From: a virus
Reading direction: 5' to 3' (one strand)
IMG/VR virus record: IMGVR_UViG_3300042549_005307
Location: 1 to 55,321 of that record
DNA: 55,321 nt
Each line of letters opens with the position of its first letter. Position 1 is the stretch's first letter. Position numbers and translations under genes: made by a program. Below are positions 1 to 55,321 of the stretch, one piece after another. The notes below the pieces were generated by a model. The model made no database searches, was not told where the DNA came from, and worked only from the letters and a program-made list of their open reading frames with translations.

Positions 1-1
1 C

Positions 2-772
2 GCATTTGTAGATGCGGGAAATGCAATTAACGATAACGTTATTAAACCAATCGCAGATGTAGTAGTAGATGCGGGTAATGTAATTAATAATAATGTTATT
101 CAACCAATTGCAGGTGGTATAAACACTGCAATAGGTAGTGTAGAAGATGCATACAACTATTCAGTAGCATTTGCTACCGATAGTGCACACAGAGTAGAAA
201 GTGCAGCTTGTACTATTGCAAGTACTACCGAAGAATTTGCAAAGGTAGGATTCGATGTAACTCAAAACGAATTTGTTCAATTATCTAAACAAGCCGAACA
301 ACAAATTGTTGCAGGTGTTGAAATAGTGGCAGCAGGTGCAGTAGCTGCATATAATTGGGCAGATGCAAATGCTTGTACAATTGGAATAACTGCAGCAATC
401 TCTACGGGTTGTGTTTTAGCATTTACACCGGCACAACCTGCTGGAGCAGCAACTTCAACTACATTATCTTTAATGGCTACACCGGTTCTTTACGTTGCAG
501 ATATGGCAGCTAAAATGGCAGTATCAACGGCAATGGGTGTAATAGTAGCGGATGGATTTTTAGCAATACCTGGTGTTGGTGGAAATGTTGACCCACAATT
601 ATTAAGAAATGTATGTTCAAATTGTATCTATTATAGTTTAGATTCGGCTGCATTATGGGCTACTCCTGCTGGAGTTGGTATCGCAATCGGAGCTGCAGTA
701 GCACCAGTTGTTGCATCTTTGGTATGTACTAGAACTTGTCCAAATGGATTCAGTAAAGCGTTGGGTGCATAA
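2..772 (+). CDS. C-terminal part of a repeat-containing, hydrophobic protein (5' end outside window)
   Basis: The frame is open from base 2 to the TAA at 770-772, so this is the tail of a longer gene. A GTG at 326 is only an internal codon. The first residues hold two copies of a 19-residue unit with the core VDAGN-IN-NVI-PIA, so the missing part may be more of the same. A hydrophobic Ala/Gly/Thr-rich stretch (about bases 380-580) and a second one near the end (about 650-740) could be membrane hairpins. Cysteines occur in pairs late in the protein (NVCSNC, VCTRTC). It lies just upstream of an envelope gene block. I do not recognise the family; a virion or surface protein is possible. Confidence 0.75.
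   Translation, partial: AFVDAGNAINDNVIKPIADVVVDAGNVINNNVIQPIAGGINTAIGSVEDAYNYSVAFATDSAHRVESAACTIASTTEEFAKVGFDVTQNEFVQLSKQAEQQIVAGVEIVAAGAVAAYNWADANACTIGITAAISTGCVLAFTPAQPAGAATSTTLSLMATPVLYVADMAAKMAVSTAMGVIVADGFLAIPGVGGNVDPQLLRNVCSNCIYYSLDSAALWATPAGVGIAIGAAVAPVVASLVCTRTCPNGFSKALGA
8..121 (+). repeat. Two tandem 57-bp units encoding a 19-residue repeat
   Basis: Unit one starts at 8 and unit two at 65, an exact 57-bp (19-codon) period. Both read VDAGN-x-IN-x-NVI-x-PIA. The differences are scattered point changes, many silent, so the duplication is old and kept at the protein level. The array is cut by the window edge. Confidence 0.75.
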
Positions 773-785
773 TATATATTTAACA

Positions 786-804
786 ATTTCGTAACATACG
801 AAAT
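786..804 (+). terminator. Perfect 8-bp inverted repeat after the first gene
   Basis: ATTTCGTA, a 3-base loop, then TACGAAAT, followed by GGTATTTTAA. It lies 14 bases after the stop codon of the upstream gene and 50 bases before the receptor start. The T-run is weak, so it may be an attenuator or RNA-stabilising hairpin rather than a full terminator. Confidence 0.4.
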
Positions 805-819
805 GGTATTTTAATGAGA

Positions 820-867
820 TAGTTTCCTACTTATTGTTGAACTAAAAAAACAATAATGAGGAAACTA
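820..867 (+). promoter_or_regulatory. Long hairpin that encloses the TonB-receptor start codon
   Basis: TAGTTTCCT (820-828) is the exact complement of AGGAAACTA (859-867), and ATTGTT (833-838) of AACAAT (849-854). The ATG at 856-858 lies in the internal loop between the two stems, and codons 2-4 are inside the outer stem. This arrangement could hide the start codon and make translation depend on a factor, on temperature or on RNA processing. Visible in the sequence; function inferred. Confidence 0.5.
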
Positions 868-3339
868 TTTTTATTATCAATTCTGTTACTTTCACATCAA
901 ATTTTCTCTCAAAACCTTTCAGGTAAAGTAAAAACAAACAAAGAAGAACTTATAGGTGTAACAATTTGGCTTACCAATAATACAACAAATAAGAAAGTAG
1001 GAACAACATCTGATATTGAATCCAAATATCAATTTACCAATATAGCAAAAGGAAAGTATTCAATCAAAGCATCTTTCGTTGGATACAAAGAATACATTAA
1101 AGATATTACAATTGATACTACAACTAACCTTGATATTCAGTTAGAAGAAGATACGAAAGTATTACAAGAAGTTGTAGTAAAGCAAGTAGCAAAGAAAGAA
1201 ACTGCAACTGCACTTATCAATACACTTAAAGCATCTTACATTGTAGCAGATGGATTATCAATTGAATCCATAAAGAAAACACCGGATAGAACTGTTGGAG
1301 ATGCACTTAAAAGAGTTAGTGGTGTAACAATCCAAAACGATAAGTTTGTTTTAGTTAGAGGTTTAGCTGATAGATACAACTCGGCTCTACTAAACAAATC
1401 AATCCTACCATCAACCGAACCTGATAGAAGAGCATTCTCATTTGATATTATCCCAACATCACTTATAGATAATATCATCATCAACAAAGGAGCATCAGCA
1501 AACCTACCGGGTGATTTCGCAGGAGGTTTAGTACAAATAACAACAAAAGAAGTTAGTGGTGATTTCTTTAATATATCATTGGGAGGAAGCTGGGGTTCAT
1601 TATCAACAGGACAGGATTTTAAGTTGGTAGACCCTATACAATTCCCAACATCATTCCCATCAACAAACACATATAGAATTGCTGGATTAGGTGATAGGAG
1701 AGCATACACTAAACTAATAGGTTCACCACAAACCGAAACATCAACATCTATTCCAAACTTAAATGGTAACTTATCATTTGGTGTTGTGAAAAACAAATGG
1801 AACATCTTATTCAGTTCAACTGCAAGAAACACATACTCTGCTAATACAACTGAAAGAATAGATTACCAATCATCTACCGAATTAGCATACAACTATAAAG
1901 ACCTAAATTACTCAAATGTACAATCATTAAACGGATTATTAAACATAGTGTATTTGGGAGAGAATCGTTATAGTTGGAAAACACTTGCTAACTACCAAAA
2001 CGAAAAATCATTTTTAAGTAGAGTTGGTGAGAACTATGATAATGTTCAGTATGTAGATAGTAAATCATCTAACTCAATTCAAAAGTTAGTATTCAATACA
2101 CAATTTGAAGGTAAGTTTAAAACATTAGATTTTAATGTAGGGTACAATCTTATGTTGAGAGACCAACCCGATTATAGAGTAACACCTTATATATCATCTT
2201 TATACACATCAACTCCCTACTCAATAGCATGGAGAGATACCTATCGTTTTTGGAGTGTAATGGATGAAAACTCATTCAATGGGGGATTAAACAAATCCAT
2301 AGGAGATATTCGTTTAGGAGTGGGTTATTTAAAGAAATTGAGAAACTTCAAAGCAAGAATATTCAGATACGAATCAACTGATTTGTTAAATGAGATTACA
2401 AACAACACCGATAGATATACTGCCGATTTTGATTTGGCAAATGCATATATGATGTACGAAAAAGAAATTGATAAACTAAAAATAAACACAGGGTTTAGAA
2501 CGGAATACAATTTATTTAAAGTTCAAACATCTGATTTTGGTGGACAGAGGATTTCAGTAGATAGAGAATATTTGGATATACTACCATCATTAAACGCAAC
2601 ATATTCAACATCGGAAAAAACAAAGGTTAGATTATCCGTAAGTAAAACATTAGCAAGACCAGAGTTTAGAGAGGTAGCTAATTTTGCGTATTATGACTTT
2701 GTTAGAAACGCACAACTATTAGGAAATCCAAACTTACAAAAAACGGATATATTCAATTCAGATATAAAGTTCGAGTTGTATCCTAAATCAGGTGAGAATA
2801 TATCAATCGGTTTTTTTGGTAAGAAGTTCTTCAATCCAATTGAGCAAGTTGTAGCAGATGGTTCAGTTCCATCAAATCTATTATTAACATATAAAAATCC
2901 AAATGAAGCATTGGTATATGGAGTTGAGATTGAACTTCGTAAAAAATTAAATGATTGGTTAGATTTATATTCAAACACATCATTCATCAATTCGGAAGTT
3001 GATATAAATGGAATTAAAAGACAATTGCAAGGACAATCAAACTATGTAGTAAATGGTGGATTGAACTTACATAAAAACAACAATACATTCAACATATCAT
3101 ACAATAGAGTTGGAGATAGAATATCAGCAGTAGGATTTCAAGGATACCCTGATATATTTGAAAACTCTCGTGATGTAGTTGATATTGTTATTCTTCGTAA
3201 AATTAAAAACGGAGAAATTAAATTAGCAGTATCGGATATATTCAGACAACCATTTGAGTATTACCAAAAACCAAATAGAACTTTAATTAAAACAAACAAC
3301 GAAACAACAGTTTCACTAACACTAAATTACAACCTATGA
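856..3339 (+). CDS. TonB-dependent outer-membrane receptor
   Basis: An 827-residue precursor with a clear signal peptide (about residues 1-19, ending IFSQ). A carboxypeptidase-regulatory-like beta domain follows (about 20-100), then the plug domain (about 110-240; the block RGLADRYNSALLN and a GDFAGGLVQI end) and a 22-strand-type barrel ending in the aromatic strand LTLNYNL. Such receptors use TonB energy to import a scarce ligand across the outer membrane. It overlaps the next lipoprotein gene by 4 bases (ATGA), so the two are translationally coupled. In Flavobacteriia I recall this subfamily beside the same lipoprotein family, often near phosphate genes; that link is from memory. It is very unusual beside phage genes, yet it is as AT-rich as its neighbours. 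The ligand cannot be read from the sequence. Confidence 0.93.
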   Translation: MRKLFLLSILLLSHQIFSQNLSGKVKTNKEELIGVTIWLTNNTTNKKVGTTSDIESKYQFTNIAKGKYSIKASFVGYKEYIKDITIDTTTNLDIQLEEDTKVLQEVVVKQVAKKETATALINTLKASYIVADGLSIESIKKTPDRTVGDALKRVSGVTIQNDKFVLVRGLADRYNSALLNKSILPSTEPDRRAFSFDIIPTSLIDNIIINKGASANLPGDFAGGLVQITTKEVSGDFFNISLGGSWGSLSTGQDFKLVDPIQFPTSFPSTNTYRIAGLGDRRAYTKLIGSPQTETSTSIPNLNGNLSFGVVKNKWNILFSSTARNTYSANTTERIDYQSSTELAYNYKDLNYSNVQSLNGLLNIVYLGENRYSWKTLANYQNEKSFLSRVGENYDNVQYVDSKSSNSIQKLVFNTQFEGKFKTLDFNVGYNLMLRDQPDYRVTPYISSLYTSTPYSIAWRDTYRFWSVMDENSFNGGLNKSIGDIRLGVGYLKKLRNFKARIFRYESTDLLNEITNNTDRYTADFDLANAYMMYEKEIDKLKINTGFRTEYNLFKVQTSDFGGQRISVDREYLDILPSLNATYSTSEKTKVRLSVSKTLARPEFREVANFAYYDFVRNAQLLGNPNLQKTDIFNSDIKFELYPKSGENISIGFFGKKFFNPIEQVVADGSVPSNLLLTYKNPNEALVYGVEIELRKKLNDWLDLYSNTSFINSEVDINGIKRQLQGQSNYVVNGGLNLHKNNNTFNISYNRVGDRISAVGFQGYPDIFENSRDVVDIVILRKIKNGEIKLAVSDIFRQPFEYYQKPNRTLIKTNNETTVSLTLNYNL

Positions 3340-4538
3340 AAAAATTATTAGTATTGTTCGCAAGTTTAACAATGTTTGCATGTTCCAAAGATTTAGGTGG
3401 AGATGTAGCACCTGTAAATGTACCAACATCAACAACTTTGAGTGGTAATATCACATCAACTACAACTCTTACATCGGATAAAGAGTGGGTATTAAAAGGA
3501 TATGTTTATGTAACCGATGGTGCTAAACTTATCATTCAACCTGGCACAATAATCAAATCTGATATAAGTGAGAAAGGTGCATTATGTATTGAAAGAGGAG
3601 CACAAATTGTAGCAGAAGGTACTGCAACAAAACCAATCATATTTACATCTGGTAGACCAGTAGGTGAAAGAACTCCAGGTGATTGGGGTGGTATTGTAAT
3701 ATTGGGTAGAGCAAAAACCAATAGAACATCCGAACCAACTATCGAAGGTGGTATTGGTAGACCGTATGGTGGTACTAACGATTTAGATAATAGTGGTATC
3801 TTAAAATATGTTCGTATTGAATACGCTGGTATTGCAGCAATGCCAAACTCTGAAATCAACGCACTAACATTGGGTGGAGTTGGTAGTGGAACAATCATTG
3901 AGAATGTTCAAACTATCTACGCTAATGATGATGCATTTGAATTCTTTGGTGGAACTGTAAATGCTAAAAATCTATACGCATACGGAACTGCGGATGATGA
4001 TTATGATTTTGATTTTGGATATAGAGGTAAAGTATCTAATTCAGTTTCCAAAAGAGACCCACAATTTGTAGATAACGGAGATGCAGGAAATGGTGTAGAG
4101 TGTGATAACGATGGAACGGGTTCATCTGCAGAACCATTTACACATCCTATATTAGATGGTGTAATTTTAATTGGACCTAACGATGCTACATCTTTATCAA
4201 ATCATAATTTAGCAATGAGATGGAGAAGAGCAACTCAATTTGAAGTATATAACTCTACAATCATTGGATATATGAAAGGTGGTTTCTCAATGGAAAGTAA
4301 CGAAACGGCACAATTCTACAAAGATGGTGTAAGTAAGTTTCAAAACAATAAAATCGGTTCATTTAATTCATTGAACTTTATCAGTAGAGCAACTACTATT
4401 ATCACATCTGATTTAGTTAAAACAAAAGCATTAAGTGAAGGTAATACTGAAATAACTTTAACTGCAACTGAAATTGAAACTTTATCTAAACCAACTTGGA
4501 CAAATGGTTGGACAAAATTCCCAACAAAAGGAAATTAA
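3336..4538 (+). CDS. Surface or periplasmic lipoprotein paired with the TonB receptor
   Basis: A 400-residue protein with a lipobox signal (TMFACSKD, Cys at residue 16). The body has the right-handed beta-helix style of a known Bacteroidota family: a block ending IIQPGTIIKSD, then GAQIVAEGTATKPIIFTSG, GDWGGIVILGRA, TIEGGIGRPYGG, LTLGGVGSGT and DDDYDFDFGYRGK. Some databases call members multidrug transporter, which has no support here because there are no membrane spans. Coupled by ATGA to the receptor, it is best read as its accessory lipoprotein, for ligand capture or receptor capping. The acidic DDDYDFDFGY patch could bind metal. Ligand unknown. Confidence 0.85.
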   Translation: MKKLLVLFASLTMFACSKDLGGDVAPVNVPTSTTLSGNITSTTTLTSDKEWVLKGYVYVTDGAKLIIQPGTIIKSDISEKGALCIERGAQIVAEGTATKPIIFTSGRPVGERTPGDWGGIVILGRAKTNRTSEPTIEGGIGRPYGGTNDLDNSGILKYVRIEYAGIAAMPNSEINALTLGGVGSGTIIENVQTIYANDDAFEFFGGTVNAKNLYAYGTADDDYDFDFGYRGKVSNSVSKRDPQFVDNGDAGNGVECDNDGTGSSAEPFTHPILDGVILIGPNDATSLSNHNLAMRWRRATQFEVYNSTIIGYMKGGFSMESNETAQFYKDGVSKFQNNKIGSFNSLNFISRATTIITSDLVKTKALSEGNTEITLTATEIETLSKPTWTNGWTKFPTKGN

Positions 4539-4540
4539 GT

Positions 4541-4565
4541 GATATTTATATAAGTAGAAAATATC
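4541..4565 (+). promoter_or_regulatory. TATTTATA box in a small inverted repeat upstream of the Ala-rich protein
   Basis: GATATTT (4541-4547) pairs with AAATATC (4559-4565), and TATTTATA occupies 4543-4550, 22 bases before the TTG start at 4573. It is one of a set of TATTTATA boxes at a similar distance from several starts in the window. Confidence 0.4.
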
Positions 4566-4572
4566 ATAATGA

Positions 4573-6171
4573 TTGAAAAAGTTAAGAATACTATTAAGTG
4601 TATTATTCATATTCTGTCTAGCTTTCAAAGCTAACGGACAAACAACATTTACACAAACATTTATAGATAAGTGTACTGGTGAAGTAAAACTTGCCACTAC
4701 TACTTACGTTAATGGAAATGCTTTTGTATCATTTTATGACCAAATGAAAGTATTTACACCCGATGAAGTTCAAAGTGGTGCAATGAAAATTTGGTTACAA
4801 GCGGTATATATCACATACGCTAACAAAGGGTGTGCTGCAACGGTAGTTCAACAAACAGTTCAACAAACGGTAAATCAGGCAGTTCAGCAAGCGGCAGCGG
4901 CGGCAGCAACGCAAGCAGCGGCGGCGGCTGCATCAAAAGCTGCGGAGGCGGCGGCTTCGGCAGCTGCATCGGCAGCGGCTTCAAAAGCTGCGGAGGCGGC
5001 AGCCTCAAAAGCCGCAGAAGAGGCGGCAGCAAAAGCGGCGGCAGAAGCAGCCTCAAAAGCTGCGGCAGCAGCTGCATCGGCAGCGGCTTCAAAAGCAGCT
5101 GGTTCGGCGGCGGGTGGAGCCGCATCATCGGCAGCTGGTTCGGCGGCTGGTGGGGCAGCTTCATCGGCAGCAGCTTCCGCAGTTCCACCCCCACCACCAA
5201 CTCCATCAGCACCAACCCCATCCGCTCCTGCACCAGCAGCCAATAATACACCTGCGCCAGCAAGTGGTGGTTCATCACAAAGTGGGGGAGGAGGAGCTGC
5301 TCCAAAAGCCGAAGCAAAAGCTGAAGCAAAAGCAGAGGCAAAGGCTGAAGCTAAATCGGAAAGTAAGAGTGAATCCAAATCTGAATCTAAATCCGAATCA
5401 AAAGAAGAATCCAAATCAGAAAGTAAGAGTGAGGAAAAGAAAGAAGAATCTAAATCCGAATCTAAAAAAGAAGAAAAGAAAGAGGAGAAGAAGGAAGAAA
5501 AGAAAAAGGCTGCAATAATAAACCCATTACTATTTGCATCCGATTTAAGTGTAGTTCAATCTGATACTGCTAATTGGGATGCTATTATAACATTGGGTGT
5601 ATCTCGTTCATCGGCAGCAGGTAATGTTAGTTATTCAGGAACATCTATGATATGGTCTAGCTTAAAGCAATTTGCTTTGAGTGGTGGTATTACTAAAATG
5701 AACTTAAAGGATGGAGCATTAGTATCTATGAACTCCTATTCAGTTACTACTGCATATTTAAGTGGAACTTTAATGGGGTTAGCTGGATTTACTTGGATTA
5801 AACCACATCCTAAATTTGGTGTATATGGTTATAATGTGGGTTTGGTTAATTTACTATCACCGCAAGAAACTGGTGGGTATTCGTATGGTATGAGTAGTTC
5901 AACCGTTGCCTTTTGGACTAAACCATATCAAATGAATAAAAAACTAACACTATCACCACAGATATTTACGATGTTACCGGGTGGGAGTTGGGATAGTTCT
6001 AATGGGGATATAAAAATGGGTAAAGACTTTGGATTTTTATTAGGAACATCCGTAGATTATAAATTATCCAAAAAGTTTGGTTTGAGTTTCAACTATAAGA
6101 TAAACACATCAACTGCTTCTGGAGCACCGATATTAAGTAATTTCTTAATAGGTTCTAGATTAATGCTTTAG
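4573..6171 (+). CDS. Exported Ala-, Pro- and Lys/Glu-rich protein with C-terminal barrel-like domain
   Basis: A 532-residue product. The start is TTG: an in-frame TGA lies directly before it (4570-4572) and the nearby ATG at 4569 is in another frame. The TTG gives a good signal peptide (MKKLRILLSVLFIF then a cut after ANG). The mature part has a short folded domain (to about residue 100), an Ala-rich helix of Ala-Ser-Lys/Glu repeats (about 106-205), a Pro-rich linker (206-230), a Lys/Glu/Ser repeat (about 241-313) and a beta-rich end (about 316-532, closing LIGSRLML) like an outer-membrane barrel. The Ala stretch is a GC-rich island in AT-rich DNA. It looks like a rod linking two compartments or a fibre. 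Family unknown. Confidence 0.8.
   Translation: MKKLRILLSVLFIFCLAFKANGQTTFTQTFIDKCTGEVKLATTTYVNGNAFVSFYDQMKVFTPDEVQSGAMKIWLQAVYITYANKGCAATVVQQTVQQTVNQAVQQAAAAAATQAAAAAASKAAEAAASAAASAAASKAAEAAASKAAEEAAAKAAAEAASKAAAAAASAAASKAAGSAAGGAASSAAGSAAGGAASSAAASAVPPPPPTPSAPTPSAPAPAANNTPAPASGGSSQSGGGGAAPKAEAKAEAKAEAKAEAKSESKSESKSESKSESKEESKSESKSEEKKEESKSESKKEEKKEEKKEEKKKAAIINPLLFASDLSVVQSDTANWDAIITLGVSRSSAAGNVSYSGTSMIWSSLKQFALSGGITKMNLKDGALVSMNSYSVTTAYLSGTLMGLAGFTWIKPHPKFGVYGYNVGLVNLLSPQETGGYSYGMSSSTVAFWTKPYQMNKKLTLSPQIFTMLPGGSWDSSNGDIKMGKDFGFLLGTSVDYKLSKKFGLSFNYKINTSTASGAPILSNFLIGSRLML
4884..5190 (+). repeat. GC-rich GCG/GCA low-complexity tract encoding poly-Ala helix
   Basis: Near-continuous GCG, GCA, GCT and GCC codons with periodic AAA and TCA codons; GC content is far above that of the window. 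Because of the repeats, spurious open frames appear on both strands. Slippage could change its length. Confidence 0.8.
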
Positions 6172-6326
6172 ATTCCTAAAACTTCATCCATTTCTTCAAT
6201 AACTTGGTTGGTAATATCAGTTTGACCAGCAAGGTTTAACCCCGCCATAGTAATACTAAATACCGCAGCTGAAACTACAATTGTTCCAATTGAATAAACT
6301 AATGCTTTTGTAAAAAATGTTTTCAT
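6168..6326 (-). CDS. Small membrane protein, the only minus-strand gene
   Basis: Read on the minus strand, ATG at 6326-6324 opens 52 codons to TAA at 6170-6168. The peptide begins MKTFFTKALVYSIGTIVV, has one hydrophobic helix (about residues 8-30) and ends with an acidic amphipathic tail (VIEEMDEVLGI). A real Shine-Dalgarno-like GGAAG lies just upstream and a TATTTATA box (6351-6344 on this strand) 17 bases before the ATG. It overlaps the end of the Ala-rich gene tail to tail by 4 bases. The signals make it a real gene despite its size. Function unknown; holin-like or regulatory peptide are guesses. Confidence 0.72.
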   Translation of the reverse strand: MKTFFTKALVYSIGTIVVSAAVFSITMAGLNLAGQTDITNQVIEEMDEVLGI

Positions 6327-6343
6327 ATAACTTCCAATGTATA

Positions 6344-6351
6344 TATAAATA
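6344..6351 (-). promoter_or_regulatory. TATTTATA box for the minus-strand gene
   Basis: The minus strand reads TATTTATA here inside a longer AT tract, 17 bases before the start codon. It matches the box seen before several plus-strand virion and envelope genes, which supports both the gene and the motif. Confidence 0.4.
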
Positions 6352-6387
6352 TATTAAAAAAATATTTTGAAAATAATTAAGAAAACA

Positions 6388-6420
6388 TTAGGAAATGTGA
6401 ATTATTTTGCCTACCTTTAT
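6388..6420 (+). promoter_or_regulatory. Bacteroidota-type promoter (TTAGG, 20 bp, TACCTTTAT)
   Basis: The -33-like TTAGG at 6388-6392 and the -7-like TACCTTTAT at 6412-6420 are separated by 20 bp from TAG to TA. The leader after it (AGAGTAGTAAGAGATAAACA) recurs almost unchanged after the promoter at 6941. Confidence 0.65.
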
Positions 6421-6454
6421 AGAGTAGTAAGAGATAAACATAAAAAATAAAGAT

Positions 6455-6655
6455 ATGAGTAACGAAGAGATTGTTTCAATGAGTGTGAGTGAGTATTGTG
6501 ATTTGTTAATCACAATGGCGGAGTTCGCTGGGAGTAATGACCCCCATAAGGTCAATTGGGATTACACCTTTTGGCATGGGGTGGTGAGTGAGGAGCGTTA
6601 CGCAGAGGTAATACCTGCGTTGGTTGAACGTGGGTATGAGTCTTGGATGGCTTAA
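6455..6655 (+). CDS. Hypothetical acidic protein, 66 residues
   Basis: It starts at the ATG after AAAGAT, a start context common in this window. The product is acidic and aromatic (NWDYTFWHGVVSEERY), with no signal peptide or membrane span. First gene of a run of small genes that follow repeated host-type promoters, as is typical for early phage genes that alter the host. Family not recognised. Confidence 0.75.
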   Translation: MSNEEIVSMSVSEYCDLLITMAEFAGSNDPHKVNWDYTFWHGVVSEERYAEVIPALVERGYESWMA

Positions 6656-6686
6656 TTTGAATTGTTAAACATAAACAAATAAATAT

Positions 6687-6917
6687 ATGAGAAACGGATT
6701 GAGTATTTCAACATTAAAAACGATTGAAGCAGAGTTTGGTGATTTTGAAATCAAACAGGTTTGGGGTGGTGATTATAATGTGTTTTTCCGATTTGGTTAT
6801 TGGAGAAGCGTTGATTTGGCTAAATTACAGGCCATCATCGGTGGTTCGAATGAGGTAGTTGAAGATGCAGATTACGATGAAGATTGTGGATATTTATTTA
6901 TGTATCGCCTAAAATAA
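6687..6917 (+). CDS. Hypothetical protein, 76 residues
   Basis: It begins MRNGLSISTLKTIEAEFGDF and ends with an acidic patch (VVEDADYDEDCGYLF). The predicted fold is a small alpha/beta domain with no recognisable motif. It follows the 66-residue gene by 31 bases and probably shares its transcript; the promoter at 6941 lies behind it. Confidence 0.72.
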   Translation: MRNGLSISTLKTIEAEFGDFEIKQVWGGDYNVFFRFGYWRSVDLAKLQAIIGGSNEVVEDADYDEDCGYLFMYRLK

Positions 6918-6940
6918 TTAAAAAATATTTTACAAAGACG

Positions 6941-6972
6941 TTGCATAATTGAATTATTTTGCTTACCTTTAT
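6941..6972 (+). promoter_or_regulatory. Host-type promoter with shared 29-bp upstream repeat
   Basis: TTG at 6941-6943, 20 bp, then TACCTTTAT at 6964-6972. The stretch 6934-6962 is repeated with one mismatch at 40389-40417 before the MoxR gene, and its leader matches that of the promoter at 6388. Confidence 0.7.
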
Positions 6973-7007
6973 AGAGTAATAAGAGTTAAACATAAAACAA
7001 TAAAGAT

Positions 7008-7313
7008 ATGATGAATGAAGCCCCAATTCCGATGATGAAAGCAGTGAGTTTTCTATCAGACCTTAAAGAATTTATTGAGTACTGTAATGATTTCTACAAT
7101 GAAGAGTATGGTGAGTATCGCATCGCATCCACAGAGGATATTGAGGCAGCAATCGGTGAGTATCTGACCGAACCACATGAGCACGAAATTCAGTTTGACT
7201 CATTTGATAGAGAGAAAGTTAGAGAGATATTAGAACCCAATTACAATTACGCAGGTGTTAGTGGTGGATTCACATTAGGACCAGCAATTGAGTTTTCGGT
7301 TTGTGAAGAATAA
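7008..7313 (+). CDS. Hypothetical protein, 101 residues
   Basis: Acidic, soluble product (EEYGEYRIASTEDIEAAIGEY) ending FTLGPAIEFSVCEE. The start is the first of two adjacent ATGs after AAAGAT; the second is equally possible. It is the first gene behind the promoter at 6941 and heads a closely spaced set running to about 9475. Not recognised. Confidence 0.73.
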   Translation: MMNEAPIPMMKAVSFLSDLKEFIEYCNDFYNEEYGEYRIASTEDIEAAIGEYLTEPHEHEIQFDSFDREKVREILEPNYNYAGVSGGFTLGPAIEFSVCEE

Positions 7314-7325
7314 AATATAAAAGTT

Positions 7326-7502
7326 ATGAAAAATTACCAATTTAATTATTACGGCTGGGTGCCAGGTTACAATGATTTCGATGATGAGCAAATCTTCATC
7401 TCTGCTCCTTCAAAAGAGGAAGCAATTAAAATCTTCAATTCTATAAAAAGGTTCATTAAATACGGACCAGAAATTATTGAGTTAGACACTTTAAACAAAT
7501 AA
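7326..7502 (+). CDS. Small hypothetical protein, 58 residues
   Basis: ATG at 7326 after AAGTT opens 58 codons to TAA at 7500-7502. The product begins MKNYQFNYYGWVPGYNDFDD and contains SAPSKEEAIKIF, a pattern like small Bacteroidota and phage domains in which an edge strand is followed by a helix. It fits exactly between its neighbours with 3 bases before the next ATG. Confidence 0.72.
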   Translation: MKNYQFNYYGWVPGYNDFDDEQIFISAPSKEEAIKIFNSIKRFIKYGPEIIELDTLNK

Positions 7503-7505
7503 GAT

Positions 7506-7748
7506 ATGAGTTTTATTAGATTTAACAGACACGCCAATATGACTTCGGAAACACGAGGTGAAATTATGGATATTTTAAAAGAGGTTGATTTCAATACTGG
7601 TTTTGACCTTATGAATATGTTATACGGATTATTTGATGGCTACCTTTACGATGATTTACTTGAAGTAGCTAGAGGTGCAAACGTAGATAAGGCACTTTAC
7701 AATAGAATAAAAAATGTAGTTTCGGTTATTAAAAATTATAAAATTTAA
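7506..7748 (+). CDS. Hypothetical protein, 80 residues
   Basis: Starts at the ATG after AAGAT, 3 bases after the previous stop. Mainly helical, with the segment TGFDLMNMLYGLFDGYLYDDLLEVARG, which looks like a small protein-protein interaction fold. No catalytic motif. Same presumed operon as its neighbours. Confidence 0.74.
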   Translation: MSFIRFNRHANMTSETRGEIMDILKEVDFNTGFDLMNMLYGLFDGYLYDDLLEVARGANVDKALYNRIKNVVSVIKNYKI

Positions 7749-7752
7749 AAGT

Positions 7753-8013
7753 ATGCATATTAGAGAGCAATGTAGACAGCGAGCTATTCAATTCGCTAAT
7801 GAATGGAAATCAGAATTTCCAAATGTAAGTGACCATAATATTGAAATGATGGTTTCGATTATGGTAACGCGTGATAAATCATCTTATGCGGGTGGTGGTT
7901 TCGTAGAAGCAGTTTGTGCTAACGATTTGGTTGGAGCAGTTACTCGTGCTGATAGTGATAACATTAGAGTTATTAAATTATTAGCACTCACACATAAACA
8001 ATGTTACTTATAA
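7753..8013 (+). CDS. Hypothetical protein, 86 residues
   Basis: Starts 4 bases after the previous stop. A helical N-terminus (HIREQCRQRAIQFANEWKSE) is followed by a Gly-rich turn (SSYAGGGFVEAV). No motif that I can assign; part of the same tightly spaced gene run. Confidence 0.74.
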   Translation: MHIREQCRQRAIQFANEWKSEFPNVSDHNIEMMVSIMVTRDKSSYAGGGFVEAVCANDLVGAVTRADSDNIRVIKLLALTHKQCYL

Positions 8014-8025
8014 AATAATAAAGAT

Positions 8026-8478
8026 ATGGGATTAGACATGTATTTAGAGAAGCGTACCTATGTTAGACAATGGGAGCATCAAACACCAGAAGAGCAGTAC
8101 AATGTAGAAGTAACCAAAGGTGGTGAACCTGTAAAGATTGACCCGAAACGTGTTACTTATGTTATTGAAGAAGTTGGTTATTGGCGAAAGCAAAACCAAA
8201 TCCACCAATGGTTCGTTGAGAATGTGCAGAATGGTGTAGATAATTGTGGTGAGTATTCTGTTAGTAAAGGTCAGTTGGAAGATTTGTTGGAAATATGTAA
8301 GAAAATCCTAAATGATAATTCACGCGCAGAGGAATTATTACCAACTGCAAGTGGTTTCTTCTTTGGTGGAACTGAATATGATGAATGGTACTTTGATGGT
8401 ATTCAAAACACTATTGAGATTTTAGAGGGAGTATTACCTGATACTACTGCTGATTATTATTATTCATCTTCTTGGTAA
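8026..8478 (+). CDS. Phage protein of the MGLDMYL family
   Basis: A 150-residue soluble protein that opens MGLDMYLEKRTYV, a start I recognise from a widespread but uncharacterised phage and prophage family. Conserved-looking blocks are VGYWRKQNQIHQWFVEN near residues 50-66 and EYDEWYFDGIQNTIEILE near the C-terminus. It has no signal peptide or membrane span. It sits in a run of small accessory genes and its stop is followed after one base by the next ATG. The role is unknown in the family. Confidence 0.82.
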   Translation: MGLDMYLEKRTYVRQWEHQTPEEQYNVEVTKGGEPVKIDPKRVTYVIEEVGYWRKQNQIHQWFVENVQNGVDNCGEYSVSKGQLEDLLEICKKILNDNSRAEELLPTASGFFFGGTEYDEWYFDGIQNTIEILEGVLPDTTADYYYSSSW

Positions 8479-8479
8479 T

Positions 8480-8743
8480 ATGAAAAGGATACTAACATTC
8501 TATACGATTATCATAGTACTAGGTGCTATGATTTTCGGAGCTTGTATAAACGAACCAATATCAAAAGAAAGAATTGGTAAGGATGATGGATTTGAAGTAG
8601 AATACCTTTTTGATAAAGATGGTGTAAAGGTTTATCGTTTTTTTGATAACGGACACTATCATTATTTTACAACCAAAGGTGAAACCATTTCTACACAAAC
8701 TGCCGGTAAAACAACTTATTCGGAAAACATAAAATCTTACTAA
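8480..8743 (+). CDS. Small lipoprotein, DUF4884-like
   Basis: An 87-residue product with an N-terminal hydrophobic segment ending in a lipobox (MIFGACINEP, Cys at about residue 22). The mature part contains EVEYLFDKDGVKVYRFFDNG followed by HYHYF, a pattern I recall from DUF4884 proteins of Bacteroidota and their phages. It is one of several lipid-anchored proteins encoded in the window. Anchoring is inferred from the lipobox; function unknown. Confidence 0.72.
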   Translation: MKRILTFYTIIIVLGAMIFGACINEPISKERIGKDDGFEVEYLFDKDGVKVYRFFDNGHYHYFTTKGETISTQTAGKTTYSENIKSY

Positions 8744-8744
8744 T

Positions 8745-8909
8745 ATGGAACTAACATTAGGAGATTTACAACAAATTGAATTGATTTGTGTAGAAGCATC
8801 TGCTTGGGGATTACGAGAGGAAGTGGTAGATGAGGCAGAACGATTGATTAGAGATGGATACGAACCGGTGGTAGCGTATGAGATTGCATTTGAAGAATGG
8901 GTTAAATAA
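8745..8909 (+). CDS. Small acidic protein, 54 residues
   Basis: ATG at 8745, one base after the lipoprotein stop, opens 54 codons to TAA at 8907-8909. The peptide is strongly acidic and helical (REEVVDEAERLIRDGYEP, then AYEIAFEEWVK). Spacing and codon use fit its neighbours. Function unknown. Confidence 0.7.
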   Translation: MELTLGDLQQIELICVEASAWGLREEVVDEAERLIRDGYEPVVAYEIAFEEWVK

Positions 8910-8920
8910 AACAATAAACT

Positions 8921-9475
8921 ATGAGCAACTTACAAACTTACATAAAGTATTACGAAGATAATGTCCAATTAGCAGCATCATTCGCTAACAAAGGCGAGAT
9001 GGGTATGGTTCGTTCCACTATGAAAGAAGTGGTAGAGGGATTGTTAGATTTGATTTGGAAAACTGAAATCGGTGGTGAATCAAAGAAGAACGATTTTATT
9101 GAATCGGTGAGTAAAAGTGGTTATACCTTAAAGTTTCAGGTAGATAGACACCTATACCATACCGATGGAACTATGGCAAAGATTGGTGAGTGTAAAGCAT
9201 ATTTAGATAGATGTTTTATGGAAAGGGCTAGTTCAGATTTTGGTAGAATCCTAAATGGTGTTCAATCAAAACCTACTACCTTTATCCTAGCATTAGAGAA
9301 TAGTGTAAGTGATAAGGCATATGAATACTATATGGATGAAGGAAACATCCACAAAGTGTTTTATTTATGTGATGGGAAGCGTTCATCTACAAAACCAATC
9401 TGGCGTAATCCACACTATAAACCAATCAACGAAAACAAATTACAAGATTTTGTTAATTTTATTAAAAATAATTAG
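8921..9475 (+). CDS. Putative PD-(D/E)XK endonuclease, restriction-enzyme-like
   Basis: 184 residues. The best signal is VDRH (Asp75) followed after 14 residues by GECK (Glu90, Lys92), the D-x(n)-ExK layout of PD-(D/E)XK nucleases. After it come AYLDRCFMERASSDF and a strand-rich part with FILALENSVSDKAYEYY, as in type II restriction enzymes that fold around such a core. No methyltransferase is adjacent. The next gene, behind its own promoter, also carries an ECK nuclease motif. Assignment is by motif only; a housekeeping phage nuclease is the alternative. Confidence 0.55.
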   Translation: MSNLQTYIKYYEDNVQLAASFANKGEMGMVRSTMKEVVEGLLDLIWKTEIGGESKKNDFIESVSKSGYTLKFQVDRHLYHTDGTMAKIGECKAYLDRCFMERASSDFGRILNGVQSKPTTFILALENSVSDKAYEYYMDEGNIHKVFYLCDGKRSSTKPIWRNPHYKPINENKLQDFVNFIKNN

Positions 9476-9504
9476 GATAATTAAAACTTTATTTGTATCT
9501 TTAT
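9472..9504 (+). promoter_or_regulatory. Promoter overlapping the REase-like stop codon
   Basis: TTAGG at 9472-9476 includes the TAG stop of the previous gene. After exactly 20 bp comes TATCTTTAT at 9496-9504. It drives the single GHKL-nuclease gene, which ends in its own terminator. Confidence 0.65.
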
Positions 9505-9568
9505 ACAATTAAAAAAACGGGTAAGCCGAAAACCGAATAGAGTAGGCAAAAAATAAATAAAATAAACA

Positions 9569-11260
9569 ATGTTTACAAAAATCATGCAAGAAACGAAAAA
9601 GGCAGTAGTTTCAAATGAATCAGAAATTAGTGGCTTAAAACGCAATGTAAAACGTGCTCTTATTAGAGCGGTTGAACCGCAAATTGCTAAAATGAAATCT
9701 ATGGAATCCGTAGGTTCTGCAGCAATGCAGCAAAATCAAGAATTAAGTAAGAACATATTAAAACTATGGTTTGAAATTCTTACAAATATTCCTAGAAATG
9801 TTAAAAAGGTATTGTTTCAAATCAAAAAGACCACCAATGGGTTTGATATAAAGGTCATTCAATATGGTGATGGTACTAATTTACAAACAATTAATAGTAA
9901 TCTTTTAGATGAAACTATTGTTAAGGGTGGAACATTTAAACCAAAGAAAGAAAACGATTCTAGTTCTATATATGGAACTGGCATTTACACACAATCACTT
10001 TATACATCAGCGTTGGTATATAAAGTAAAAACTTCCGAAATGGAAAAGTGGGAAGTTTGGAATGTTAAAACTGGCGAAACTTCTTTTGAAGAAATTAATG
10101 AACCAAAAAGTGGTGTTATTATTGAAATGAATATACCATATACCAAACAAATGGGTGATTATCGAAAGTTTATTGATGGTTTAAGGGATATATTAAGTAT
10201 ATATGATAATAGAAATGTAAGTGATGGTAGAAATTATATTCTAGAAGCATCTGGATTTCCTACGGAAACAATTGATAGAGAATTAAGTAGTCCAATCCAA
10301 TCAAAAGGAGTTAGTTGGGTAAGTAAAAAAGGAACACCACTACAAACTGCTGAATTTAATTGCTTAACATATGACCATAAAACAATAAAACAATTAGTTG
10401 TTAAAGTACCATTAGATGATACTGAAATATCAATTACATTGGATAATATTAAATTAGGTAAACGTAGTGGGAATATTGGTATAATGGAAGGAGATAGACC
10501 GTATTTAACAGTATATTATAAGGGTTCTAATCAGATTGCATTTATGATTCCATTAAGAGGGCATTCTGGTTCAACTTCTTTGAATAATGTTGTTTTGGAA
10601 TGTGATATTGATAAAGTTGAATTAAGACCATTTTTTGTTACGGTTGATAAGTTTGCTGGAGTTAATCCCATATTATCCAAAACACTTTCTGATATATTAA
10701 AACCATATCTTTTGGACACGTATCCAGATAACAAATTATTAGAACGTGCAATTCAATTGTGGATGTATGATGTAATTGTTAAAGATTTTGGAGGGCGTGC
10801 TGCTTGTAATCGTACAAGAACAAGTTGGGGTTTAGATTTTCTTAATGATATGTCAGAGGATGAAAGAAAAAAGCTTGTTTATATGGAATGGAACTCCGAT
10901 GATAAAAGACATGATTTTAAAATATATATGGTAAATAAGGGAGATAAAGTAACCTCCGATACTAAATGTATTATAATTGAATGTAAGCGAGATGATTTCA
11001 ATGAATCTGCTAGATTACAATCAATTGGATATGTAGTTACTACCAAAAACGTCTTTAAAATCATTGGTGTTTCGCGCGGTATTAAAACTAAAAACGTAAA
11101 TAGTTGGAATAAACTTATAACAAATATTAAAGGGAGTGGTCAATTATCATTTAATTTGGAAGATGCACTTATTGATGTTGCCGATGAAGGTTTTGATATT
11201 CAGTATGATAGATATACAACTAAAGCATTGGAGGAACACCAATTACATAATGTAAATTAA
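9569..11260 (+). CDS. MORC/MutL-like GHKL ATPase fused to PD-(D/E)XK nuclease domain
   Basis: 563 residues. Residues 66-73 read WFEILTNI, matching the GHKL motif I pattern E-x3-N (Glu69, Asn73) that binds Mg-ATP. Near 99-102 is YGDG in the place of the DxGxG motif, and 136-138 (GTG) with later Ser residues resembles motif III. The middle (about 270-400) is strand-rich, like the S5-fold transducer. Residues 468-475 (IIIECKRD), with HDF about 20 residues before, form a PD-(D/E)XK core. GHKL-S5-REase proteins are known from MORC/MutL homologues in restriction-modification systems. Own promoter and terminator make it a one-gene unit. DNA defence or anti-competitor action is inferred. Motif II is imperfect, so ATPase activity needs testing. 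Confidence 0.6.
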   Translation: MFTKIMQETKKAVVSNESEISGLKRNVKRALIRAVEPQIAKMKSMESVGSAAMQQNQELSKNILKLWFEILTNIPRNVKKVLFQIKKTTNGFDIKVIQYGDGTNLQTINSNLLDETIVKGGTFKPKKENDSSSIYGTGIYTQSLYTSALVYKVKTSEMEKWEVWNVKTGETSFEEINEPKSGVIIEMNIPYTKQMGDYRKFIDGLRDILSIYDNRNVSDGRNYILEASGFPTETIDRELSSPIQSKGVSWVSKKGTPLQTAEFNCLTYDHKTIKQLVVKVPLDDTEISITLDNIKLGKRSGNIGIMEGDRPYLTVYYKGSNQIAFMIPLRGHSGSTSLNNVVLECDIDKVELRPFFVTVDKFAGVNPILSKTLSDILKPYLLDTYPDNKLLERAIQLWMYDVIVKDFGGRAACNRTRTSWGLDFLNDMSEDERKKLVYMEWNSDDKRHDFKIYMVNKGDKVTSDTKCIIIECKRDDFNESARLQSIGYVVTTKNVFKIIGVSRGIKTKNVNSWNKLITNIKGSGQLSFNLEDALIDVADEGFDIQYDRYTTKALEEHQLHNVN

Positions 11261-11287
11261 AATAAATTTTATTAAAAATAATCAGAA

Positions 11288-11315
11288 AAAGATTTGGGAA
11301 ACCAAATCTTTTTTT
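11288..11315 (+). terminator. Intrinsic terminator overlapping the next promoter
   Basis: AAAGATTTGG, a GAAA tetraloop, then CCAAATCTTT running into a T-tract to 11315. The 10-bp stem is perfect. Its left arm contains the -33 box of the promoter for the following gene. Confidence 0.82.
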
Positions 11316-11324
11316 GTATCTTTG
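11293..11324 (+). promoter_or_regulatory. Promoter embedded in the terminator
   Basis: TTTG at 11293-11296, 20 bp, TATCTTTG at 11317-11324. It lies 16 bases before the ATG at 11341. Confidence 0.75.
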
Positions 11325-11340
11325 TTTGTACTTAAAGAAA

Positions 11341-12216
11341 ATGACTATGGCGCGTGTAAGTTACTCAAGATATTCTATGTGGACCACCTGCAAACAGCAG
11401 TATAAATTCAATTATATTGATAAGTTGGGTGTTTACTCCGGCAGTATTCACACAATATTTGGTACTGCATTCCACGAAACCTTACAACACTATTTGGATA
11501 TTTTCTATAACAAAACAAAGAAAGAGGCCAACGAAATCAACTTACCACAACTTCTCAAAGAAAGACTTGTAGATACTTTTAAGAAGGAGCACGAAGGATT
11601 TGAAGACGGAAAGTTTGTATGTACCAAAAAAGAATTAGAGGAGTTCTTTGATGACGGGGTTATTTGCCTCGAATATTTCAAAAAGCATAGTGATGATTTC
11701 TTCACAAAGAAAGGATGGGAATTAGTAGGTATTGAATTACCCCTAAATATCCAGCTAAAACCTAATGTAAGTATGTTAGGGTATTTAGACATAGTAATAC
11801 GCCACAAAGAGTTCAACCTATTAAAGATTATTGACTTCAAAACATCTACTCGTGGGTGGAGTAAAGAGCAGAAAGCAGATAAAACAAAACTAAACCAATT
11901 ATTATTATACAAACATTATTATTCAGAGCAATATAATCATCCGATAGATAGAATACAGGTAGAGTTCCAAATCATTAAACGAAAGATTAGTGAGAATACA
12001 GAATTTACCATTCCACGTATTTCTAAATTAATTCCTGCTAATGGTGGTCCATCGGTGGCTCGTGCAGTCAAAGATTTTATGAAGTTCGTAGATGAAGTAT
12101 TCAACGAAGATGGTACAGATAATTTAGATATGGATTACACACCAAATCCTGGTGATGGAAATAAGAACTGCAGGTTTTGCCCATTCGTAGATAGATGCCC
12201 TGCTCGCCAAAAATAA
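11341..12216 (+). CDS. RecB/Cas4-family PD-(D/E)XK nuclease with C-terminal cysteine cluster
   Basis: 291 residues from the ATG at 11341 (a second ATG at 11347 is possible; anything earlier lies inside the promoter). The N-terminus RVSYSRYSMWTTCKQQYKF is the standard opening of PDDEXK_1 nucleases and carries the first cluster Cys. FHETLQHYL is the conserved His helix; GYLDIVIRH supplies the Asp, IIDFKTS the D-x-K, and LLLYKHYY the QLxxY-like helix. Near the C-terminus NCRFCPFVDRCP gives three further cysteines for a 4Fe-4S cluster. Such enzymes trim DNA ends in recombination or in Cas4 roles. There is no CRISPR array here, so a phage recombination nuclease is more likely. Confidence 0.9.
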   Translation: MTMARVSYSRYSMWTTCKQQYKFNYIDKLGVYSGSIHTIFGTAFHETLQHYLDIFYNKTKKEANEINLPQLLKERLVDTFKKEHEGFEDGKFVCTKKELEEFFDDGVICLEYFKKHSDDFFTKKGWELVGIELPLNIQLKPNVSMLGYLDIVIRHKEFNLLKIIDFKTSTRGWSKEQKADKTKLNQLLLYKHYYSEQYNHPIDRIQVEFQIIKRKISENTEFTIPRISKLIPANGGPSVARAVKDFMKFVDEVFNEDGTDNLDMDYTPNPGDGNKNCRFCPFVDRCPARQK

Positions 12217-12237
12217 TTAAAAAAAAGTATATATACT

Positions 12238-12270
12238 TATATACGGAAATTTATTTTTCGTATATTTATA
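12238..12270 (+). promoter_or_regulatory. Weak promoter or TATTTATA box before the RHH-like gene
   Basis: TATATTTATA at 12261-12270 lies 18 bases before the ATG at 12289. The -33 position is poor (TAT), so it fits the TATTTATA class better than the TTTG class. Confidence 0.4.
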
Positions 12271-12288
12271 TATATAAAATAAATAATT

Positions 12289-12492
12289 ATGAAAAAACCA
12301 GAAACTAAACTGACTTCGGTAAAGATAATCTCTGATTTATATCAAACATTTAGGGTTGCATCGGTAAGTGAGCACGGAATAACTCTTCAAAAGTTGGTAA
12401 ATCGTAGTATAAATCTTTATCTGAATGATGAAAATTACAAAAACAATTTAAACAATTATAATAAACTACAAATTAGCGGTTCAGCATTTTAA
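12289..12492 (+). CDS. Small ribbon-helix-helix-like protein
   Basis: 67 residues. KLTSVKIISDLYQTFRVASV followed by ITLQKLVNRSINLYL has the strand-helix-helix pattern of RHH DNA-binding proteins of the Arc/MetJ type, which dimerise through the N-terminal strand. The tail is Asn-rich. It precedes the glycosyltransferase cluster by 6 bases and may regulate it. Assignment is by pattern only. Confidence 0.6.
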   Translation: MKKPETKLTSVKIISDLYQTFRVASVSEHGITLQKLVNRSINLYLNDENYKNNLNNYNKLQISGSAF

Positions 12493-12498
12493 TAAGTT

Positions 12499-13890
12499 AT
12501 GGCAAAAAAGAAAATATTGTTACTATCAGATGACCTACGAATGGCAAGTGGTATTGCTAATATGTCAAAGCAATTCGTATTAGGTACATTAAAAGATTTC
12601 GATTGGGTACAAATTGGTGCAGCGGTAAAACATCCAGAAGAAGGTAAGATTATGGATTTATGTGATGATGTTCGTAAGAGAACGGGTATCGAAGATGCAT
12701 ATGTAAAAATCTATCCATCATCAGGCTATGGTACTGCTGATTCATTAAGGCAAATCATCAATATGGAAAACCCAGATGCAATCCTACACTTTACAGACCC
12801 GAGGTATTGGATTTGGTTATATCAAATTGAGCACGAAATCCGTCAAAACATCCCAATCCTATTCTATCACATTTGGGATGATTTACCAGACCCACAATAC
12901 AACAGAGATTATTTAGAGAGTTGTGATTGGGTTGGTACTATATCAAGACAAACCTATGGTATTACTCGTAGAGTATGGGGTATGGATACTAAATCACGTT
13001 GGAAGCAACCTGCGGATTGGCAAGTAAAGTATGTACCACATGGTATCAACGGAACTGATTACAAACCAACACAAATTGATGACACATTCTACAAAGAGGT
13101 ATTGGGTGATAAGAAATATGATTTTATAGCATATTGGAATAACCGAAATATTCGTAGAAAGCAGGCAATTGATGTGATTGTTTCATTCAGAGATTTCGTA
13201 AATAACCTACCAGAAGAAGAGCGTGATAAATGTGCTCTATTGATGCACACACAAAAAGTAGATGAGAATGGTACAGATTTACCAAAGGTAGTAGCAGATT
13301 TGTGTGATGGGATAAATGTGATATTCGATGATAGAAAGTGGAATGAGCAACAACTAAACCAACTATACAATATAGCAGATGTTACTTTAAACATTTCATC
13401 AGCAGAAGGATTTGGATTGGCTAGTGCAGAAAGTATTGTAGCAGGAACACCTGTTATTGTAAATGTAACTGGTGGATTACAAGACCAATGTGGTTTCCGT
13501 TGGAAAGATAGTGGAGTAGCATTAAACGAAGAAGATTATGTAGAGATTGGTTCTTTGCACGATTGGAGAAAGTTTGAAGATAAGGTAACTTGGGGAGATT
13601 GGGTTATTCCAATATGGAGTCGCTCTCGTTCTTACACCGGTTCACCACCAACACCATATATTATGGAAGACCACGTGGATAATTATGAGGTATCATCTGC
13701 ACTACGTGAGTTATATAATAGGACTCATGCAGAGAGAAAGGCAATGGGATTGAGAGGTAGAGAGTGGGCTTTAGGTGAAGGTGGGTTATCATTAGAAAAT
13801 ATGTGTAAAACTATGACAGATGGTATCAACGATGCATTAGAAAACTTTACACCTCGCAAGAAGTACGAATTATTTACATTAGACAAATAA
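12499..13890 (+). CDS. Glycosyltransferase family 4-like (GT-B fold)
   Basis: 463 residues. The N-terminal half has a Rossmann opening (KILLLSDDLRMASGIANMSK) with the Gly-containing loop that binds the acceptor side. The C-terminal half has NRNIRRKQ and, at 301-320, SAEGFGLASAESIVAGTPVI, the E-x7-E motif that holds the nucleotide-sugar diphosphate. It is a retaining transferase by family. No signal peptide, so cytoplasmic. It heads a run of five glycosyltransferases ending at 18169. The target (capsid, DNA or host envelope) is not visible. Confidence 0.92.
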   Translation: MAKKKILLLSDDLRMASGIANMSKQFVLGTLKDFDWVQIGAAVKHPEEGKIMDLCDDVRKRTGIEDAYVKIYPSSGYGTADSLRQIINMENPDAILHFTDPRYWIWLYQIEHEIRQNIPILFYHIWDDLPDPQYNRDYLESCDWVGTISRQTYGITRRVWGMDTKSRWKQPADWQVKYVPHGINGTDYKPTQIDDTFYKEVLGDKKYDFIAYWNNRNIRRKQAIDVIVSFRDFVNNLPEEERDKCALLMHTQKVDENGTDLPKVVADLCDGINVIFDDRKWNEQQLNQLYNIADVTLNISSAEGFGLASAESIVAGTPVIVNVTGGLQDQCGFRWKDSGVALNEEDYVEIGSLHDWRKFEDKVTWGDWVIPIWSRSRSYTGSPPTPYIMEDHVDNYEVSSALRELYNRTHAERKAMGLRGREWALGEGGLSLENMCKTMTDGINDALENFTPRKKYELFTLDK

Positions 13891-13893
13891 GTT

Positions 13894-15159
13894 ATGGCAG
13901 ATATTAAAAAACCTTTATTATTATTTCAAGCACCAGTTAGTACAAGAAGTGGTTATGGTGACCACGCACGAGATTTGGTTCGTTCCCTAATTAAATTGGA
14001 TAAATACGATGTTCGTATCATTTCAACTCGTTGGGGAGTAACACCTATGACGGCATTAACTGCAAACGATGAAGATATTATACAACGAATTGTTGTTGGT
14101 GTAGATAGAAAGCCAGATGTTTACATACAAGTTACAGTCCCAAATGAATTTCAACCTATGGGTAATTACAACATTGGTATTACTGCTGGGATTGAAACAA
14201 CTGCTTGTTCGGTTGATTTTATACAAGGATGTAATCGTATGGATATGATTATAGTTCCATCGGAGTTTTCAAAAGAGGTGTTAGTTAAAACTATATACAG
14301 CGAAACCGATAAGAATACAAAGCAGGTAATCAAACAACATAAATTAGATAAACCAATTGAGGTTTTATTTGAAGGATACAATGAAGAGTTCTTTGGAAAA
14401 AAGCCAGAAACAAAATTTGTAGAATTGGATAAGATTAAAGAAGATTTTGCTTATCTATTTGTAGGACATTGGTTGAGAGGTGATTTAGGGCACGATAGAA
14501 AAGATGTAGGTATGATGATTAAATCATTCTGTCACGCGTTTAGAGGGCAAAAGAACCCACCTGCACTTATCTTAAAAACATCTTCGGCAGGTTTTTCTGT
14601 AATGGATAGGGAAGCAACTATGGGTAAATTAGAAGAGGTTACGGAAGAGTTTGGTAAAAACACTCCACCAATCTATTTACTGCATGGTGAGTTGAGTGAT
14701 GAAGAAATGAATGCGATGTACCACCACCCAAAGGTAAAAGCTATGGTTTCGTTTACACATGGGGAAGGATTTGGTAGACCTCTATTAGAGTTCAGCTTAA
14801 CAGGTAAGCCAGTTATAGCATCTGGATGGAGTGGGCATTTGGATTTCTTAAAAAGTGGTGCAGTATTATTGGATGGTGAGTTAAAAGATATACACCCATC
14901 TGCACAAGACCAATTCATTTTAGAAGGAACAAAGTGGTTTTATGTAAATTATACTGGAGCAATTAAAACATTAACTGATATTTATAAGGGATACGATAAG
15001 TATAAAATTGCATCACAACAATTAGGAAAACAAAATCAACAAAACTTTGGTTTGGAAAAAATGACTAAATTGTTTGATACTATTTTAACAAATTATGTTC
15101 CAACAATAAAGCAATTTATTCCATTAAACTTACCAAAGCTAACAAAGGTAGATGAATAA
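13894..15159 (+). CDS. Second GT-B glycosyltransferase (GT4-like)
   Basis: 421 residues. It starts with a Rossmann segment (LLLFQAPVSTRSGYGDHARD), again with the G-x-G-rich loop, and carries HGEGFGRPLLEFSLTGKPVI at 289-308 with the two conserved Glu residues, then ASGWSGHLDF. IIVPSEFSKEVL (119-130) is the typical linker between domains. It follows the first GT4 gene by 3 bases. The two are only distantly alike, so they probably add different sugars. The next gene overlaps its end by 8 bases. Confidence 0.92.
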   Translation: MADIKKPLLLFQAPVSTRSGYGDHARDLVRSLIKLDKYDVRIISTRWGVTPMTALTANDEDIIQRIVVGVDRKPDVYIQVTVPNEFQPMGNYNIGITAGIETTACSVDFIQGCNRMDMIIVPSEFSKEVLVKTIYSETDKNTKQVIKQHKLDKPIEVLFEGYNEEFFGKKPETKFVELDKIKEDFAYLFVGHWLRGDLGHDRKDVGMMIKSFCHAFRGQKNPPALILKTSSAGFSVMDREATMGKLEEVTEEFGKNTPPIYLLHGELSDEEMNAMYHHPKVKAMVSFTHGEGFGRPLLEFSLTGKPVIASGWSGHLDFLKSGAVLLDGELKDIHPSAQDQFILEGTKWFYVNYTGAIKTLTDIYKGYDKYKIASQQLGKQNQQNFGLEKMTKLFDTILTNYVPTIKQFIPLNLPKLTKVDE

Positions 15160-15691
15160 CCTATATTATTATATTCCATATTTCTATGTAGAGAAACCAA
15201 CAACTAAATCACAGATTAAGAATGGTGCTTTTTATAGATTATATGGATATGATTATGTAAATGGTTCATCTAAAACATATGGTCCATCACAGACTCCACT
15301 CTTATTGACATTGGGATTTAACAGAGGCGATAAATTATTACATTGTATTAAGTTAAACCCTTTGCCATTAAGAGTGTATAGTCAACTAATGAAGAAGATA
15401 CAAGACCCGTTATATGTGGTGGCATTGTTAAAGGATATACAAAATACCAATACACTTATTAGTGAAAATTTGGAATATGACCAGGGAGCAAAACCAATTA
15501 TAATAGATAGAACAGGTAAATCTTTTTATCAAAAACAAGTTAAAACCAATCCACTACTTAAACCATATGATTGTTATAGAACATATAAAATACCGGGATT
15601 AAAAAGAGTAACGGAGGTATATTTTAATGTGGAAAAATTAGGTAAAAAAATAGGGTTAGAATTAGTACCAATAAGTTACAATAAAAAATAG
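15152..15691 (+). CDS. Hypothetical phage protein inside the glycosyltransferase cluster
   Basis: 179 residues, aromatic N-terminus (MNNLYYYIPYFYVEKPTTKS) and a central block GPSQTPLLLTLGFNRGDKLL followed by KLNPLPLRVYSQLMKK. The shape of that block recalls small virion proteins of T4-like phages, but I cannot name a family. No signal peptide. Because it starts inside the preceding glycosyltransferase gene it is translationally coupled to it. Confidence 0.75.
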   Translation: MNNLYYYIPYFYVEKPTTKSQIKNGAFYRLYGYDYVNGSSKTYGPSQTPLLLTLGFNRGDKLLHCIKLNPLPLRVYSQLMKKIQDPLYVVALLKDIQNTNTLISENLEYDQGAKPIIIDRTGKSFYQKQVKTNPLLKPYDCYRTYKIPGLKRVTEVYFNVEKLGKKIGLELVPISYNKK

Positions 15692-15694
15692 ATT

Positions 15695-16321
15695 ATGCAA
15701 ATTAGTTATGGTGTGACCGTATCCAACGAAATAGTTGAGATACAAAATCTTATAGAACGATTATCTACCAATAAAAGAGTAGAGGATGAGATTGTAATTC
15801 AGTTTGACTCATCAACCGCAACAATTCCCGTTGTAGAATATCTAAACGAATGTGTGATTAATGCTAAAATACAAAAGTTAGTATCATTTCCATTAAACGG
15901 AGATTTCGGACAGTTTAAACAACACCTAAATCAAAATTGTAGTGGAGATTGGATTTTCCAATTAGATGCAGATGAAGATTTAGAGGCAACACTTATTCAA
16001 AACTTACATACTATATTAGAGGAAAATCCAGAAATAGATATGTTTTGGCTACCACGTATCAACATTGTAAATGGTGTAACGCCTGATGATATACAAAAGT
16101 GGGGATGGAATATAAGTGAGCAAGGTTGGATAAATTATCCAGATGTGCAAGGTAGATTATACCGAAACAAACAAGGTATTTATTGGGCAGGTAAAGTACA
16201 TGAGAAGATACAAGGATACGAAAGTTATTCCATATTCCCACCAGAAGAATTATATTCAATCAAACACATCAAAGATATAGATAGACAAAGAAAACAAAAC
16301 GATTTCTATGAGCAACTATAA
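15695..16321 (+). CDS. Glycosyltransferase family 2-like (GT-A fold)
   Basis: 208 residues. The N-terminus has the GT2 layout (GVTVSNEIVEIQNLIERL), then GDWIFQLDADEDL with the metal-binding DxD at Asp91 and Asp93. RLYRNKQGIYWAGKVHEKI is the usual acceptor-side block of GT2 enzymes in surface-glycan synthesis. Inverting mechanism by family. It overlaps the next GT2 gene by 14 bases. Confidence 0.88.
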   Translation: MQISYGVTVSNEIVEIQNLIERLSTNKRVEDEIVIQFDSSTATIPVVEYLNECVINAKIQKLVSFPLNGDFGQFKQHLNQNCSGDWIFQLDADEDLEATLIQNLHTILEENPEIDMFWLPRINIVNGVTPDDIQKWGWNISEQGWINYPDVQGRLYRNKQGIYWAGKVHEKIQGYESYSIFPPEELYSIKHIKDIDRQRKQNDFYEQL

Positions 16322-16955
16322 AGAGGTTTCAGTTGTAGTTACATCTTGTAACAGACCAGATTTATTAGAGAAAACTTTGGATAGTTTCAATGATTTTAAC
16401 ACACATCCAATCAAAAAGTTTATAGTGATTGATGATAGTGGTGTAGTTGGTTGTAATAATGACTTGATTAAAAAGTATCCATTCATTAAGTTTATAGATA
16501 ATCCCAAAAACATAGGACAAGTTCGTAGTATAGATAAAGCATACGCTATGATTACAACTCCATATGTATTCCATATGGAAGAAGATTGGGAGTTCTACAA
16601 AGAAGGATTTATTGAGGCTTGTTTGGATGTAATTGATTTGGATGAAAAGATTATATGTGTATGGACAAGAGACCCCAACGATACACCACACCCATCCATA
16701 GACCCAACCTATGCTGTAAATGGCAGGGGAGTTCGTAGATTGATTTGGGGATTTGATGGTCATTGGCATGGATTTACATTCAACCCATCAATGCGAAAGA
16801 TGATAGATTATCCAAAGGATGGATATGCACCGATTGGTAGAGAATTAGAAATAAGTAAATACTATTACGAAAGAGAATACTTTGCTATGATATTCAGAGA
16901 AGGATATTGTAAGCACATAGGTTGGGATAGACACGTGGTAGACGTAGGAGAATAA
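16308..16955 (+). CDS. Glycosyltransferase family 2-like
   Basis: 215 residues with a classic GT2 start (VSVVVTSCNRPDLLEKTLDS), FIVIDDSGV for nucleotide binding and FHMEEDWEF, in which EED stands in for the DxD. WGFDGHWHGFTFNPSMRK is the probable acceptor region. Its stop codon shares one base with the start of the next gene (16955). The variant metal motif does not by itself mean loss of activity. Confidence 0.86.
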   Translation: MSNYKEVSVVVTSCNRPDLLEKTLDSFNDFNTHPIKKFIVIDDSGVVGCNNDLIKKYPFIKFIDNPKNIGQVRSIDKAYAMITTPYVFHMEEDWEFYKEGFIEACLDVIDLDEKIICVWTRDPNDTPHPSIDPTYAVNGRGVRRLIWGFDGHWHGFTFNPSMRKMIDYPKDGYAPIGRELEISKYYYEREYFAMIFREGYCKHIGWDRHVVDVGE

Positions 16956-18169
16956 TGGAAACAATAGAAATAATACCAGATTTTACATTTTGTATCACCA
17001 GTAAGAATAACTTACGATACTTAAAACACGCAGTTCAATATATTAGAGAGAACTGCTATAACAAAGACCATAAGATATTAGTATTCATAGATGCCGATAA
17101 TGATGGTACGGAAGATTGGTGTAAGGAGAATGGTATAGAGTACCATAAGAACCCACACACCGAATTGTATGGTATTGGTAATGCATACAACTTATTGGTT
17201 GAGAAGGCAACTACGGAGTTCGTAGTGATATACCACGCAGATATGTTAGCTGGTAAAGATATGGATTTAAACCTATATAAGAATTGGCAGAAAGGTATTG
17301 TAGTATCAGCTACCCGAATTGAACCACCATTACACCCATCAGACCCAGCAAAGATAGTTGAGAACTTTGGATTGTGGCCAGAGGAAGATGTAAAGGATGG
17401 GTTTATGAAAGAAAGGTTTAATGATTTTGTAGAACACAATTTAGATAATGATAGAACAACCAAAGGTGTATTCGCACCCTGGCTCATCCATAGAGAAGAT
17501 TTCTTATCCGTAGGTGGGCATGACCCAATTATGAAATCACATAGTGAAGATAGAGATTTGTTTAATCGTTTTTTACTAAATGGTTATGATTTCATCCAAC
17601 CTTGGAATGCATTGGTTTATCATTTAACTTGTAGAGGTGGACAATTTGAACACGCAACTCAAACGGATGATTTGGCAAAGAAGAGTGACGATTGGAATAA
17701 TTTAGCATTTAGACAGACAAGAGAGTTTATCCGTAAATGGGGAACAACACCACTATATGATGAATATCAGTACCCAACAATAATACCAAAATATGATATT
17801 GCGTTGGTGTTGGAAAATGCTAGAGAGGATGTGGTTGGTTATTTAGAACCTTATTTTTCAAATATCTATTGTGATACTGAAATAGCAGTTGATTATTTAG
17901 CAAGTGAATTAAAACTTACAGATATTGATATAACCCAAAAGTTTAAACCATTGGATAGTGTCACATATAATGATATAGTGGTTAAGTGTAATTGTGATGA
18001 TTTATTGGCAAATCAAGAGAGGTTTAAGTTCATAACAATGATGCCAATGGTGATGCAAGATAATAATTCAGTTGGGAAATTCAAATACGATGTCTTTGAT
18101 ATATCGGTAAATAAACTAATAGAGTATCAAAATTCATTGGTTAATGTTAAAACTATATATTTATATTAG
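16955..18169 (+). CDS. Glycosyltransferase family 2-like with extra C-terminal domain
   Basis: 404 residues. The GT-A part covers about 1-250: FTFCITSKNNLRYLKHAVQY, VFIDADNDGTEDW, VVIYHADMLAGKDMD (HAD as the DxD site) and SVGGHDPIMKSHSEDRDLF, the ED acid-base segment. Residues 260-404 form a further alpha/beta domain that I do not recognise. Last gene of the cluster; a TATTTATA box follows before the DUF3008 gene. Confidence 0.88.
   Translation: METIEIIPDFTFCITSKNNLRYLKHAVQYIRENCYNKDHKILVFIDADNDGTEDWCKENGIEYHKNPHTELYGIGNAYNLLVEKATTEFVVIYHADMLAGKDMDLNLYKNWQKGIVVSATRIEPPLHPSDPAKIVENFGLWPEEDVKDGFMKERFNDFVEHNLDNDRTTKGVFAPWLIHREDFLSVGGHDPIMKSHSEDRDLFNRFLLNGYDFIQPWNALVYHLTCRGGQFEHATQTDDLAKKSDDWNNLAFRQTREFIRKWGTTPLYDEYQYPTIIPKYDIALVLENAREDVVGYLEPYFSNIYCDTEIAVDYLASELKLTDIDITQKFKPLDSVTYNDIVVKCNCDDLLANQERFKFITMMPMVMQDNNSVGKFKYDVFDISVNKLIEYQNSLVNVKTIYLY
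18158..18165 (+). promoter_or_regulatory. TATTTATA box before the DUF3008 gene
   Basis: TATTTATA sits 25 bases before the ATG at 18191, inside the end of the preceding glycosyltransferase gene. It marks the start of the block of likely virion-internal proteins. Confidence 0.4.
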
Positions 18170-18190
18170 TAAAACTATATATTAAAAGAT

Positions 18191-19441
18191 ATGCCTGCAC
18201 AGTCAAAAGCACAACAAAGATTTATGGGAATGGTCCACGCTACCCAAAAAGGTGATATGGAAAACCCATCAGACGAAGTAGAAAAAGCAGCTGATTCAAT
18301 GACTGATAAAGCAGCGAAGGATTTCGCATCTACAAAACACAAAGGATTACCTGCACACGTTAAGAAGGAAAACAAAATAGATTTGGAAGATGAAGATTTA
18401 CCATCTGCAGTAGTACCGGGTGTTAGTGTTGAAAATACTATGAAAACATACGATGCAAGTTGTGGTTGTTTTAGAACTGAATCAATAAACGAACTAACTA
18501 ATAACGAAAAGCAAATTAAAACCGGAAATCCTAATAATGTATTTTATGCATTTTATAAAGGGCAATTTGAAGCAGTTTATTGGGCAATGAATCCTAGTTC
18601 TTTAAGTGATATATATTGGGATAAATTCAAAGTAAGAAGACCAGCTGGTTCTAAATTCAAATTAAATCCAGAATTTATAATTGTCCCTAAAAAAGATTAT
18701 GATAAAAATCCAAATCACTACGCAAAATTAAAACCATATGTAGATAAGTTTTGGGATAAATTACAAAACGAATCAGCAGATGTAAATCAAAATGCAGTAA
18801 TGGCATCTATCGAAGATTTACCAAACAATAGAACTCAAAAGAATTTCCCACTACCAACTAACAGAGTCCTTTGGAACGCAACTGGTAAGGTATGTGAAGG
18901 AAGACCTGTTGTTGAACGCATCAAAATGTATGAGAAGAAAGGTGGTGGATGGAGAGAAGGTGTAAAGGGTGATGAGCAAGTATTCAATTCACTTAAAGAA
19001 TTATACTACGAAAGACAATCGGTTAAAGAAATCAAAGAAAGTGTTAGAGCTATTTTAAAAAAAAAAGTTCAAACCGAATCTAAACTAAATGAAGGTATAT
19101 CGGATATTGTAATGAATGGATTACAAATGATTGGTGTGATAGGTGTTGGTTTCTTTTTAAGATTTTTAATTAGATATATGATTGGTGAGTTCTTAAAATC
19201 AACAAAGGATACAACAATGAATGGTATAAAGAGTATCATTCAGGGTGTTAAAAATGCTTGGAGTTCATTAAAGAATATGAGTAGAATAAATCAATTAGAA
19301 AAAGAGTTAGAAAGTGATGCGGATATTAAACACGCAGTATCCCATCCAAGAACAGTAGATTTTGCAAAGGTTTTAAAACAAAAGTTAGATAAAAAAGATT
19401 ACGATTTAATAAGCAAGATAACTAGAAACAATTTTAGATAA
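18191..19441 (+). CDS. DUF3008-containing phage protein with membrane segment
   Basis: 416 residues. The first 60 residues (MPAQSKAQQRFMGMVHATQK, then ADSMTDKAAKDFASTKHKGL) match the DUF3008 signature known from T4-like and other phages. The middle has FYAFYKGQFEAVYWAMNPSS and a basic block. KLNEGISDIV contains an L-x-E site of the type cut by T4-like prohead proteases, and it is followed by a hydrophobic segment (about MIGVIGVGFFLRFLIRYMIG). The tail is helical. Context and the L-x-E site suggest a packaged or processed virion protein; exact role unknown. Confidence 0.8.
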   Translation: MPAQSKAQQRFMGMVHATQKGDMENPSDEVEKAADSMTDKAAKDFASTKHKGLPAHVKKENKIDLEDEDLPSAVVPGVSVENTMKTYDASCGCFRTESINELTNNEKQIKTGNPNNVFYAFYKGQFEAVYWAMNPSSLSDIYWDKFKVRRPAGSKFKLNPEFIIVPKKDYDKNPNHYAKLKPYVDKFWDKLQNESADVNQNAVMASIEDLPNNRTQKNFPLPTNRVLWNATGKVCEGRPVVERIKMYEKKGGGWREGVKGDEQVFNSLKELYYERQSVKEIKESVRAILKKKVQTESKLNEGISDIVMNGLQMIGVIGVGFFLRFLIRYMIGEFLKSTKDTTMNGIKSIIQGVKNAWSSLKNMSRINQLEKELESDADIKHAVSHPRTVDFAKVLKQKLDKKDYDLISKITRNNFR

Positions 19442-19818
19442 TGGAAAATAAAGATTTACAACAATATATAGCAGATACACAACACTTTTCAAATGCATTG
19501 AAGTTTTTTCATTGGCAAACTAAAATCTATGCAAAGCACGTTGCATTAGGTGAAGCATTTGATGCTATAACGGAATTGGTTGATGACTTTACTGAAACGG
19601 CTATGGGTAAGTATGGTAGAGTTGATGTAGCTGGTTTATCTTATGATTTTGTAAATATCAGCGATGCTAATGTAATAACTGCAATTGATGATATGATTGA
19701 AAAAGCAATCAATCTTACAGATGTATTAGATGCAAGAAAGGATACAGACTTATTAAACTTACGCGATGAGTTGATGGGCAAATGTAATAAAACAAAATAC
19801 TTACTAACATTAAAATAA
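19441..19818 (+). CDS. Ferritin-like four-helix phage protein (DUF5856-like)
   Basis: 125 residues, all helical. LKFFHWQTKIYAKHVALGEA is the HWQ helix shared with Dps/ferritin-like proteins, and AFDAITELVDDFTETAMGKY the second helix with acidic residues in metal-ligand positions. I recall this pattern as DUF5856 in phages. It overlaps the previous stop by one base. Iron storage is not proven; most phage members are uncharacterised. Confidence 0.78.
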   Translation: MENKDLQQYIADTQHFSNALKFFHWQTKIYAKHVALGEAFDAITELVDDFTETAMGKYGRVDVAGLSYDFVNISDANVITAIDDMIEKAINLTDVLDARKDTDLLNLRDELMGKCNKTKYLLTLK

Positions 19819-19823
19819 ACTAA

Positions 19824-21935
19824 ATGGCAAATATATCTTCTTCATTTAAGAAAGCATCCGAGCTATACCAAAGGGCATTGCAACAATACCAAGCGAAAGA
19901 GAAAGAGCAACTAGCTATTATCAATCAATTTAAAGTTGGGGATGTAACTATAAAATCTAAATTAAAACCACAACTAATAGCTATACATAAAGAGATGCAA
20001 CATTACCAAGATTTGGTAGATAGAGCAGAAAACGCCTTTGAAAGAGCATTAGTAAGTGAGCCAATTGATTTGGGTGAAGATACAATAGTAAAGAATAAAA
20101 AGACGGGTAATGTATATTCAGTAAAAAAAGCTAATCCAACAATCCATTCAAAACCATCGGCAAGTGATATAGCACAAGCTAAAGCTGATAATGGTGGAGA
20201 TGTAAAAGCAGAACCCAAAGTAGATGGTATGGCAACCGTAAACGGTATTGCATCCACAACTGGTTTAAGAGCACAAGCAGTAGCAGGTTGGGCAGATGAG
20301 AATGGTGTAAACCTATCAAAAGTAGCAGATGATTTGAAATCCAAAAAGTTAAAACCTATGGATTTTATGACTGCGGTAGTTGGTAATCCTGGTAACAAAT
20401 ATGCAAAGGATATAATCTCAAAGTATTCTCAAAAAGCAGAACCAACCAAAGGACCTGAATTAGATGTAGATAAACAATCACACATCAAAGATATTCCACA
20501 AAAGTTCCGTAGTATGGTATCTATGAAGATAGACCAATTAGCAAAAGCAGCAGATGAAGCTAAAGCAAAAGGTGAGAAAGCACCAAACTTTAATCTATGT
20601 GATATTACTATTCCTGGTACTAACTTATATTGTAAAGGAAACAAAGGTATTCCTCGTGAGGAAATGCCACAATTCAAAGGATACGCAAAGCCAGGTTCAA
20701 TCGCGGATAAATTACCAAAAAATAGTGATGGTGAAGTGGATACGGAAGCACAATTCAAAGTTCTATTAAAGAGAAATGGTGTAGCAGTATCAGAACCACA
20801 AGAAGTACCAGCAGACCAATTGAAAGCAACTCAAACTGAATTGGTTGGAGCAAAGGTAGCAGGTATGACAAAGGCATTAGAAACAGAACCTAATCATCCA
20901 AAGATTACTGCACCAATCTATGTATCCAACGATGGGTATGTATTAGATGGACATCACAGATGGGCAGCAGTTACATCGGCGGCAGTGGCAAGTGGTAAAC
21001 CTGCTATGATGAATGTAAGAGTAATTGATATGCCAATTAAAGATTTGGTTAAAATATCAAATGATTTTGCAGACCAAATTGGTATTCAACAAAAGAAAGC
21101 AGATGCAAATGCAGAAGCACCAAAGAAAGAAGTAACCGAAGTAACTACTAACGATTGGCACTACAAAGCAATCATGTCTCTTTGGGATAAAGGTGGTTCA
21201 TTTACCCGTAAGAAGTTAGGAACTCTTATATGTAAAGACCCAAAAGCAAATAGAAGAGATATTGAGGATGAATTAAGAAATTTTGGATATGATGAAGTAA
21301 CCAATGTTACAGATAGATTGAGAATTGAAGGTGTAATCAAAGAAGAAAAAGTTTATATTGATTACCTAAATAAGCAAAAAGGATTTAAGCAAGATAGGAT
21401 TAAATTCAATTCATACGAGGAAGCCGTAAAATGGGCAAGAAAGAATTTTGAAAAATTTAATTCAGATATGATTAAATATGAATCGGTAAACGAAGCATCA
21501 ACGAACCCGGTTGATATTATAAAGGATTTAGATAAAGTAAGACACGATTTAATTAAAAAGGTAGATGTTCTAATTTCTAAAAAGAAGAAACTTTATTCTA
21601 ATGTAGATATTACAACACCAATGAGTGCAGATGAAAAGCAATTAGATAAGGATATACAAAGTATATTTTCACAGATACAAAGCATAATTCAACAGAAGAG
21701 AAAGATAAAGACTGAAAATGTAGTGGTGGAAGATACAGGAACAGAGGCAGATGAAAGTGGAATGGCTAAAGGTCAAACTAAAACAGCAATAGAAGCAGCA
21801 ACAAGCATACAACAAATATTAGATTCAAAAGGAGACAACTTCGATGTTCCAGCGTGGGTTCAATCATATTTAGCATTAGCTAGTGATTATCTACAATCAA
21901 TAAATGAATATTACAAAGGAAATAACGAAAACTGA
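19824..21935 (+). CDS. Large multidomain phage protein with ParB/sulfiredoxin-like domain
   Basis: 703 residues. A coiled-coil N-terminus (about 1-75) is followed by a Lys/Ala-rich linker and a domain with NFNLCDITIPGTNLYCKGNK, then the ParB/Srx signature YVSNDGYVLDGHHRWAAV (about 370-390), whose DGHHR is typical of phage polyvalent proteins. After it come SYEEAVKWARKNFEKF and, at the C-terminus, DVPAWVQSYLALASDYLQSI, a helical motif I associate with virion-internal proteins of T4-like phages. Such proteins may be injected with DNA. Nuclease activity of the ParB/Srx domain is possible but not shown. Confidence 0.78.
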   Translation: MANISSSFKKASELYQRALQQYQAKEKEQLAIINQFKVGDVTIKSKLKPQLIAIHKEMQHYQDLVDRAENAFERALVSEPIDLGEDTIVKNKKTGNVYSVKKANPTIHSKPSASDIAQAKADNGGDVKAEPKVDGMATVNGIASTTGLRAQAVAGWADENGVNLSKVADDLKSKKLKPMDFMTAVVGNPGNKYAKDIISKYSQKAEPTKGPELDVDKQSHIKDIPQKFRSMVSMKIDQLAKAADEAKAKGEKAPNFNLCDITIPGTNLYCKGNKGIPREEMPQFKGYAKPGSIADKLPKNSDGEVDTEAQFKVLLKRNGVAVSEPQEVPADQLKATQTELVGAKVAGMTKALETEPNHPKITAPIYVSNDGYVLDGHHRWAAVTSAAVASGKPAMMNVRVIDMPIKDLVKISNDFADQIGIQQKKADANAEAPKKEVTEVTTNDWHYKAIMSLWDKGGSFTRKKLGTLICKDPKANRRDIEDELRNFGYDEVTNVTDRLRIEGVIKEEKVYIDYLNKQKGFKQDRIKFNSYEEAVKWARKNFEKFNSDMIKYESVNEASTNPVDIIKDLDKVRHDLIKKVDVLISKKKKLYSNVDITTPMSADEKQLDKDIQSIFSQIQSIIQQKRKIKTENVVVEDTGTEADESGMAKGQTKTAIEAATSIQQILDSKGDNFDVPAWVQSYLALASDYLQSINEYYKGNNEN

Positions 21936-21937
21936 TA

Positions 21938-22567
21938 ATGACTAATTTAGAATTGTTTGCAAGTATTGCTACAGCATTTATAATATCCGCAATAGGTCCT
22001 ACTGTTGTTGAGTGGGCAAAGTTAAAGCTTGCCAAACCCGAAGCAATCAATGACCCCGTAAAAGCAGAGCTTGTAAAGAGTTGTATAATAGATAGGGAAA
22101 TAGAAACAATAATGGATACATTGGGTGCTGATAGGGTTTGGATTTCTCAATTCCACAATGGTGGTAAGTTTTTACATTCCTCTAAATCAATACAAAAGTT
22201 TTCTATATTCCACGAAGTAAATGTAAGTGGGGTATCACCGGTAGCACATACATTTAGAAACATACCTGCTTCGTTATATTCAAGAGCGTTTGATGAATTA
22301 CTAAAAAATGGTAGCATATTTATAGCAGATTTTCAAGATGAAACAATAGCAACATTTGGATTGAAGGGTGGTGCAGAAGCAGTAGGTACGAGAGCATCTT
22401 ATACATTTGCTTTGTTTAATTTAGGAACAAATGAGTTTATGGGAACTTTGGGTGTAGATTGGGTAAAGAAACCAAAACAATTGAAACAAGACCAATTAGC
22501 TTATTTATCAGCAGAAGCAAATAGATTATCAGGATATATTTCTAATTTCCTACAAGATGAAAAGTAA
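21938..22567 (+). CDS. Membrane-anchored GAF-like phage protein
   Basis: 209 residues. One N-terminal membrane helix (FASIATAFIISAIGPTVVEW) is followed by a GAF-like alpha/beta domain with ADRVWISQFHNGGKFLHSSK and IQKFSIFHEV, blocks that recur in phage proteins of unknown role. FMGTLGVDWVKKPKQL is the last strand pair. A GAF fold often binds a small ligand, but no residue pattern reveals which. Its end overlaps the RimK-like gene by 11 bases. Confidence 0.72.
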   Translation: MTNLELFASIATAFIISAIGPTVVEWAKLKLAKPEAINDPVKAELVKSCIIDREIETIMDTLGADRVWISQFHNGGKFLHSSKSIQKFSIFHEVNVSGVSPVAHTFRNIPASLYSRAFDELLKNGSIFIADFQDETIATFGLKGGAEAVGTRASYTFALFNLGTNEFMGTLGVDWVKKPKQLKQDQLAYLSAEANRLSGYISNFLQDEK

Positions 22568-24005
22568 CGTATCGAATAATATGAAAAAATCATTAAGTAT
22601 AAAACCATTAGTTTCTGAAATTATTATGAAAGAACAAATGAAGAATAAACATATTCCAACGGTATTGGTATTATCATCAATGATTTCCGATTCCAAAGGA
22701 ACAATTGGTAAATTAAAAAAATCTTGTGAAAAGTTTGGATTACCTTTCTATGCAATACGTTCCAAAAATGCATTTATCGCTACAACACAAAATGAAAAAA
22801 ACTCTTTAACAATTGAAAATTATAATGGAAAAGGTGATGTTTTATTTATAAATCCAAGAAATACTATTTGTTTTGTAAGGGGAAGTGCAATTAAAACGGA
22901 AGTGGGTTCTGCACTTATTCGTATAATGGAAAATTATGGTGTATTTGCCGTAAATGATTATAAGTCTATGCAATTTTGCTCAAATAAACTTGCTTCTATG
23001 ATTGAATTGGAACGAAGAAAAATTCCCATTCCAAAAACTGCATATGTTCCATCAACTGGAAATATTGATACTGCTCTAAATAAGATTGGTGGACAGTTTC
23101 CAGTGGTTATAAAAACAATTACAGGTGCTGAAGGGATTGGTGTTTCAATTGTAGATTCATATCAATCTCTAAAATCAGTTTTACAATCTCTTTGGAAATA
23201 CGATGCGGAAGTTATTATTCAAGAATACTTTGAGGTAAAATTTGATGTTCGTACATTAGTTCTTGATGGTAAAATTATAGCTAGTGCAAAAAGAATACGA
23301 GGTTCTTCTGATTTTAGAACAAATCTGGCACTAGGTAATAGTGGAGAACCACATGAACTTACAGATATTGAAAAAGAAATTGTATTGAAAGCCGCAAAAA
23401 CATCAGGTGCTTTTTATGTAGCTGTTGACCACCTTTTAGTTAATGAACAACCATATGTGTTAGAATTAAATGGTTCTCCTGGTTCATCAAATATCTATAC
23501 TAATTATTATAATTCAGCAGGAGATAGTTCAACTGTAAGTGGGCAAGAATTAATTGATAATGTTGTAGAATACATATCAGATAAATCTAATTGGGAAATA
23601 AGTGTAAATGAAGCGGGTGTGGTAGAGAATGTGAAAATTGAAGGAATACCATATATAGCAAAATTAGATACAGGTAATTCAGGACACTCTTCACTTCATG
23701 CAACTGATATTAAAGTAGAAGAAATTGATGGTATCAAAATGGTTAATTTTGTAGATAATTCAGGACAAAAAATAACTAAACCATTAATATCTATTGTTAA
23801 AGTAAGAACTCATTCAATTTATGAAGCAGATTCCAGACCAGTTATTGAAATGGATGTTAGCTTTAGGGGTTTAGATTTTAAGAGAGTTCAATTTAATTTG
23901 GTAGATAGAAGTAAGAGTACATATCCAATTCTTTTAGGTGCAAGATTTCTAAAAAGAGCTAGAGTTTCTGTAAATCCGAATAAAACATTTGTATTACCCA
24001 ATTAG
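22557..24005 (+). CDS. RimK-like ATP-grasp ligase fused to a retropepsin-like domain
   Basis: 482 residues from the ATG that overlaps the previous stop (an in-frame ATG at 22581 is also possible). The ATP-grasp part has FPVVIKTITGAEGIGVSIVD (phosphate loop), EVIIQEYFEVKFDVRTLVLD and YVLELNGSPGSSNIY with the metal-binding Glu and Asn. RimK enzymes add Glu to ribosomal S6; relatives ligate amino acids to other carriers. From about 365, YIAKLDTGNSGHSSLHATDI has the DTG aspartic-protease motif (Asp371) of the RimB-like COG4067 family, and ILLGARFLKR is its closing strand. Ligase and protease of one modification are thus joined. The target in infected cells is unknown. Confidence 0.88.
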   Translation: MKSNVSNNMKKSLSIKPLVSEIIMKEQMKNKHIPTVLVLSSMISDSKGTIGKLKKSCEKFGLPFYAIRSKNAFIATTQNEKNSLTIENYNGKGDVLFINPRNTICFVRGSAIKTEVGSALIRIMENYGVFAVNDYKSMQFCSNKLASMIELERRKIPIPKTAYVPSTGNIDTALNKIGGQFPVVIKTITGAEGIGVSIVDSYQSLKSVLQSLWKYDAEVIIQEYFEVKFDVRTLVLDGKIIASAKRIRGSSDFRTNLALGNSGEPHELTDIEKEIVLKAAKTSGAFYVAVDHLLVNEQPYVLELNGSPGSSNIYTNYYNSAGDSSTVSGQELIDNVVEYISDKSNWEISVNEAGVVENVKIEGIPYIAKLDTGNSGHSSLHATDIKVEEIDGIKMVNFVDNSGQKITKPLISIVKVRTHSIYEADSRPVIEMDVSFRGLDFKRVQFNLVDRSKSTYPILLGARFLKRARVSVNPNKTFVLPN

Positions 24006-24011
24006 ATTTCT

Positions 24012-24782
24012 ATGACAGAGGTAAGAGGATATTTTCACCCATATAAGAGTTTTGCTACCATAGCAGAATGGGAAAGTATTGCCAAAGAATTTTTATCTTT
24101 ACAAAAGCAAGGATTTGACACTAGAGGTGGTATGATTGATAATAGTCCAGAACTAATTGCATTAGTAAACAAATGGTTTGGATTTCAATTATATGTAGAA
24201 ACACAAAGATTTGAGCAACTTACTCAAAAGATGGTTTTAGATTTTATAGAGGATTTTATAAACCATAGAGTGTGGGGTTTAGCTGATGAGTTTGCAGAGT
24301 ATATAGTAGATATTAAAGATGACAAGTTTTCATTCTTTTATAGTAGAGGTGCAATAGAACCATACATCCTTTTAGATAAGAGATTTACAACAGACACTTA
24401 TGGAACTTCAAGTCAAGTGATAGAAACACTTCATTGGACAGATAAGCAAGGATTAAAGAATATCATAGATGGTATTCAAAACAAATCACAATTTTCTATA
24501 TCAACATTCACTACACAGGCTAAATCATTTTTTAGACCCGAAAGTAATATATTGGTAAAGTTAAAGGGTAATTTAGTAGCAGCCTTTAAAAGCGATGTAA
24601 AATCATTGGTTGTAGATAATGGAGATAGAGCAGCAAACTTATTTCGTTTTTCTTATCCAGATAATGAAAACAACTTATGTACTAATTTAGAAGATTGTAC
24701 TGAAAATAAAACAAGTTTGTGGAATGAAATAATAGTTAAACCAATATCAATAATAGATTACAAAATAGTAAATAAATATTAA
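24012..24782 (+). CDS. Phage protein, possibly ADP-ribosyltransferase-like
   Basis: 256 residues. The C-terminal half has VIETLHWTDKQGLKNIIDGI, then FSISTFTTQAKSFF and TSLWNEIIVKPISI. This order of an H/R-type strand, an S-T-x-T strand and a late Glu is like the R-S-E pattern of ART folds, some of which phages package and inject (as T4 does with Alt). The N-terminal 100 residues are helical and unknown. The match is by layout only and the key Arg is not obvious. It lies between likely virion-internal proteins. Confidence 0.5.
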   Translation: MTEVRGYFHPYKSFATIAEWESIAKEFLSLQKQGFDTRGGMIDNSPELIALVNKWFGFQLYVETQRFEQLTQKMVLDFIEDFINHRVWGLADEFAEYIVDIKDDKFSFFYSRGAIEPYILLDKRFTTDTYGTSSQVIETLHWTDKQGLKNIIDGIQNKSQFSISTFTTQAKSFFRPESNILVKLKGNLVAAFKSDVKSLVVDNGDRAANLFRFSYPDNENNLCTNLEDCTENKTSLWNEIIVKPISIIDYKIVNKY

Positions 24783-24789
24783 GAAAAGA

Positions 24790-24821
24790 TTAGGAAATAC
24801 GGAATAATATACTTATATTTG
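24790..24821 (+). promoter_or_regulatory. Host-type promoter (TTAGG, 20 bp, TATATTTG)
   Basis: TTAGG at 24790-24794 and TATATTTG at 24814-24821, spacer exactly 20 bp, 20 bases before the ATG at 24842. Confidence 0.75.
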
Positions 24822-24841
24822 TAAGTACTAAAAGATATATT

Positions 24842-25615
24842 ATGATAAAGTTAAAGGATTTATTGAATGAAGGAAAGACTGGAAATGATTTTATTGATTT
24901 CCTACTTCTAAAAATTCAACCTACAATTAACGATATTATAACCCTACGAAAGCAAAAAGCTGAAAAAGAGGGTGAAAGATTTAGTGCTTTTGAAGAACAT
25001 CTTACTGAATTAACTTTAAAGTATGATTTACTAAAAGCATTGGGTATCTACACTAAATCAGGTGATAAAATGATTGATGGTAAAGTATCTAATTCTGGCA
25101 AAGGAGCATTAACAATTCATGCAATAATTGATAGAGATGGAGAAAGATTTCATCTTAACACCGATGTAATTTACGCAGGTGGATATAACATTCAAAAACT
25201 ACACTTCCGTTACCTAACCAAAACCAACTTACCAAGAGCATCTTCTAATCCTGAAGCAGATAAACTTAAAGCGGAATTGACTAAATTATCCAAAGGTGAT
25301 GCATTAAAAAAAGAAATTGAGCAATTTGATGGATGGATAAAAAAGAATACAGAGAAAGCAGAACAGAACTCTAAAGTTAATGATAAAGAAATTCTAAAAG
25401 GTGCTTTAATTTATACTTGGGATGATGTTGTTAAAAATGGGGCTGCTAAAAATTATAATAATTCTAAAGAACAATTTGAAAAAGAAAATAAACAGTATTT
25501 AAATAATTTTATTTCCAATTGGAAAAGCATGAACATAAAATCACCATTGGATTATGCTAAAACTCTCAAAGTAGCAAAAGTAAAATTGGAAAAGAAATTA
25601 GATGCATTAGTATGA
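24842..25615 (+). CDS. Likely capsid-targeted internal protein, 257 residues
   Basis: The N-terminus MIKLKDLLNE-G resembles the T4 capsid-targeting peptide (MKTYQEFIAE-A), which ends in an L/I-x-E prohead-protease site. Two later genes start the same way. The rest is helical and Lys-rich, with a short strand-rich centre (ALTIHAIIDRDGERFHLNTD). No catalytic motif. It overlaps the next gene by 4 bases. Packaging is an inference from the leader; the mature function is unknown. Confidence 0.7.
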   Translation: MIKLKDLLNEGKTGNDFIDFLLLKIQPTINDIITLRKQKAEKEGERFSAFEEHLTELTLKYDLLKALGIYTKSGDKMIDGKVSNSGKGALTIHAIIDRDGERFHLNTDVIYAGGYNIQKLHFRYLTKTNLPRASSNPEADKLKAELTKLSKGDALKKEIEQFDGWIKKNTEKAEQNSKVNDKEILKGALIYTWDDVVKNGAAKNYNNSKEQFEKENKQYLNNFISNWKSMNIKSPLDYAKTLKVAKVKLEKKLDALV

Positions 25616-26142
25616 TAAAATTAAAGGATTTATTGGTAGAAAAGAAACTACGAGTATTAGATTTTGATGATACACTTGTCAAAACCAAATCCTTTATATA
25701 CATTACACATAAAGATGGTTCTAAATCTAAACTAACACCCGGTGAGTACGCAGTATATAACGAAAAGCCAGGTGATGAATTTGATTTTGCTGATTTCCAA
25801 AAGGTAAATAAACCAAAGCAAATCCGTCCATTCACAAAGTATCTTAAAAAGGTAATAAATGATGAAGGTATAGATAGAGTAACTATCCTTACTGCTCGTT
25901 CAGCATACGAACCTGTAAAGAAGTATTTAAAAGATATTGGTATGGGTAATGTATATATTGTAACACTTGCATCTAATGACCCACAAAAGAAAGCAGATTG
26001 GATTGAATCACAAATAGAAAAGGGATACGATGATATATTCTTTTTAGATGATTCTAGAAAGAATGTGGAGGCAGTTAAGAAACTACAAAAAAAGTATCCA
26101 GAAATACGATTGGTAGTACAACAAGCAAAAGAAACATTTTAA
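25612..26142 (+). CDS. HAD-superfamily phosphatase with capsid-targeting-like leader
   Basis: 176 residues. After the leader MIKLKDLLVE-K comes VLDFDDTLV (Asp17, Asp19), the HAD motif I. VTILTARSAYEPV gives motif II (Thr), and DIFFLDDSRKN motif IV with two Asp, so the active site looks complete. The closest known layout is the phage and bacterial 3'-phosphatase part of polynucleotide kinase. The small cap insert (about residues 25-70) is Lys-rich. If the leader is cut after Glu10, a phosphatase would be carried in the virion. Substrate unknown. Confidence 0.82.
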   Translation: MIKLKDLLVEKKLRVLDFDDTLVKTKSFIYITHKDGSKSKLTPGEYAVYNEKPGDEFDFADFQKVNKPKQIRPFTKYLKKVINDEGIDRVTILTARSAYEPVKKYLKDIGMGNVYIVTLASNDPQKKADWIESQIEKGYDDIFFLDDSRKNVEAVKKLQKKYPEIRLVVQQAKETF

Positions 26143-26165
26143 AGGGGGAAGATTTCCCCTTTTTT
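26141..26165 (+). terminator. Intrinsic terminator, copy 1 of a terminator-promoter repeat
   Basis: GGGGAA-GAT-TTCCCC followed by six T, directly at the stop codon of the HAD gene. It is part of a 57-bp block (26145-26201) that recurs at 27881-27937 with only two mismatches. Confidence 0.88.
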
Positions 26166-26166
26166 A

Positions 26167-26198
26167 TTTGGTAAAATCCATAAAAAGTAGTATATTTG
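26167..26198 (+). promoter_or_regulatory. Promoter of the methyltransferase gene
   Basis: TTTG at 26167-26170, 20 bp, TATATTTG at 26191-26198. The ATG at 26207 is only 8 bases downstream, so the mRNA has almost no leader. A TTG at 26168 would start inside the promoter and is rejected. Confidence 0.82.
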
Positions 26199-26206
26199 TA
26201 ATTACT

Positions 26207-27541
26207 ATGATAAAACCATTTTCAATTCTCGATACTCGCACCAAAGAATGGCAAGACCGTAAACGATGGTGGATACAAACCCACAATATAAAATCAGAGT
26301 TAGGAAGGGAAGCTACTCAATCTAAAAGTAAATTTTGGGAAACCAATGAAGTTTCGGTTTCAATATTTGATGCTACTCTATCCGAAAAGATGTATGAGTG
26401 GTTTGTTCCTAAATGTGGTAAAGTATTAGACCCATTTGCAGGTGGAAGTGTTAGGGGAATTGTGGCAACGGAAATGGGATTTGGATACGATGGAATTGAT
26501 ATATCACAAACGCAAATAGAAGAAAATAAAAAACAATCGCATAAACCAAATTGGATTGTTGGTGATAGTGAAATAATGTTAGATTCAATTTATGATGAAA
26601 ATTATGATTTTGTATTTACTTGCCCACCATACTACGATTTGGAGGTTTATACAAATAACCCAAATGATTTATCTAAATTAAGTGATGTTGCATTTGATGA
26701 TAAATACATTTCCATATTAAAAAAAACAACAAAAAAATTAAAGAACAATCGTTTTTTTGCTATTGTAGTATCGGAAGTCAGAGAAGCATCAAAGACAGGG
26801 GATTACAAAATTGGAAAGTATAGAGGATTGGTAAACAAAACAATTTCGGCAATAGAAGAAGCTGGGTTGTATTTTTACAACGATATGGTACTATTCAATT
26901 CACAACATCAGGCTGGAAGAGTTGTAGATACATATTTCAAACGTAATCGTAAGGTAGCATCTGTTCATCAAAACGTATTAGTATTTGTAAAAGGAAATCC
27001 TGATTTGGCAACGGAGGATATTGAGTGGGATGGTACTTACAAATGTGTAGTTAATGGTAAACAATATAAATCATTCAGAGAGGCAGCAATCTCAATCAAT
27101 CCAAATGAATTGGTAGCATCTGAAGTAGAACGAAAATGCCAATCACCAAAAACCAAATACAAAGGGTGGCAGGTAATTGGTGAGGAAACCCATCCTATCT
27201 TAAAATATTGTATAGATGGGTATTACTTTGAATCTCCTGTACAAGCTGCAGAATACATTGAATATAGTGAAACTGAAATCCGTAATCGTATAGAATCAAA
27301 AGCTGAACATTATAGACATTGGATAAAATTGAGTGAACCAATTACAAATATTAACTACGATTTGCATGAAAAGAGTTTAACACACATTCAAATTAGAGAT
27401 AAAATACATACTATAAGTTGTAAAGGAGAATTATTTTACTCACTTAAAGAAGCAGGTGAAAGATTTGGGTTATCGGATGAACGAATTAGACAAAAAATAA
27501 ATTCGGACAAACATACTGACTATTTTTATCTATTTTCATAG
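26207..27541 (+). CDS. DNA methyltransferase with three C-terminal NUMOD1-like modules
   Basis: 444 residues from the ATG just behind the promoter. Motif I is VLDPFAGGSVRG (about 73-84, AdoMet binding) and motif IV TCPPYYDLE (138-146, catalytic), in the order IV-after-I of amino-methyltransferases acting on adenine N6 or cytosine N4. From about 279 on, three modules follow: 279-323 (CVVNGKQYKSFREAA then YKGWQVI), 334-374 (YCIDGYYFESPVQAAEYI) and 403-443 (ISCKGELFYSLKEAGERFGL). Each resembles NUMOD1/IENR1 DNA-binding repeats of homing endonucleases. It sits between duplicated terminator-promoter blocks. No cognate nuclease is adjacent. Confidence 0.88.
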   Translation: MIKPFSILDTRTKEWQDRKRWWIQTHNIKSELGREATQSKSKFWETNEVSVSIFDATLSEKMYEWFVPKCGKVLDPFAGGSVRGIVATEMGFGYDGIDISQTQIEENKKQSHKPNWIVGDSEIMLDSIYDENYDFVFTCPPYYDLEVYTNNPNDLSKLSDVAFDDKYISILKKTTKKLKNNRFFAIVVSEVREASKTGDYKIGKYRGLVNKTISAIEEAGLYFYNDMVLFNSQHQAGRVVDTYFKRNRKVASVHQNVLVFVKGNPDLATEDIEWDGTYKCVVNGKQYKSFREAAISINPNELVASEVERKCQSPKTKYKGWQVIGEETHPILKYCIDGYYFESPVQAAEYIEYSETEIRNRIESKAEHYRHWIKLSEPITNINYDLHEKSLTHIQIRDKIHTISCKGELFYSLKEAGERFGLSDERIRQKINSDKHTDYFYLFS

Positions 27542-27548
27542 AACTTAA

Positions 27549-27556
27549 TATTTATA
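27549..27556 (+). promoter_or_regulatory. TATTTATA box before the 90-residue gene
   Basis: TATTTATA lies 20 bases before the ATG at 27577, directly after the methyltransferase stop. Confidence 0.4.
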
Positions 27557-27576
27557 TTATATAAAATTATAATAAT

Positions 27577-27849
27577 ATGATAAAGTTAAATGATTTAATT
27601 AAAGAAGCTGGTATTCCAAAAATGTATGTTAAGTTTTTGGCAGTTTCTAAAAAAGTTAGAGAATTAGAGGATGCACAAAAGGCGTTATCGCAAAAATACT
27701 TTGCAGAAAAAGATTTGAATAAAAAAGAGGCATTATTAACTCAATTAAAAAAAGGAACTCAAACTTTAAATGGATTTAGAAGAAATTTAGCTGATATTGA
27801 AGAAAAGTATGTGATGGGTTTAGATAGTGATGCCGAATTTAATGGATAA
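27577..27849 (+). CDS. Small helical protein with capsid-targeting-like leader
   Basis: 90 residues. It begins MIKLNDLIKE-A, the third copy of the leader with an I-x-E end. The rest is a Lys/Leu-rich coiled coil (KKVRELEDAQKALSQKYFAE). Size and composition are like internal head proteins of T4-type phages. Followed by the second copy of the terminator. Confidence 0.7.
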   Translation: MIKLNDLIKEAGIPKMYVKFLAVSKKVRELEDAQKALSQKYFAEKDLNKKEALLTQLKKGTQTLNGFRRNLADIEEKYVMGLDSDAEFNG

Positions 27850-27876
27850 CTAAATTACAATATAATAATATTAAAT

Positions 27877-27901
27877 AAAAGGGGAAGATTTCCCCTTTTT
27901 T
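27877..27901 (+). terminator. Intrinsic terminator, copy 2 of the terminator-promoter repeat
   Basis: AAAAGGGGAA-GAT-TTCCCCTTTT is a perfect 10-bp stem with a T-tract. The repeat continues into the next promoter. Confidence 0.9.
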
Positions 27902-27902
27902 A

Positions 27903-27934
27903 TTTGGTAAAATCCACAAAAAGTGGTATATTTG
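27903..27934 (+). promoter_or_regulatory. Promoter, copy 2
   Basis: TTTG at 27903-27906, 20 bp, TATATTTG at 27927-27934. It is near-identical to 26167-26198. Confidence 0.82.
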
Positions 27935-27957
27935 TAAAACATTTAAAATCTAAAAAT

Positions 27958-28347
27958 ATGGATACGAATACATCATTAAAAATTACATTGGGTACAATAC
28001 TGATAGTGGGAATTATAGCAGTGTCAATAGTATCAATAGGATTTAGTATGAATAATAAAGATAAACCGATTGTAGAAGAAGTAAATACCAATGAGTTGTT
28101 GGTGGAAAACCAAAAGTTAAAAAGTGAAAATGATTCTTTAATTGCAGAATTACAACAAACCAATCAACTTTTTGATAAGAAAGAAAAGAAATATACCGAA
28201 ATTATAGGTCTATATGAATTTGGTATTGATTGGATTAGATTATATCACAGAAATGCATATGAAGATTTTCATAGATTATTGGCCCAAAAAGAAACTTATA
28301 ATAGAGAAGCCGAAGTTGAGACCAAAAAACAATTAAAAGATTATTAA
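27958..28347 (+). CDS. Membrane-anchored coiled-coil protein
   Basis: 129 residues from the ATG at 27958 (an upstream TTG would lie in the promoter). One membrane helix (LGTILIVGIIAVSIVSIGF), then a coiled coil (LLVENQKLKSENDSLIAELQ) and a charged tail. The topology resembles phage spanin-type or anti-superinfection membrane proteins, but no lysis gene is adjacent. Unknown family. Confidence 0.74.
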   Translation: MDTNTSLKITLGTILIVGIIAVSIVSIGFSMNNKDKPIVEEVNTNELLVENQKLKSENDSLIAELQQTNQLFDKKEKKYTEIIGLYEFGIDWIRLYHRNAYEDFHRLLAQKETYNREAEVETKKQLKDY

Positions 28348-28357
28348 ATACAACTAT

Positions 28358-28969
28358 ATGCAAATTACTAGTAATTCTAAACAATACCTAATTGTAGATG
28401 ATTTATACAATGAAGTTGAAATGAATAATATATGGAAAGAGTTAGATTTTTTAACTCATGCAAATAAGATGCTCCCACCAGAAAAATCAGGAACTGCAAC
28501 TAGTCTTTCCGGTGAAATTCTAAAAAAAAATTCTGCTATATTCTTGGATGATTTTTACACAAAAAGAGAATATTCAAACATTTTAACATATTATAGAAAA
28601 ATATATAAAGATAATATTTTTGATGAATTTGAAAAAATGAATAGCGATTTTAAATACGCTTCTATAACAAATGCAGATAGAACTTTTTTAAGTTATTATG
28701 AAAATAGTGATTACTATAAACCACACACCGATACTGCTGTTTTAACTTATTTATATTGGTGTCATAAATCACCTAAAGCGTTTGAAGGTGGTAATTTATA
28801 TTTATCGGATGCAAATGTAGAAATTGAATATAAAAATAATAGATTAGTTATATTTCCATCATATTATATGCATAGTGTATCACCAATTAAAATGTTAAAT
28901 GATGATGCATTACCATTTAGTACATTTGGTCGTTATTGTATAACAACATTTACTTATATAGGTATATAA
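28358..28969 (+). CDS. 2OG-Fe(II) oxygenase, tandem copy 1
   Basis: 203 residues. Iron ligands are read as His123-x-Asp125 (KPHTDTA) and His172 (YYMHSV), with Arg192 (GRYC) to hold 2-oxoglutarate; these are the prolyl-hydroxylase-type positions on a double-stranded beta-helix. FEGGNLYL is the usual turn before the last ligand. It is followed after 2 bases by a paralogue with the same length and start. Substrate (protein, sugar or nucleic acid) not visible. Confidence 0.87.
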   Translation: MQITSNSKQYLIVDDLYNEVEMNNIWKELDFLTHANKMLPPEKSGTATSLSGEILKKNSAIFLDDFYTKREYSNILTYYRKIYKDNIFDEFEKMNSDFKYASITNADRTFLSYYENSDYYKPHTDTAVLTYLYWCHKSPKAFEGGNLYLSDANVEIEYKNNRLVIFPSYYMHSVSPIKMLNDDALPFSTFGRYCITTFTYIGI

Positions 28970-28971
28970 TT

Positions 28972-29583
28972 ATGCAAATCACTAGTAATTCTAAACAATA
29001 TTTAATTGTAGATGATTTCTTCAATGAGAGTGAACTAATATCTCTTTGGAAGGAGTTGGATACATTGCAAAGTAAAGATGTATTACAACCACCAAGCATT
29101 ACTGCTGGAGCAAAGGATGCAAATGGTAATATAATCAAAAAGAACTCTGGTATATTTTTAGATGATTATTATGAAAACAGAGAGGATTCATCTATACTCA
29201 ATATGTACGATAAGTATATTTGTGAAGAGGTATATGAAAAGTTCCCAACAATGAGTCCAGAGTTTAAGTATGCATTCTATGTAAACTTTGATAGAACTCT
29301 ATTGAATTATTATGAGAATAATGACCATTACAAACCACATACCGATGCCGCAATCTTAACTTGCTTATATTGGTGCTATAAAGAACCAAAAGCATTTGAA
29401 GGTGGTGATTTAACCTTACATCAAATTGGTGAGGTTATTAGTATAAAGAACAATAGATTGGTTATATTCCCATCGCATAATGTACATTCAGTTTCACCAA
29501 TATCTATGGAAGAAGTTGGGCAAGGTAAAGGTAGATATTGTATCTCAAAATTTTTATTTGTATATCCATCCGTAGGAAAATAA
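28972..29583 (+). CDS. 2OG-Fe(II) oxygenase, tandem copy 2
   Basis: 203 residues from the ATG at 28972. It shares the first 15 residues with copy 1 (MQITSNSKQYLIVDD) and keeps His123, Asp125, His172 and Arg188. The middle has diverged, which fits a duplication with a change in substrate. A longer start at 28936 would lie inside copy 1 and is not needed. ThyA follows after 1 base. Confidence 0.88.
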   Translation: MQITSNSKQYLIVDDFFNESELISLWKELDTLQSKDVLQPPSITAGAKDANGNIIKKNSGIFLDDYYENREDSSILNMYDKYICEEVYEKFPTMSPEFKYAFYVNFDRTLLNYYENNDHYKPHTDAAILTCLYWCYKEPKAFEGGDLTLHQIGEVISIKNNRLVIFPSHNVHSVSPISMEEVGQGKGRYCISKFLFVYPSVGK

Positions 29584-29584
29584 T

Positions 29585-30748
29585 ATGAACACAATAGATA
29601 GTAAATACCAAGCATTATTAGAAGATATTTTAGACAACGGAGTTGAAAAGCAGGATAGGACTGGTACAGGTACTATATCTGTATTTGGCAGACAAATCCG
29701 CCATAAGATGTCACAGGGGTTTCCATTACTAACCACAAAGAAGATGGCATGGAATTCCATTGTGACAGAACTCCTATGGTTTTTAAGAGGTGATACTAAC
29801 ATCAAATTCCTATTGGATTACGATTGCCACATTTGGGATGGTGATACATATAAGAACTATGTAAGTAAAGTTGAAGAATATACATCTACATTAAATGTTC
29901 CTAATGATATATCCGAATTTCAAGAAGTAATGGATTCAGTAGGAAACCAAATAAAGAGTAGTGTATTATCAAAAGAAGAATTCATTAAACAAATCAAAAC
30001 CAATAATGAGTTTGCAAAGAAGTGGGGTGATTTAGGACCAATCTATGGTAAGCAGTGGAGACAGTGGCAAGGTTGGATGGATATGAATGGTAATGAGAAA
30101 GGTTCATTGTGGTATGACCAAATACTACGATTGGTACATGACCTTAAAACCAATCCAGATAGTAGAAGATTGATGGTATCAGCTTGGAATGTAGCAGAGT
30201 TAGACCAAATGGTTTTACCACCTTGTCATTATGGATTTCAAGTTTATACAAGAGAGTTGAGATTAATAGAACGAATTGATATTGCTATTGAAAGGGGATT
30301 AACTACTAAAACCGCTCACTTATCAGAAGAAGATTATTGGAAATGGTGTGATGAAAAAAACATTCCAACTAGAGCAATCTCATTAATGTGGAATCAGCGT
30401 TCAGTAGATACATTCTTGGGGTTACCGTTCAACATTGCTTCTTATGGATTATTATTAGAAATTATTGCGAAAGAAGTAAATATGGTGCCGGAAGATTTGA
30501 TTGGTAATTTGGGAGATGTGCATTTATATAAAAACCATATCGAACAAGCCAAAGAACAAATCAGTAGAGAACCTTATAGTTTACCAAAAGTTGAAATCAC
30601 CGAAAGGAATTGGTATCAGCACGAAAAAGTAAAAGAACAATTAGGACCAAAAACATTTAGAGATATAATACTATCTTACAGACCGGATTGTTTTGAACTA
30701 ATAGGTTACGAATCACATCCAAAAATAAAAGCACCCCTATCCAACTAA
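29585..30748 (+). CDS. thyA: Thymidylate synthase, enlarged
   Basis: 387 residues against about 264 for E. coli ThyA. Conserved parts: RTGTGTISVFG, the catalytic PPCHYGFQVY (Cys214), RRLMVSAWN, QRSVDTFLGLPFNIASYG and GDVHLYKNH. Asn283 (LPFN) is the residue that favours dUMP; dCMP hydroxymethylases have Asp there. The extra length is mainly in two inserts, about residues 93-145 and 223-262. It makes dTMP from dUMP with methylene-tetrahydrofolate, and dUTPase in this window would supply dUMP. The inserts are unusual. Confidence 0.95.
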   Translation: MNTIDSKYQALLEDILDNGVEKQDRTGTGTISVFGRQIRHKMSQGFPLLTTKKMAWNSIVTELLWFLRGDTNIKFLLDYDCHIWDGDTYKNYVSKVEEYTSTLNVPNDISEFQEVMDSVGNQIKSSVLSKEEFIKQIKTNNEFAKKWGDLGPIYGKQWRQWQGWMDMNGNEKGSLWYDQILRLVHDLKTNPDSRRLMVSAWNVAELDQMVLPPCHYGFQVYTRELRLIERIDIAIERGLTTKTAHLSEEDYWKWCDEKNIPTRAISLMWNQRSVDTFLGLPFNIASYGLLLEIIAKEVNMVPEDLIGNLGDVHLYKNHIEQAKEQISREPYSLPKVEITERNWYQHEKVKEQLGPKTFRDIILSYRPDCFELIGYESHPKIKAPLSN

Positions 30749-30751
30749 ACT

Positions 30752-31267
30752 ATGGTACATTATTTAGAAAATATAATCCCAATAGAAGATTGTGAAAAGA
30801 TAACACAACGAACTATGGATTTAATATGTAACAGACCTGATATGGTTGATTATAGTGTATATTCTGCACCTAAATCAACTGGCATAAGAACAGAGATAAT
30901 ACCTGAATGTTATATTTGGTTACATATATTAAAAGATAAAATAGAAGAGTTGGTTGGTTTTGAAGTAGAAGCAGTAAATACATATTGTAGGGAATATGTA
31001 AATGGCGCATCATTACCAAAACATATTGATAGAAAAGATATTGGTATAACATTATCAGTTTGTATAGAAAACCCTGCAAACATAGAGTGGCCTATTTGTT
31101 CCAATGATTACGATGATTCAGTAACTTGTAAAGATATAAAAGTAGGAGATGGGTTGTTGATTTACAACTCACACGAATTAGAGCATTGGCGAGATGAGTT
31201 AGTATGCGATGAAGATGAATATGTTTTTATGATGTTTTTACATTGGATTAAAAAAGAAAATAAATAA
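30752..31267 (+). CDS. 2OG-Fe(II) oxygenase-like protein
   Basis: 171 residues. His91-x-Asp93 (PKHIDRKD), His141 or His145 (NSHELEHWRDE) and Arg147 form a plausible iron and 2-oxoglutarate site; VGDGLLIYNS is the strand before the distal His. It is distant from the tandem pair upstream. Starts 3 bases after thyA, so probably co-transcribed. Confidence 0.75.
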   Translation: MVHYLENIIPIEDCEKITQRTMDLICNRPDMVDYSVYSAPKSTGIRTEIIPECYIWLHILKDKIEELVGFEVEAVNTYCREYVNGASLPKHIDRKDIGITLSVCIENPANIEWPICSNDYDDSVTCKDIKVGDGLLIYNSHELEHWRDELVCDEDEYVFMMFLHWIKKENK

Positions 31268-31325
31268 CATTTAATACAATTTGGATATTTATATCTTTAA
31301 CAATAATTGTAAGAAATTTAATTAA

Positions 31326-31562
31326 ATGGTACTAATAATATCAGCAAACGAATTAGAAGAAGAATTTAAGGATAGTTGGAAAATGGGTCATATTATACAC
31401 CCACATTTAGATTTTGCAACAAATTGTATCCATGCCACATTTGAAAACAAAGATGTAATACTATATAAGTTTATTAATTACGGATATGTAGTATCAAACA
31501 AAAGTGGAAATCATACAATATCAGCAGGAGATGCTGGAATTATGATTCACTTTCACCAATAA
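31326..31562 (+). CDS. Hypothetical protein, 78 residues
   Basis: Small alpha/beta protein with a His-rich start and end (HIIHPHLDF, IMIHFHQ). A TATTTATA box lies at 31286-31293, 32 bases upstream. The His residues could bind a metal, but no known family comes to mind. Confidence 0.7.
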   Translation: MVLIISANELEEEFKDSWKMGHIIHPHLDFATNCIHATFENKDVILYKFINYGYVVSNKSGNHTISAGDAGIMIHFHQ

Positions 31563-31567
31563 CAAAT

Positions 31568-31975
31568 ATGTACCCACAAATAGTACAAGAAGCAACAGAT
31601 AAATACTTAAAAGTAACCGATAGGTTATTTGGTATGAAATTGGAAGGAGAAATCCGTACCGATGTAAATGAGTTTATTAATGATTACTTTTTCCAAAAGT
31701 TTATCAAAGGTGATGAAGTTGCATTGGAAGATAGTAATGAGATAAAATACTTACAATCATATATAGTGTCTAAAATGGTTGTATATGAATTAACAGAAAA
31801 AGGATTTATGGGCACGTATAAAGAAGATGATACAAAGCCAGGTGAAGAGATAATTTATTTAACAGATGCAGGAAAACAATACTTAAACGAATATTTTAAT
31901 GAAGATGATTATGAAGAACACACAAATATGGAAGAATTGGCTGAATACATTAGCGGTAGTACTTTTAGTAGCTAG
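31568..31975 (+). CDS. Hypothetical acidic protein, 135 residues
   Basis: Soluble, helical and acidic. KMVVYELTEKGFMGTYKE followed by YLTDAGKQYLNEYF looks like a winged-helix tail (strand-turn-strand-helix), which would fit a small DNA-binding regulator. It overlaps the exported nuclease gene downstream by 65 bases. Low certainty on function. Confidence 0.72.
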   Translation: MYPQIVQEATDKYLKVTDRLFGMKLEGEIRTDVNEFINDYFFQKFIKGDEVALEDSNEIKYLQSYIVSKMVVYELTEKGFMGTYKEDDTKPGEEIIYLTDAGKQYLNEYFNEDDYEEHTNMEELAEYISGSTFSS

Positions 31976-32561
31976 TGGATTAGTAGCACAAGATGTAGTA
32001 GTAATTAAACACACAAACTACACAACACATTTCAGTAAATCAAAAAGATACCCAGTATTAGTACAATGGGAAACAACAAAAGCAATGGTAGGTTGTCCAA
32101 CTCCCTTAAAAAGAAAGGATAACTTTAAGCCAGACCCACAATTAGTAGATGAAACTAATATTGCATTTTATTATGTAAAAAGTGGATACGATAGAGGACA
32201 CGTAATGCCGGCAGCTGATAACCTTTGTCAAACCCAAGCGGTGCAGGATGAATGTTTCTATTTTTCAAATATGGTAGCACAAACACATAGATTAAACGCT
32301 GGAGATTGGAAATCATTAGAAACTGCAACCCGAAATTGGGCAATGATTAGTTCAAAGGTAAGAGTATGGAGTGGTTCAGTTGGTGAAGCAAAGAAAATAG
32401 GGTTAGTATCAGTTCCTACACAATGTTGGAAAGTGGTTCAAATAGCAGGAAAGTGGCACGCATATTTATTTAATAATGATTTATCAAATCCTGATGGGTT
32501 TGAGAACAACGAAGTACCATTAGCACAAATACAGAAACTAACTGGCTACACCTTTAAGTAG
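31911..32561 (+). CDS. Exported DNA/RNA non-specific endonuclease
   Basis: 216 residues from ATG 31911; ATGs at 31899 and 31905 are alternatives, all inside the previous gene. The N-terminus is a signal peptide (LNTLAVVLLVASGLVAQ). The beta-beta-alpha-metal site is intact: DRGH at 94-97 (His97 base), Asn120 in FYFSN, and NAGDWKSLE (Asn129, Glu137). The family includes Serratia nuclease and NucA, which degrade DNA and RNA with Mg. It acts outside the cytoplasm, so host chromosome breakdown is unlikely. A competitor-DNA or biofilm role is inferred. A G-rich repeat follows its stop. Confidence 0.88.
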   Translation: MKNTQIWKNWLNTLAVVLLVASGLVAQDVVVIKHTNYTTHFSKSKRYPVLVQWETTKAMVGCPTPLKRKDNFKPDPQLVDETNIAFYYVKSGYDRGHVMPAADNLCQTQAVQDECFYFSNMVAQTHRLNAGDWKSLETATRNWAMISSKVRVWSGSVGEAKKIGLVSVPTQCWKVVQIAGKWHAYLFNNDLSNPDGFENNEVPLAQIQKLTGYTFK

Positions 32562-32636
32562 CGCGGGGAGGGGCGGGGGAGTAAAAGGTGTCGAACCTAA
32601 AAAATTTGATAGTGTGTCAACCTCACCCCAAACGAT
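32562..32636 (+). repeat. G-rich intergenic element, copy A
   Basis: Directly after a stop codon: GGGGAGGGGCGGGGG, then GTCGAACC, then TTTGATAGT. The same three blocks in the same order and spacing occur at 55022-55075. In copy A a downstream CCTCACCCC could pair with GGGGAGGGG. It may act as a terminator, a quadruplex or a packaging or replication site. Confidence 0.7.
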
Positions 32637-32656
32637 ATAAAAAAGTACGGATATTA

Positions 32657-32688
32657 TTTGGATATATAAAGATAATTTCGTATCTTTA
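32657..32688 (+). promoter_or_regulatory. Host-type promoter (TTTG, 20 bp, TATCTTTA)
   Basis: TTTG at 32657-32660 and TATCTTTA at 32681-32688. It serves the small-gene run starting at 32708. Confidence 0.75.
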
Positions 32689-32707
32689 TTCCAACTAAAA
32701 AATAGTT

Positions 32708-32863
32708 ATGAATAAAAGAGATAATACATTGGTATGGGTTTGCTTTGCTCTAATCGCGTGTATAAGCATTCAATTGGTTGGAACACTTCGTTTGAAGAGC
32801 CAAATTAGAGACTTGGAATCACAAGTCCTACAACTTAAAAAGAAGAATGAAGTTGGCAAATAA
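32708..32863 (+). CDS. Small membrane protein with coiled-coil tail, 51 residues
   Basis: ATG at 32708 opens 51 codons to TAA at 32861-32863. A single helix (LVWVCFALIACISIQLV) is followed by a Leu-heptad tail (LRLKSQIRDLESQVLQLKKK). It lies 20 bases after a strong promoter. The topology is like phage Rz-type or host-takeover membrane peptides. Unknown. Confidence 0.75.
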   Translation: MNKRDNTLVWVCFALIACISIQLVGTLRLKSQIRDLESQVLQLKKKNEVGK

Positions 32864-32960
32864 AATCTTACGATTTTTGTTCCGTATAGAGTTATGTACA
32901 ATCTATGATAATTATACCGGCAACATCGTTGGGTATGGAATTAGAAAACATCTGAAATGA
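32847..32960 (+). CDS. Tiny basic protein, 37 residues
   Basis: ATG at 32847 lies inside the end of the previous gene and the stop TGA at 32958 overlaps the next ATG (ATGA), giving coupling on both sides. Sequence starts MKLANKILRFLFRIELC and ends IVGYGIRKHLK. The overlaps are the main support. Confidence 0.6.
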   Translation: MKLANKILRFLFRIELCTIYDNYTGNIVGYGIRKHLK

Positions 32961-33160
32961 TAACACCAGAAGAAAAAGGAGAAGAGTTGATTGAGTTCTT
33001 TATGAACGCAGAACCACCAAAGATGAGTGATTATAGCAGGTTATATCGTCCTACGGCGATTCTATTTGCTAAAAAGGTATGTGATGAGGTGATGAGTGAT
33101 ATGGGTGCTGATAGAGGATACCAATTTTGGTATAATGTAAAACAATATTTAGATAAATAA
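32957..33160 (+). CDS. Hypothetical protein, 67 residues
   Basis: Begins MITPEEKGEELIEFFMNAEP, a start seen in small phage proteins. Helical, with AILFAKKVCDEVMSDMG. Coupled by ATGA to the gene before. No known function. Confidence 0.78.
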   Translation: MITPEEKGEELIEFFMNAEPPKMSDYSRLYRPTAILFAKKVCDEVMSDMGADRGYQFWYNVKQYLDK

Positions 33161-33164
33161 GATT

Positions 33165-33590
33165 ATGACATCAAAAGAATTTGTAGTTTGGATGCAAGGA
33201 TTTGTAGAGGCTTGTAATGATTATTCACCCACACCAAAGCAGTGGGATACCCTAAAAGATAAGTTAGGTGAAGTTAAGGATGAACCAACACACTCTATTC
33301 CGTTTGGAGTTCCAAATACTGCACCAATACAAACATTACCATTTATCCAACCATATGACCCATACAACCCATATAAGATAACTAGTGAAAGTGGTACAAC
33401 ACTAACAGTATCATCAGGTAGTAGTGGAACTATTGTAGTTACACCTGGATATGGTTCTATTACATATAATCCATCAACATCAACTGCATATGGTTATCCA
33501 AGTGGTTCTGCGTGGAATTATACATCTACATTACCACAACAACCAACGACAGGAAGTAATCAGTTAGAATTAGAATTTGAAACAAAATAG
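33165..33590 (+). CDS. Phage protein with FVVWMQGFVEA-type N-terminal helix domain
   Basis: 141 residues. The first 35 (KEFVVWMQGFVEACNDYSPT, then QWDTLKDKL) match a small helical domain common in phage proteins. The rest is a low-complexity Pro, Ser, Thr, Tyr tail with YDPYNPYK and SSGSSGT, likely disordered or fibre-like. Family known by pattern only; function unknown. Confidence 0.75.
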   Translation: MTSKEFVVWMQGFVEACNDYSPTPKQWDTLKDKLGEVKDEPTHSIPFGVPNTAPIQTLPFIQPYDPYNPYKITSESGTTLTVSSGSSGTIVVTPGYGSITYNPSTSTAYGYPSGSAWNYTSTLPQQPTTGSNQLELEFETK

Positions 33591-33592
33591 AT

Positions 33593-33961
33593 ATGAGTTA
33601 TATTAGTAAAGGTGCACAACCTACAAAGATTACGGCCGAACAATGGGGTAGAAAGGTTAGTATTGAACTACCTAATTCAGATACAGATATTCACGAGTTA
33701 TTGGATATTTTTAAAGGAATTACAATCGGATTAGGTTATTCTGAATCTGGTTGGAATAATGGTATTAAAGAAATGGCAGAATCTATTTACGAAGATGAAA
33801 ATACGGATTTAAAATATAAGTTGAGTGAGTGGAGTGATGATGAATTAGGTGAAGCGATTGCACAACATAACGCACATGAAGAAGGTTATGATATTGATGA
33901 TTATGTAGAAGGTAATACTGAAGATAATTATGATGAAGGAGGGAGGCCGATTAAGATATGA
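33593..33961 (+). CDS. Hypothetical acidic protein, 122 residues
   Basis: Begins with a strand pair (KVSIELPNSDTDIHELLDIF) and ends in a very acidic, probably disordered tail (YDIDDYVEGNTEDNYDEGG). Its stop overlaps the start of the ClpP-like gene by 4 bases (ATGA), so the two are coupled. It may be a partner or adaptor of that protease, which is inference. Confidence 0.75.
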   Translation: MSYISKGAQPTKITAEQWGRKVSIELPNSDTDIHELLDIFKGITIGLGYSESGWNNGIKEMAESIYEDENTDLKYKLSEWSDDELGEAIAQHNAHEEGYDIDDYVEGNTEDNYDEGGRPIKI

Positions 33962-34518
33962 GTGGATTATTACTACCAAAAAATAGAACCCTACACTTTG
34001 CCAAACAAGTAGAGCAATCTACGATATTGGAATTAACAAAGGGGATTATAGATATAGTTGAGGATGATGAATACTTAAAAAAATTGTATTCTATACATGG
34101 TTTAACATACGAACCTTTACCAATTAAGATATATATAGATAGTTATGGTGGACAAGTGTATCAATGTATGGGATTATTGGGGGTGATGGAACGTTCAACG
34201 ACACCAATACACACCATCGTTACGGGTGTTGCAATGAGTTGTGGTTTCTTAATCACATTAGGAGGTCATACGAGGTTTGCATACCCGACATCAACCTTAC
34301 TATATCATCAAGTTTCATCCGTATCGGCTGGAACGTTGAAGGATATAGATGATGATGTAATTGAGATGAAACGATTGCAAAAATGGATTGAAGATTTAAC
34401 TGTCCGTAGAACCCATATTAAGAAGGCAAGGTTGAAGGAAGTATATAAAGAAAAGATTGATTGGTATATCCCAGCTGAAGAAGCATTGGAGTTGGGTGTA
34501 ATTGATGAGATACTATAA
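33958..34518 (+). CDS. ClpP-like serine protease
   Basis: 186 residues. IYIDSYGGQVYQCMGL is the oxyanion-side helix; the nucleophile is Ser94 in GVAMSCGFLI, the His is His117 in LLYHQVS, and Asp168 (IDWYIPAEEALELGVID) completes the triad. Compared with bacterial ClpP, the nucleophile turn is changed (AMSC for AASM). No ClpX or ClpA partner gene is near. In phages such proteins act in head maturation or in control of host proteins; which applies here is open. Coupled to both neighbours. Confidence 0.9.
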   Translation: MSGLLLPKNRTLHFAKQVEQSTILELTKGIIDIVEDDEYLKKLYSIHGLTYEPLPIKIYIDSYGGQVYQCMGLLGVMERSTTPIHTIVTGVAMSCGFLITLGGHTRFAYPTSTLLYHQVSSVSAGTLKDIDDDVIEMKRLQKWIEDLTVRRTHIKKARLKEVYKEKIDWYIPAEEALELGVIDEIL

Positions 34519-34778
34519 TGGATAAGATAATTTTGGTTCACTACATTAATGTAGATGGAGTACCCAACAGTAATTTGGGAGAAATGATGGAAATGGTTAA
34601 GGAATCATTGGCAAAAGATGCTGATATTATTTCTTATATAGTTCCTATTAGAGATGAACCAACTCGAATTGAATGTGTGAATCCAAAGTTATTAAAAGAT
34701 AATGATGATGCATGGGATAATGTTAAGAGGATTTTAGATAGAAACCAAAAGGCAGTTGATAAATTTATAAAGGAGTAA
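34518..34778 (+). CDS. Hypothetical protein, 86 residues
   Basis: The start shares one base with the ClpP-like stop (TAATG). The sequence IILVHYINVDGVPNSNLGEM has an alpha/beta look, and the tail is helical. No match that I recognise. Its place suggests a link with the protease module. Confidence 0.75.
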   Translation: MDKIILVHYINVDGVPNSNLGEMMEMVKESLAKDADIISYIVPIRDEPTRIECVNPKLLKDNDDAWDNVKRILDRNQKAVDKFIKE

Positions 34779-34780
34779 TT

Positions 34781-35407
34781 ATGGATTTTATACATAGAAT
34801 ACCAAATTTATTATCAGAGGATTTTTGCAAAGATATTATAGAAAAATTTGAAAAATCATCATTGAAAAAAAAAGGTGCATCCTATAAAATAATAAATGGT
34901 AAAGTTATACAAGTATTAGAAGATACTATTATAGATGAAACTTTTGAAAGCAACAAAAAATCTACTGATATTTCTATATATCCAAACTTTTTATTAAATG
35001 ATGATGTTAAAAAAGAAAACTGGGATGATTTATTAGAAAAATTACATAATTGTTTGTTTTTAGGATTACAATCATATACCGATGAACATGATATTATAAA
35101 TGTGTTAGAAGCTACTGAATTAGAAGGATATAATATACAAAAATACCTACCCGGAGAGGGGTTTTTTAATTGGCATTGTGAAAATAGTGGATATGATTTT
35201 GGTGGAAGAAGATGTTTTGCTTGGATGATATATTTAAATGATGTTGAAGATGGTGGAACTGAATTTAAAGTTCAAAACCACGTTGAAAAAGCAGAAACAG
35301 GCAAGTTTGTCATATGGCCGGCATATTGGACACACGTACATAAAGGTCAAATAAGTTATACAAAAACAAAATATATTATAACTGGGTGGTTTAAACACAT
35401 TGATTAA
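34781..35407 (+). CDS. 2OG-Fe(II) oxygenase with H-x-E variant
   Basis: 208 residues. LPGEGFFNWHCENSGYD gives His132-x-Glu134 in the place of the usual H-x-D; His185 (YWTHVHKG) is the distal ligand and a Lys/Arg near 197 would bind 2-oxoglutarate. FAWMIYLNDVEDGGTEFK is the typical prolyl-4-hydroxylase core, and similar proteins are frequent in T4-like marine phages. A Glu ligand is rare but can bind iron. Confidence 0.85.
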   Translation: MDFIHRIPNLLSEDFCKDIIEKFEKSSLKKKGASYKIINGKVIQVLEDTIIDETFESNKKSTDISIYPNFLLNDDVKKENWDDLLEKLHNCLFLGLQSYTDEHDIINVLEATELEGYNIQKYLPGEGFFNWHCENSGYDFGGRRCFAWMIYLNDVEDGGTEFKVQNHVEKAETGKFVIWPAYWTHVHKGQISYTKTKYIITGWFKHID

Positions 35408-35410
35408 AAT

Positions 35411-35653
35411 ATGGAAGAAGAGAAAATAAAATGGGATGGATTTGATGGTGCAATCGTAGGAAATTGTTACTATACCAACCGATACATATATGATACAGAT
35501 ATAATGATTACTACCCTAATGACTAGAGATAGTATGAGTTATAGTGATGCTTGGGAGCATTTAGAATTTAATGTATTAAATCACCATTTAACAGATGCTA
35601 GTGGTAAATACATAACACCAATTCATTTAGTTAGAGAATACGAAATAGATTAG
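35411..35653 (+). CDS. Hypothetical protein, 80 residues
   Basis: Starts 3 bases after the oxygenase. KWDGFDGAIVGNCYYTNRYI then TRDSMSYSDAWEHLEFNVL suggests a small alpha/beta domain. It is encoded directly before the HNH-like gene. Unknown. Confidence 0.75.
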   Translation: MEEEKIKWDGFDGAIVGNCYYTNRYIYDTDIMITTLMTRDSMSYSDAWEHLEFNVLNHHLTDASGKYITPIHLVREYEID

Positions 35654-35654
35654 T

Positions 35655-36365
35655 ATGGGAAAAGATAGATTCTTTGCCAATTGGGAAGAAGATGAAGAGG
35701 ATAAATGGGAAGATGTAGACCAACCAAAAGAGGAAAAACTTACCACCGAAGAGCGTATCGAAAAGATAAAAGATACGATGATTAAGAAAAAATGGTCTAC
35801 TGGTGCATACCCACGTGGAGCAGGATTTCGTCCTATATTGGAATCTGATATATTAGATGCGCAAAACAAATCAAAATCTGGATTTGAAACTGCTAGAACA
35901 TTGGGTGTATCATATAATACCTATAAAAAATGGGCTAAAACATATGGCATATTTGAAAGAGCATTAAATCCATCTGGCATCGGTATTGTCCGTGCTAATC
36001 AAGTCCATAAAGGTGAAAACGCATTGGATATGATATTGAGGGGAGAAGGTAGACCTGATTATCCAATTGCAAGATTAAAACGCAGATTGATTACATCTGG
36101 TTACTTTGCAGAAGAATGTACCTGTTGTGGGTTTGATGAGAAAAGAGCAACCGATGGTAAAGTTCCGTTATTGTTGGATTTTTTAGATAATGAATGGCAA
36201 AACCATAAATTAGAAAATCTACGATTTTTATGTTATAATTGTTTCTTTCTATTGGTGGGTAAGAGAAAAATACCAAAAAGAGGAACTATTGTAACGCAAG
36301 GTGTGACAGACGATGGTGATGAAGATGAAGTGACAGAAGATGAATTAGAAAATACAGAAAATTAA
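35655..36365 (+). CDS. HNH-fold zinc protein with degenerate active site and HTH
   Basis: 236 residues. An acidic N-terminus is followed by a helix-turn-helix-like segment (SGFETARTLGVSYNTYKKWA, about 74-93). CTCCGFDEKR and LRFLCYNCFFLLVGK hold four zinc cysteines around the block LLLDFLDNEWQNHKLENL. In active HNH enzymes that block has D/H-H before the strand and a late His; here Phe replaces the catalytic His and no final His follows YNC. So it is probably DNA-binding only. The acidic tail may mimic DNA. Confidence 0.75.
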   Translation: MGKDRFFANWEEDEEDKWEDVDQPKEEKLTTEERIEKIKDTMIKKKWSTGAYPRGAGFRPILESDILDAQNKSKSGFETARTLGVSYNTYKKWAKTYGIFERALNPSGIGIVRANQVHKGENALDMILRGEGRPDYPIARLKRRLITSGYFAEECTCCGFDEKRATDGKVPLLLDFLDNEWQNHKLENLRFLCYNCFFLLVGKRKIPKRGTIVTQGVTDDGDEDEVTEDELENTEN

Positions 36366-36373
36366 ATAATACT

Positions 36374-36889
36374 ATGGATTTTATAATAAATAGATATGCA
36401 AATGTTTTATCTCAAGAAGAGTATAATACATTAAAAATGATTGTTAAACAGTTAAAATGGGAATACTCTGGCCAAAGTATTGAAGGTAGTAGTGGTAATA
36501 AATTTTGGTTTTCTGATTTAAGTGATAATCCATTTTTTACTGATTTTTTTTTAGAAAGATTACAAGAAATAACTAAAAATAAATATGTTTTAGATAAAGT
36601 ATATGCAAATGGTCAAACATTGGGGCAAGATGGGGGCTGGCATACCGATAGTGATTTTGATAATAGATACACTTTTTTATATTACTATAACGATTGTATG
36701 GATATATCTTTAATAGGAGATACTTATTTTAAAGATGATGATGATATACCATTAGCAGTATCACCCGTACCCAATAGTGCAATACTTTTTAATCATACTA
36801 TACCACATTATGGTGCTGCACCAAAACGAGCCTATAACGATTTACGTGTTACTATTGCATTTAAACTAACGGAAATACCAACTACTTAA
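36374..36889 (+). CDS. 2OG-Fe(II) oxygenase
   Basis: 171 residues. His90-x-Asp92 (GGWHTDSD), His141 or His145 (FNHTIPHYGAAP) and Arg152 or Arg158 give a complete site. The turn YNDLRVTIAFKL is the closing strand pair. One of six such enzymes in the window. An AT-rich inverted repeat follows its stop, then a promoter. Confidence 0.85.
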   Translation: MDFIINRYANVLSQEEYNTLKMIVKQLKWEYSGQSIEGSSGNKFWFSDLSDNPFFTDFFLERLQEITKNKYVLDKVYANGQTLGQDGGWHTDSDFDNRYTFLYYYNDCMDISLIGDTYFKDDDDIPLAVSPVPNSAILFNHTIPHYGAAPKRAYNDLRVTIAFKLTEIPTT

Positions 36890-36906
36890 AAAAAACTTAA
36901 AAAGTT

Positions 36907-36938
36907 TTTGGATATATGGAAACTTATTCGTATATTTG
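36907..36938 (+). promoter_or_regulatory. Host-type promoter (TTTG, 20 bp, TATATTTG)
   Basis: TTTG at 36907-36910, TATATTTG at 36931-36938. A weak AAAAACTT-AAA-AAGTTTTT inverted repeat just upstream may terminate the preceding gene and again overlaps the promoter. Confidence 0.78.
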
Positions 36939-36979
36939 TACAACTTAAAAATTAAAACAAATAAATAAACAAAAAAACT

Positions 36980-37189
36980 ATGGCGAAGTACTTTCAAGTA
37001 GCAGTAGAGTTACACACAGACAATGGTAAGGGTGGAACTAAAAAAGTAACAGAACAATATTTAGTGGATGCTCAATCCGTAACGGAAGCAGAAGCAAGAG
37101 TTGTTAAGGAATTTGAAGCATCTAACATTCAGTTAGAGTATAATATCAAAGGAGCGGCTCAATCAAAAATCGTAGAGGTATTTGAATAA
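36980..37189 (+). CDS. DUF4494-type protein
   Basis: 69 residues. KYFQVAVELHTDNGKGGTKK and VTEQYLVDAQSVTEAEARVV match the DUF4494 pattern found in Bacteroidota and their phages. Small ferredoxin-like alpha/beta fold expected. It shares a base with the next start, so coupled. Function unknown. Confidence 0.82.
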   Translation: MAKYFQVAVELHTDNGKGGTKKVTEQYLVDAQSVTEAEARVVKEFEASNIQLEYNIKGAAQSKIVEVFE

Positions 37190-37437
37190 TGGAAACGCAA
37201 GTTAAAGAAGAAAAGAAACTTGCACTCAAACGTGTTCCACCGGGAGATAAGTGGGTATTCGCTAATGGTTCATCCAAAGCAACATATCCATCTTTAACCG
37301 ATGGATTAGAGGCTTGGTATCAAACTAATGGCGATACTCAATTCTTTATGGATGCCAGAAAAGGCACGGTTGAAGTAGTTTCAACAATCGAAGTGGAAGT
37401 ACCACAGAAAAGATTTTCGCTATATGGCGAAGATTGA
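37189..37437 (+). CDS. Hypothetical protein, 82 residues
   Basis: Basic N-terminus (KKLALKRVPPGDKWVFANGS) and a strand-rich body. It directly follows the DUF4494 gene and shares one base with it. Not recognised. Confidence 0.74.
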   Translation: METQVKEEKKLALKRVPPGDKWVFANGSSKATYPSLTDGLEAWYQTNGDTQFFMDARKGTVEVVSTIEVEVPQKRFSLYGED

Positions 37438-37445
37438 TATTTATA
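37438..37445 (+). promoter_or_regulatory. TATTTATA box
   Basis: It starts one base after the previous stop and lies 25 bases before the ATG at 37471. Confidence 0.4.
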
Positions 37446-37470
37446 ATAGTAACCAAATAAATAAAAATAA

Positions 37471-37791
37471 ATGAATACAATTCTAATCATTCTCGCATTA
37501 GCAGCGGTAGCAGTTGGTGTGGTCTATTTCCTTACCAAAAGTGGTAAAATTAAAGACTCGGATGGGGATTTAATCCCAGATGTAATAGAGGATTCTATTG
37601 CAGAAGTAAACAAAACCTTTACAGAAACAAAGGTAAAGATTGAAAAAGTTAAGGAGCAAGTTGAAGATGTTACTAAAGCAGTTAAGAAAGTAGCCAAAGA
37701 AATGGGTGAAGTAGCTGATGTAGTACAAGGTAAAGAAGTTCCAGTAAAGAAAAAAAGACGTTATTATAAACCAAAAACAAATAAACAATAA
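37471..37791 (+). CDS. Membrane-anchored coiled-coil protein with calcium-like loop
   Basis: 106 residues. Membrane helix NTILIILALAAVAVGVVYFL, then KDSDGDLIPDVIED, a DxDxD loop like thrombospondin type-3 calcium repeats, then a coiled coil (KVKEQVEDVTKAVKKVAKEM) and a very basic end (KKKRRYYKPK). The architecture fits a virion or envelope linker. Unknown family. Confidence 0.78.
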   Translation: MNTILIILALAAVAVGVVYFLTKSGKIKDSDGDLIPDVIEDSIAEVNKTFTETKVKIEKVKEQVEDVTKAVKKVAKEMGEVADVVQGKEVPVKKKRRYYKPKTNKQ

Positions 37792-37801
37792 AACAAAAAG
37801 T

Positions 37802-37963
37802 ATGAAAAATTTATTATTCGTAGCGTTTATCGCATTAGGATTAGGATTAGTAGCTTGTGGTGAGAAAAACACAGAAGCAGCAGCAGATTCAGTTGCAGTT
37901 GATACCATAGCAGCAGATTCAGTAGCATCTGATTCAGTTGCCGTTGATTCAGTAGCTAAATAG
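37802..37963 (+). CDS. Small repeat lipoprotein, 53 residues
   Basis: ATG at 37802 opens 53 codons to TAG. Signal peptide with lipobox GLVACG (Cys19), then repeats of (A)DSVAVD. It is a short lipid-anchored, acidic tail peptide, followed by a strong terminator. Such lipoproteins can block receptor use by other phages (superinfection exclusion); that is inference. Confidence 0.78.
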   Translation: MKNLLFVAFIALGLGLVACGEKNTEAAADSVAVDTIAADSVASDSVAVDSVAK

Positions 37964-37985
37964 TTAAATCTATCTAATAATTAAG

Positions 37986-38009
37986 CCTCCCATTTTGGGA
38001 GGTTTTTTT
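37986..38009 (+). terminator. Strong intrinsic terminator
   Basis: CCTCCCA, a TTT loop, TGGGAGG, then seven T. It ends the transcript from the promoter at 36907. Confidence 0.93.
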
Positions 38010-38032
38010 ATGCAAAAATAATTAAGAAAAGT

Positions 38033-38064
38033 GTAGGAAATGTGAAATAAATTGCCTATCTTTA
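38033..38064 (+). promoter_or_regulatory. Upstream promoter of a tandem pair
   Basis: TAGG at 38034-38037, 20 bp after the TAG, then TATCTTTA at 38057-38064. The element and its leader resemble the promoter at 6388. Confidence 0.6.
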
Positions 38065-38102
38065 TAGGGTAATGAGAGTTAGATATAAAATAAAATCAAC
38101 AT

Positions 38103-38137
38103 TGGGTAAAATAACACCAAAAGTGGGTAAAATACCA
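38103..38137 (+). promoter_or_regulatory. Two direct repeats TGGGTAAAATA, 21 bp apart
   Basis: Copies at 38103-38113 and 38124-38134 lie exactly two helical turns apart, directly before the -33 box at 38138. They look like binding sites for an activator or repressor dimer. Confidence 0.5.
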
Positions 38138-38169
38138 TTTGACATTCTCAATTATTTTCACTATATTTG
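38138..38169 (+). promoter_or_regulatory. Proximal promoter of the VWA gene
   Basis: TTTG at 38138-38141, 20 bp, TATATTTG at 38162-38169, 24 bases before the ATG at 38194. Confidence 0.82.
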
Positions 38170-38193
38170 TATATACATTAAAAGATAGATACT

Positions 38194-40362
38194 ATGCTAA
38201 ACAACTTCTTCAAAGGTAAAACCGCTACGAAATCAGCCACATCTTTTTGGGCTAATGATTACGATTTAGATTATGGCTGGGATGATGGTGATGTGGATGT
38301 TCCTACGAGAACTGCTACTGAAAATTCTACCATACATTATTTAAAGTTAAATGCTCATCGTAGAGCCATTTCCAACTTCGTTAATATCCTTACCAACAGA
38401 AATATTCCTGTTAAGTTTACCGTCAAAGGTGATTCTTATACGGATGGTAAATCTGTTACTATCTCTTCCGATTTGAAGCCAGATAAGTTTGATTCTACGG
38501 TTGGTTTAGCATTGCACGAAGCATCTCATATTGTTCTTACTGATTTTGAAATCTTTGTTAATTACAAAGCAAATCCTACATTAGTTGATAAGTATTTAAC
38601 TGTTGTTGAGAATGTAGATACTGCTAATTCATCCCACCAAAGTTGGGCTAAACAACGGATTTGGGATTTAGTTAAGAACTTAACCAACTATGTAGAAGAT
38701 AAGCGTATTGACAATCACGTTTACACTACCTGTCCTGGCTATCGAGATTACTATCGTTCTTTATACGATACATATTTCAACGATGCTTCTATTGATAAGG
38801 GATTACTTTCAAATGAATATACTACGGAAACTATTGATTCTTATTTGTTCCGTATTATCAATATCACCAACCCTAACACTAACTTATCAAAGTTGCGTGG
38901 TTTAGGTAAGATTTCTAAATTGTTAAACTTAAACAATATCAAACGCATTACCACTACCCAACAGGCAGTTGAGATTGCTGAAGGTATCGTTGAGATTATT
39001 CTTCAATCTATTTCCGATGAAATGGAAGACGAGAAGAATGGTAATGGCAAGCAAGATGCACAGAATGGACCACAAGAAGATGGTGAAGGTTCTGGCAACG
39101 GACAAGGTGGTGATGGTGAAGGTGGTGAAGAAAGTGATGATGATTTAGAGGTTGAAATGGATGATTCAGAAGATGGTGATTCAGGTTCAGATTCTGGTCC
39201 ATCTGCTTCTATGAACCAACCACTTAAAGGTAAGGTTAAAGTTAAAGAATCCGAAGGTAGTGGTTCTGATAAAGGTGCTACTTTAAGTGAAGCTAATAAG
39301 AAGAAATTAGATAAAGCAATTCAAAAGCAAAAGGATTTCTTAAAAGGTGAAACTAAAAAGAAAGCAATTACTAATAAAGACGATAAAGCATTAGAACAAA
39401 TCGCTAAATCGGGTACTGAATTAGTAAATGTTGCCGGTGAAACTATTGAAGGTGTTGGTAAAGTTCCTCAAACGCAAGTAGTTGTGGTTAAGAAATTGAC
39501 AGAAGAGTTGATGAAATCGGAAAGTTTCCCATTAGCTAGAACTGATTGGAAAACAAAAGAATTAGTAGTTGATGAAATAACCTTACAAAAGGGGTTGGCG
39601 TTAGGAACTATGTTAGGCAAGAGATTGCAGGTTCGTAGTGAAGAGCGTGATACTGTCTACAATCGCCAATTAAACGGACGAATTGACCGCCGGTTAGTTT
39701 CTGCATTAGGATATGATTACCAAAATGTATTCTATACAAAAGAGGTTGATAAGTTTAAGAAAATCATTCTTCACATTTCATTAGATGCATCTGGCTCAAT
39801 GTCCGGTAACCGATGGAGACAGGCAATGACCACTACAATCGCTATCTGTAAAGCGGCTACGATGGTAAACAATTTGGATGTACAACTTTCAGTTCGTTCA
39901 ACAATTGATGGTGGCAGCTGGAACAATAACAAACCTTATATGGTGATTGCATACGATTCTCGTACTGATAAGTTTACAAAAGTTAAGCAATTAGTTGCGG
40001 CATTAGAACCCAATGGAACTACACCCGAAGGTTTGTGTTTTGAAGCAATTATGAAACACTTTACTGAATCAACAAACGATTTAGAATCTTATTTCTTAAA
40101 TATATCAGATGGTGAGCCAAACTTTGGTAATGATTCAATCAGTTATTCTCGTGATGTAGCAGTTAAGCACACCGCGGAAATGGTTAAGAGAATCAAACAA
40201 CGAGGTATTGGGGTGTTGAGTTACTTTGTATCTGATTACACACCATACGAAAGCTCAAAGCAAGTATTCTCCAAAATGTATGGTAAGGACGCTAAATTTA
40301 TTGATGTTAATGGTTTAGTTCCAATCACTAGGACTTTGAATGAATTATTTCTTAAAAAATAA
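38194..40362 (+). CDS. Metallopeptidase-like and VWA (CobT-like) protein
   Basis: 722 residues. Residues 104-112 (GLALHEASH) carry an HExxH zinc motif (His108, Glu109, His112) in an M-type peptidase-like domain. About 275-345 is a very acidic Gly/Asp/Glu linker. The C-terminal VWA domain has the MIDAS loop DASGSMS (531-537), a Thr near 610 and SDGEP (638 on). With the next gene, a MoxR ATPase, it forms a MoxR-VWA pair, as in CobS-CobT. Such pairs insert metals or remodel protein complexes. Cytoplasmic. The peptidase motif suggests an extra cutting step. Confidence 0.88.
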   Translation: MLNNFFKGKTATKSATSFWANDYDLDYGWDDGDVDVPTRTATENSTIHYLKLNAHRRAISNFVNILTNRNIPVKFTVKGDSYTDGKSVTISSDLKPDKFDSTVGLALHEASHIVLTDFEIFVNYKANPTLVDKYLTVVENVDTANSSHQSWAKQRIWDLVKNLTNYVEDKRIDNHVYTTCPGYRDYYRSLYDTYFNDASIDKGLLSNEYTTETIDSYLFRIINITNPNTNLSKLRGLGKISKLLNLNNIKRITTTQQAVEIAEGIVEIILQSISDEMEDEKNGNGKQDAQNGPQEDGEGSGNGQGGDGEGGEESDDDLEVEMDDSEDGDSGSDSGPSASMNQPLKGKVKVKESEGSGSDKGATLSEANKKKLDKAIQKQKDFLKGETKKKAITNKDDKALEQIAKSGTELVNVAGETIEGVGKVPQTQVVVVKKLTEELMKSESFPLARTDWKTKELVVDEITLQKGLALGTMLGKRLQVRSEERDTVYNRQLNGRIDRRLVSALGYDYQNVFYTKEVDKFKKIILHISLDASGSMSGNRWRQAMTTTIAICKAATMVNNLDVQLSVRSTIDGGSWNNNKPYMVIAYDSRTDKFTKVKQLVAALEPNGTTPEGLCFEAIMKHFTESTNDLESYFLNISDGEPNFGNDSISYSRDVAVKHTAEMVKRIKQRGIGVLSYFVSDYTPYESSKQVFSKMYGKDAKFIDVNGLVPITRTLNELFLKK

Positions 40363-40395
40363 TGAAAAAAAGTTCAAAAATATTTGGTAAAGACG

Positions 40396-40426
40396 TTGCA
40401 TAATTGAAATATTTTGCGTATCTTTA
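40396..40426 (+). promoter_or_regulatory. Promoter of the MoxR gene with shared upstream repeat
   Basis: TTG at 40396-40398, 20 bp, TATCTTTA at 40419-40426. The stretch 40389-40417 matches 6934-6962 with one mismatch, so these two units may be co-regulated. Confidence 0.75.
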
Positions 40427-40479
40427 TTAAACATTGAGAGAGTTACTAATTTTAAACATAAAACATAAATTCAATTCCT

Positions 40480-41703
40480 ATGACAAATTCAATTAAAAGT
40501 TCAGAGTTCGGTTACACAAATGAGATTTACAAATTGGAAAAATTACCCAATGGTAGAATCCAAATGATGAATACGCAAGGTGATGTTGTCACCGGTGTTT
40601 CACTTCACCCACATACTCGCAAACGTGCTTTGGATTCCAATTCGGCAGTTCGTGCTCACGTTAGTAAAGCGGGTAATAAAAGTTACAGATTAGTTGATAT
40701 GAAAGAATACGAAAAACTGGTTAAACCATTAAACACTACAAATGCAGAACCTGCAAATGAAATTCCAAATGAGCACAAATCAATTGTGGATTTCATTCAA
40801 AATGATTCGGTTACATTAAAACCTAAATCTCTGATAATTTCAGATTTGAAATGGAAATTCTTAATCCGTTCAGCAGTTAGGGCTCGTAATATTATGATGA
40901 CAGGACCTGCAGGTTCTGGTAAAACTTTAGCCGCAAAAGCATTGGTTGAGGCATTAGGTCGCCCATTCCACTACTTTAACTTGGGAGCAACGCAAGACCC
41001 GCGTGCAGCATTGATTGGTAATACTCACTTTGATAAAGGTAGGGGTACATTCTTCTCTGATTCTGCGTTTGTTACAGCAATCAAAACTCCAAATGCAGTG
41101 GTGTTATTAGATGAGTTAAGTAGAGCACATCCAGAAGCTTGGAACATTTTGATGACAGTTTTAGACCAGGGCCAACGATATTTGCGTTTGGATGAAGCAG
41201 AAGGTTCACCAATCGTTCCTGTTGCAGAAGGAGTTACTTTTATTGCTACTGCCAACATTGGTAATGAATACACATCAACTCGTGTTTTAGACAGAGCAAT
41301 TATGGACCGTTTCACAACTATCGAAATGGATGTTCTTAATAAGGAGCAAGAATTAGAATTACTAACAATGCTTTATCCTGGTATTGATTCCTACGATTTG
41401 AATGCAGTTGCAGAAATTGCTTCTCACACTCGTGACCAAATTCGTAATGAGGCAGGTAAGTTGAGTACTGCAATATCTACGCGTGCTAGTGTTGAAATGG
41501 CTGGATTGATTTACGATGGTTTCAATTTGGTTGAAGCTGCTGAAATCTCTATCTTCCCATTCTACTCTACCGATGGTGGTATTGATTCTGAAAGAACTTA
41601 CATCAAGCAATTGGTTCAAAAGTATCTACGTGATACCAATGAAGAGAAGCCATTGTTTGAAGAGAAGGTTGAAGAAAATGATGAAGAAAACATTGTTTGG
41701 TAA
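40480..41703 (+). CDS. MoxR/CobS-like AAA+ ATPase
   Basis: 407 residues. Walker A GPAGSGKT (142-149), Walker B VVLLDELS (207-214, Glu212), sensor 1 FIATANIG and an arginine finger near RVLDRAIMDRF. The N-terminal 110 residues are a separate domain. Family members work with a VWA partner, which is the preceding gene. A hairpin with GAAA loop follows the stop. CobS-like genes are frequent in T4-like cyanophages, where the role is unresolved. Confidence 0.93.
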   Translation: MTNSIKSSEFGYTNEIYKLEKLPNGRIQMMNTQGDVVTGVSLHPHTRKRALDSNSAVRAHVSKAGNKSYRLVDMKEYEKLVKPLNTTNAEPANEIPNEHKSIVDFIQNDSVTLKPKSLIISDLKWKFLIRSAVRARNIMMTGPAGSGKTLAAKALVEALGRPFHYFNLGATQDPRAALIGNTHFDKGRGTFFSDSAFVTAIKTPNAVVLLDELSRAHPEAWNILMTVLDQGQRYLRLDEAEGSPIVPVAEGVTFIATANIGNEYTSTRVLDRAIMDRFTTIEMDVLNKEQELELLTMLYPGIDSYDLNAVAEIASHTRDQIRNEAGKLSTAISTRASVEMAGLIYDGFNLVEAAEISIFPFYSTDGGIDSERTYIKQLVQKYLRDTNEEKPLFEEKVEENDEENIVW

Positions 41704-41715
41704 TTAACTCACTAT

Positions 41716-41739
41716 GGTTGGGTGTGAAAGCACCCAGCC
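41716..41739 (+). terminator. 10-bp hairpin with GAAA tetraloop
   Basis: Stem 41716-41725 with 41730-41739 (two G-T pairs), GAAA at 41726-41729, then TTTATCTT. The weak T-run makes it a leaky terminator or an RNA processing site between the MoxR gene and the next one. Confidence 0.65.
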
Positions 41740-41755
41740 TTTATCTTATATCATT

Positions 41756-42064
41756 ATGAAATATAATCCTAACGAAGAATTGACTCAAAAAGAGTTAAGT
41801 GCATTAGAAGAGGCAGATTTCTTTGAGTATTTAGACTCAAAAGCAGAGTATCTCAAAACAAAATCAATGCCTTTACCATCACGTTTAATTAAGAATTATG
41901 CATATATGACAGAGGCAGTTTCTAATATGGATGGTAATGGTGAAATACATAATATCGTAAATAATACAGCATTAGAAACTATCATCCGTCAGAACAAAGA
42001 ATTATCTGATGATTTGTTAGCAGAAAAATGGGAAGAAAAACTAAACAAAAAAGAAAATGATTAA
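41756..42064 (+). CDS. Hypothetical acidic protein, 102 residues
   Basis: The start at 41756 (MKYNPNEELTQKELSALEEA) is preferred, because an in-frame ATG at 41714 lies within the hairpin. The protein is helical and acidic (LLAEKWEEKLNKKEND at the end). It overlaps the next membrane gene by 8 bases. Not recognised. Confidence 0.75.
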   Translation: MKYNPNEELTQKELSALEEADFFEYLDSKAEYLKTKSMPLPSRLIKNYAYMTEAVSNMDGNGEIHNIVNNTALETIIRQNKELSDDLLAEKWEEKLNKKEND

Positions 42065-42296
42065 TATGAATATAGTAAATATAATTTTAGGATTGACTTT
42101 AATTATTTTAGGAGGATTGATTCTATTGGGAGCACCTCTAATGTATGTATGGAATTGGATAGTACCATCCATATTTGGATTACGTTACATTACATTTTGG
42201 GAAGCAGTGGGTTTAAATATCCTAACCGGTATATTATTCAGAAATAGTATTTTCCCAACCAATACATTTAATATAATCAAAAGCAAAATATCATAA
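42057..42296 (+). CDS. Small membrane protein, 79 residues
   Basis: Two hydrophobic spans (about NIILGLTLIILGGLILLGAP and ITFWEAVGLNILTGILF). An ITFWEAVGLN-type segment is one I have seen in small phage membrane proteins. The start could also be the ATG at 42066. Holin or envelope role possible, not proven. Confidence 0.75.
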   Translation: MINMNIVNIILGLTLIILGGLILLGAPLMYVWNWIVPSIFGLRYITFWEAVGLNILTGILFRNSIFPTNTFNIIKSKIS

Positions 42297-42300
42297 TATT

Positions 42301-42630
42301 ATGAACGTATCACTAACAATAGAACAAACCAAATGGTTTATAGATGCCAAAAACTACAAAGAGGCATTGGAACTTGCTCAAAATAATATAACCTATTTAG
42401 CAAATCAAAGTAGAGAGCATGGTAATGAGTTTATAGTTCCAGCCTACTTACCTATATTTGGTGAATGGATTATGACACGTAATGGAAAGCAGAAGCGTGT
42501 TCTACGATATGATAAAAAAGAAACCAAATCCGTAGATTATTGGAAGGAAAGGTTTTGGGAGTTATATTTATCAGCAGAAAAAAAGTACAAAAGACAACAA
42601 AATAAACTTAAAAAACAGGAGTTAGTATGA
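42301..42630 (+). CDS. Hypothetical basic protein, 109 residues
   Basis: Helical N-terminus (WFIDAKNYKEALELAQNNIT) and a Lys-rich C-terminal coiled coil. It overlaps the next start by 4 bases (ATGA). Unknown. Confidence 0.75.
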   Translation: MNVSLTIEQTKWFIDAKNYKEALELAQNNITYLANQSREHGNEFIVPAYLPIFGEWIMTRNGKQKRVLRYDKKETKSVDYWKERFWELYLSAEKKYKRQQNKLKKQELV

Positions 42631-42908
42631 ATTTAATGGACAAAGTTATTATTAAAGATGGCGATATATTTGTAGAAAATATATTCTATCTACGCAACAA
42701 TTTTTTAGATTCCAAACACATATTTACATCGGAAGATAATTTGGTGTATGATGAAAGTTTGGCAGTAATATGGGAAGGTTCAGTTGGCTCAAAGGCAATA
42801 AGGCCATTAAGAGATGATTTACCATATACGCAAATTGATGAAACTACATATGAATTAGATATTGCACCATATAAAAATGGTCCTTTAACTATGGCAGATT
42901 TATTCTAA
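42627..42908 (+). CDS. Hypothetical protein, 93 residues
   Basis: Strand-rich, acidic, no signal. Contains VIWEGSVGSKAIRPLRDDLP. Coupled by ATGA to the gene before; a promoter follows. Unknown. Confidence 0.74.
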   Translation: MNLMDKVIIKDGDIFVENIFYLRNNFLDSKHIFTSEDNLVYDESLAVIWEGSVGSKAIRPLRDDLPYTQIDETTYELDIAPYKNGPLTMADLF

Positions 42909-42914
42909 TAATAA

Positions 42915-42946
42915 TTAGGAATTATCAAAAAAAATGTGTATATTAG
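42915..42946 (+). promoter_or_regulatory. Promoter (TTAGG, 20 bp, TATATTAG)
   Basis: TTAGG at 42915-42919; TATATTAG at 42939-42946, a -7 box with one mismatch. Confidence 0.6.
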
Positions 42947-42970
42947 TGTCACACTAAAACAAAATTGGTT

Positions 42971-43156
42971 ATGAGTAAAACAAAAGAATATTATTTGGAA
43001 GTGTTAGGATTAAAAACGGAATCTCTTTACGATGATGTGGAGTATAACAATCCACCACTGGATTTGTTTTTAGATGAAGAAATTAAATGCAACCTAACAG
43101 AGCAGGAAATTTACGAAGCAGAATTACTATCAGGTTATTTACACCAAACTAATTAA
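42971..43156 (+). CDS. Hypothetical acidic protein, 61 residues
   Basis: ATG at 42971 is chosen over a TTG two codons before. Acidic, with LDLFLDEEIKCNLTEQEIYE. Short product, unknown function. Confidence 0.7.
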   Translation: MSKTKEYYLEVLGLKTESLYDDVEYNNPPLDLFLDEEIKCNLTEQEIYEAELLSGYLHQTN

Positions 43157-43164
43157 ATCTAATT

Positions 43165-43329
43165 ATGACAAAGAGAGAAGAGAATGCTGTGGTTAAAGAA
43201 TACCACCCATCTGCATTGGCAGATTTGTTAGATTTAATTGATAAATTTGGTACAGATAAGGCATATCAAATATGTAAGGACCAAAAGTTAAAAGAACAAA
43301 AAGAAATGTTTGAAAAACTTTACCTTTAA
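43165..43329 (+). CDS. Small charged protein, 54 residues
   Basis: ATG at 43165 opens 54 codons to TAA at 43327-43329. Helical and charged (SALADLLDLIDKFGTDKAYQ, then KLKEQKEMFEKLYL). It lies 8 bases after the previous stop and just before a promoter. Unknown. Confidence 0.7.
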   Translation: MTKREENAVVKEYHPSALADLLDLIDKFGTDKAYQICKDQKLKEQKEMFEKLYL

Positions 43330-43332
43330 TTA

Positions 43333-43364
43333 TTTGTATAAATAAATTTATTTTTGTATATTTG
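43333..43364 (+). promoter_or_regulatory. Host-type promoter (TTTG, 20 bp, TATATTTG)
   Basis: TTTG at 43333-43336, TATATTTG at 43357-43364, 24 bases before the ATG at 43389. Confidence 0.8.
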
Positions 43365-43388
43365 TAAAACTTTAAAATCTAAATAGTT

Positions 43389-43673
43389 ATGAGAACCTTT
43401 TATTATTACGAAAATCCACGCAAACGCTACAAAGCAATGCAAACTGCAACAGAAGGCACTACTTATGTGTTGGAATATCGTGTTAAGAATTTTAATACTT
43501 TTGGTAAATCTTTTTATACTTGGAGACGTGTATTGGATATGATTTCTAAACTAAAGTTTAAGGAGGTAAAACCATTAATTGATAGAAGAGTTAATTTAGA
43601 TAGAGAAATACGGACTATGAATCGTAAAACATACACAAATCCATTTCTGGAGTATATTAACGATTTGGATTAA
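43389..43673 (+). CDS. Hypothetical basic protein, 94 residues
   Basis: Very basic (RKRYKAMQTATEGTTYVLEY, KPLIDRRVNLDREIRTMNRK). It may bind nucleic acid. No known motif. Single gene between a strong promoter and a TATTTATA box. Confidence 0.75.
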   Translation: MRTFYYYENPRKRYKAMQTATEGTTYVLEYRVKNFNTFGKSFYTWRRVLDMISKLKFKEVKPLIDRRVNLDREIRTMNRKTYTNPFLEYINDLD

Positions 43674-43692
43674 CTATTTTTCTAAAAGTATA

Positions 43693-43700
43693 TATTTATA
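43693..43700 (+). promoter_or_regulatory. TATTTATA box
   Basis: Lies 20 bases before the ATG of the exported barrel-like protein at 43721. TTTGG at 43664-43668 may also serve as a -33 box. Confidence 0.45.
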
Positions 43701-43720
43701 GAAGAATAAAAACACAGATT

Positions 43721-44176
43721 ATGAAAAAATTATTATTATTATCGGCTATCGTATTCGGAATGAGTACTGCCGCAAACGCACAAGAGTGGTTGTTTTCTGC
43801 AACTAGAAAGGGTGGTCCATCTGATGGATACATTACTGCAGGATACATCAAAAAGGGATGGGGAATCTATGCCGGTTTACCTTATACTGAAATCCAATCT
43901 GCAAATGCAAATGGAAACGTAGCACTTCCTGCAATAAACACACAGACAGGTACTATTTCAAGTCAAATGAAATATGGTATTCTTCGTCAAGTAGTTGAAG
44001 GTAAGTGGATGTTTGGTGCTGGTATTCAACCAACAATAAACGGAACTAAACCAAATGTATTCTTAATGTACAATCCATTAAAAGCTAGTGGTAATTTGAA
44101 ATTATGGACAGTTGGTAACTTGGTAGGTTCTGATTTTACATTAGGTTTGGGTTTATCTCTTAAAATGGGTAAATAG
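43721..44176 (+). CDS. Exported barrel-like protein, 151 residues
   Basis: Signal peptide (MKKLLLLSAIVFGMSTAANA, cut before QEW). The mature part is a series of amphipathic strands (GYITAGYIKKGWGIYAGLPY) and ends FTLGLGLSLKMGK, typical of small outer-membrane barrels. Its strand pattern resembles the end of the Ala-rich protein at 4573. It may mask or alter the host surface; inference. Confidence 0.8.
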   Translation: MKKLLLLSAIVFGMSTAANAQEWLFSATRKGGPSDGYITAGYIKKGWGIYAGLPYTEIQSANANGNVALPAINTQTGTISSQMKYGILRQVVEGKWMFGAGIQPTINGTKPNVFLMYNPLKASGNLKLWTVGNLVGSDFTLGLGLSLKMGK

Positions 44177-44394
44177 TGCCAAACAAAAATAGTTACAGAG
44201 ACAGAAGTGTCATAAATAGACTTATAAAAGAATTAGAAGAAAAGTTGGGGTTTGTATATTCCTGTGAAAATCATTTAGATAAAACAGGCAATTTATCCAA
44301 ACCTCAACTAAATATTTTGTATGGAATGATACAAAATCTTCATATTATAGATACTTATATCAAAAATACGAAAAATAATGATGTGGGAAAGTAA
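44176..44394 (+). CDS. Hypothetical protein, 72 residues
   Basis: GTG start sharing a base with the previous TAG. Helical (SVINRLIKELEEKLGFVYSC). Overlaps the next gene by 17 bases. The GTG start is weak evidence, but the frame has normal codon use. Confidence 0.62.
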   Translation: MPNKNSYRDRSVINRLIKELEEKLGFVYSCENHLDKTGNLSKPQLNILYGMIQNLHIIDTYIKNTKNNDVGK

Positions 44395-44575
44395 ACTATA
44401 TGGAACTTCTTTTTTAAGTTTAAAAGACAGCAAGGGGAATAGTTCAAAATACATTAAGGTAGAAGACGCTACCAAAGTTGCAGAATCTGCTTGGAATGAG
44501 GCACTAACAAAGGTGCAAGATATATTCCAATCTGAACCTGATATTGTTCAGGAGTGCAAGGATTTAAAATTATAA
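44378..44575 (+). CDS. Hypothetical protein, 65 residues
   Basis: Starts with two ATGs (either is possible). Contains YGTSFLSLKDSKGNSSKYIK and an acidic helical end. Precedes the phosphoesterase by 4 bases. Unknown. Confidence 0.7.
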   Translation: MMWESKLYGTSFLSLKDSKGNSSKYIKVEDATKVAESAWNEALTKVQDIFQSEPDIVQECKDLKL

Positions 44576-44579
44576 TCAA

Positions 44580-45260
44580 ATGGAATTTGTATTTATATCG
44601 GATACTCACGGGTTACATCGTGAGGTAGAAAAACTATATCAGTTTCCAGAAGGAGATTGTATTATTCACGCCGGTGATGTTAGTAATGTGGGTAAGCCAG
44701 AAGAACTGCGTGATTTTATAGATTGGTTTTCTAATCTACCATATAAATACAAAGTTTTTATAGCAGGTAATCACGACTTTGGGTTAGAGCATCAAGAGTT
44801 GGTTCAAGAGCTACTTAAAGATAAAGACCTAATATACCTTAACGATAGTGGAATTGAGTTGGAAGGATACAAACTATGGGGTATGCCGTGGACTCCTTTG
44901 TTCGGTAATTGGGCGTTTATGAAACCTCGTGGCGGTATAATTGGTACAAAGGTAAATCTTATACCAAACGATACTGATATTTTAATCACACACGGCCCAT
45001 CATTTGGAAGATTTGATTTTACCAAATACACACATACATCTTGTGGGTGTGAAATGTTAAAACAGAAAGTTCAGAGCGTAAAACCTATGATACACGTCTT
45101 TGGTCATATCCACGAGGATGGTGGTAAGATATATGATGAGGCATTTAGTACCAGGTCAATCAACGCATCTTTGCTAGATGAAAATTATATGATAAAAAAT
45201 CCCATAATTTGTTGGGATAGTGATACGGATACTTTCTATAATACAAATCCTACACTTTAG
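44580..45260 (+). CDS. Calcineurin-type metallophosphoesterase
   Basis: 226 residues. All metal motifs are present: ISDTHG (Asp8, His10), HAGDVSN, AGNHDFG, ILITHGP and VFGHIHEDGG. This is the bimetal family of phosphomonoesterases, phosphodiesterases and nucleases; the size matches YfcE-like and phage members. Cytoplasmic. Substrate not shown; cyclic nucleotides, 2',3' ends and nucleotides are all possible. A terminator overlaps its stop codon. Confidence 0.92.
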   Translation: MEFVFISDTHGLHREVEKLYQFPEGDCIIHAGDVSNVGKPEELRDFIDWFSNLPYKYKVFIAGNHDFGLEHQELVQELLKDKDLIYLNDSGIELEGYKLWGMPWTPLFGNWAFMKPRGGIIGTKVNLIPNDTDILITHGPSFGRFDFTKYTHTSCGCEMLKQKVQSVKPMIHVFGHIHEDGGKIYDEAFSTRSINASLLDENYMIKNPIICWDSDTDTFYNTNPTL

Positions 45261-45277
45261 GGTGTAGGTTTTTGTGT
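45249..45277 (+). terminator. Terminator overlapping the phosphoesterase stop
   Basis: CCTACAC (45249-45255) pairs with GTGTAGG (45262-45268), followed by a T-rich tract. The hairpin includes the TAG stop. Confidence 0.75.
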
Positions 45278-45326
45278 TTTTTGTTATACTTATTATTGTA
45301 CGGGTCAAACCATCCCCCAATAAAAA

Positions 45327-45343
45327 ACCAAAAATCTTTTGGT
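45327..45343 (+). promoter_or_regulatory. Inverted repeat over the -33 box
   Basis: ACCAAAA-ATC-TTTTGGT, a perfect 7-bp inverted repeat that covers the TTTG of the next promoter, a good place for a repressor. Confidence 0.45.
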
Positions 45344-45369
45344 AAAGTACTAAAAAATTGTTATATTTG
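45338..45369 (+). promoter_or_regulatory. Host-type promoter (TTTG, 20 bp, TATATTTG)
   Basis: TTTG at 45338-45341, TATATTTG at 45362-45369. It drives the 56-residue gene and the glucosaminidase. Confidence 0.8.
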
Positions 45370-45386
45370 TAAAACCATTTAATCAA

Positions 45387-45557
45387 ATGAAAATATTCAG
45401 CTGGTTTAAAAAGTTATTTAAAAAGAACGATGAAATACACCAATTCATTGTTACACTTGCAGATGGAACGCAAGAGTTACGAGTGTATAAAAACGGAAAG
45501 AGAGTAGACAAGAATGAAATCATCCGTAATTCTATCACCAAACAAAGGAAAATATGA
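45387..45557 (+). CDS. Small basic protein, 56 residues
   Basis: ATG at 45387 opens 56 codons to TGA at 45555-45557, which overlaps the next ATG (ATGA). Amphipathic basic N-terminus (MKIFSWFKKLFKKNDEIHQF) that could bind membrane, then a strand pair. Coupled to the lytic enzyme, so a role in lysis is conceivable. Confidence 0.72.
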   Translation: MKIFSWFKKLFKKNDEIHQFIVTLADGTQELRVYKNGKRVDKNEIIRNSITKQRKI

Positions 45558-45970
45558 GATTATTGATATGTTTAATTTTAATAGTAAATACAGCATTAGC
45601 TAAACCAACCTTAAAACCTAAATTAGAAAAAGAAGAAGTATTAAATTATATGGATAGTTTGGGTATTCAATATCCAGAAATAGTATGGGCACAGGCAGTA
45701 TGGGAAACTGGCCATTTCCGTTCAAAATTGTATGTATATAACAACAATCTATTTGGAATGCGAGTGGCTAGGAGTAGACAACATACTGCAATTGGTAAAC
45801 GATTTGGCTATGCTAGATATTTAAGTTGGCAAGAAAGTGTATTAGATTACAAATACTTTCAGCAGTTATTTATAGGTAAAATAAAGAGCGAAAAGGATTA
45901 TTTTAGGTATTTGGATAAGTATTATAGTGCCGGAAGACACTATTCAAAATCAATTAAAAAAATATTATAA
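45554..45970 (+). CDS. Exported glucosaminidase-type lytic enzyme
   Basis: 138 residues. N-terminal signal (MRLLICLILIVNTALAK), then the glucosaminidase (GH73-like) core: IVWAQAVWETGHFRSKLYVY with the catalytic Glu51, NNNLFGMR, and YLSWQESVLDYKYF. It cuts peptidoglycan glycan strands. The signal peptide suggests Sec export rather than holin release. The next membrane gene could complete a lysis set. Confidence 0.88.
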   Translation: MRLLICLILIVNTALAKPTLKPKLEKEEVLNYMDSLGIQYPEIVWAQAVWETGHFRSKLYVYNNNLFGMRVARSRQHTAIGKRFGYARYLSWQESVLDYKYFQQLFIGKIKSEKDYFRYLDKYYSAGRHYSKSIKKIL

Positions 45971-45977
45971 AAGTGTA

Positions 45978-45985
45978 TATTTATT
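45978..45985 (+). promoter_or_regulatory. TATTTATT box (variant)
   Basis: One base off the TATTTATA box, 24 bases before the ATG at 46010. Confidence 0.35.
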
Positions 45986-46009
45986 GGTGAATTTAAACCT
46001 ACAAATTAT

Positions 46010-46270
46010 ATGAGCTTTTTAACAAGCGTTAAAGATTTTTTAATAAATAACAATACCCAAATATTTTTAACATCCATACTGCTTTTTATAGCAACAATCA
46101 GTTACACTAGATATAATGTAAAGGAAACTGCTAAAAAAGAAAGATATGAAGAAATGAAATATCGGTTAGATTCTGTAATGTATGAAAATTATAGAAAAGA
46201 AAATCAGTTACTATACGATGTTACCAAAAGAGATAGCGCTTGGGTAGCAGAAAACAAAGAACAACAATAG
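46010..46270 (+). CDS. Membrane-anchored coil protein, possible spanin or holin-like
   Basis: 86 residues. Helix IFLTSILLFIATISYTRYNV, then a charged coiled coil to the end. It directly follows the glucosaminidase. The N-in membrane helix plus periplasmic coil is like an inner-membrane spanin, yet no outer-membrane partner lipoprotein is adjacent. Confidence 0.6.
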   Translation: MSFLTSVKDFLINNNTQIFLTSILLFIATISYTRYNVKETAKKERYEEMKYRLDSVMYENYRKENQLLYDVTKRDSAWVAENKEQQ

Positions 46271-46273
46271 GTT

Positions 46274-46459
46274 ATGGATTTGAAGGATGTTACAAAACTA
46301 CAAAAGCGAGAGCTAATAATCAAAGCAGTTAGTGATTTATATGACGCCGCCGAAAGTAATGGGGTTAGTACAATCACGCTTGCTTTAAACTTTAATCCTT
46401 ACAATTGGGGACATAAAATAAATGTAGATTATCAAATCGGTTATCCAAAAGAAAAATGA
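46274..46459 (+). CDS. Hypothetical protein, 61 residues
   Basis: Contains ITLALNFNPYNWGHKINVDY. Overlaps the next start by 4 bases (ATGA). Soluble, no motif. Confidence 0.72.
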   Translation: MDLKDVTKLQKRELIIKAVSDLYDAAESNGVSTITLALNFNPYNWGHKINVDYQIGYPKEK

Positions 46460-46659
46460 CAAGCAATCCATTTCGTAAAGAATTTATGAATTATCAGGGT
46501 AATATGTATATTATAAAACGAATATATCCAGCTGAAAAGGTTAGTGACCATAATGGAATAAAGGAGCAATTGGGTTGTAATTTGGTATTGAGACAACAAA
46601 ATCAAATGTATTTTTTAGAGCAAGTGCAAGATGTAGTTTTTGAAGAAACAATTGTATAA
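46456..46659 (+). CDS. Hypothetical protein, 67 residues
   Basis: Strand-rich (GNMYIIKRIYPAEKVSDHNG, then LGCNLVLRQQNQMYFLEQVQ). Coupled to both neighbours by close spacing. Unknown. Confidence 0.72.
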   Translation: MTSNPFRKEFMNYQGNMYIIKRIYPAEKVSDHNGIKEQLGCNLVLRQQNQMYFLEQVQDVVFEETIV

Positions 46660-46663
46660 TTAT

Positions 46664-46951
46664 ATGGAAGAAAAGAACGAACTGATTGACGAACAAGCAA
46701 AGTTAGCAAAATTAACAGATATGGTGAATGAATATATTCAAACATTTGGTTTGGATGTAACACATACCGATGATGATGTAGCTAATTTAGAACATAAGAT
46801 ATTTTATTTGTTACATTCCCGCGAAAGAATTGAAGAACAAACTTTCAAAGGAAAAGATGCAAAAGAATGGGTAGCAAAATACGGACCAGAAAACGCGGTG
46901 TTTAAGGAAAGTGAGGTTTTGAATTTTATGAAAAAACACAAAATCAAATAA
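46664..46951 (+). CDS. Hypothetical helical protein, 95 residues
   Basis: ATG at 46664 (MEEKNELIDEQAKLAKLTDM) is preferred over an upstream ATG at 46640 that overlaps the previous gene. Coiled coil and acidic. Unknown. Confidence 0.73.
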   Translation: MEEKNELIDEQAKLAKLTDMVNEYIQTFGLDVTHTDDDVANLEHKIFYLLHSRERIEEQTFKGKDAKEWVAKYGPENAVFKESEVLNFMKKHKIK

Positions 46952-46953
46952 CT

Positions 46954-47157
46954 ATGGAAAACTTGAACGAAGGTAAATCAAATGTAGGTCAACCGATTGA
47001 TAGAAAGGCAAACCTAAAACTAATTGGTGATGTATTGCTTGCTAACAAAACAAAAGCAGGTGCAGGTAAGGGAAATGCAAAATCTACTATGAATAAGAAC
47101 GCATCATTCAAAGCAAAAGTAAGTAACACAAAAATGAATATCCGTAAAGCTCAATAA
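46954..47157 (+). CDS. Small basic protein, 67 residues
   Basis: Lys/Ala/Asn-rich (KTKAGAGKGNAKSTMNKNAS), probably disordered, pI basic. Could bind DNA or RNA. Starts 2 bases after the previous stop. Confidence 0.74.
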   Translation: MENLNEGKSNVGQPIDRKANLKLIGDVLLANKTKAGAGKGNAKSTMNKNASFKAKVSNTKMNIRKAQ

Positions 47158-47158
47158 A

Positions 47159-47437
47159 ATGGAAATTACAGAAGAACTATTATTATCTCTTGGGTTTGTG
47201 AAAAACCTAGTAACAGAGGAAGAATCCGGTGGAGATACTTATTATTACTATTCAATAGATTTACTAACAGATGATAATGGATATTCAGCCATTACATTAT
47301 TATCTTGCGCAAACGATGAAGTAGAAGAGAATGGTGGCTGGTTGGTTGAGGTGATAGATAATGGACACCATAAGATTAAAGATGCCGCTTTACTTACCAC
47401 ATTTATAATGGTATGTAGAGATATAGAAAATCAGTAA
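47159..47437 (+). CDS. Hypothetical acidic protein, 92 residues
   Basis: Begins MEITEELLLSLGFVKNLVTE, a start common in small Bacteroidota phage genes. Acidic alpha/beta. Unknown. Confidence 0.74.
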   Translation: MEITEELLLSLGFVKNLVTEEESGGDTYYYYSIDLLTDDNGYSAITLLSCANDEVEENGGWLVEVIDNGHHKIKDAALLTTFIMVCRDIENQ

Positions 47438-47440
47438 GTT

Positions 47441-47746
47441 ATGAAAAACTATAAGTATAGTATTAGTCAATTCCGTTGGGATAAGAATGAAAACTGCTTT
47501 TATGCAAGTGCTCCTTATCTATGGGATGAAAATAGACCAGAATGTGTGGATGCATTTCCAAACGGAAAGAAAAAGTTTATTATCCAAAATCCTAAATCAA
47601 ATGGATTCCGTAGGTTTTCATTTGTTAAAGAATATGATGAAAAGTATGAGTGGGTACATGATACATATAGTATTGAGCAAACTGATACCATTTGGGAGTT
47701 TGAAAGTGAAGATGGTATAAAATGTAAAATATCACTATTAGCATAA
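47441..47746 (+). CDS. Hypothetical protein, 101 residues
   Basis: Aromatic and strand-rich (YKYSISQFRWDKNENCFYAS, AFPNGKKKFIIQNPKSNGFR). It shares one base with the next gene. Unknown. Confidence 0.74.
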   Translation: MKNYKYSISQFRWDKNENCFYASAPYLWDENRPECVDAFPNGKKKFIIQNPKSNGFRRFSFVKEYDEKYEWVHDTYSIEQTDTIWEFESEDGIKCKISLLA

Positions 47747-47952
47747 TGGAACAGATTATAACCATAAATGATATAGAATATACGGTCATTAAAGGTGCAA
47801 AGGTTCGTACCTATATGGATGCAGTATATGAAATTAAGGAAGGGGATAAGACGTATTTTAAAGCATGTAGGTGGGTAGATATAATGGATAAAGATATAGT
47901 AGAAGTATATTATATTAAAGAAATAAACAATACAAGAAGTTCAGGTATATGA
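47746..47952 (+). CDS. Hypothetical protein, 68 residues
   Basis: Small strand-rich protein (IITINDIEYTVIKGAKVRTY), overlapping the dUTPase start by 4 bases (ATGA). Unknown. Confidence 0.73.
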   Translation: MEQIITINDIEYTVIKGAKVRTYMDAVYEIKEGDKTYFKACRWVDIMDKDIVEVYYIKEINNTRSSGI

Positions 47953-48374
47953 AAGTAAAGATTAAAAAGTTACATCCAAATGCAGTTAAACCAAAGTACG
48001 CAAAAGAGAGTGATGCGGGGATGGATTTGGTAGCAACATCTATTATATCAAATACATCGTTCCAAATAACATATGGGTTAGGTATTGCATTGGAGATACC
48101 CGATGGGATGGTTGGTTTGGTTTTCCCTCGTTCATCCATACGAAACACCGAATTGATGTTAAGTAATTCAGTTGGTGTTATTGATGCTGGATATAGAGGA
48201 GAATTACAAGCAACCTTTAATAAATTAAATGGATTGGATTCGATTACATATAATGTAGGAGATAGAGTTGCACAAATAGTAATCGTACCACATCCAATTA
48301 TTCAAATCGTAGAGGTAGATGAGTTGAGTGAAAGTAGTAGAGGTATAGGTGGATTTGGTAGTACGGGTAAGTAA
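47949..48374 (+). CDS. dut: dUTP diphosphatase
   Basis: 141 residues, close to the trimeric family length. The five motifs are DAGMDLVA, PRSSIRN, GVIDAGYRGEL, VGDRVAQIVI and the glycine-rich RGIGGFGSTGK end that closes on the nucleotide. It turns dUTP into dUMP, keeping uracil out of DNA and feeding ThyA. Coupled by ATGA to the gene before. Confidence 0.97.
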   Translation: MKVKIKKLHPNAVKPKYAKESDAGMDLVATSIISNTSFQITYGLGIALEIPDGMVGLVFPRSSIRNTELMLSNSVGVIDAGYRGELQATFNKLNGLDSITYNVGDRVAQIVIVPHPIIQIVEVDELSESSRGIGGFGSTGK

Positions 48375-48483
48375 TTAAAATATGTTAAAGTCTATATAAA
48401 TCCTATATACGTCTCAATATTTTATCAGTTTAATACAATAGAAAGTTCATATAATAGTTATAGATAAACAAACCAAAAGCAAT

Positions 48484-48804
48484 ATGAAAAAGTTTAAATT
48501 TATTTTAATGTTAGTAGGATTACTACCATTATTGGGTTATTCACAAACGATTGATACATCAAACAAAAATCGTTTTTTTCCACAAACATTACAACAACAA
48601 AAATTGTATTATTCTCATCCACCCCGCGATAAGTTTGGGTTTGATAATCAACAAAGAGGACCACAAAATTTTAATAGAATACTTGGACAACAGGTAATAC
48701 CAGATAGTATTTATATGAAAAGTGGTAAGGTTGTTATGATATTCGATGAACGCAAAATCAAACAATTTATTCAAAATAGAAAACGTAAATGGATGAACTT
48801 ATAG
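48484..48804 (+). CDS. Exported hypothetical protein, 106 residues
   Basis: Signal peptide (KFILMLVGLLPLLGYSQ), then a Pro/Gln-rich basic mature part with VVMIFDERKIKQFIQNRKRK. No lipobox. It overlaps the 30-residue gene at its end by 16 bases. The 109 bases before it show no clear promoter. Unknown. Confidence 0.74.
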   Translation: MKKFKFILMLVGLLPLLGYSQTIDTSNKNRFFPQTLQQQKLYYSHPPRDKFGFDNQQRGPQNFNRILGQQVIPDSIYMKSGKVVMIFDERKIKQFIQNRKRKWMNL

Positions 48805-48881
48805 CAGGTGCTGGTATAGCTTTATTTGGCATTACCATCGTTATTTTTCTGATAGATTACACAAAAGGTACTAGAAAATAG
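48789..48881 (+). CDS. Tiny membrane protein, 30 residues
   Basis: ATG at 48789 opens 30 codons to TAG. One helix (AGIALFGITIVIFLIDY) with short charged ends. The terminator stem begins inside its last codons. Support comes from overlap, helix and position only. Confidence 0.5.
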   Translation: MDELIAGAGIALFGITIVIFLIDYTKGTRK

Positions 48882-48891
48882 TACCTTTTTT
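48863..48891 (+). terminator. Intrinsic terminator followed at once by a promoter
   Basis: AAAAGGTACT, 7-base loop, AGTACCTTTT, then T. The -33 box of the next promoter starts 2 bases later. Confidence 0.88.
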
Positions 48892-48892
48892 A

Positions 48893-48924
48893 TTTGGAAT
48901 TGTTAAATATTTTTTGTATATTTG
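48893..48924 (+). promoter_or_regulatory. Promoter giving a leaderless mRNA
   Basis: TTTG at 48893-48896, 20 bp, TATATTTG at 48917-48924. The ATG at 48929 lies where transcription is expected to start. Confidence 0.8.
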
Positions 48925-48928
48925 TTTT

Positions 48929-49135
48929 ATGGCAAAGATAAGTAATGAACCAGTAGTACCCAGAAAGTTTGAGAAAATCTATGAAGATGAACGCGAGATA
49001 ATGATATGGAAATATGATTATTCAAAGTTCACTAATGGACCAGTATCGGTTGAAATCAAATCAAAATACCAACCTTTTGAACCAAAGAAGAAGAAACCTA
49101 AAAAGGAAAAGGATAGATTCAACAGATTTTTTTAA
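48929..49135 (+). CDS. Small basic protein, 68 residues
   Basis: ATG at 48929; the in-frame TTG at 48914 lies before the -7 box and cannot be used. The product ends in a Lys-rich tail (PKKKKPKKEKDRFNRFF) and likely binds nucleic acid or membrane. Function unknown. Confidence 0.78.
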   Translation: MAKISNEPVVPRKFEKIYEDEREIMIWKYDYSKFTNGPVSVEIKSKYQPFEPKKKKPKKEKDRFNRFF

Positions 49136-49164
49136 TATGCTATATTAAATGATATTTATGTAGG

Positions 49165-49257
49165 ATGATAAATCCTATTTATATAACATTTGGAACAATA
49201 ATTGTAATTTTAATAATATTAGTTAGGATAATGTTCTGGCTATTTGATGATATATAA
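49165..49257 (+). CDS. Tiny membrane protein, 30 residues
   Basis: ATG at 49165 opens 30 codons to TAA. One helix (ITFGTIIVILIILVRIMFWL). TATTTATG lies 4 bases before. Supported only by composition and its place between genes. Confidence 0.5.
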   Translation: MINPIYITFGTIIVILIILVRIMFWLFDDI

Positions 49258-49258
49258 T

Positions 49259-49390
49259 ATGGAAATAGTATTAGATTTAATTTTTGTTGGAATATCAGTT
49301 TGGTGTGCTGTTATGTATGTAAGAAACACTAATAGAGTTATAGATGATTTGATGAAACAATTAAAAGAAAAGCAAAAAGATGAAAAGTAA
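49259..49390 (+). CDS. Small membrane protein, 43 residues
   Basis: ATG one base after the previous stop; 43 codons to TAA at 49388-49390. Helix VLDLIFVGISVWCAVMYV, then a charged coil (DDLMKQLKEKQKDEK). Overlaps the next start by 11 bases. Likely a type of host-takeover membrane peptide. Confidence 0.62.
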   Translation: MEIVLDLIFVGISVWCAVMYVRNTNRVIDDLMKQLKEKQKDEK

Positions 49391-49676
49391 ACTTACAATA
49401 GCAGGTATAGAATCTTTAAGTGCAAAATCGTTTGATGTTGGATTATCAATAACTTATGTGTTATTTGATGAGTTTTCATATAGAATTGGTTTTAAATATG
49501 ATGGTAATAAAGGTTCAATGATTATACAAAGAATATCAAACAATACATTATATGCAATTGATTGGAAATACGCAAATAAGCAAGATTACTTTGTATTATT
49601 AGAAAACCACATAAACACAAAAAGTAAATTAGTAGATACTATTTTATCAGGTATAGATTTAACATTAAACTCTTAA
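49380..49676 (+). CDS. Hypothetical protein, 98 residues
   Basis: Strand-rich start (KLTIAGIESLSAKSFDVGLS), Ile/Leu-rich. Precedes apt by one base. Unknown. Confidence 0.72.
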   Translation: MKSKLTIAGIESLSAKSFDVGLSITYVLFDEFSYRIGFKYDGNKGSMIIQRISNNTLYAIDWKYANKQDYFVLLENHINTKSKLVDTILSGIDLTLNS

Positions 49677-49677
49677 A

Positions 49678-50184
49678 ATGAATTACAAAGAAAAAATTAC
49701 AGATGTGCCAAATTGGCCAGTTGATGGTGTTATGTTTCGTGATATTACACCTCTATTAGCAGATTGGGAAACTCTTATGATGGCAATGGATGATTTATCT
49801 ATTATCGTAGATTCTATACCTGCAAACTTTATTGCTGGAATTGAAAGTAGGGGTTTTATATTTGGTGCAGGTATTGCCTCATTAAACAATATGGGATTCG
49901 TTCCTGTTCGTAAAGCTGGAAAACTACCACCACCCGTTGTTGGTATTGATTCCACAAAAGAGTATGGACACGAATATTTGGAAGTAAAGGAAGGTAGTGG
50001 TGATATTGTGATTGTTGATGATGTATTGGCAACTGGTGGAACTTTAATAGCAACCGAACAATTACTTACAGAGGCAGGATATAATGTGTTAGGAGCAATT
50101 GTTTTGATTGACTTAACTTATTTGCACGATGAAATTCTTATTGGTGGAAAGCCAGTTCAATCTTTAATTACATACAATGAGTAA
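49678..50184 (+). CDS. apt: Adenine phosphoribosyltransferase
   Basis: 168 residues, near the family length. FRDITPLL (N-terminal hood), AGIESRGFIFGAGIA (base site), VRKAGKLPPP and VIVDDVLATGGT (PRPP loop with two Asp) are all present. It makes AMP from adenine and PRPP. It overlaps the nucleosidase gene by 8 bases, so the two are probably one salvage module that releases adenine and re-uses it. Confidence 0.95.
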   Translation: MNYKEKITDVPNWPVDGVMFRDITPLLADWETLMMAMDDLSIIVDSIPANFIAGIESRGFIFGAGIASLNNMGFVPVRKAGKLPPPVVGIDSTKEYGHEYLEVKEGSGDIVIVDDVLATGGTLIATEQLLTEAGYNVLGAIVLIDLTYLHDEILIGGKPVQSLITYNE

Positions 50185-50725
50185 GCATATTATATTATTT
50201 GTGGCATTAGAAAGTGAACTACCAAAGGAATTAGTTCCACCAAATGTAAGTATATATTATACAGGAGTAGGTAAAGTAAATGCTGCAATCAAAGCAACGG
50301 AGGTTTTATCAGGTTTGTTGCCTAATTTTAATGCAATTGTACTAAACTATGGTTCGGCAGGTTCAAATACAATTCCAAAGGGAACATTAGTAGATTGTAA
50401 ACATTTCATTCAAAACGATATGAATACGCCATTTGCACCAAATCACGGGACACCATTTGATGAGTTAATATATCCAGAATTAAAAGAACCTATATTAGAT
50501 TTTGGTAGTGGGTATGTGTGTAGAACACAAGATAAGTTTGAAGATAATCCAGTTGGTATATTTGATATGGAAGCTTATTCAATTGCCAAAGTGTGTAAGA
50601 TGTATGGATTTGATTTTACCGCCTATAAATACATTAGTGATGCAGGTGATTCAACAGATTGGGAAGAGAATCACAGAAAAGGAACATATTTATTTTTAAA
50701 ACAATTAAATTATTTATTATTATGA
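50177..50725 (+). CDS. Purine nucleosidase/phosphorylase-like enzyme, short
   Basis: 182 residues; MTAN/PNP relatives usually have about 230. YYTGVGKVNAAIKATE and LNYGSAGSN form the base and ribose site; IFDMEAYSIAKVCKMY carries the catalytic Glu and YISDAGD the base-contacting Asp. Likely reaction: release of adenine from a nucleoside or nucleotide. With Apt it would rebuild AMP. The shortening lies in the strands after NYGSAG. Confidence 0.82.
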   Translation: MSKHIILFVALESELPKELVPPNVSIYYTGVGKVNAAIKATEVLSGLLPNFNAIVLNYGSAGSNTIPKGTLVDCKHFIQNDMNTPFAPNHGTPFDELIYPELKEPILDFGSGYVCRTQDKFEDNPVGIFDMEAYSIAKVCKMYGFDFTAYKYISDAGDSTDWEENHRKGTYLFLKQLNYLLL

Positions 50726-51366
50726 TAAAAAAAATTAAAGTTGATAAAGAATATAGTGATATATTGCAAGAATTATTATTACATAATTCTTATTTTTCCT
50801 GGTATTATAATGAAAAAACCGTTTTGATACCTAATAATGCAGATGATACAACATATGGTATATTGTTAGATAAAAATGTAAAAGAAACACCACAACTTAC
50901 GCATACTTTTTGCAAACAAAATGGTGAAAAATCTGATAATTTTCATTATTTAATTGAATTATTGGATATTATAAAAGAAAATTTTGGTCCTATAAAAAAT
51001 ATATTAAGAATAAAATCAAATTTATTGTTAAAAAACGAATGTTATTCAAAAAATTCATACCATCCTCCACATATTGATTGGCGAGATGATTCTAATGATT
51101 ACAAAAAAATTATATCTGCATTATATTATGTAAATAATAGTGATGGAAATACTATTTTTTTTAACGAATATCTTACACCCAACTTTAATTTTGAAAATAC
51201 ACAATTAACAATTCAAAAAGAAATTACACCAGAATCTGGAAGTTTATTGGTTTTTAAATCTAATCAATTTCATACATCTAAACCACCAATATTAACTGAC
51301 AGGCGAGTTGTTATAAATTTTATTTTAGAAATGGAAAATGATATTGAAGATACACAACTTTCATAA
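50722..51366 (+). CDS. 2OG-Fe(II) oxygenase
   Basis: 214 residues from the ATG at 50722, overlapping the previous stop by 4 bases. His117-x-Asp119 (YHPPHIDWRD), His184 (NQFHTSKPP) and Arg194/195 complete the site; SALYYVNNSDGNTIFF is the core strand. Sixth such enzyme in the window. Confidence 0.85.
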   Translation: MIKKIKVDKEYSDILQELLLHNSYFSWYYNEKTVLIPNNADDTTYGILLDKNVKETPQLTHTFCKQNGEKSDNFHYLIELLDIIKENFGPIKNILRIKSNLLLKNECYSKNSYHPPHIDWRDDSNDYKKIISALYYVNNSDGNTIFFNEYLTPNFNFENTQLTIQKEITPESGSLLVFKSNQFHTSKPPILTDRRVVINFILEMENDIEDTQLS

Positions 51367-51676
51367 GTTAGAAACACCAAAACTAACAATTGGAATGTGG
51401 GATTTGAGGGAAACAACAAGTGATACCGATTTCTATGGTGCATACTTTTATCATAAAAATATAGTTACTAAATCCCAATGGCCATATCCTCACATTGAAG
51501 CAGTAATCAACCGATATAAAGTTGATGAGTTGGGTTATCAAATAGAAATAAAGCTGTGGGAAGAATGGGGTCAATGGGATAGTTTGTTTGAAGCATTTGT
51601 GGAAAAGGATGCTATAAGTAATAAAGATAAATTTTTAGATATAATTAGTGATAGTATTAAAGTAATTCAAATCTAA
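51338..51676 (+). CDS. Hypothetical protein, 112 residues
   Basis: Starts MILKIHNFHKLETPKL, like the next gene and the gene at the window end (MLTI-N). Strand-rich with aromatic residues; overlaps the previous gene by 29 bases and shares one base with the next. Unknown. Confidence 0.72.
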   Translation: MILKIHNFHKLETPKLTIGMWDLRETTSDTDFYGAYFYHKNIVTKSQWPYPHIEAVINRYKVDELGYQIEIKLWEEWGQWDSLFEAFVEKDAISNKDKFLDIISDSIKVIQI

Positions 51677-52032
51677 TGCTAACCATAAATAACTTTGAAA
51701 AGCTAGATGGATACCAAGATGATAAACTACGAATAAGTGGGGTGTTTGAATATACTGATGTATATAAAATATTTGTAGACTATGCTATCTCATTTGAAAA
51801 TATAAACATCTATATTACTATAAATAGAAATAAACGAACAGATGTAGACCTAAAGTTCCCACTTGATAAAACGCCAGTATATAATACAATGATTGAACAA
51901 AGACTCGTAAAGGGTGTAAATGGTGGTGTTAAACGAAAGGATTTGGGTATAAAAAAGAAAGCATTAGAGAGTAGTGATAATATAATAAAAGCAATAAAGG
52001 AGATGCTAGATGATTTTGTAAATGAACGATGA
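51676..52032 (+). CDS. Hypothetical protein, 118 residues
   Basis: Starts MLTINNFEKLDGYQDDKLRI. Strand-rich then Lys-rich helical end. Similar in its first 16 residues to its neighbour and to the last gene in the window. Coupled by ATGA to the lipoprotein gene. Unknown. Confidence 0.73.
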   Translation: MLTINNFEKLDGYQDDKLRISGVFEYTDVYKIFVDYAISFENINIYITINRNKRTDVDLKFPLDKTPVYNTMIEQRLVKGVNGGVKRKDLGIKKKALESSDNIIKAIKEMLDDFVNER

Positions 52033-52643
52033 AAAAGTTACTGATATTTTTACCTATATTACTATTGGCGTGTATCAAAGAGCCAGAATATATAGTACCA
52101 GCCCCACCCCCATATAATTTTACATTCCAATTAGATTCTGCTTTAAATGGTAGTGGTACTCGTGCTTTGGTTAAAGATAATGCAGGGTATTATCATATAA
52201 AATTATCTGAATATACATTTCAGACGTTTAGCCGTATCACCGGAAAATTTTTGTGGAATGGTAAACCAAATCCTAGACCATCACCCGTTGAATGCTGGAT
52301 AGAGTGGAAGAGTTCACACTATTGGGTCTTAAATAATAAAACAAATCTATTTATAGTATATAAAACCTATTTCAATGAATTTACTGGAAAGCTAACAACA
52401 TCGGAGTTGGGTACATTCAAATCACAGTCAAACCAACTAATACCAACCGTCAATGGTTCATCTTACCCATCATCAACCGATGGCAGTATAAATACGGTAT
52501 TTGCTCCAATATACTATATGATAGGAGATACTATAACAATAACTGCAATAGCACATATTCGTAAGGAAATACCAACATCCAAATTATTTGTGATAAGTGT
52601 GAAGGATTCATTAGAAAGAAAAGTAAGATTTATTTGTGAATAA
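52029..52643 (+). CDS. Lipoprotein, 204 residues
   Basis: Signal with lipobox FLPILLLACIKE (Cys15). The mature part starts with a Pro-rich linker (YIVPAPPPYNFTF) and is a strand-rich domain ending VRFICE. Typical Bacteroidota lipoprotein; the linker suggests surface exposure. A role at the host surface, such as blocking other phages, is inference. Confidence 0.8.
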   Translation: MKKLLIFLPILLLACIKEPEYIVPAPPPYNFTFQLDSALNGSGTRALVKDNAGYYHIKLSEYTFQTFSRITGKFLWNGKPNPRPSPVECWIEWKSSHYWVLNNKTNLFIVYKTYFNEFTGKLTTSELGTFKSQSNQLIPTVNGSSYPSSTDGSINTVFAPIYYMIGDTITITAIAHIRKEIPTSKLFVISVKDSLERKVRFICE

Positions 52644-52664
52644 TAAAAAAATTTAGTATATTTG
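52633..52664 (+). promoter_or_regulatory. Host-type promoter (TTTG, 20 bp, TATATTTG)
   Basis: TTTG at 52633-52636 is inside the end of the lipoprotein gene; TATATTTG at 52657-52664. Confidence 0.8.
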
Positions 52665-52684
52665 TGTAATAAAAAAATTAAATT

Positions 52685-53002
52685 ATGGAAGTTAAATACG
52701 CAACGATTGCAACCAAAGACCAGGAAGATGGTAGAGTATTAGTAAAACACATTTGTGTTTGGCAAGATGAACCGTCGGAGGATGATGTTAAAAATTTAGT
52801 TAAAGAACTTTGGGAAAGGCCAGAATGGGCTATGGTTGAGGATGATGATTATGATTTGGTTAATTTAGAAAGAACCGAAGAGAACGAACACATCTTTGAG
52901 CAACTGAATATACCAAAACAAATTACAGAACAAACGGAAGAAACAGAGGTAGTTGCTAAACCAAAGAAGAAGGCAACTCCAAAGAAGAAACCAAAAAAGT
53001 AA
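52685..53002 (+). CDS. Hypothetical protein with Lys/Pro-rich tail, 105 residues
   Basis: Acidic N-terminal domain (HICVWQDEPSEDDVKNLVKE) and a basic tail (KPKKKATPKKKPKK) like histone tails or DNA-binding linkers. Follows a strong promoter by 20 bases. Unknown. Confidence 0.76.
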   Translation: MEVKYATIATKDQEDGRVLVKHICVWQDEPSEDDVKNLVKELWERPEWAMVEDDDYDLVNLERTEENEHIFEQLNIPKQITEQTEETEVVAKPKKKATPKKKPKK

Positions 53003-53009
53003 GCAGATT

Positions 53010-53318
53010 ATGTCAATTAATTTTGAAGATATAAATAAAAGATTAGATGATTTTTTAGAGAAAAATACATCAAAGAAAGAACGTACTTTTAGGCAGTTTG
53101 AACCAATCGGCGATGATGATTATGTAGTAGAGTTTCCAAAAGGTCCTACCACCACCTACTATACTGTAAAAAAGGATACATACAACAAACTGAAAGCTGA
53201 TACTATAAAGGAGCTGAATACAATAGATGACAAAAACGAACTGCGGGCAGTTGAGTTGAGGACAGTGCTTGTGATGTTAGAATGGATACACACCGAACCA
53301 AATGAAAAAGAAATATAG
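53010..53318 (+). CDS. Hypothetical protein, 102 residues
   Basis: ATG at 53010 (MSINFEDINKRLDDFLEKNT); a longer frame start at 52953 lies inside the previous gene. Helical N-terminus, then a strand pair with FPKGPTTTYYTVKKDTYNKL. Overlaps the nucleotidyltransferase by 17 bases. Unknown. Confidence 0.74.
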   Translation: MSINFEDINKRLDDFLEKNTSKKERTFRQFEPIGDDDYVVEFPKGPTTTYYTVKKDTYNKLKADTIKELNTIDDKNELRAVELRTVLVMLEWIHTEPNEKEI

Positions 53319-53643
53319 TTTGTTTATAGGTAGGTGGCAAGTTTGGCACGAAGGTCACCAATGGTTAATACACCAACAATTCCAAAAGGGTAAGAATGTG
53401 TGGATAGCCATACGGGATGTGGACAGAGATAAAGATAATCCTTATTCAGCTAAAGAGATATTAGATAATCTAACAAATGAGTTGAGAGCGTATTTAGCAA
53501 CTGGTAGGTTATTGATTTCAATTATACCTGATATTGAATCTATAAATTATGGCAGGGGTGTAGGTTATGATGTAATATACCACGAACCACCGGAGGATAT
53601 AGCAAACATTAGTGGAACTAAAATTAGAAATGGTCAATTATAA
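53302..53643 (+). CDS. Cytidylyltransferase/NMNAT-like nucleotidyltransferase
   Basis: 113 residues. GRWQVWHEGHQWLI carries the HxGH motif (His16 to His19) and ISGTKIR (103-109) the second motif; IPDIESINYGRGVGY matches a phage family I recall as linked to adenylylsulfate kinase N-termini. It transfers a nucleotide to a phosphate or sugar-phosphate. The DUF2061 gene follows, a neighbour known from sulfate-activation loci. Substrate not settled; NMN is possible. Confidence 0.85.
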   Translation: MKKKYSLFIGRWQVWHEGHQWLIHQQFQKGKNVWIAIRDVDRDKDNPYSAKEILDNLTNELRAYLATGRLLISIIPDIESINYGRGVGYDVIYHEPPEDIANISGTKIRNGQL

Positions 53644-53845
53644 AAGACATATACTAAAATCAATTAGCTATCGTATTTTAGGTACGTTTATAACAATTTT
53701 ATTGGCTATTTGGGCTGGATTGCCTATAAAATGGGCTGGAATTGTAGGTGTTGGGGAATTGATAATAAAACCCATAGTATATTTCTTACACGAAAGATTT
53801 TGGTATAAGTGGATTAACTATGGTATAACTAATAAAATGAAATAA
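53630..53845 (+). CDS. DUF2061 membrane protein
   Basis: 71 residues from the ATG at 53630. KRHILKSISYRILGTFITIL, GIVGVGELIIKPIVYFLHER and W-Y-K-W match DUF2061: two membrane helices and a conserved HER. Overlaps the nucleotidyltransferase by 14 bases. In bacteria DUF2061 often lies near CysC-type genes. Function unknown. Confidence 0.88.
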   Translation: MVNYKRHILKSISYRILGTFITILLAIWAGLPIKWAGIVGVGELIIKPIVYFLHERFWYKWINYGITNKMK

Positions 53846-53856
53846 TAGAGTTAATT

Positions 53857-54087
53857 ATGAATGAGACAACAATAGATAAATTCAATCAGTTCTATGAGAA
53901 TGGTGGTTATGATGCCTATATGAAAATGATTCAGAAATCAAAGACCAACAACATAGATAAGCAAAGTGAAATGACAAAGTATCTGGCTGAAATCTATATG
54001 GATTTTGTAAGAGCAGAAGGTAAGGTGAATGTTAGTATGATGCGAGTTTTCATCGCCATCACCGCACAATTTTTCGGAGAGATATAA
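53857..54087 (+). CDS. Hypothetical protein, 76 residues
   Basis: Helical (IDKFNQFYENGGYDAYMKMI, then MRVFIAITAQFFGEI). It starts 11 bases after DUF2061. Unknown. Confidence 0.74.
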   Translation: MNETTIDKFNQFYENGGYDAYMKMIQKSKTNNIDKQSEMTKYLAEIYMDFVRAEGKVNVSMMRVFIAITAQFFGEI

Positions 54088-54099
54088 AACAATAAGAAT

Positions 54100-54387
54100 A
54101 TGAAGAGTAAAAATGATGTATTAGCAGCCCTATACACTATGGGTATTATTGGGTTCATTACCCTAATCATTACATTCAAAATACTAGTCCTATGGCTATT
54201 GGTAGGTATTGCAGGGTTTGGTTGTATTAACATTACCATTCTTTTATGGGATACCATTAGGTATGGGTTGGATGCAAAGGATAAGAAGAAGAGAGAGGAG
54301 AGATTGAAAGAAATGATGGAGGATGACCAAAAGTTGGGGTTATATGATTTTGATATGGATGAAAACGATAAAGCTCAAATAGGATAG
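54100..54387 (+). CDS. Membrane protein with charged tail, 95 residues
   Basis: Two helices (LYTMGIIGFITLIITFKILV and WLLVGIAGFGCINITILLW), then an acidic and basic cytoplasmic tail. Next gene starts 1 base later. Unknown. Confidence 0.77.
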   Translation: MKSKNDVLAALYTMGIIGFITLIITFKILVLWLLVGIAGFGCINITILLWDTIRYGLDAKDKKKREERLKEMMEDDQKLGLYDFDMDENDKAQIG

Positions 54388-54388
54388 A

Positions 54389-55012
54389 ATGGGGCAATTA
54401 ATGGATGGGTGGAAAAAATGGGAGGAGTTGCAAATGAAGAGCGATATGATGATGGCTAATATCAACATGCAACGAGAAATATTAGAGATACACAAAGAAA
54501 TGTGGGATAAGCATAATAATAAAAATCAGATGGAAGAGAAGCAAACGAAGTTAAACATCCAAAACATCCAAAAGCTGGAAAATCAACGATTGGTAGATAC
54601 TTCATACTATCCTATTATAGATACCATAGAAGAGAAGGATTATGAGTATGTATTCAATATATTACTAAATGATGGATTGGGTATTACGCAACTTAAAAAG
54701 ATTAAAATTAAGTTGCAAAGAAATAAGCAATTCACAAACGAGTATGGTGAGAATTATTATAGGGCGTATTATGGAGACACGGGTCAGCTTGATAGTATAA
54801 GTTCAAAGTGTATATCGAATCCACAATCTTTCAAAGCCAAATTGATGGAAATGATTGGTTTGGATGCAGTTGATTTTTCTAATATTACCAAACCTATAAA
54901 TGCATGGGGTGGTCCTACACACTCAATAGCTTATTTTACAGATACAAATTCGGTAAGTGGTGGTGATTCGGAAAAGCTACAAACATTGAGTGATTTCTTT
55001 AATAATATATAA
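54389..55012 (+). CDS. Coiled-coil protein, 207 residues
   Basis: N-terminal half is a Met/Lys/Glu coiled coil (WEELQMKSDMMMANINMQRE). The C-terminal half is mixed (GENYYRAYYGDTGQLDSISS). Followed directly by the second G-rich element. Not recognised. Confidence 0.75.
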   Translation: MGQLMDGWKKWEELQMKSDMMMANINMQREILEIHKEMWDKHNNKNQMEEKQTKLNIQNIQKLENQRLVDTSYYPIIDTIEEKDYEYVFNILLNDGLGITQLKKIKIKLQRNKQFTNEYGENYYRAYYGDTGQLDSISSKCISNPQSFKAKLMEMIGLDAVDFSNITKPINAWGGPTHSIAYFTDTNSVSGGDSEKLQTLSDFFNNI

Positions 55013-55021
55013 ACAACCGCA

Positions 55022-55075
55022 GGGGAAGGGGCGGGGGTAGGAAACGAAGTCGAACCCTAAATTTTTTGATAGTAT
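55022..55075 (+). repeat. G-rich intergenic element, copy B
   Basis: GGGGAAGGGGCGGGGG, then GTCGAACC, then TTTGATAGT, in the order and near the spacing of copy A at 32562. Both copies begin within 9 bases of a stop codon. Confidence 0.7.
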
Positions 55076-55123
55076 AGAAACCGAAGTCAGAAGCGCTTTT
55101 AACTGTCCGTTTGAGTGTGATTT

Positions 55124-55146
55124 GGGTTTGGGGGATTTGGATTTGG
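55124..55146 (+). other. Possible second G-tract motif
   Basis: Four G-tracts (GGG, GGGGG, GG, GG) split by TTT or ATTT, a layout compatible with a two-layer quadruplex. It lies in the 182-base gap before the last gene, which has no promoter of the usual type and no open frame that I trust. Confidence 0.4.
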
Positions 55147-55194
55147 TGAGTAAAACGAATGTGGGACAAACATAGTAAAAATAATTTAGTTAAG

Positions 55195-55321
55195 ATGCTA
55201 ACCATAAGAAACATAGATAAGATAGTAGGAAAGACACTACATATATCGAATACTAAAATGTATAGACTAGCAATAGGGAGAATAGATGATGTAATTGAGT
55301 ATTCAGATAATAGATATGAGT
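55195..55321 (+). CDS. Partial gene, paralogue of 51338 and 51676 (cut by window end)
   Basis: ATG at 55195; 42 codons visible (MLTIRNIDKIVGKTLHISNT) with no stop. The start resembles the two proteins at 51338 and 51676. Confidence 0.6.
   Translation, partial: MLTIRNIDKIVGKTLHISNTKMYRLAIGRIDDVIEYSDNRYE

Follow-up and report, generated by a model that had tools for sequence, protein, structure and literature searches.

The window, by which we mean the whole stretch of DNA analysed (55,321 nucleotides), is a 55-kb fragment from a virus of bacteria with 88 predicted open reading frames (ORFs), exactly three of which, all on the plus strand, start with MIKL[K/N]DL[L/I]xE. The first (24842..25615, starting MIKLKDLLNEG) encodes a 257-residue protein of unknown function and carries the leader MIKLKDLLNE at 24842..24871; the second (25612..26142, starting MIKLKDLLVEK) encodes a putative HAD phosphatase of 176 residues behind MIKLKDLLVE at 25612..25641; and the third (27577..27849, starting MIKLNDLIKEA) encodes a 90-residue protein of unknown function behind MIKLNDLIKE at 27577..27606. 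In each case the predicted cut falls after residue 10. An earlier note on this DNA had singled out these three starts, all of which we find at these positions, and had proposed looking for the leader elsewhere in the genome; no other of the 88 window ORFs matches. From the composition of the other window ORFs about 1.6e-6 such starts would be expected, a figure that is post hoc, since the motif was derived from these same genes.

One could speculate that the three genes are recent duplicates which simply retained their starts, the leader itself being functionless, and two of them do overlap by four bases. BLASTP, run for two of the three pairs (25612 against 27577 was left out), aligned 24842 with 25612 over the leader alone (residues 1-12) without similarity past residue 12, and 24842 with 27577 only weakly, up to residue 21, with nothing beyond. 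Since the compared pairs align so little beyond the leader, the ORFs are not simple paralogues, and the leader is moreover common to unrelated proteins: 123 leader ORFs with 60 or more amino acids fall into 58 unrelated mature families. Duplication can thus be practically ruled out.

Little can be said about the two proteins of unknown function. The 257-residue protein, which is made up of helices, a beta sheet and long helices, belongs to no PHROGs or NCBIfam family, has a single Pfam row below cut-off and no PDB fold match at E ≤ 0.001, and structure comparison gave no relative. It has nine homologous loci, one of them partial; across nine aligned sequences I2, L4, L8 and E10 of the leader are invariant, and in the structural model residues 1-11 have a pLDDT below 50. 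The domain of the 90-residue protein corresponds to the C-terminal end of a longer L091 protein, in which ESVNE precedes it at the homologous position.

The product of 25612, in contrast to these two, can be classified. D17xD19xT21, T94, K127 and D146-D147, which we take to be the DxDxT, T/S, K and DD motifs of HAD enzymes, show little or no variation across 21 aligned sequences, which bears out the HAD phosphatase named in the earlier note. Against PHROGs the protein matches phrog_415, polynucleotide kinase (E=4.4e-7). Its model (pLDDT 85.1) has a fold like those of MDP-1, the 3'-phosphatase of T4 Pnkp and others, with Z up to 9.2 against HAD structures; VIA-align against T4 Pnkp gives Z 8.6, tied with MDP-1 and other HAD enzymes. 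As far as motifs and a predicted HAD Rossmann fold can establish it, the criteria for the HAD phosphatase superfamily are met. Among homologues of this enzyme, all 60 distinct N-termini have [LIMFV]xE no more than 8 residues from the HAD domain, and homologues with quite different leaders of 30-50 residues retain the site, so that the same cargo is found behind different leaders.

When compared with the T4 capsid-targeting sequence, the leader is in register, with hydrophobic residues at positions 4, 7 and 8 and a glutamate at position 10. The pattern M..h..hh.E (h, hydrophobic) selects only 4 of 254 T4 ORFs, IPII, IPIII, gp24 and 61.1 (the last starting MKTFKEFIKED), and the suggested parallel to a T4 leader ending in L/I-x-E thus extends to the register of IPII, IPIII and gp24; IPI and Alt of T4 do not fit it in its strict form. 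T4 mutants link positions 4 and 7 to targeting, and positions 8 and 10 to processing (PMC9026906).

Which residues are constrained can be judged from the wider distribution of the leader. MIKLKDLLxE occurs in at least 120 stretches of public viral contigs, compared with 2 for a reordered pattern of the same codons, and in 13 stretches of 257 Gb of bacterial and archaeal genomes, 2 of which resemble phage leader proteins. The cultured Flavobacterium phage immuto also carries such leaders (MENFDLKKFLVEN and others). When starts were selected by MIKLKDL[LF], leaving residue 10 unconstrained, it was E in 66 of 79, while residue 9 was free and no identity at residue 11 exceeded 12 of 79; several of the 13 starts without E10 are short chance ORFs. 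A positional test that did without the exact leader motif, covering 1,457 ORFs from the window together with five relatives, found [LIVM]xx[LIVMF][LIVMF]xE ending at residue 10 in 25 ORFs, as opposed to 2.7 per position at 20-59. In its loosest form, [LIVMF]xE alone, run on 1,467 ORFs, the test counted 49 at residue 10 where the background averaged 36.5, so that no peak stood out clearly, whereas versions with two hydrophobic residues do show one. A longer second leader, WNGxxVExGKVYSNP, was seen in only 3 families in the loci examined.

Since the leader sits at the start codon and is AT-rich, it might be thought merely to aid translation or expression, as a start region favoured in late genes. 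The constraint is nevertheless on amino acids: relatives encode the same residues with different codons, the reordered pattern is nearly absent, and the motif's essential part turns up again within proteins. We regard an expression role as scarcely credible.

The cargo behind the leader includes NUDIX, kinase, HAD and 2H-phosphoesterase-like enzymes as well as a nucleotidyltransferase domain. For one leader protein the label Acb1 (anti-CBASS) was considered and rejected, as it scored 20.2 where the Pfam cut-off is 27, and we therefore call this protein only 2H-phosphoesterase-like. The guess that the largest leader family, L223, is an ADP-ribosyltransferase was also dropped, having no support from Pfam, PHROGs or NCBIfam.

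A capsid-targeting leader calls for a gp21-type protease, for which the earlier note had proposed a search. Neither gp21 nor gp23 was found in the window, which we attribute to the window covering only 55 kb of a larger virus; all 14 relatives of at least 164 kb encode both. Overall, Peptidase_S77 occurs in 15 of 21 records and gp23 in 14 of 21. GELDHP and ISSRG are kept in all 15 proteases, and LL[DS]E occupies the position of T4 FLTE^A in all 14 of the relatives' capsid proteins. In five relatives, the leader pattern is carried by 15 of the 100 ORFs that lie no further than 8 kb from the protease, compared with 28 of 1,279 elsewhere. By sequence, the leader consequently meets the criteria for a T4-type capsid-targeting sequence, these being the register, the unrelated mature parts, an S77 protease in relatives and the L/I-x-E site.

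The association with the protease has exceptions. The protease is absent from 5 of 15 further leader-positive contigs, of which two have gp23 near the contig end and three, one of them of 207 kb, have neither. Control contigs lacking E10 or drawn from a random pattern had S77 in 0 of 3, which is a weak control; a fourth control contig, with a variant leader, does have the protease. Maribacter phage Molly encodes a 2H phosphoesterase homologue without a leader and is not a clean leaderless control, given its borderline S77 match (27.1 bits, cut-off 27). Microbacterium phage Pumpernickel has neither an S77 match nor a leader of the MIKLKDLLxE form on its 2H enzyme. In two uncultured giant phages the 2H enzyme follows other leaders, ending F-I-K-E and F-M-K-E, and S77 is below cut-off; LR756508 has S77 above cut-off, yet its 2H enzyme is leaderless.

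Domains that are leader-borne elsewhere recur internally in proteins that reach 1,615 residues. In 33 of 79 such internal contexts [LIVMF]xE stands exactly at the start of the homologous domain (control 1.6%), and in 58 of 79 within 3 residues of it (control 12%), while [LIVMF]xD stands exactly there in 2 of 79; the remaining 21 contexts have no [LIVMF]xE within 3 residues. The window holds one candidate precursor for prohead-protease processing, a multi-domain protein of 703 residues (19824..21935, plus strand), in which a domain 63% identical to a leader-borne one begins at residue 86, directly after the junction PIDLGE. Its own N-terminus is not leader-like, and it has phrog_2859 in common with a 1,490-residue precursor of a relative. 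In a scan of six long chains, one combined CTP_transf_like with AAA_33/Zeta_toxin, one CTP_transf_like with a sub-cut-off GNAT, and the other four had at most one enzyme family each; no peptidase family was detected in the six at E ≤ 0.001, which does not exclude one. Judged by their predicted domains, the relatives' long precursors meet the criterion for polyvalent proteins, several disparate enzyme domains per chain, and the long leader-linked proteins have the appearance of polyproteins packed into the head for processing by the prohead protease.

These junctions also bear on whether the leader is cut at all. It could instead be an uncut docking tag for some other compartment or complex (membrane, replication factory or host machinery), with E10 merely part of a binding helix, and it would suit such a role that, of the 43 leader-pattern ORFs in the five relatives, 28 are over 8 kb away from the protease. 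A docking tag, however, leaves unexplained why [LIVMF]xE marks the junctions without the rest of the leader, why the site persists in HAD homologues with different leaders, and why the register is that of T4 substrates. We consider it improbable.

We judge it highly probable that the leader is instead a T4-type capsid-targeting sequence, with core docking, a cut after Glu10 and ejection with the DNA, although packaging, cleavage and ejection are all inferred, there being no protein data from virions. Hydrophobic residues 4 and 7, and probably also 2, would dock the protein on the prohead core during assembly; a gp21-type prohead protease, recognising hydrophobic 8, any residue at 9 and Glu 10, would then cut after Glu10, and the freed protein would remain in the head with the DNA, to be ejected into the next host. 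The window's cargo would be the HAD phosphatase and the two proteins without an assigned function; in related viruses this leader, or others with the same end site, would serve many unrelated proteins. With cargo domains strung in precursors of up to about 1,600 residues and the site at the joins, the protease probably does two things, taking off the tag and dividing the precursors. The capsid-leader reading of the earlier note has thus stood up in its testable sequence-level predictions, with the exceptions above. Its set of cargo proteins is supported as such, while the scale was set too small, since there are many proteins per lineage and the leader is linked to large multi-domain precursors.

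Head targeting does not by itself imply ejection. T4 gp24, whose leader has this same register, is a shell protein, and the genes of some leader proteins lie between those of the protease and the scaffold, so the tagged proteins might instead be lasting parts of shell or core. This is unlikely as a general account, albeit the least unlikely of the alternatives, as the NUDIX, kinase, HAD and nucleotidyltransferase cargo looks intracellular and fits ejection better; a mixture of lasting head parts and ejected enzymes is likely.

Whether the proposal extends further is evenly balanced: in a large, mostly uncultured T4-related branch, the head may be a maturation chamber into which many exchangeable enzymes and polyproteins of up to about 1,600 residues are loaded by a ten-residue tag, cut within the prohead by the capsid protease at hydrophobic-x-Glu joins and injected as a mixture of free enzymes, for RNA or nucleotide repair or anti-defence before phage expression. 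Phage-injected proteins are usually known only through proteomics, and a sequence tag would list the repertoire from genomes, those of uncultured viruses included. The proposal further predicts a second role for the capsid protease, the processing of polyproteins, and the leaders would offer natural tags with which to load phage heads with enzymes.

The closest known system is the T4 capsid-targeting sequence of the internal proteins and of the gp24 and gp23 propeptides, which likewise has ten residues with hydrophobic 4, 7 and 8 and Glu10, is portable across unrelated proteins, and goes with a gp21-type protease and an L-x-E site on the capsid protein. It differs in its letters (MKTYQEFIAE as opposed to MIKLKDLLxE), and the leader described here is on far more proteins, enzymes among them, and is linked to multi-domain precursors, while its packaging has not been shown. 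T4 Alt, a head-packaged ADP-ribosyltransferase, is a precedent for an enzyme delivered to the host together with the DNA, which here is only predicted; its leader, MELITELFDE, has other spacing, and the cargo here is of HAD, NUDIX, kinase, 2H-like and other types. T4 Pnkp has in its 3'-phosphatase domain the HAD fold and DxDxT of 25612, which lacks the kinase domain. In the phiKZ-like phage SPN3US (PMC5694885) a prohead protease removes propeptides from head proteins by cutting after Glu, and diverged paralogues have identical N-termini, as here, but the cleavage motif is A-x-E or S/A-x-E and the propeptides are mostly long. Polyvalent proteins (Iyer et al. 2017, PMC5512222) are, like the precursors here, large, multi-domain and predicted to be injected, with disparate enzyme domains; their release is ascribed to peptidase domains of the same chain, whereas the joins described here match the prohead-protease site and several of the chains start with the capsid-leader register.

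A ten-residue leader, MIKL[K/N]DL[L/I]xE, does begin three plus-strand ORFs of the window, at 24842-25615 (257 aa), 25612-26142 (176 aa) and 27577-27849 (90 aa), as the earlier note had claimed, with a four-base overlap between the first gene and the second. Past the leader, the mature parts show little or no similarity in the two pairs compared, and in structure models of both larger proteins the leader is a stretch of low confidence. The proposed identity of the second protein as a HAD phosphatase was borne out, its catalytic motifs being intact, and profile searches gave no known-family match above cut-off for the other two. Elsewhere in the 55,321-base record (G000), we noted a RimK-like ATP-grasp domain fused to a PF05618 'Zn_protease' domain in a single protein (22557-24005); a pair of adjacent paralogues with identical starts (MQITSNSKQYLIVDD) at 28358-29583, which we take, without a family search, to resemble 2-oxoglutarate oxygenases; and, near the record start (856-3339), an 827-residue TonB-dependent outer-membrane-receptor-like protein with OMP_b-brl_3, Plug and CarboxypepD_reg matches, which is either a receptor gene carried by the phage or a piece of host sequence where the contig ends.

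Estimated from the window's other ORFs, the leader motif is expected 1.6e-6 times, although this expectation is post hoc. A position test, which depends less on post hoc motif choice, covered 1,457 ORFs, taken from the window together with five relatives. In 25 of them a match to [LIVM]xx[LIVMF][LIVMF]xE has residue 10 as its last residue, versus 2.7 per position at residues 20-59, and in 29 a match to [LIVMF][LIVMF]xE does, versus a background of 9.4; [LIVMF]xE alone gave no clear peak. In 42 of 1,443 distinct ORFs, L, I, V or M at position 8 is combined with Glu10; this set has an excess of hydrophobic residues at positions 2, 4 and 7 and a deficit at 5, 6 and 9. The register M..h..hh.E (h, hydrophobic) is matched three times in the window and, among relatives' genomes, six times in G014, five in G008 and four each in G001, G002 and G003, compared with shuffled-sequence means of 0.2 to 0.8. 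A search of ten relatives with a degenerate leader pattern found 12 matches, distributed over seven of the ten records; the reversed control found none. Because ORF calling simply took the longest ORF, some of the starts may be misplaced.

Judged from sequence matches, the leader is widespread and viral. MIKLKDLLxE occurs in at least 120 stretches of IMG/VR, where a control with the same codons reordered gave two. Bacterial and archaeal genomes, 257 Gb in all, gave 13 such stretches: two resemble phage leader proteins, one opens an ORF that may be a host gene, and the remaining ten are either short or preceded by in-frame sequence. The 120 listed viral stretches, which are not a random sample, hold 130 leader occurrences; among these matches, 123 leader ORFs of at least 60 residues fall into 58 families with unrelated mature parts. 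Pfam at E <= 0.001 matched 13 of the 58 family representatives, NUDIX in two and Zeta_toxin, AAA_33, phage lysozyme, DUF2608 (the HAD) and others in one each; matches to 2'-5' RNA ligase and Acb1 were under their Pfam cut-offs. When only MIKLKDL[LF] was required (80 rows of at least 120; 87 matches, 80 distinct sequences), Glu stood at residue 10 in 66 of the 79 sequences reaching it among the matches listed, with residue 9 variable (N, K, T, L and others) and no amino acid at residue 11 in more than 12 of 79. The 13 sequences without Glu10 include several short chance ORFs and one with L-N-E four residues further on.

The gp21-type (S77) prohead protease, for which the earlier note had suggested a search, was not found in the window, nor were a gp23 capsid protein or tRNA genes, which were also looked for; it does exist in relatives: of 21 records, the window included, 15 have Peptidase_S77 and 14 have gp23, and each of the 14 records that reach 164 kb has both. 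GELDHP and ISSRG are kept in 15/15 proteases, and 14/14 capsid proteins have LL[DS]E at the position of T4 gp23 FLTE^A, where the capsid protein of a named relative, Flavobacterium phage immuto, has IVSE^A. Among 15 further leader-positive contigs, picked mostly for size, ten have the protease, two lack it but carry gp23 near a contig end, and three, one of 207 kb, have neither. No protease was found in three large contigs without Glu10 or from a random pattern, and one contig with a variant leader has it. In five relatives, leader ORFs cluster around the protease: they make up 15 of the 100 ORFs lying no more than 8 kb from it, versus 28 of 1,279 elsewhere, and several of those nearby are flanked by the protease gene on one side and by scaffold or capsid genes on the other. 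At five loci of relatives (L107, L110, L112, L116, L118), the capsid-protein start (e.g. MANFDLSKLMEG) resembles the immuto cargo leader (MENFDLKKFLVE), which hints, from sequence alone, that cargo and capsid propeptide may share a docking place.

The hydrophobic-x-Glu site of the leader also stands at domain joins. At locus L091, the third window protein corresponds to the C-terminal end of a longer protein with a leader-like start, MRLKDALNE, and the homologous segment starts directly after ESVNE. The first 45 post-leader residues were next taken from 264 leader ORFs, representing 113 families, and sought within the 7,611 ORFs of the collected loci. With the HAD family excluded, 82 distinct internal contexts from 27 families were obtained, 24 of these families having at least one site within three residues; three contexts still behind a leader were dropped, leaving 79. 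The end of [LIVMF]xE coincides with the domain start in 33 of these (1.6% expected) and is no more than three residues away from it in 58 (12% expected). Patterns with another last residue rarely end exactly at the junction in these 79 ([LIVMF]xD 2, xK 0, xG 2); where Glu is at -1 (39 contexts), position -3 is hydrophobic in 33, position -2 in 3 and position -4 in 7. A 703-residue window protein at 19824 has such a junction at residues 85/86. The HAD relatives (best 80 of 226 loci) show 60 distinct N-terminal contexts, comprising the ten-residue leader, its variants, or a 30-50 residue leader with WNGxxVExGKVYSNP; [LIMFV]xE lies at most 8 residues from the HAD domain in all 60 and at most 7 in 58, against a background of 6% (635/11,220) of ten-residue windows in mature domains, although these counts are not independent because many contexts are related by descent. 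In immuto, whose host is Flavobacterium (the window's own host is not shown), several proteins (loci L182-L185) have common starts such as MENFDLKKFLVENKLT, and an annotated 5'-deoxyribonucleotidase has the leader-like start MKKVMGNLADLLLEES.

Six of the long putative precursors, of 1,142 to 1,615 residues, were scanned, four of which start MSDLSKFLVE, MNELSKYLME, MNELSNYLVE and MTKLTEWLTE, with hydrophobic or aromatic residues at 4, 7 and 8 and Glu10. A cytidylyltransferase-like domain is present in five of the six, one just below cut-off; one of the five adds a kinase-like AAA_33 and one a sub-cut-off acetyltransferase. The 1,490-residue precursor of G008 lies about 8 kb from that genome's protease.

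What the sequences show directly is a tag whose register is kept across many proteins, a protease of the expected family whose capsid protein has the expected site, and that site again at domain joins. In the mechanism we infer, in the absence of virion proteomics, leader proteins would dock on the prohead core and be cleaved after Glu, and the freed proteins would be retained with the DNA in the head and later ejected. The named cargo proteins act on nucleotides, nucleic-acid ends or proteins; their roles after injection remain open, and anti-defence or RNA repair are guesses. In the open-access literature, most subscription journals being outside the search, we found no paper on this leader or on the processing of such precursors by a prohead protease. 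PMC5512222 describes polyvalent proteins as injected multi-domain proteins released by embedded peptidases.

T4 has an established capsid-targeting sequence (CTS), and T4-related phages are reported to carry similar ones (PMC9026906, PMC3012670 and PMC5694885). In the deposited T4 genome, M..h..hh.E is matched by 4 of 254 ORFs, namely IPII, IPIII, gp24 and gene 61.1, with IPI and Alt outside the register; X04567 annotates IPII residues -10 to -1 as the removed part, and the T4 annotation has gp21 cleaving gp23 and gp24. Gene 61.1 (L334:18966-19130, in T4) starts MKTFKEFIKED, in the exact capsid-leader register, and its product is possibly an unrecognised T4 head protein. The 2H phosphoesterase homologues of two uncultured giant phages (L331 in LR756502, L333 in LR745206) begin with MIKKYLEFMKES and MKLKKYKQFIKES, and the T4 leader is closer to these than the window leader is. 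For IPIII, ten residues suffice for packaging, with targeting at residues 4 and 7 and processing at 8 and 10, according to PMC9026906, and these four positions are the ones conserved in the present leader.

Follow-up and report, generated by a model that had tools for sequence, protein, structure and literature searches.

A short conserved element recurs at gene borders and within the DNA polymerase gene of phages with Bacteroidota-type promoters

Phages with Bacteroidota-type promoters carry a DNA signal of roughly 50 letters, present one to four times per genome, that sequence comparison identifies as real and as hitherto undescribed. By the same comparison it constitutes a new family of sites, the function of which is unproven. 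An initial annotation of a single virus record had argued that the conservation of a G-rich element in two places points to a function, and this proposal is now strongly supported by the presence of copies in many phages and by synonymous constraint inside the DNA polymerase gene. The element may serve as a one-way docking site for a putative phage protein. Its occurrence in different phage groups, its preservation at the silent sites of an essential gene and its repetition at the borders of genes and modules indicate a control system behind this cis-acting DNA signal, one that we could not match to a described system. As the site is short, searchable and situated at known places, its function is directly testable.

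The window analysed here is the complete 55,321-bp virus record IMGVR_UViG_3300042549_005307, which has a G+C content of 33%. Its main genes lie on the plus strand, its promoters are of the Bacteroidota TAnnTTTG type, and a GenBank search returned no phage related to its DNA. Both copies of the G-rich element were confirmed, and both are on the plus strand. Copy 1 (32562..32613; R1, 47.7 bits; R2, 25.3 bits; pattern match) is of the N-type, found after the nuclease gene: a DNA/RNA non-specific endonuclease gene (31899..32561, plus strand; Pfam PF01223) ends in a TAG stop at 32559-32561 and is followed by GCGCGGGGAGGGGCGGGGG..GTCGAACC..TTTGATAGT. Within this copy the G-tract (GGGGAGGGGCGGGGG) occupies 32565..32579, the GTCGAACC block, whose GTCG is the near-invariant part across the family, 32590..32597, and the TTTGATAGT block 32605..32613, all on the plus strand; the conserved part stops at 32613 and not at 32636, where it had been drawn initially. 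On its 3' side are a promoter-like sequence of the Bacteroidota type (TTTG..TATCTTTA; 32657..32688, plus strand), recognised by eye and in repeat families D5/D6, and a 51-aa ORF (MNKRDNTLVWV...; 32708..32863, plus strand) that occurs in L013 and L021 as well.

Copy 2 (55022..55073; R1, 55.5 bits; R2, 40.2 bits; pattern match) is of the b-type, which adjoins small-ORF arrays. A TAA stop at 55010-55012 is followed by 9 nt, the G-tract GGGGAAGGGGCGGGGG (55022..55037), the GTCGAACC block (55049..55056) and the TTTTTTGATAGT block (55062..55073), each on the plus strand. The ORF on its 5' side (54389..55012, plus strand) matches nothing in Pfam or PHROG, and its one relative found, in L105, is followed by the element too. 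On the 3' side is the start of a small ORF (MLTIRNIDKIVGK...; 55195..55321, plus strand) that is truncated by the contig end; in other phages, too, the element is followed by small ORFs of a similar kind. The genes preceding the two copies, a PF01223 endonuclease and an ORF lacking Pfam and PHROG matches, are indeed unrelated, as the initial annotation had stated, and each copy does follow a stop codon, but "right after" is too strict: copy 1 begins after GCGC and copy 2 nine bases past the stop. The combined pattern GGGGCGGGGG-N6..16-GTCGAACC-N2..8-TTTGATAGT occurs twice in the window and in none of 100 dinucleotide-preserving shuffles. The single pieces are ordinary, both GTCGAACC and TTTTGATAGT, each with one mismatch allowed, occurring in the window at about chance frequency.

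All genomes used for comparison are metagenomic contigs, about 90 of which were looked at in full. A two-block pattern gave 22 matches in the viral collection, of which two were AT-rich and relevant; most homologues of the nuclease gene end without an element after the stop, and two more had a variant. Relaxed patterns were then used to assemble the family. Its consensus is GGGGC(T)GGGG, 4-15 nt, GTCG, about 10-20 nt, an A/T stretch and TTGATAG(T), so that a site of about 45-55 bp comprises three fixed blocks and variable spacers. The further copies that the initial annotation had proposed to look for in relatives are present in many phages: of the distinct copies in viral contigs, 59 lie within the gene for a family-A DNA polymerase and 57 just past stop codons, the upstream gene of the latter ending just 5' of, or inside, the element, and both sets have the same blocks in common. 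The majority of copies occupy the gap from a stop codon to the following start codon, several of them abutting the latter (GATAGTATG), and forward copies are always on the sense strand. In one contig group the blocks coincide with the end of an unrelated gene and are translated there into another peptide, KGLGDEEVDS* (KGLG..VDS and the stop). Nearly all contigs tested with profile R2 contain one to four copies; some contigs of about 100-320 kb that have the nuclease gene yielded no convincing copy.

The reading frame that contains the 59 polymerase copies is intact, matches Pfam DNA_pol_A and reads EGAGVKVDREKFIDS at the motif. Since sets of copies gathered by means of the motif cannot by themselves demonstrate synonymous constraint, a separate polymerase search was carried out, in which contigs picked only for their nuclease or element genes were queried with the polymerase protein. 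This unbiased search recovered 22 homologues, 35-92% identical, and 21 of them were aligned by codon and scored for synonymous identity in all 15-codon windows. The motif shows the strongest synonymous-site conservation of the whole polymerase gene among these 21 homologues: the top 12 of 452 fifteen-codon windows all overlap it, with synonymous identity reaching 0.93 against 0.51 expected, compared with 0.57 against 0.43 gene-wide. Of the 20 sequences with valine at the GTCG position, 19 encode it by GTC, despite the AT-rich genome, and AAA TTT ATT GAT AG(T/A) is nearly invariant. The polymerase motif is thus under nucleotide-level constraint. In GenBank the polymerase has only distant relatives, and the three polymerase regions checked there contained no such motif.

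A longer variant of the element lies on the opposite strand in 12 contigs (11 by profile R2 and one by R3), 7-10 kb downstream of the last forward copy, which it faces in a consistent position. The reversed form reads GGGGGTTGGGGG..GTCGTTTTTTAAAGAAAATTTTT..TATCTCTATTGATAG and sits between two genes, in many cases shortly before a start codon and in some next to a promoter; in all 12 contigs it represents essentially one homologous locus. The window's close relatives (G000-G002) have no reversed copy detectable in the sequence examined. Use in both orientations is explained most simply by a site in DNA, and the element is therefore probably a directional DNA signal.

In two genomes, of 245 kb and 238 kb, nearly all coding is on a single strand. 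One record, G004, has a tRNA cluster that runs on from the end of the record into its start, suggesting that it is complete and circular. Each genome has exactly three forward copies and a single reversed one, and their map positions correspond: with the polymerase copy as the zero point, the other forward copies lie at 27.7% and 47.7% in one genome and 27.0% and 47.2% in the other, and the reversed copy at 51.1% and 51.4%, respectively. The polymerase copy is located at the border between tail and other large genes on one side and replication genes on the other, the latter encoding a gp32-like SSB, a 5'-3' exonuclease, a DnaB-like helicase and RNR. The other module border falls in the interval bounded by the last forward copy and the reversed one. 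The sites thus mark the borders of structural and non-structural modules.

Our leading, still tentative reading, which we place somewhat short of probable, is that the element would be a directional protein-binding site in the DNA of these phages that acts as a polar roadblock. A phage-encoded protein would recognise the three blocks and, once bound, would block RNA polymerase or replication forks from one side; such a block would shield the genome's structural half from its replication and accessory half, or set where forks meet. We hold this model no more firmly because a pure transcription stop does not agree with the reversed copy, which stays opposite while the direction of transcription is unchanged, and because a control on GC skew, described below, weakens the replication version. 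Also counting against it are the restriction of the reversed copy to essentially a single homologous locus, the failure to detect this copy in G000-G002, and the large contigs that have the nuclease gene and yielded no convincing site. The fully specified form, in which a putative protein on three or four sites of about 50 bp stops forks or all polymerases from one side, with the convergent pair approximately across the genome from the replication genes and one of the sites within the polymerase gene, we consider unlikely as a whole. If a polar roadblock did exist, these phages would possess a fork trap or genome-domain insulator of their own, and this would bear on how large, one-directionally coded phage genomes separate their halves or organise replication.

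A replication site had been among the functions listed in the initial annotation. In its present form this rival holds that the element is a fork trap of the Tus-Ter type, or another replication-axis site resembling KOPS or Chi, with forward copies in one arm, the reversed copy in the other and forks meeting between the last forward and the reversed copy. The convergent sites straddle the point about 50% from the polymerase copy, the replication genes, the polymerase included, lie at the opposite pole, and orientation flips where the direction of transcription does not. Furthermore, the maximum of the detrended cumulative GC skew falls inside the convergent pair in every one of the 11 contigs tested, including one (G007) in which this was predicted beforehand, and in G016 and G042 the minimum is 1.3 kb away from the polymerase copy; in G004 and G006, however, the minimum is not near that copy. 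In G016, G004 and G025 the skew difference between the arms resides at codon position 2, position 1 has a smaller effect of opposite sign, and four-fold sites show zero arm difference and no origin signal. The skew thus reflects the protein classes encoded in the two halves rather than the replication strand. Given this control, and since the genomes compared are homologous, a replication terminus deduced from GC skew was dropped as evidence, and the single reversed locus also counts against a fork trap. The replication reading survives as a rival stripped of its skew support, and we regard it as rather unlikely, the least so of the alternatives to the polar roadblock.

Less likely again is that a homing endonuclease or another recombination system targets the element or has left it behind as a scar, with the DNA polymerase gene as primary target and the intergenic copies as landing sites or remnants. 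DNA polymerase genes are frequent targets of phage homing endonucleases (PMC2988022), nucleases mark exchange borders in other phages (PMC10448857), and copies of the element lie at gene borders whose neighbours differ between phages. Of 11 blocks, 7 have a GIY-YIG gene between the convergent copies; it is missing in the other four, however, and was not detected in the window or in G002. Retention at synonymous sites is also unexpected for endonuclease targets. The recombination site raised initially found no support as a hotspot, as conservation of neighbouring genes is no lower at element junctions than at ordinary ones: the upstream gene is shared at 24 of 51 element junctions and 327 of 570 ordinary ones (p = 0.18), and the downstream gene at 23 of 31 and 327 of 610 (p = 0.03), the latter opposite to the expectation for a hotspot. 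This control, which covered 42 loci, does not support a PeSL-like gene-shuffling hotspot, although the individual pairs L125/L161 and L111/L167 look convincing. Where inspected, the content between convergent copies looked broadly similar between phages and resembled ordinary shared phage genes, which argues against an inserted element and makes transposon or MITE ends unlikely.

An RNA-level element between cistrons, acting as a processing, pausing or translation-coupling signal, would account for the location of most copies between a stop and the next start, for those at the start codon and for the invariable sense-strand position of forward copies. Against this stand the reversed copy in its fixed place, the polymerase copy internal to a reading frame and the lack of conserved pairing: RNAalifold found 0 consensus pairs in 42 sequences and, in a set of 18, three weak pairs without compensatory change. 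Rfam gave no match at the elements, the only match in the window being DUF805b at 9516-9548. We consider such an element very improbable. The RNA structure or terminator that had been suggested initially finds no support, given the same absence of consensus pairs and the existence of the reversed copy, and an intrinsic terminator, a G+C-rich hairpin before a U-run, was rejected for want of conserved pairing.

Equally improbable, in our estimate, is a replication start based on a G-rich R-loop or quadruplex, formed by a G-tract and the A/T stretch behind it. Sense-strand G-tracts followed by an A/T-rich block are indeed present in most copies, among them the polymerase copies closest to the replication genes. 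However, the number and length of G-runs vary among copies, the more distant polymerases retain GTCG and TTGATAG with little or no G-tract, and the four-fold sites give no origin signal. The quadruplex proposed in the initial annotation is disfavoured by the variable number of G-runs and by the most distant polymerase copies, which have no G-tracts.

The remaining candidates can be treated briefly. A packaging site, also proposed initially, was rejected for the large phages, where the terminase, 44-46 kb from the nearest copy in G004 and G016, is too far away for pac or cos; an exception is a different phage group (L360), in which the element lies about 0.5 kb upstream of the terminase genes. 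A host chromosomal site (dif, Ter, parS, Chi) was rejected because bacterial matches to the one strict pattern used (GGGGCTGGGG form) are near chance, with 17 GC-rich matches among the genomes of 84,980 species against about 12 estimated by chance and no match in AT-rich Bacteroidota. A tRNA or tmRNA remnant (suggested by the resemblance of GGTTCGAC to a T-loop) finds no ARAGORN prediction in the window, a mimic of the 16S decoding site (AAGTCGTAAC) was dropped since only GTCG is constant, and for DGR or group II intron signals no matching flanks were recognised.

Among described systems, the closest working analogy is the stoperators of mycobacteriophages, with Tus-Ter second. Stoperators act through the phage immunity repressor, which binds them and halts elongation. 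In Cluster A mycobacteriophages of the L5 type, stoperators are asymmetric sites in short intergenic gaps, mostly in one orientation with respect to transcription, with several per genome that are similar but non-identical between phages (PMC6550527; PMC9283540). The forward copies of the element are likewise asymmetric, located in short intergenic gaps and oriented with transcription; the reversed copy runs against transcription. Stoperators are 13 bp long and number more than 20 per genome, whereas the element measures about 45-55 bp and occurs one to four times, with a copy inside the polymerase frame and a reversed copy in a genome transcribed one way, both unlike stoperators. In the Tus-Ter fork trap, a site-specific terminator protein arrests the helicase from one side. 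The element resembles such traps in its polar sites and, in two genomes, in a convergent pair roughly opposite the replication genes, and differs in that its skew support failed the codon-position control; to our knowledge its sequence is unrelated to Ter. Promoter early stem-loops (PeSL) and the start-associated sequences of other phages are short conserved intergenic elements at gene borders. The element shares these properties but has no stem-loop or consistent promoter, is not always near a start codon and is found in coding sequence as well. Finally, like homing-endonuclease sites, the element includes a stretch of phage DNA polymerase coding sequence (PMC2988022); unlike them, it has copies outside the polymerase and no endonuclease consistently linked to it, and its synonymous constraint suggests a benefit.

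In seven of 11 phages, the convergent copies of the G-rich element (the last forward copy and the reversed variant on the opposite strand) flank a small gene for a GIY-YIG nuclease (loci L511-L516, L520 and, at 9707-10021, L527). One of the two ~240-kb relatives, G016, carries a Mom-family DNA-modification gene near its replication genes (L522 7697-8497).

Each of these ~240-kb relatives encodes more than 20 tRNAs and a phage tmRNA, and a GOLLD RNA is present in G004; the loci concerned are L546 864-1273, the tRNA clusters of L546 and L525, L524 18753-19123 and L545 15902-16275. Because the tRNA cluster of G004 spans the record junction, continuing from the end of the record into its start, this record is probably complete and circular.

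Several other repeated sequences occur within the window. An ~87-bp promoter-like leader is found four times (6359-6445, 6911-6997, 38004-38090 and 40366-40452), apparently directly upstream of genes, with 61-79% identity to the reference copy. Long 12/24-bp repeats, rich in Ala, Lys and Ser codons, fall within one ORF at 4573-6171, where G+C is locally 40%. A tandem gene pair at 28358-29583 shares ~80% identity across long stretches at a spacing of 614 bp.

Phycisphaerales genomes contain, at several sites (contigs L547, L552, L556, L560 and L561), a GC-rich repeat of the form ACCCCCCTCCCTC..GGGGCTGGGGGAGGGTCGAAACGCCC..TTGATAGG, which is probably a separate repeat unrelated to the phage element. 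Among known RNA families, the cis-regulatory RNA DUF805b of Rfam matches window positions 9516-9548 with a score above the gathering score, in a record that is a phage.
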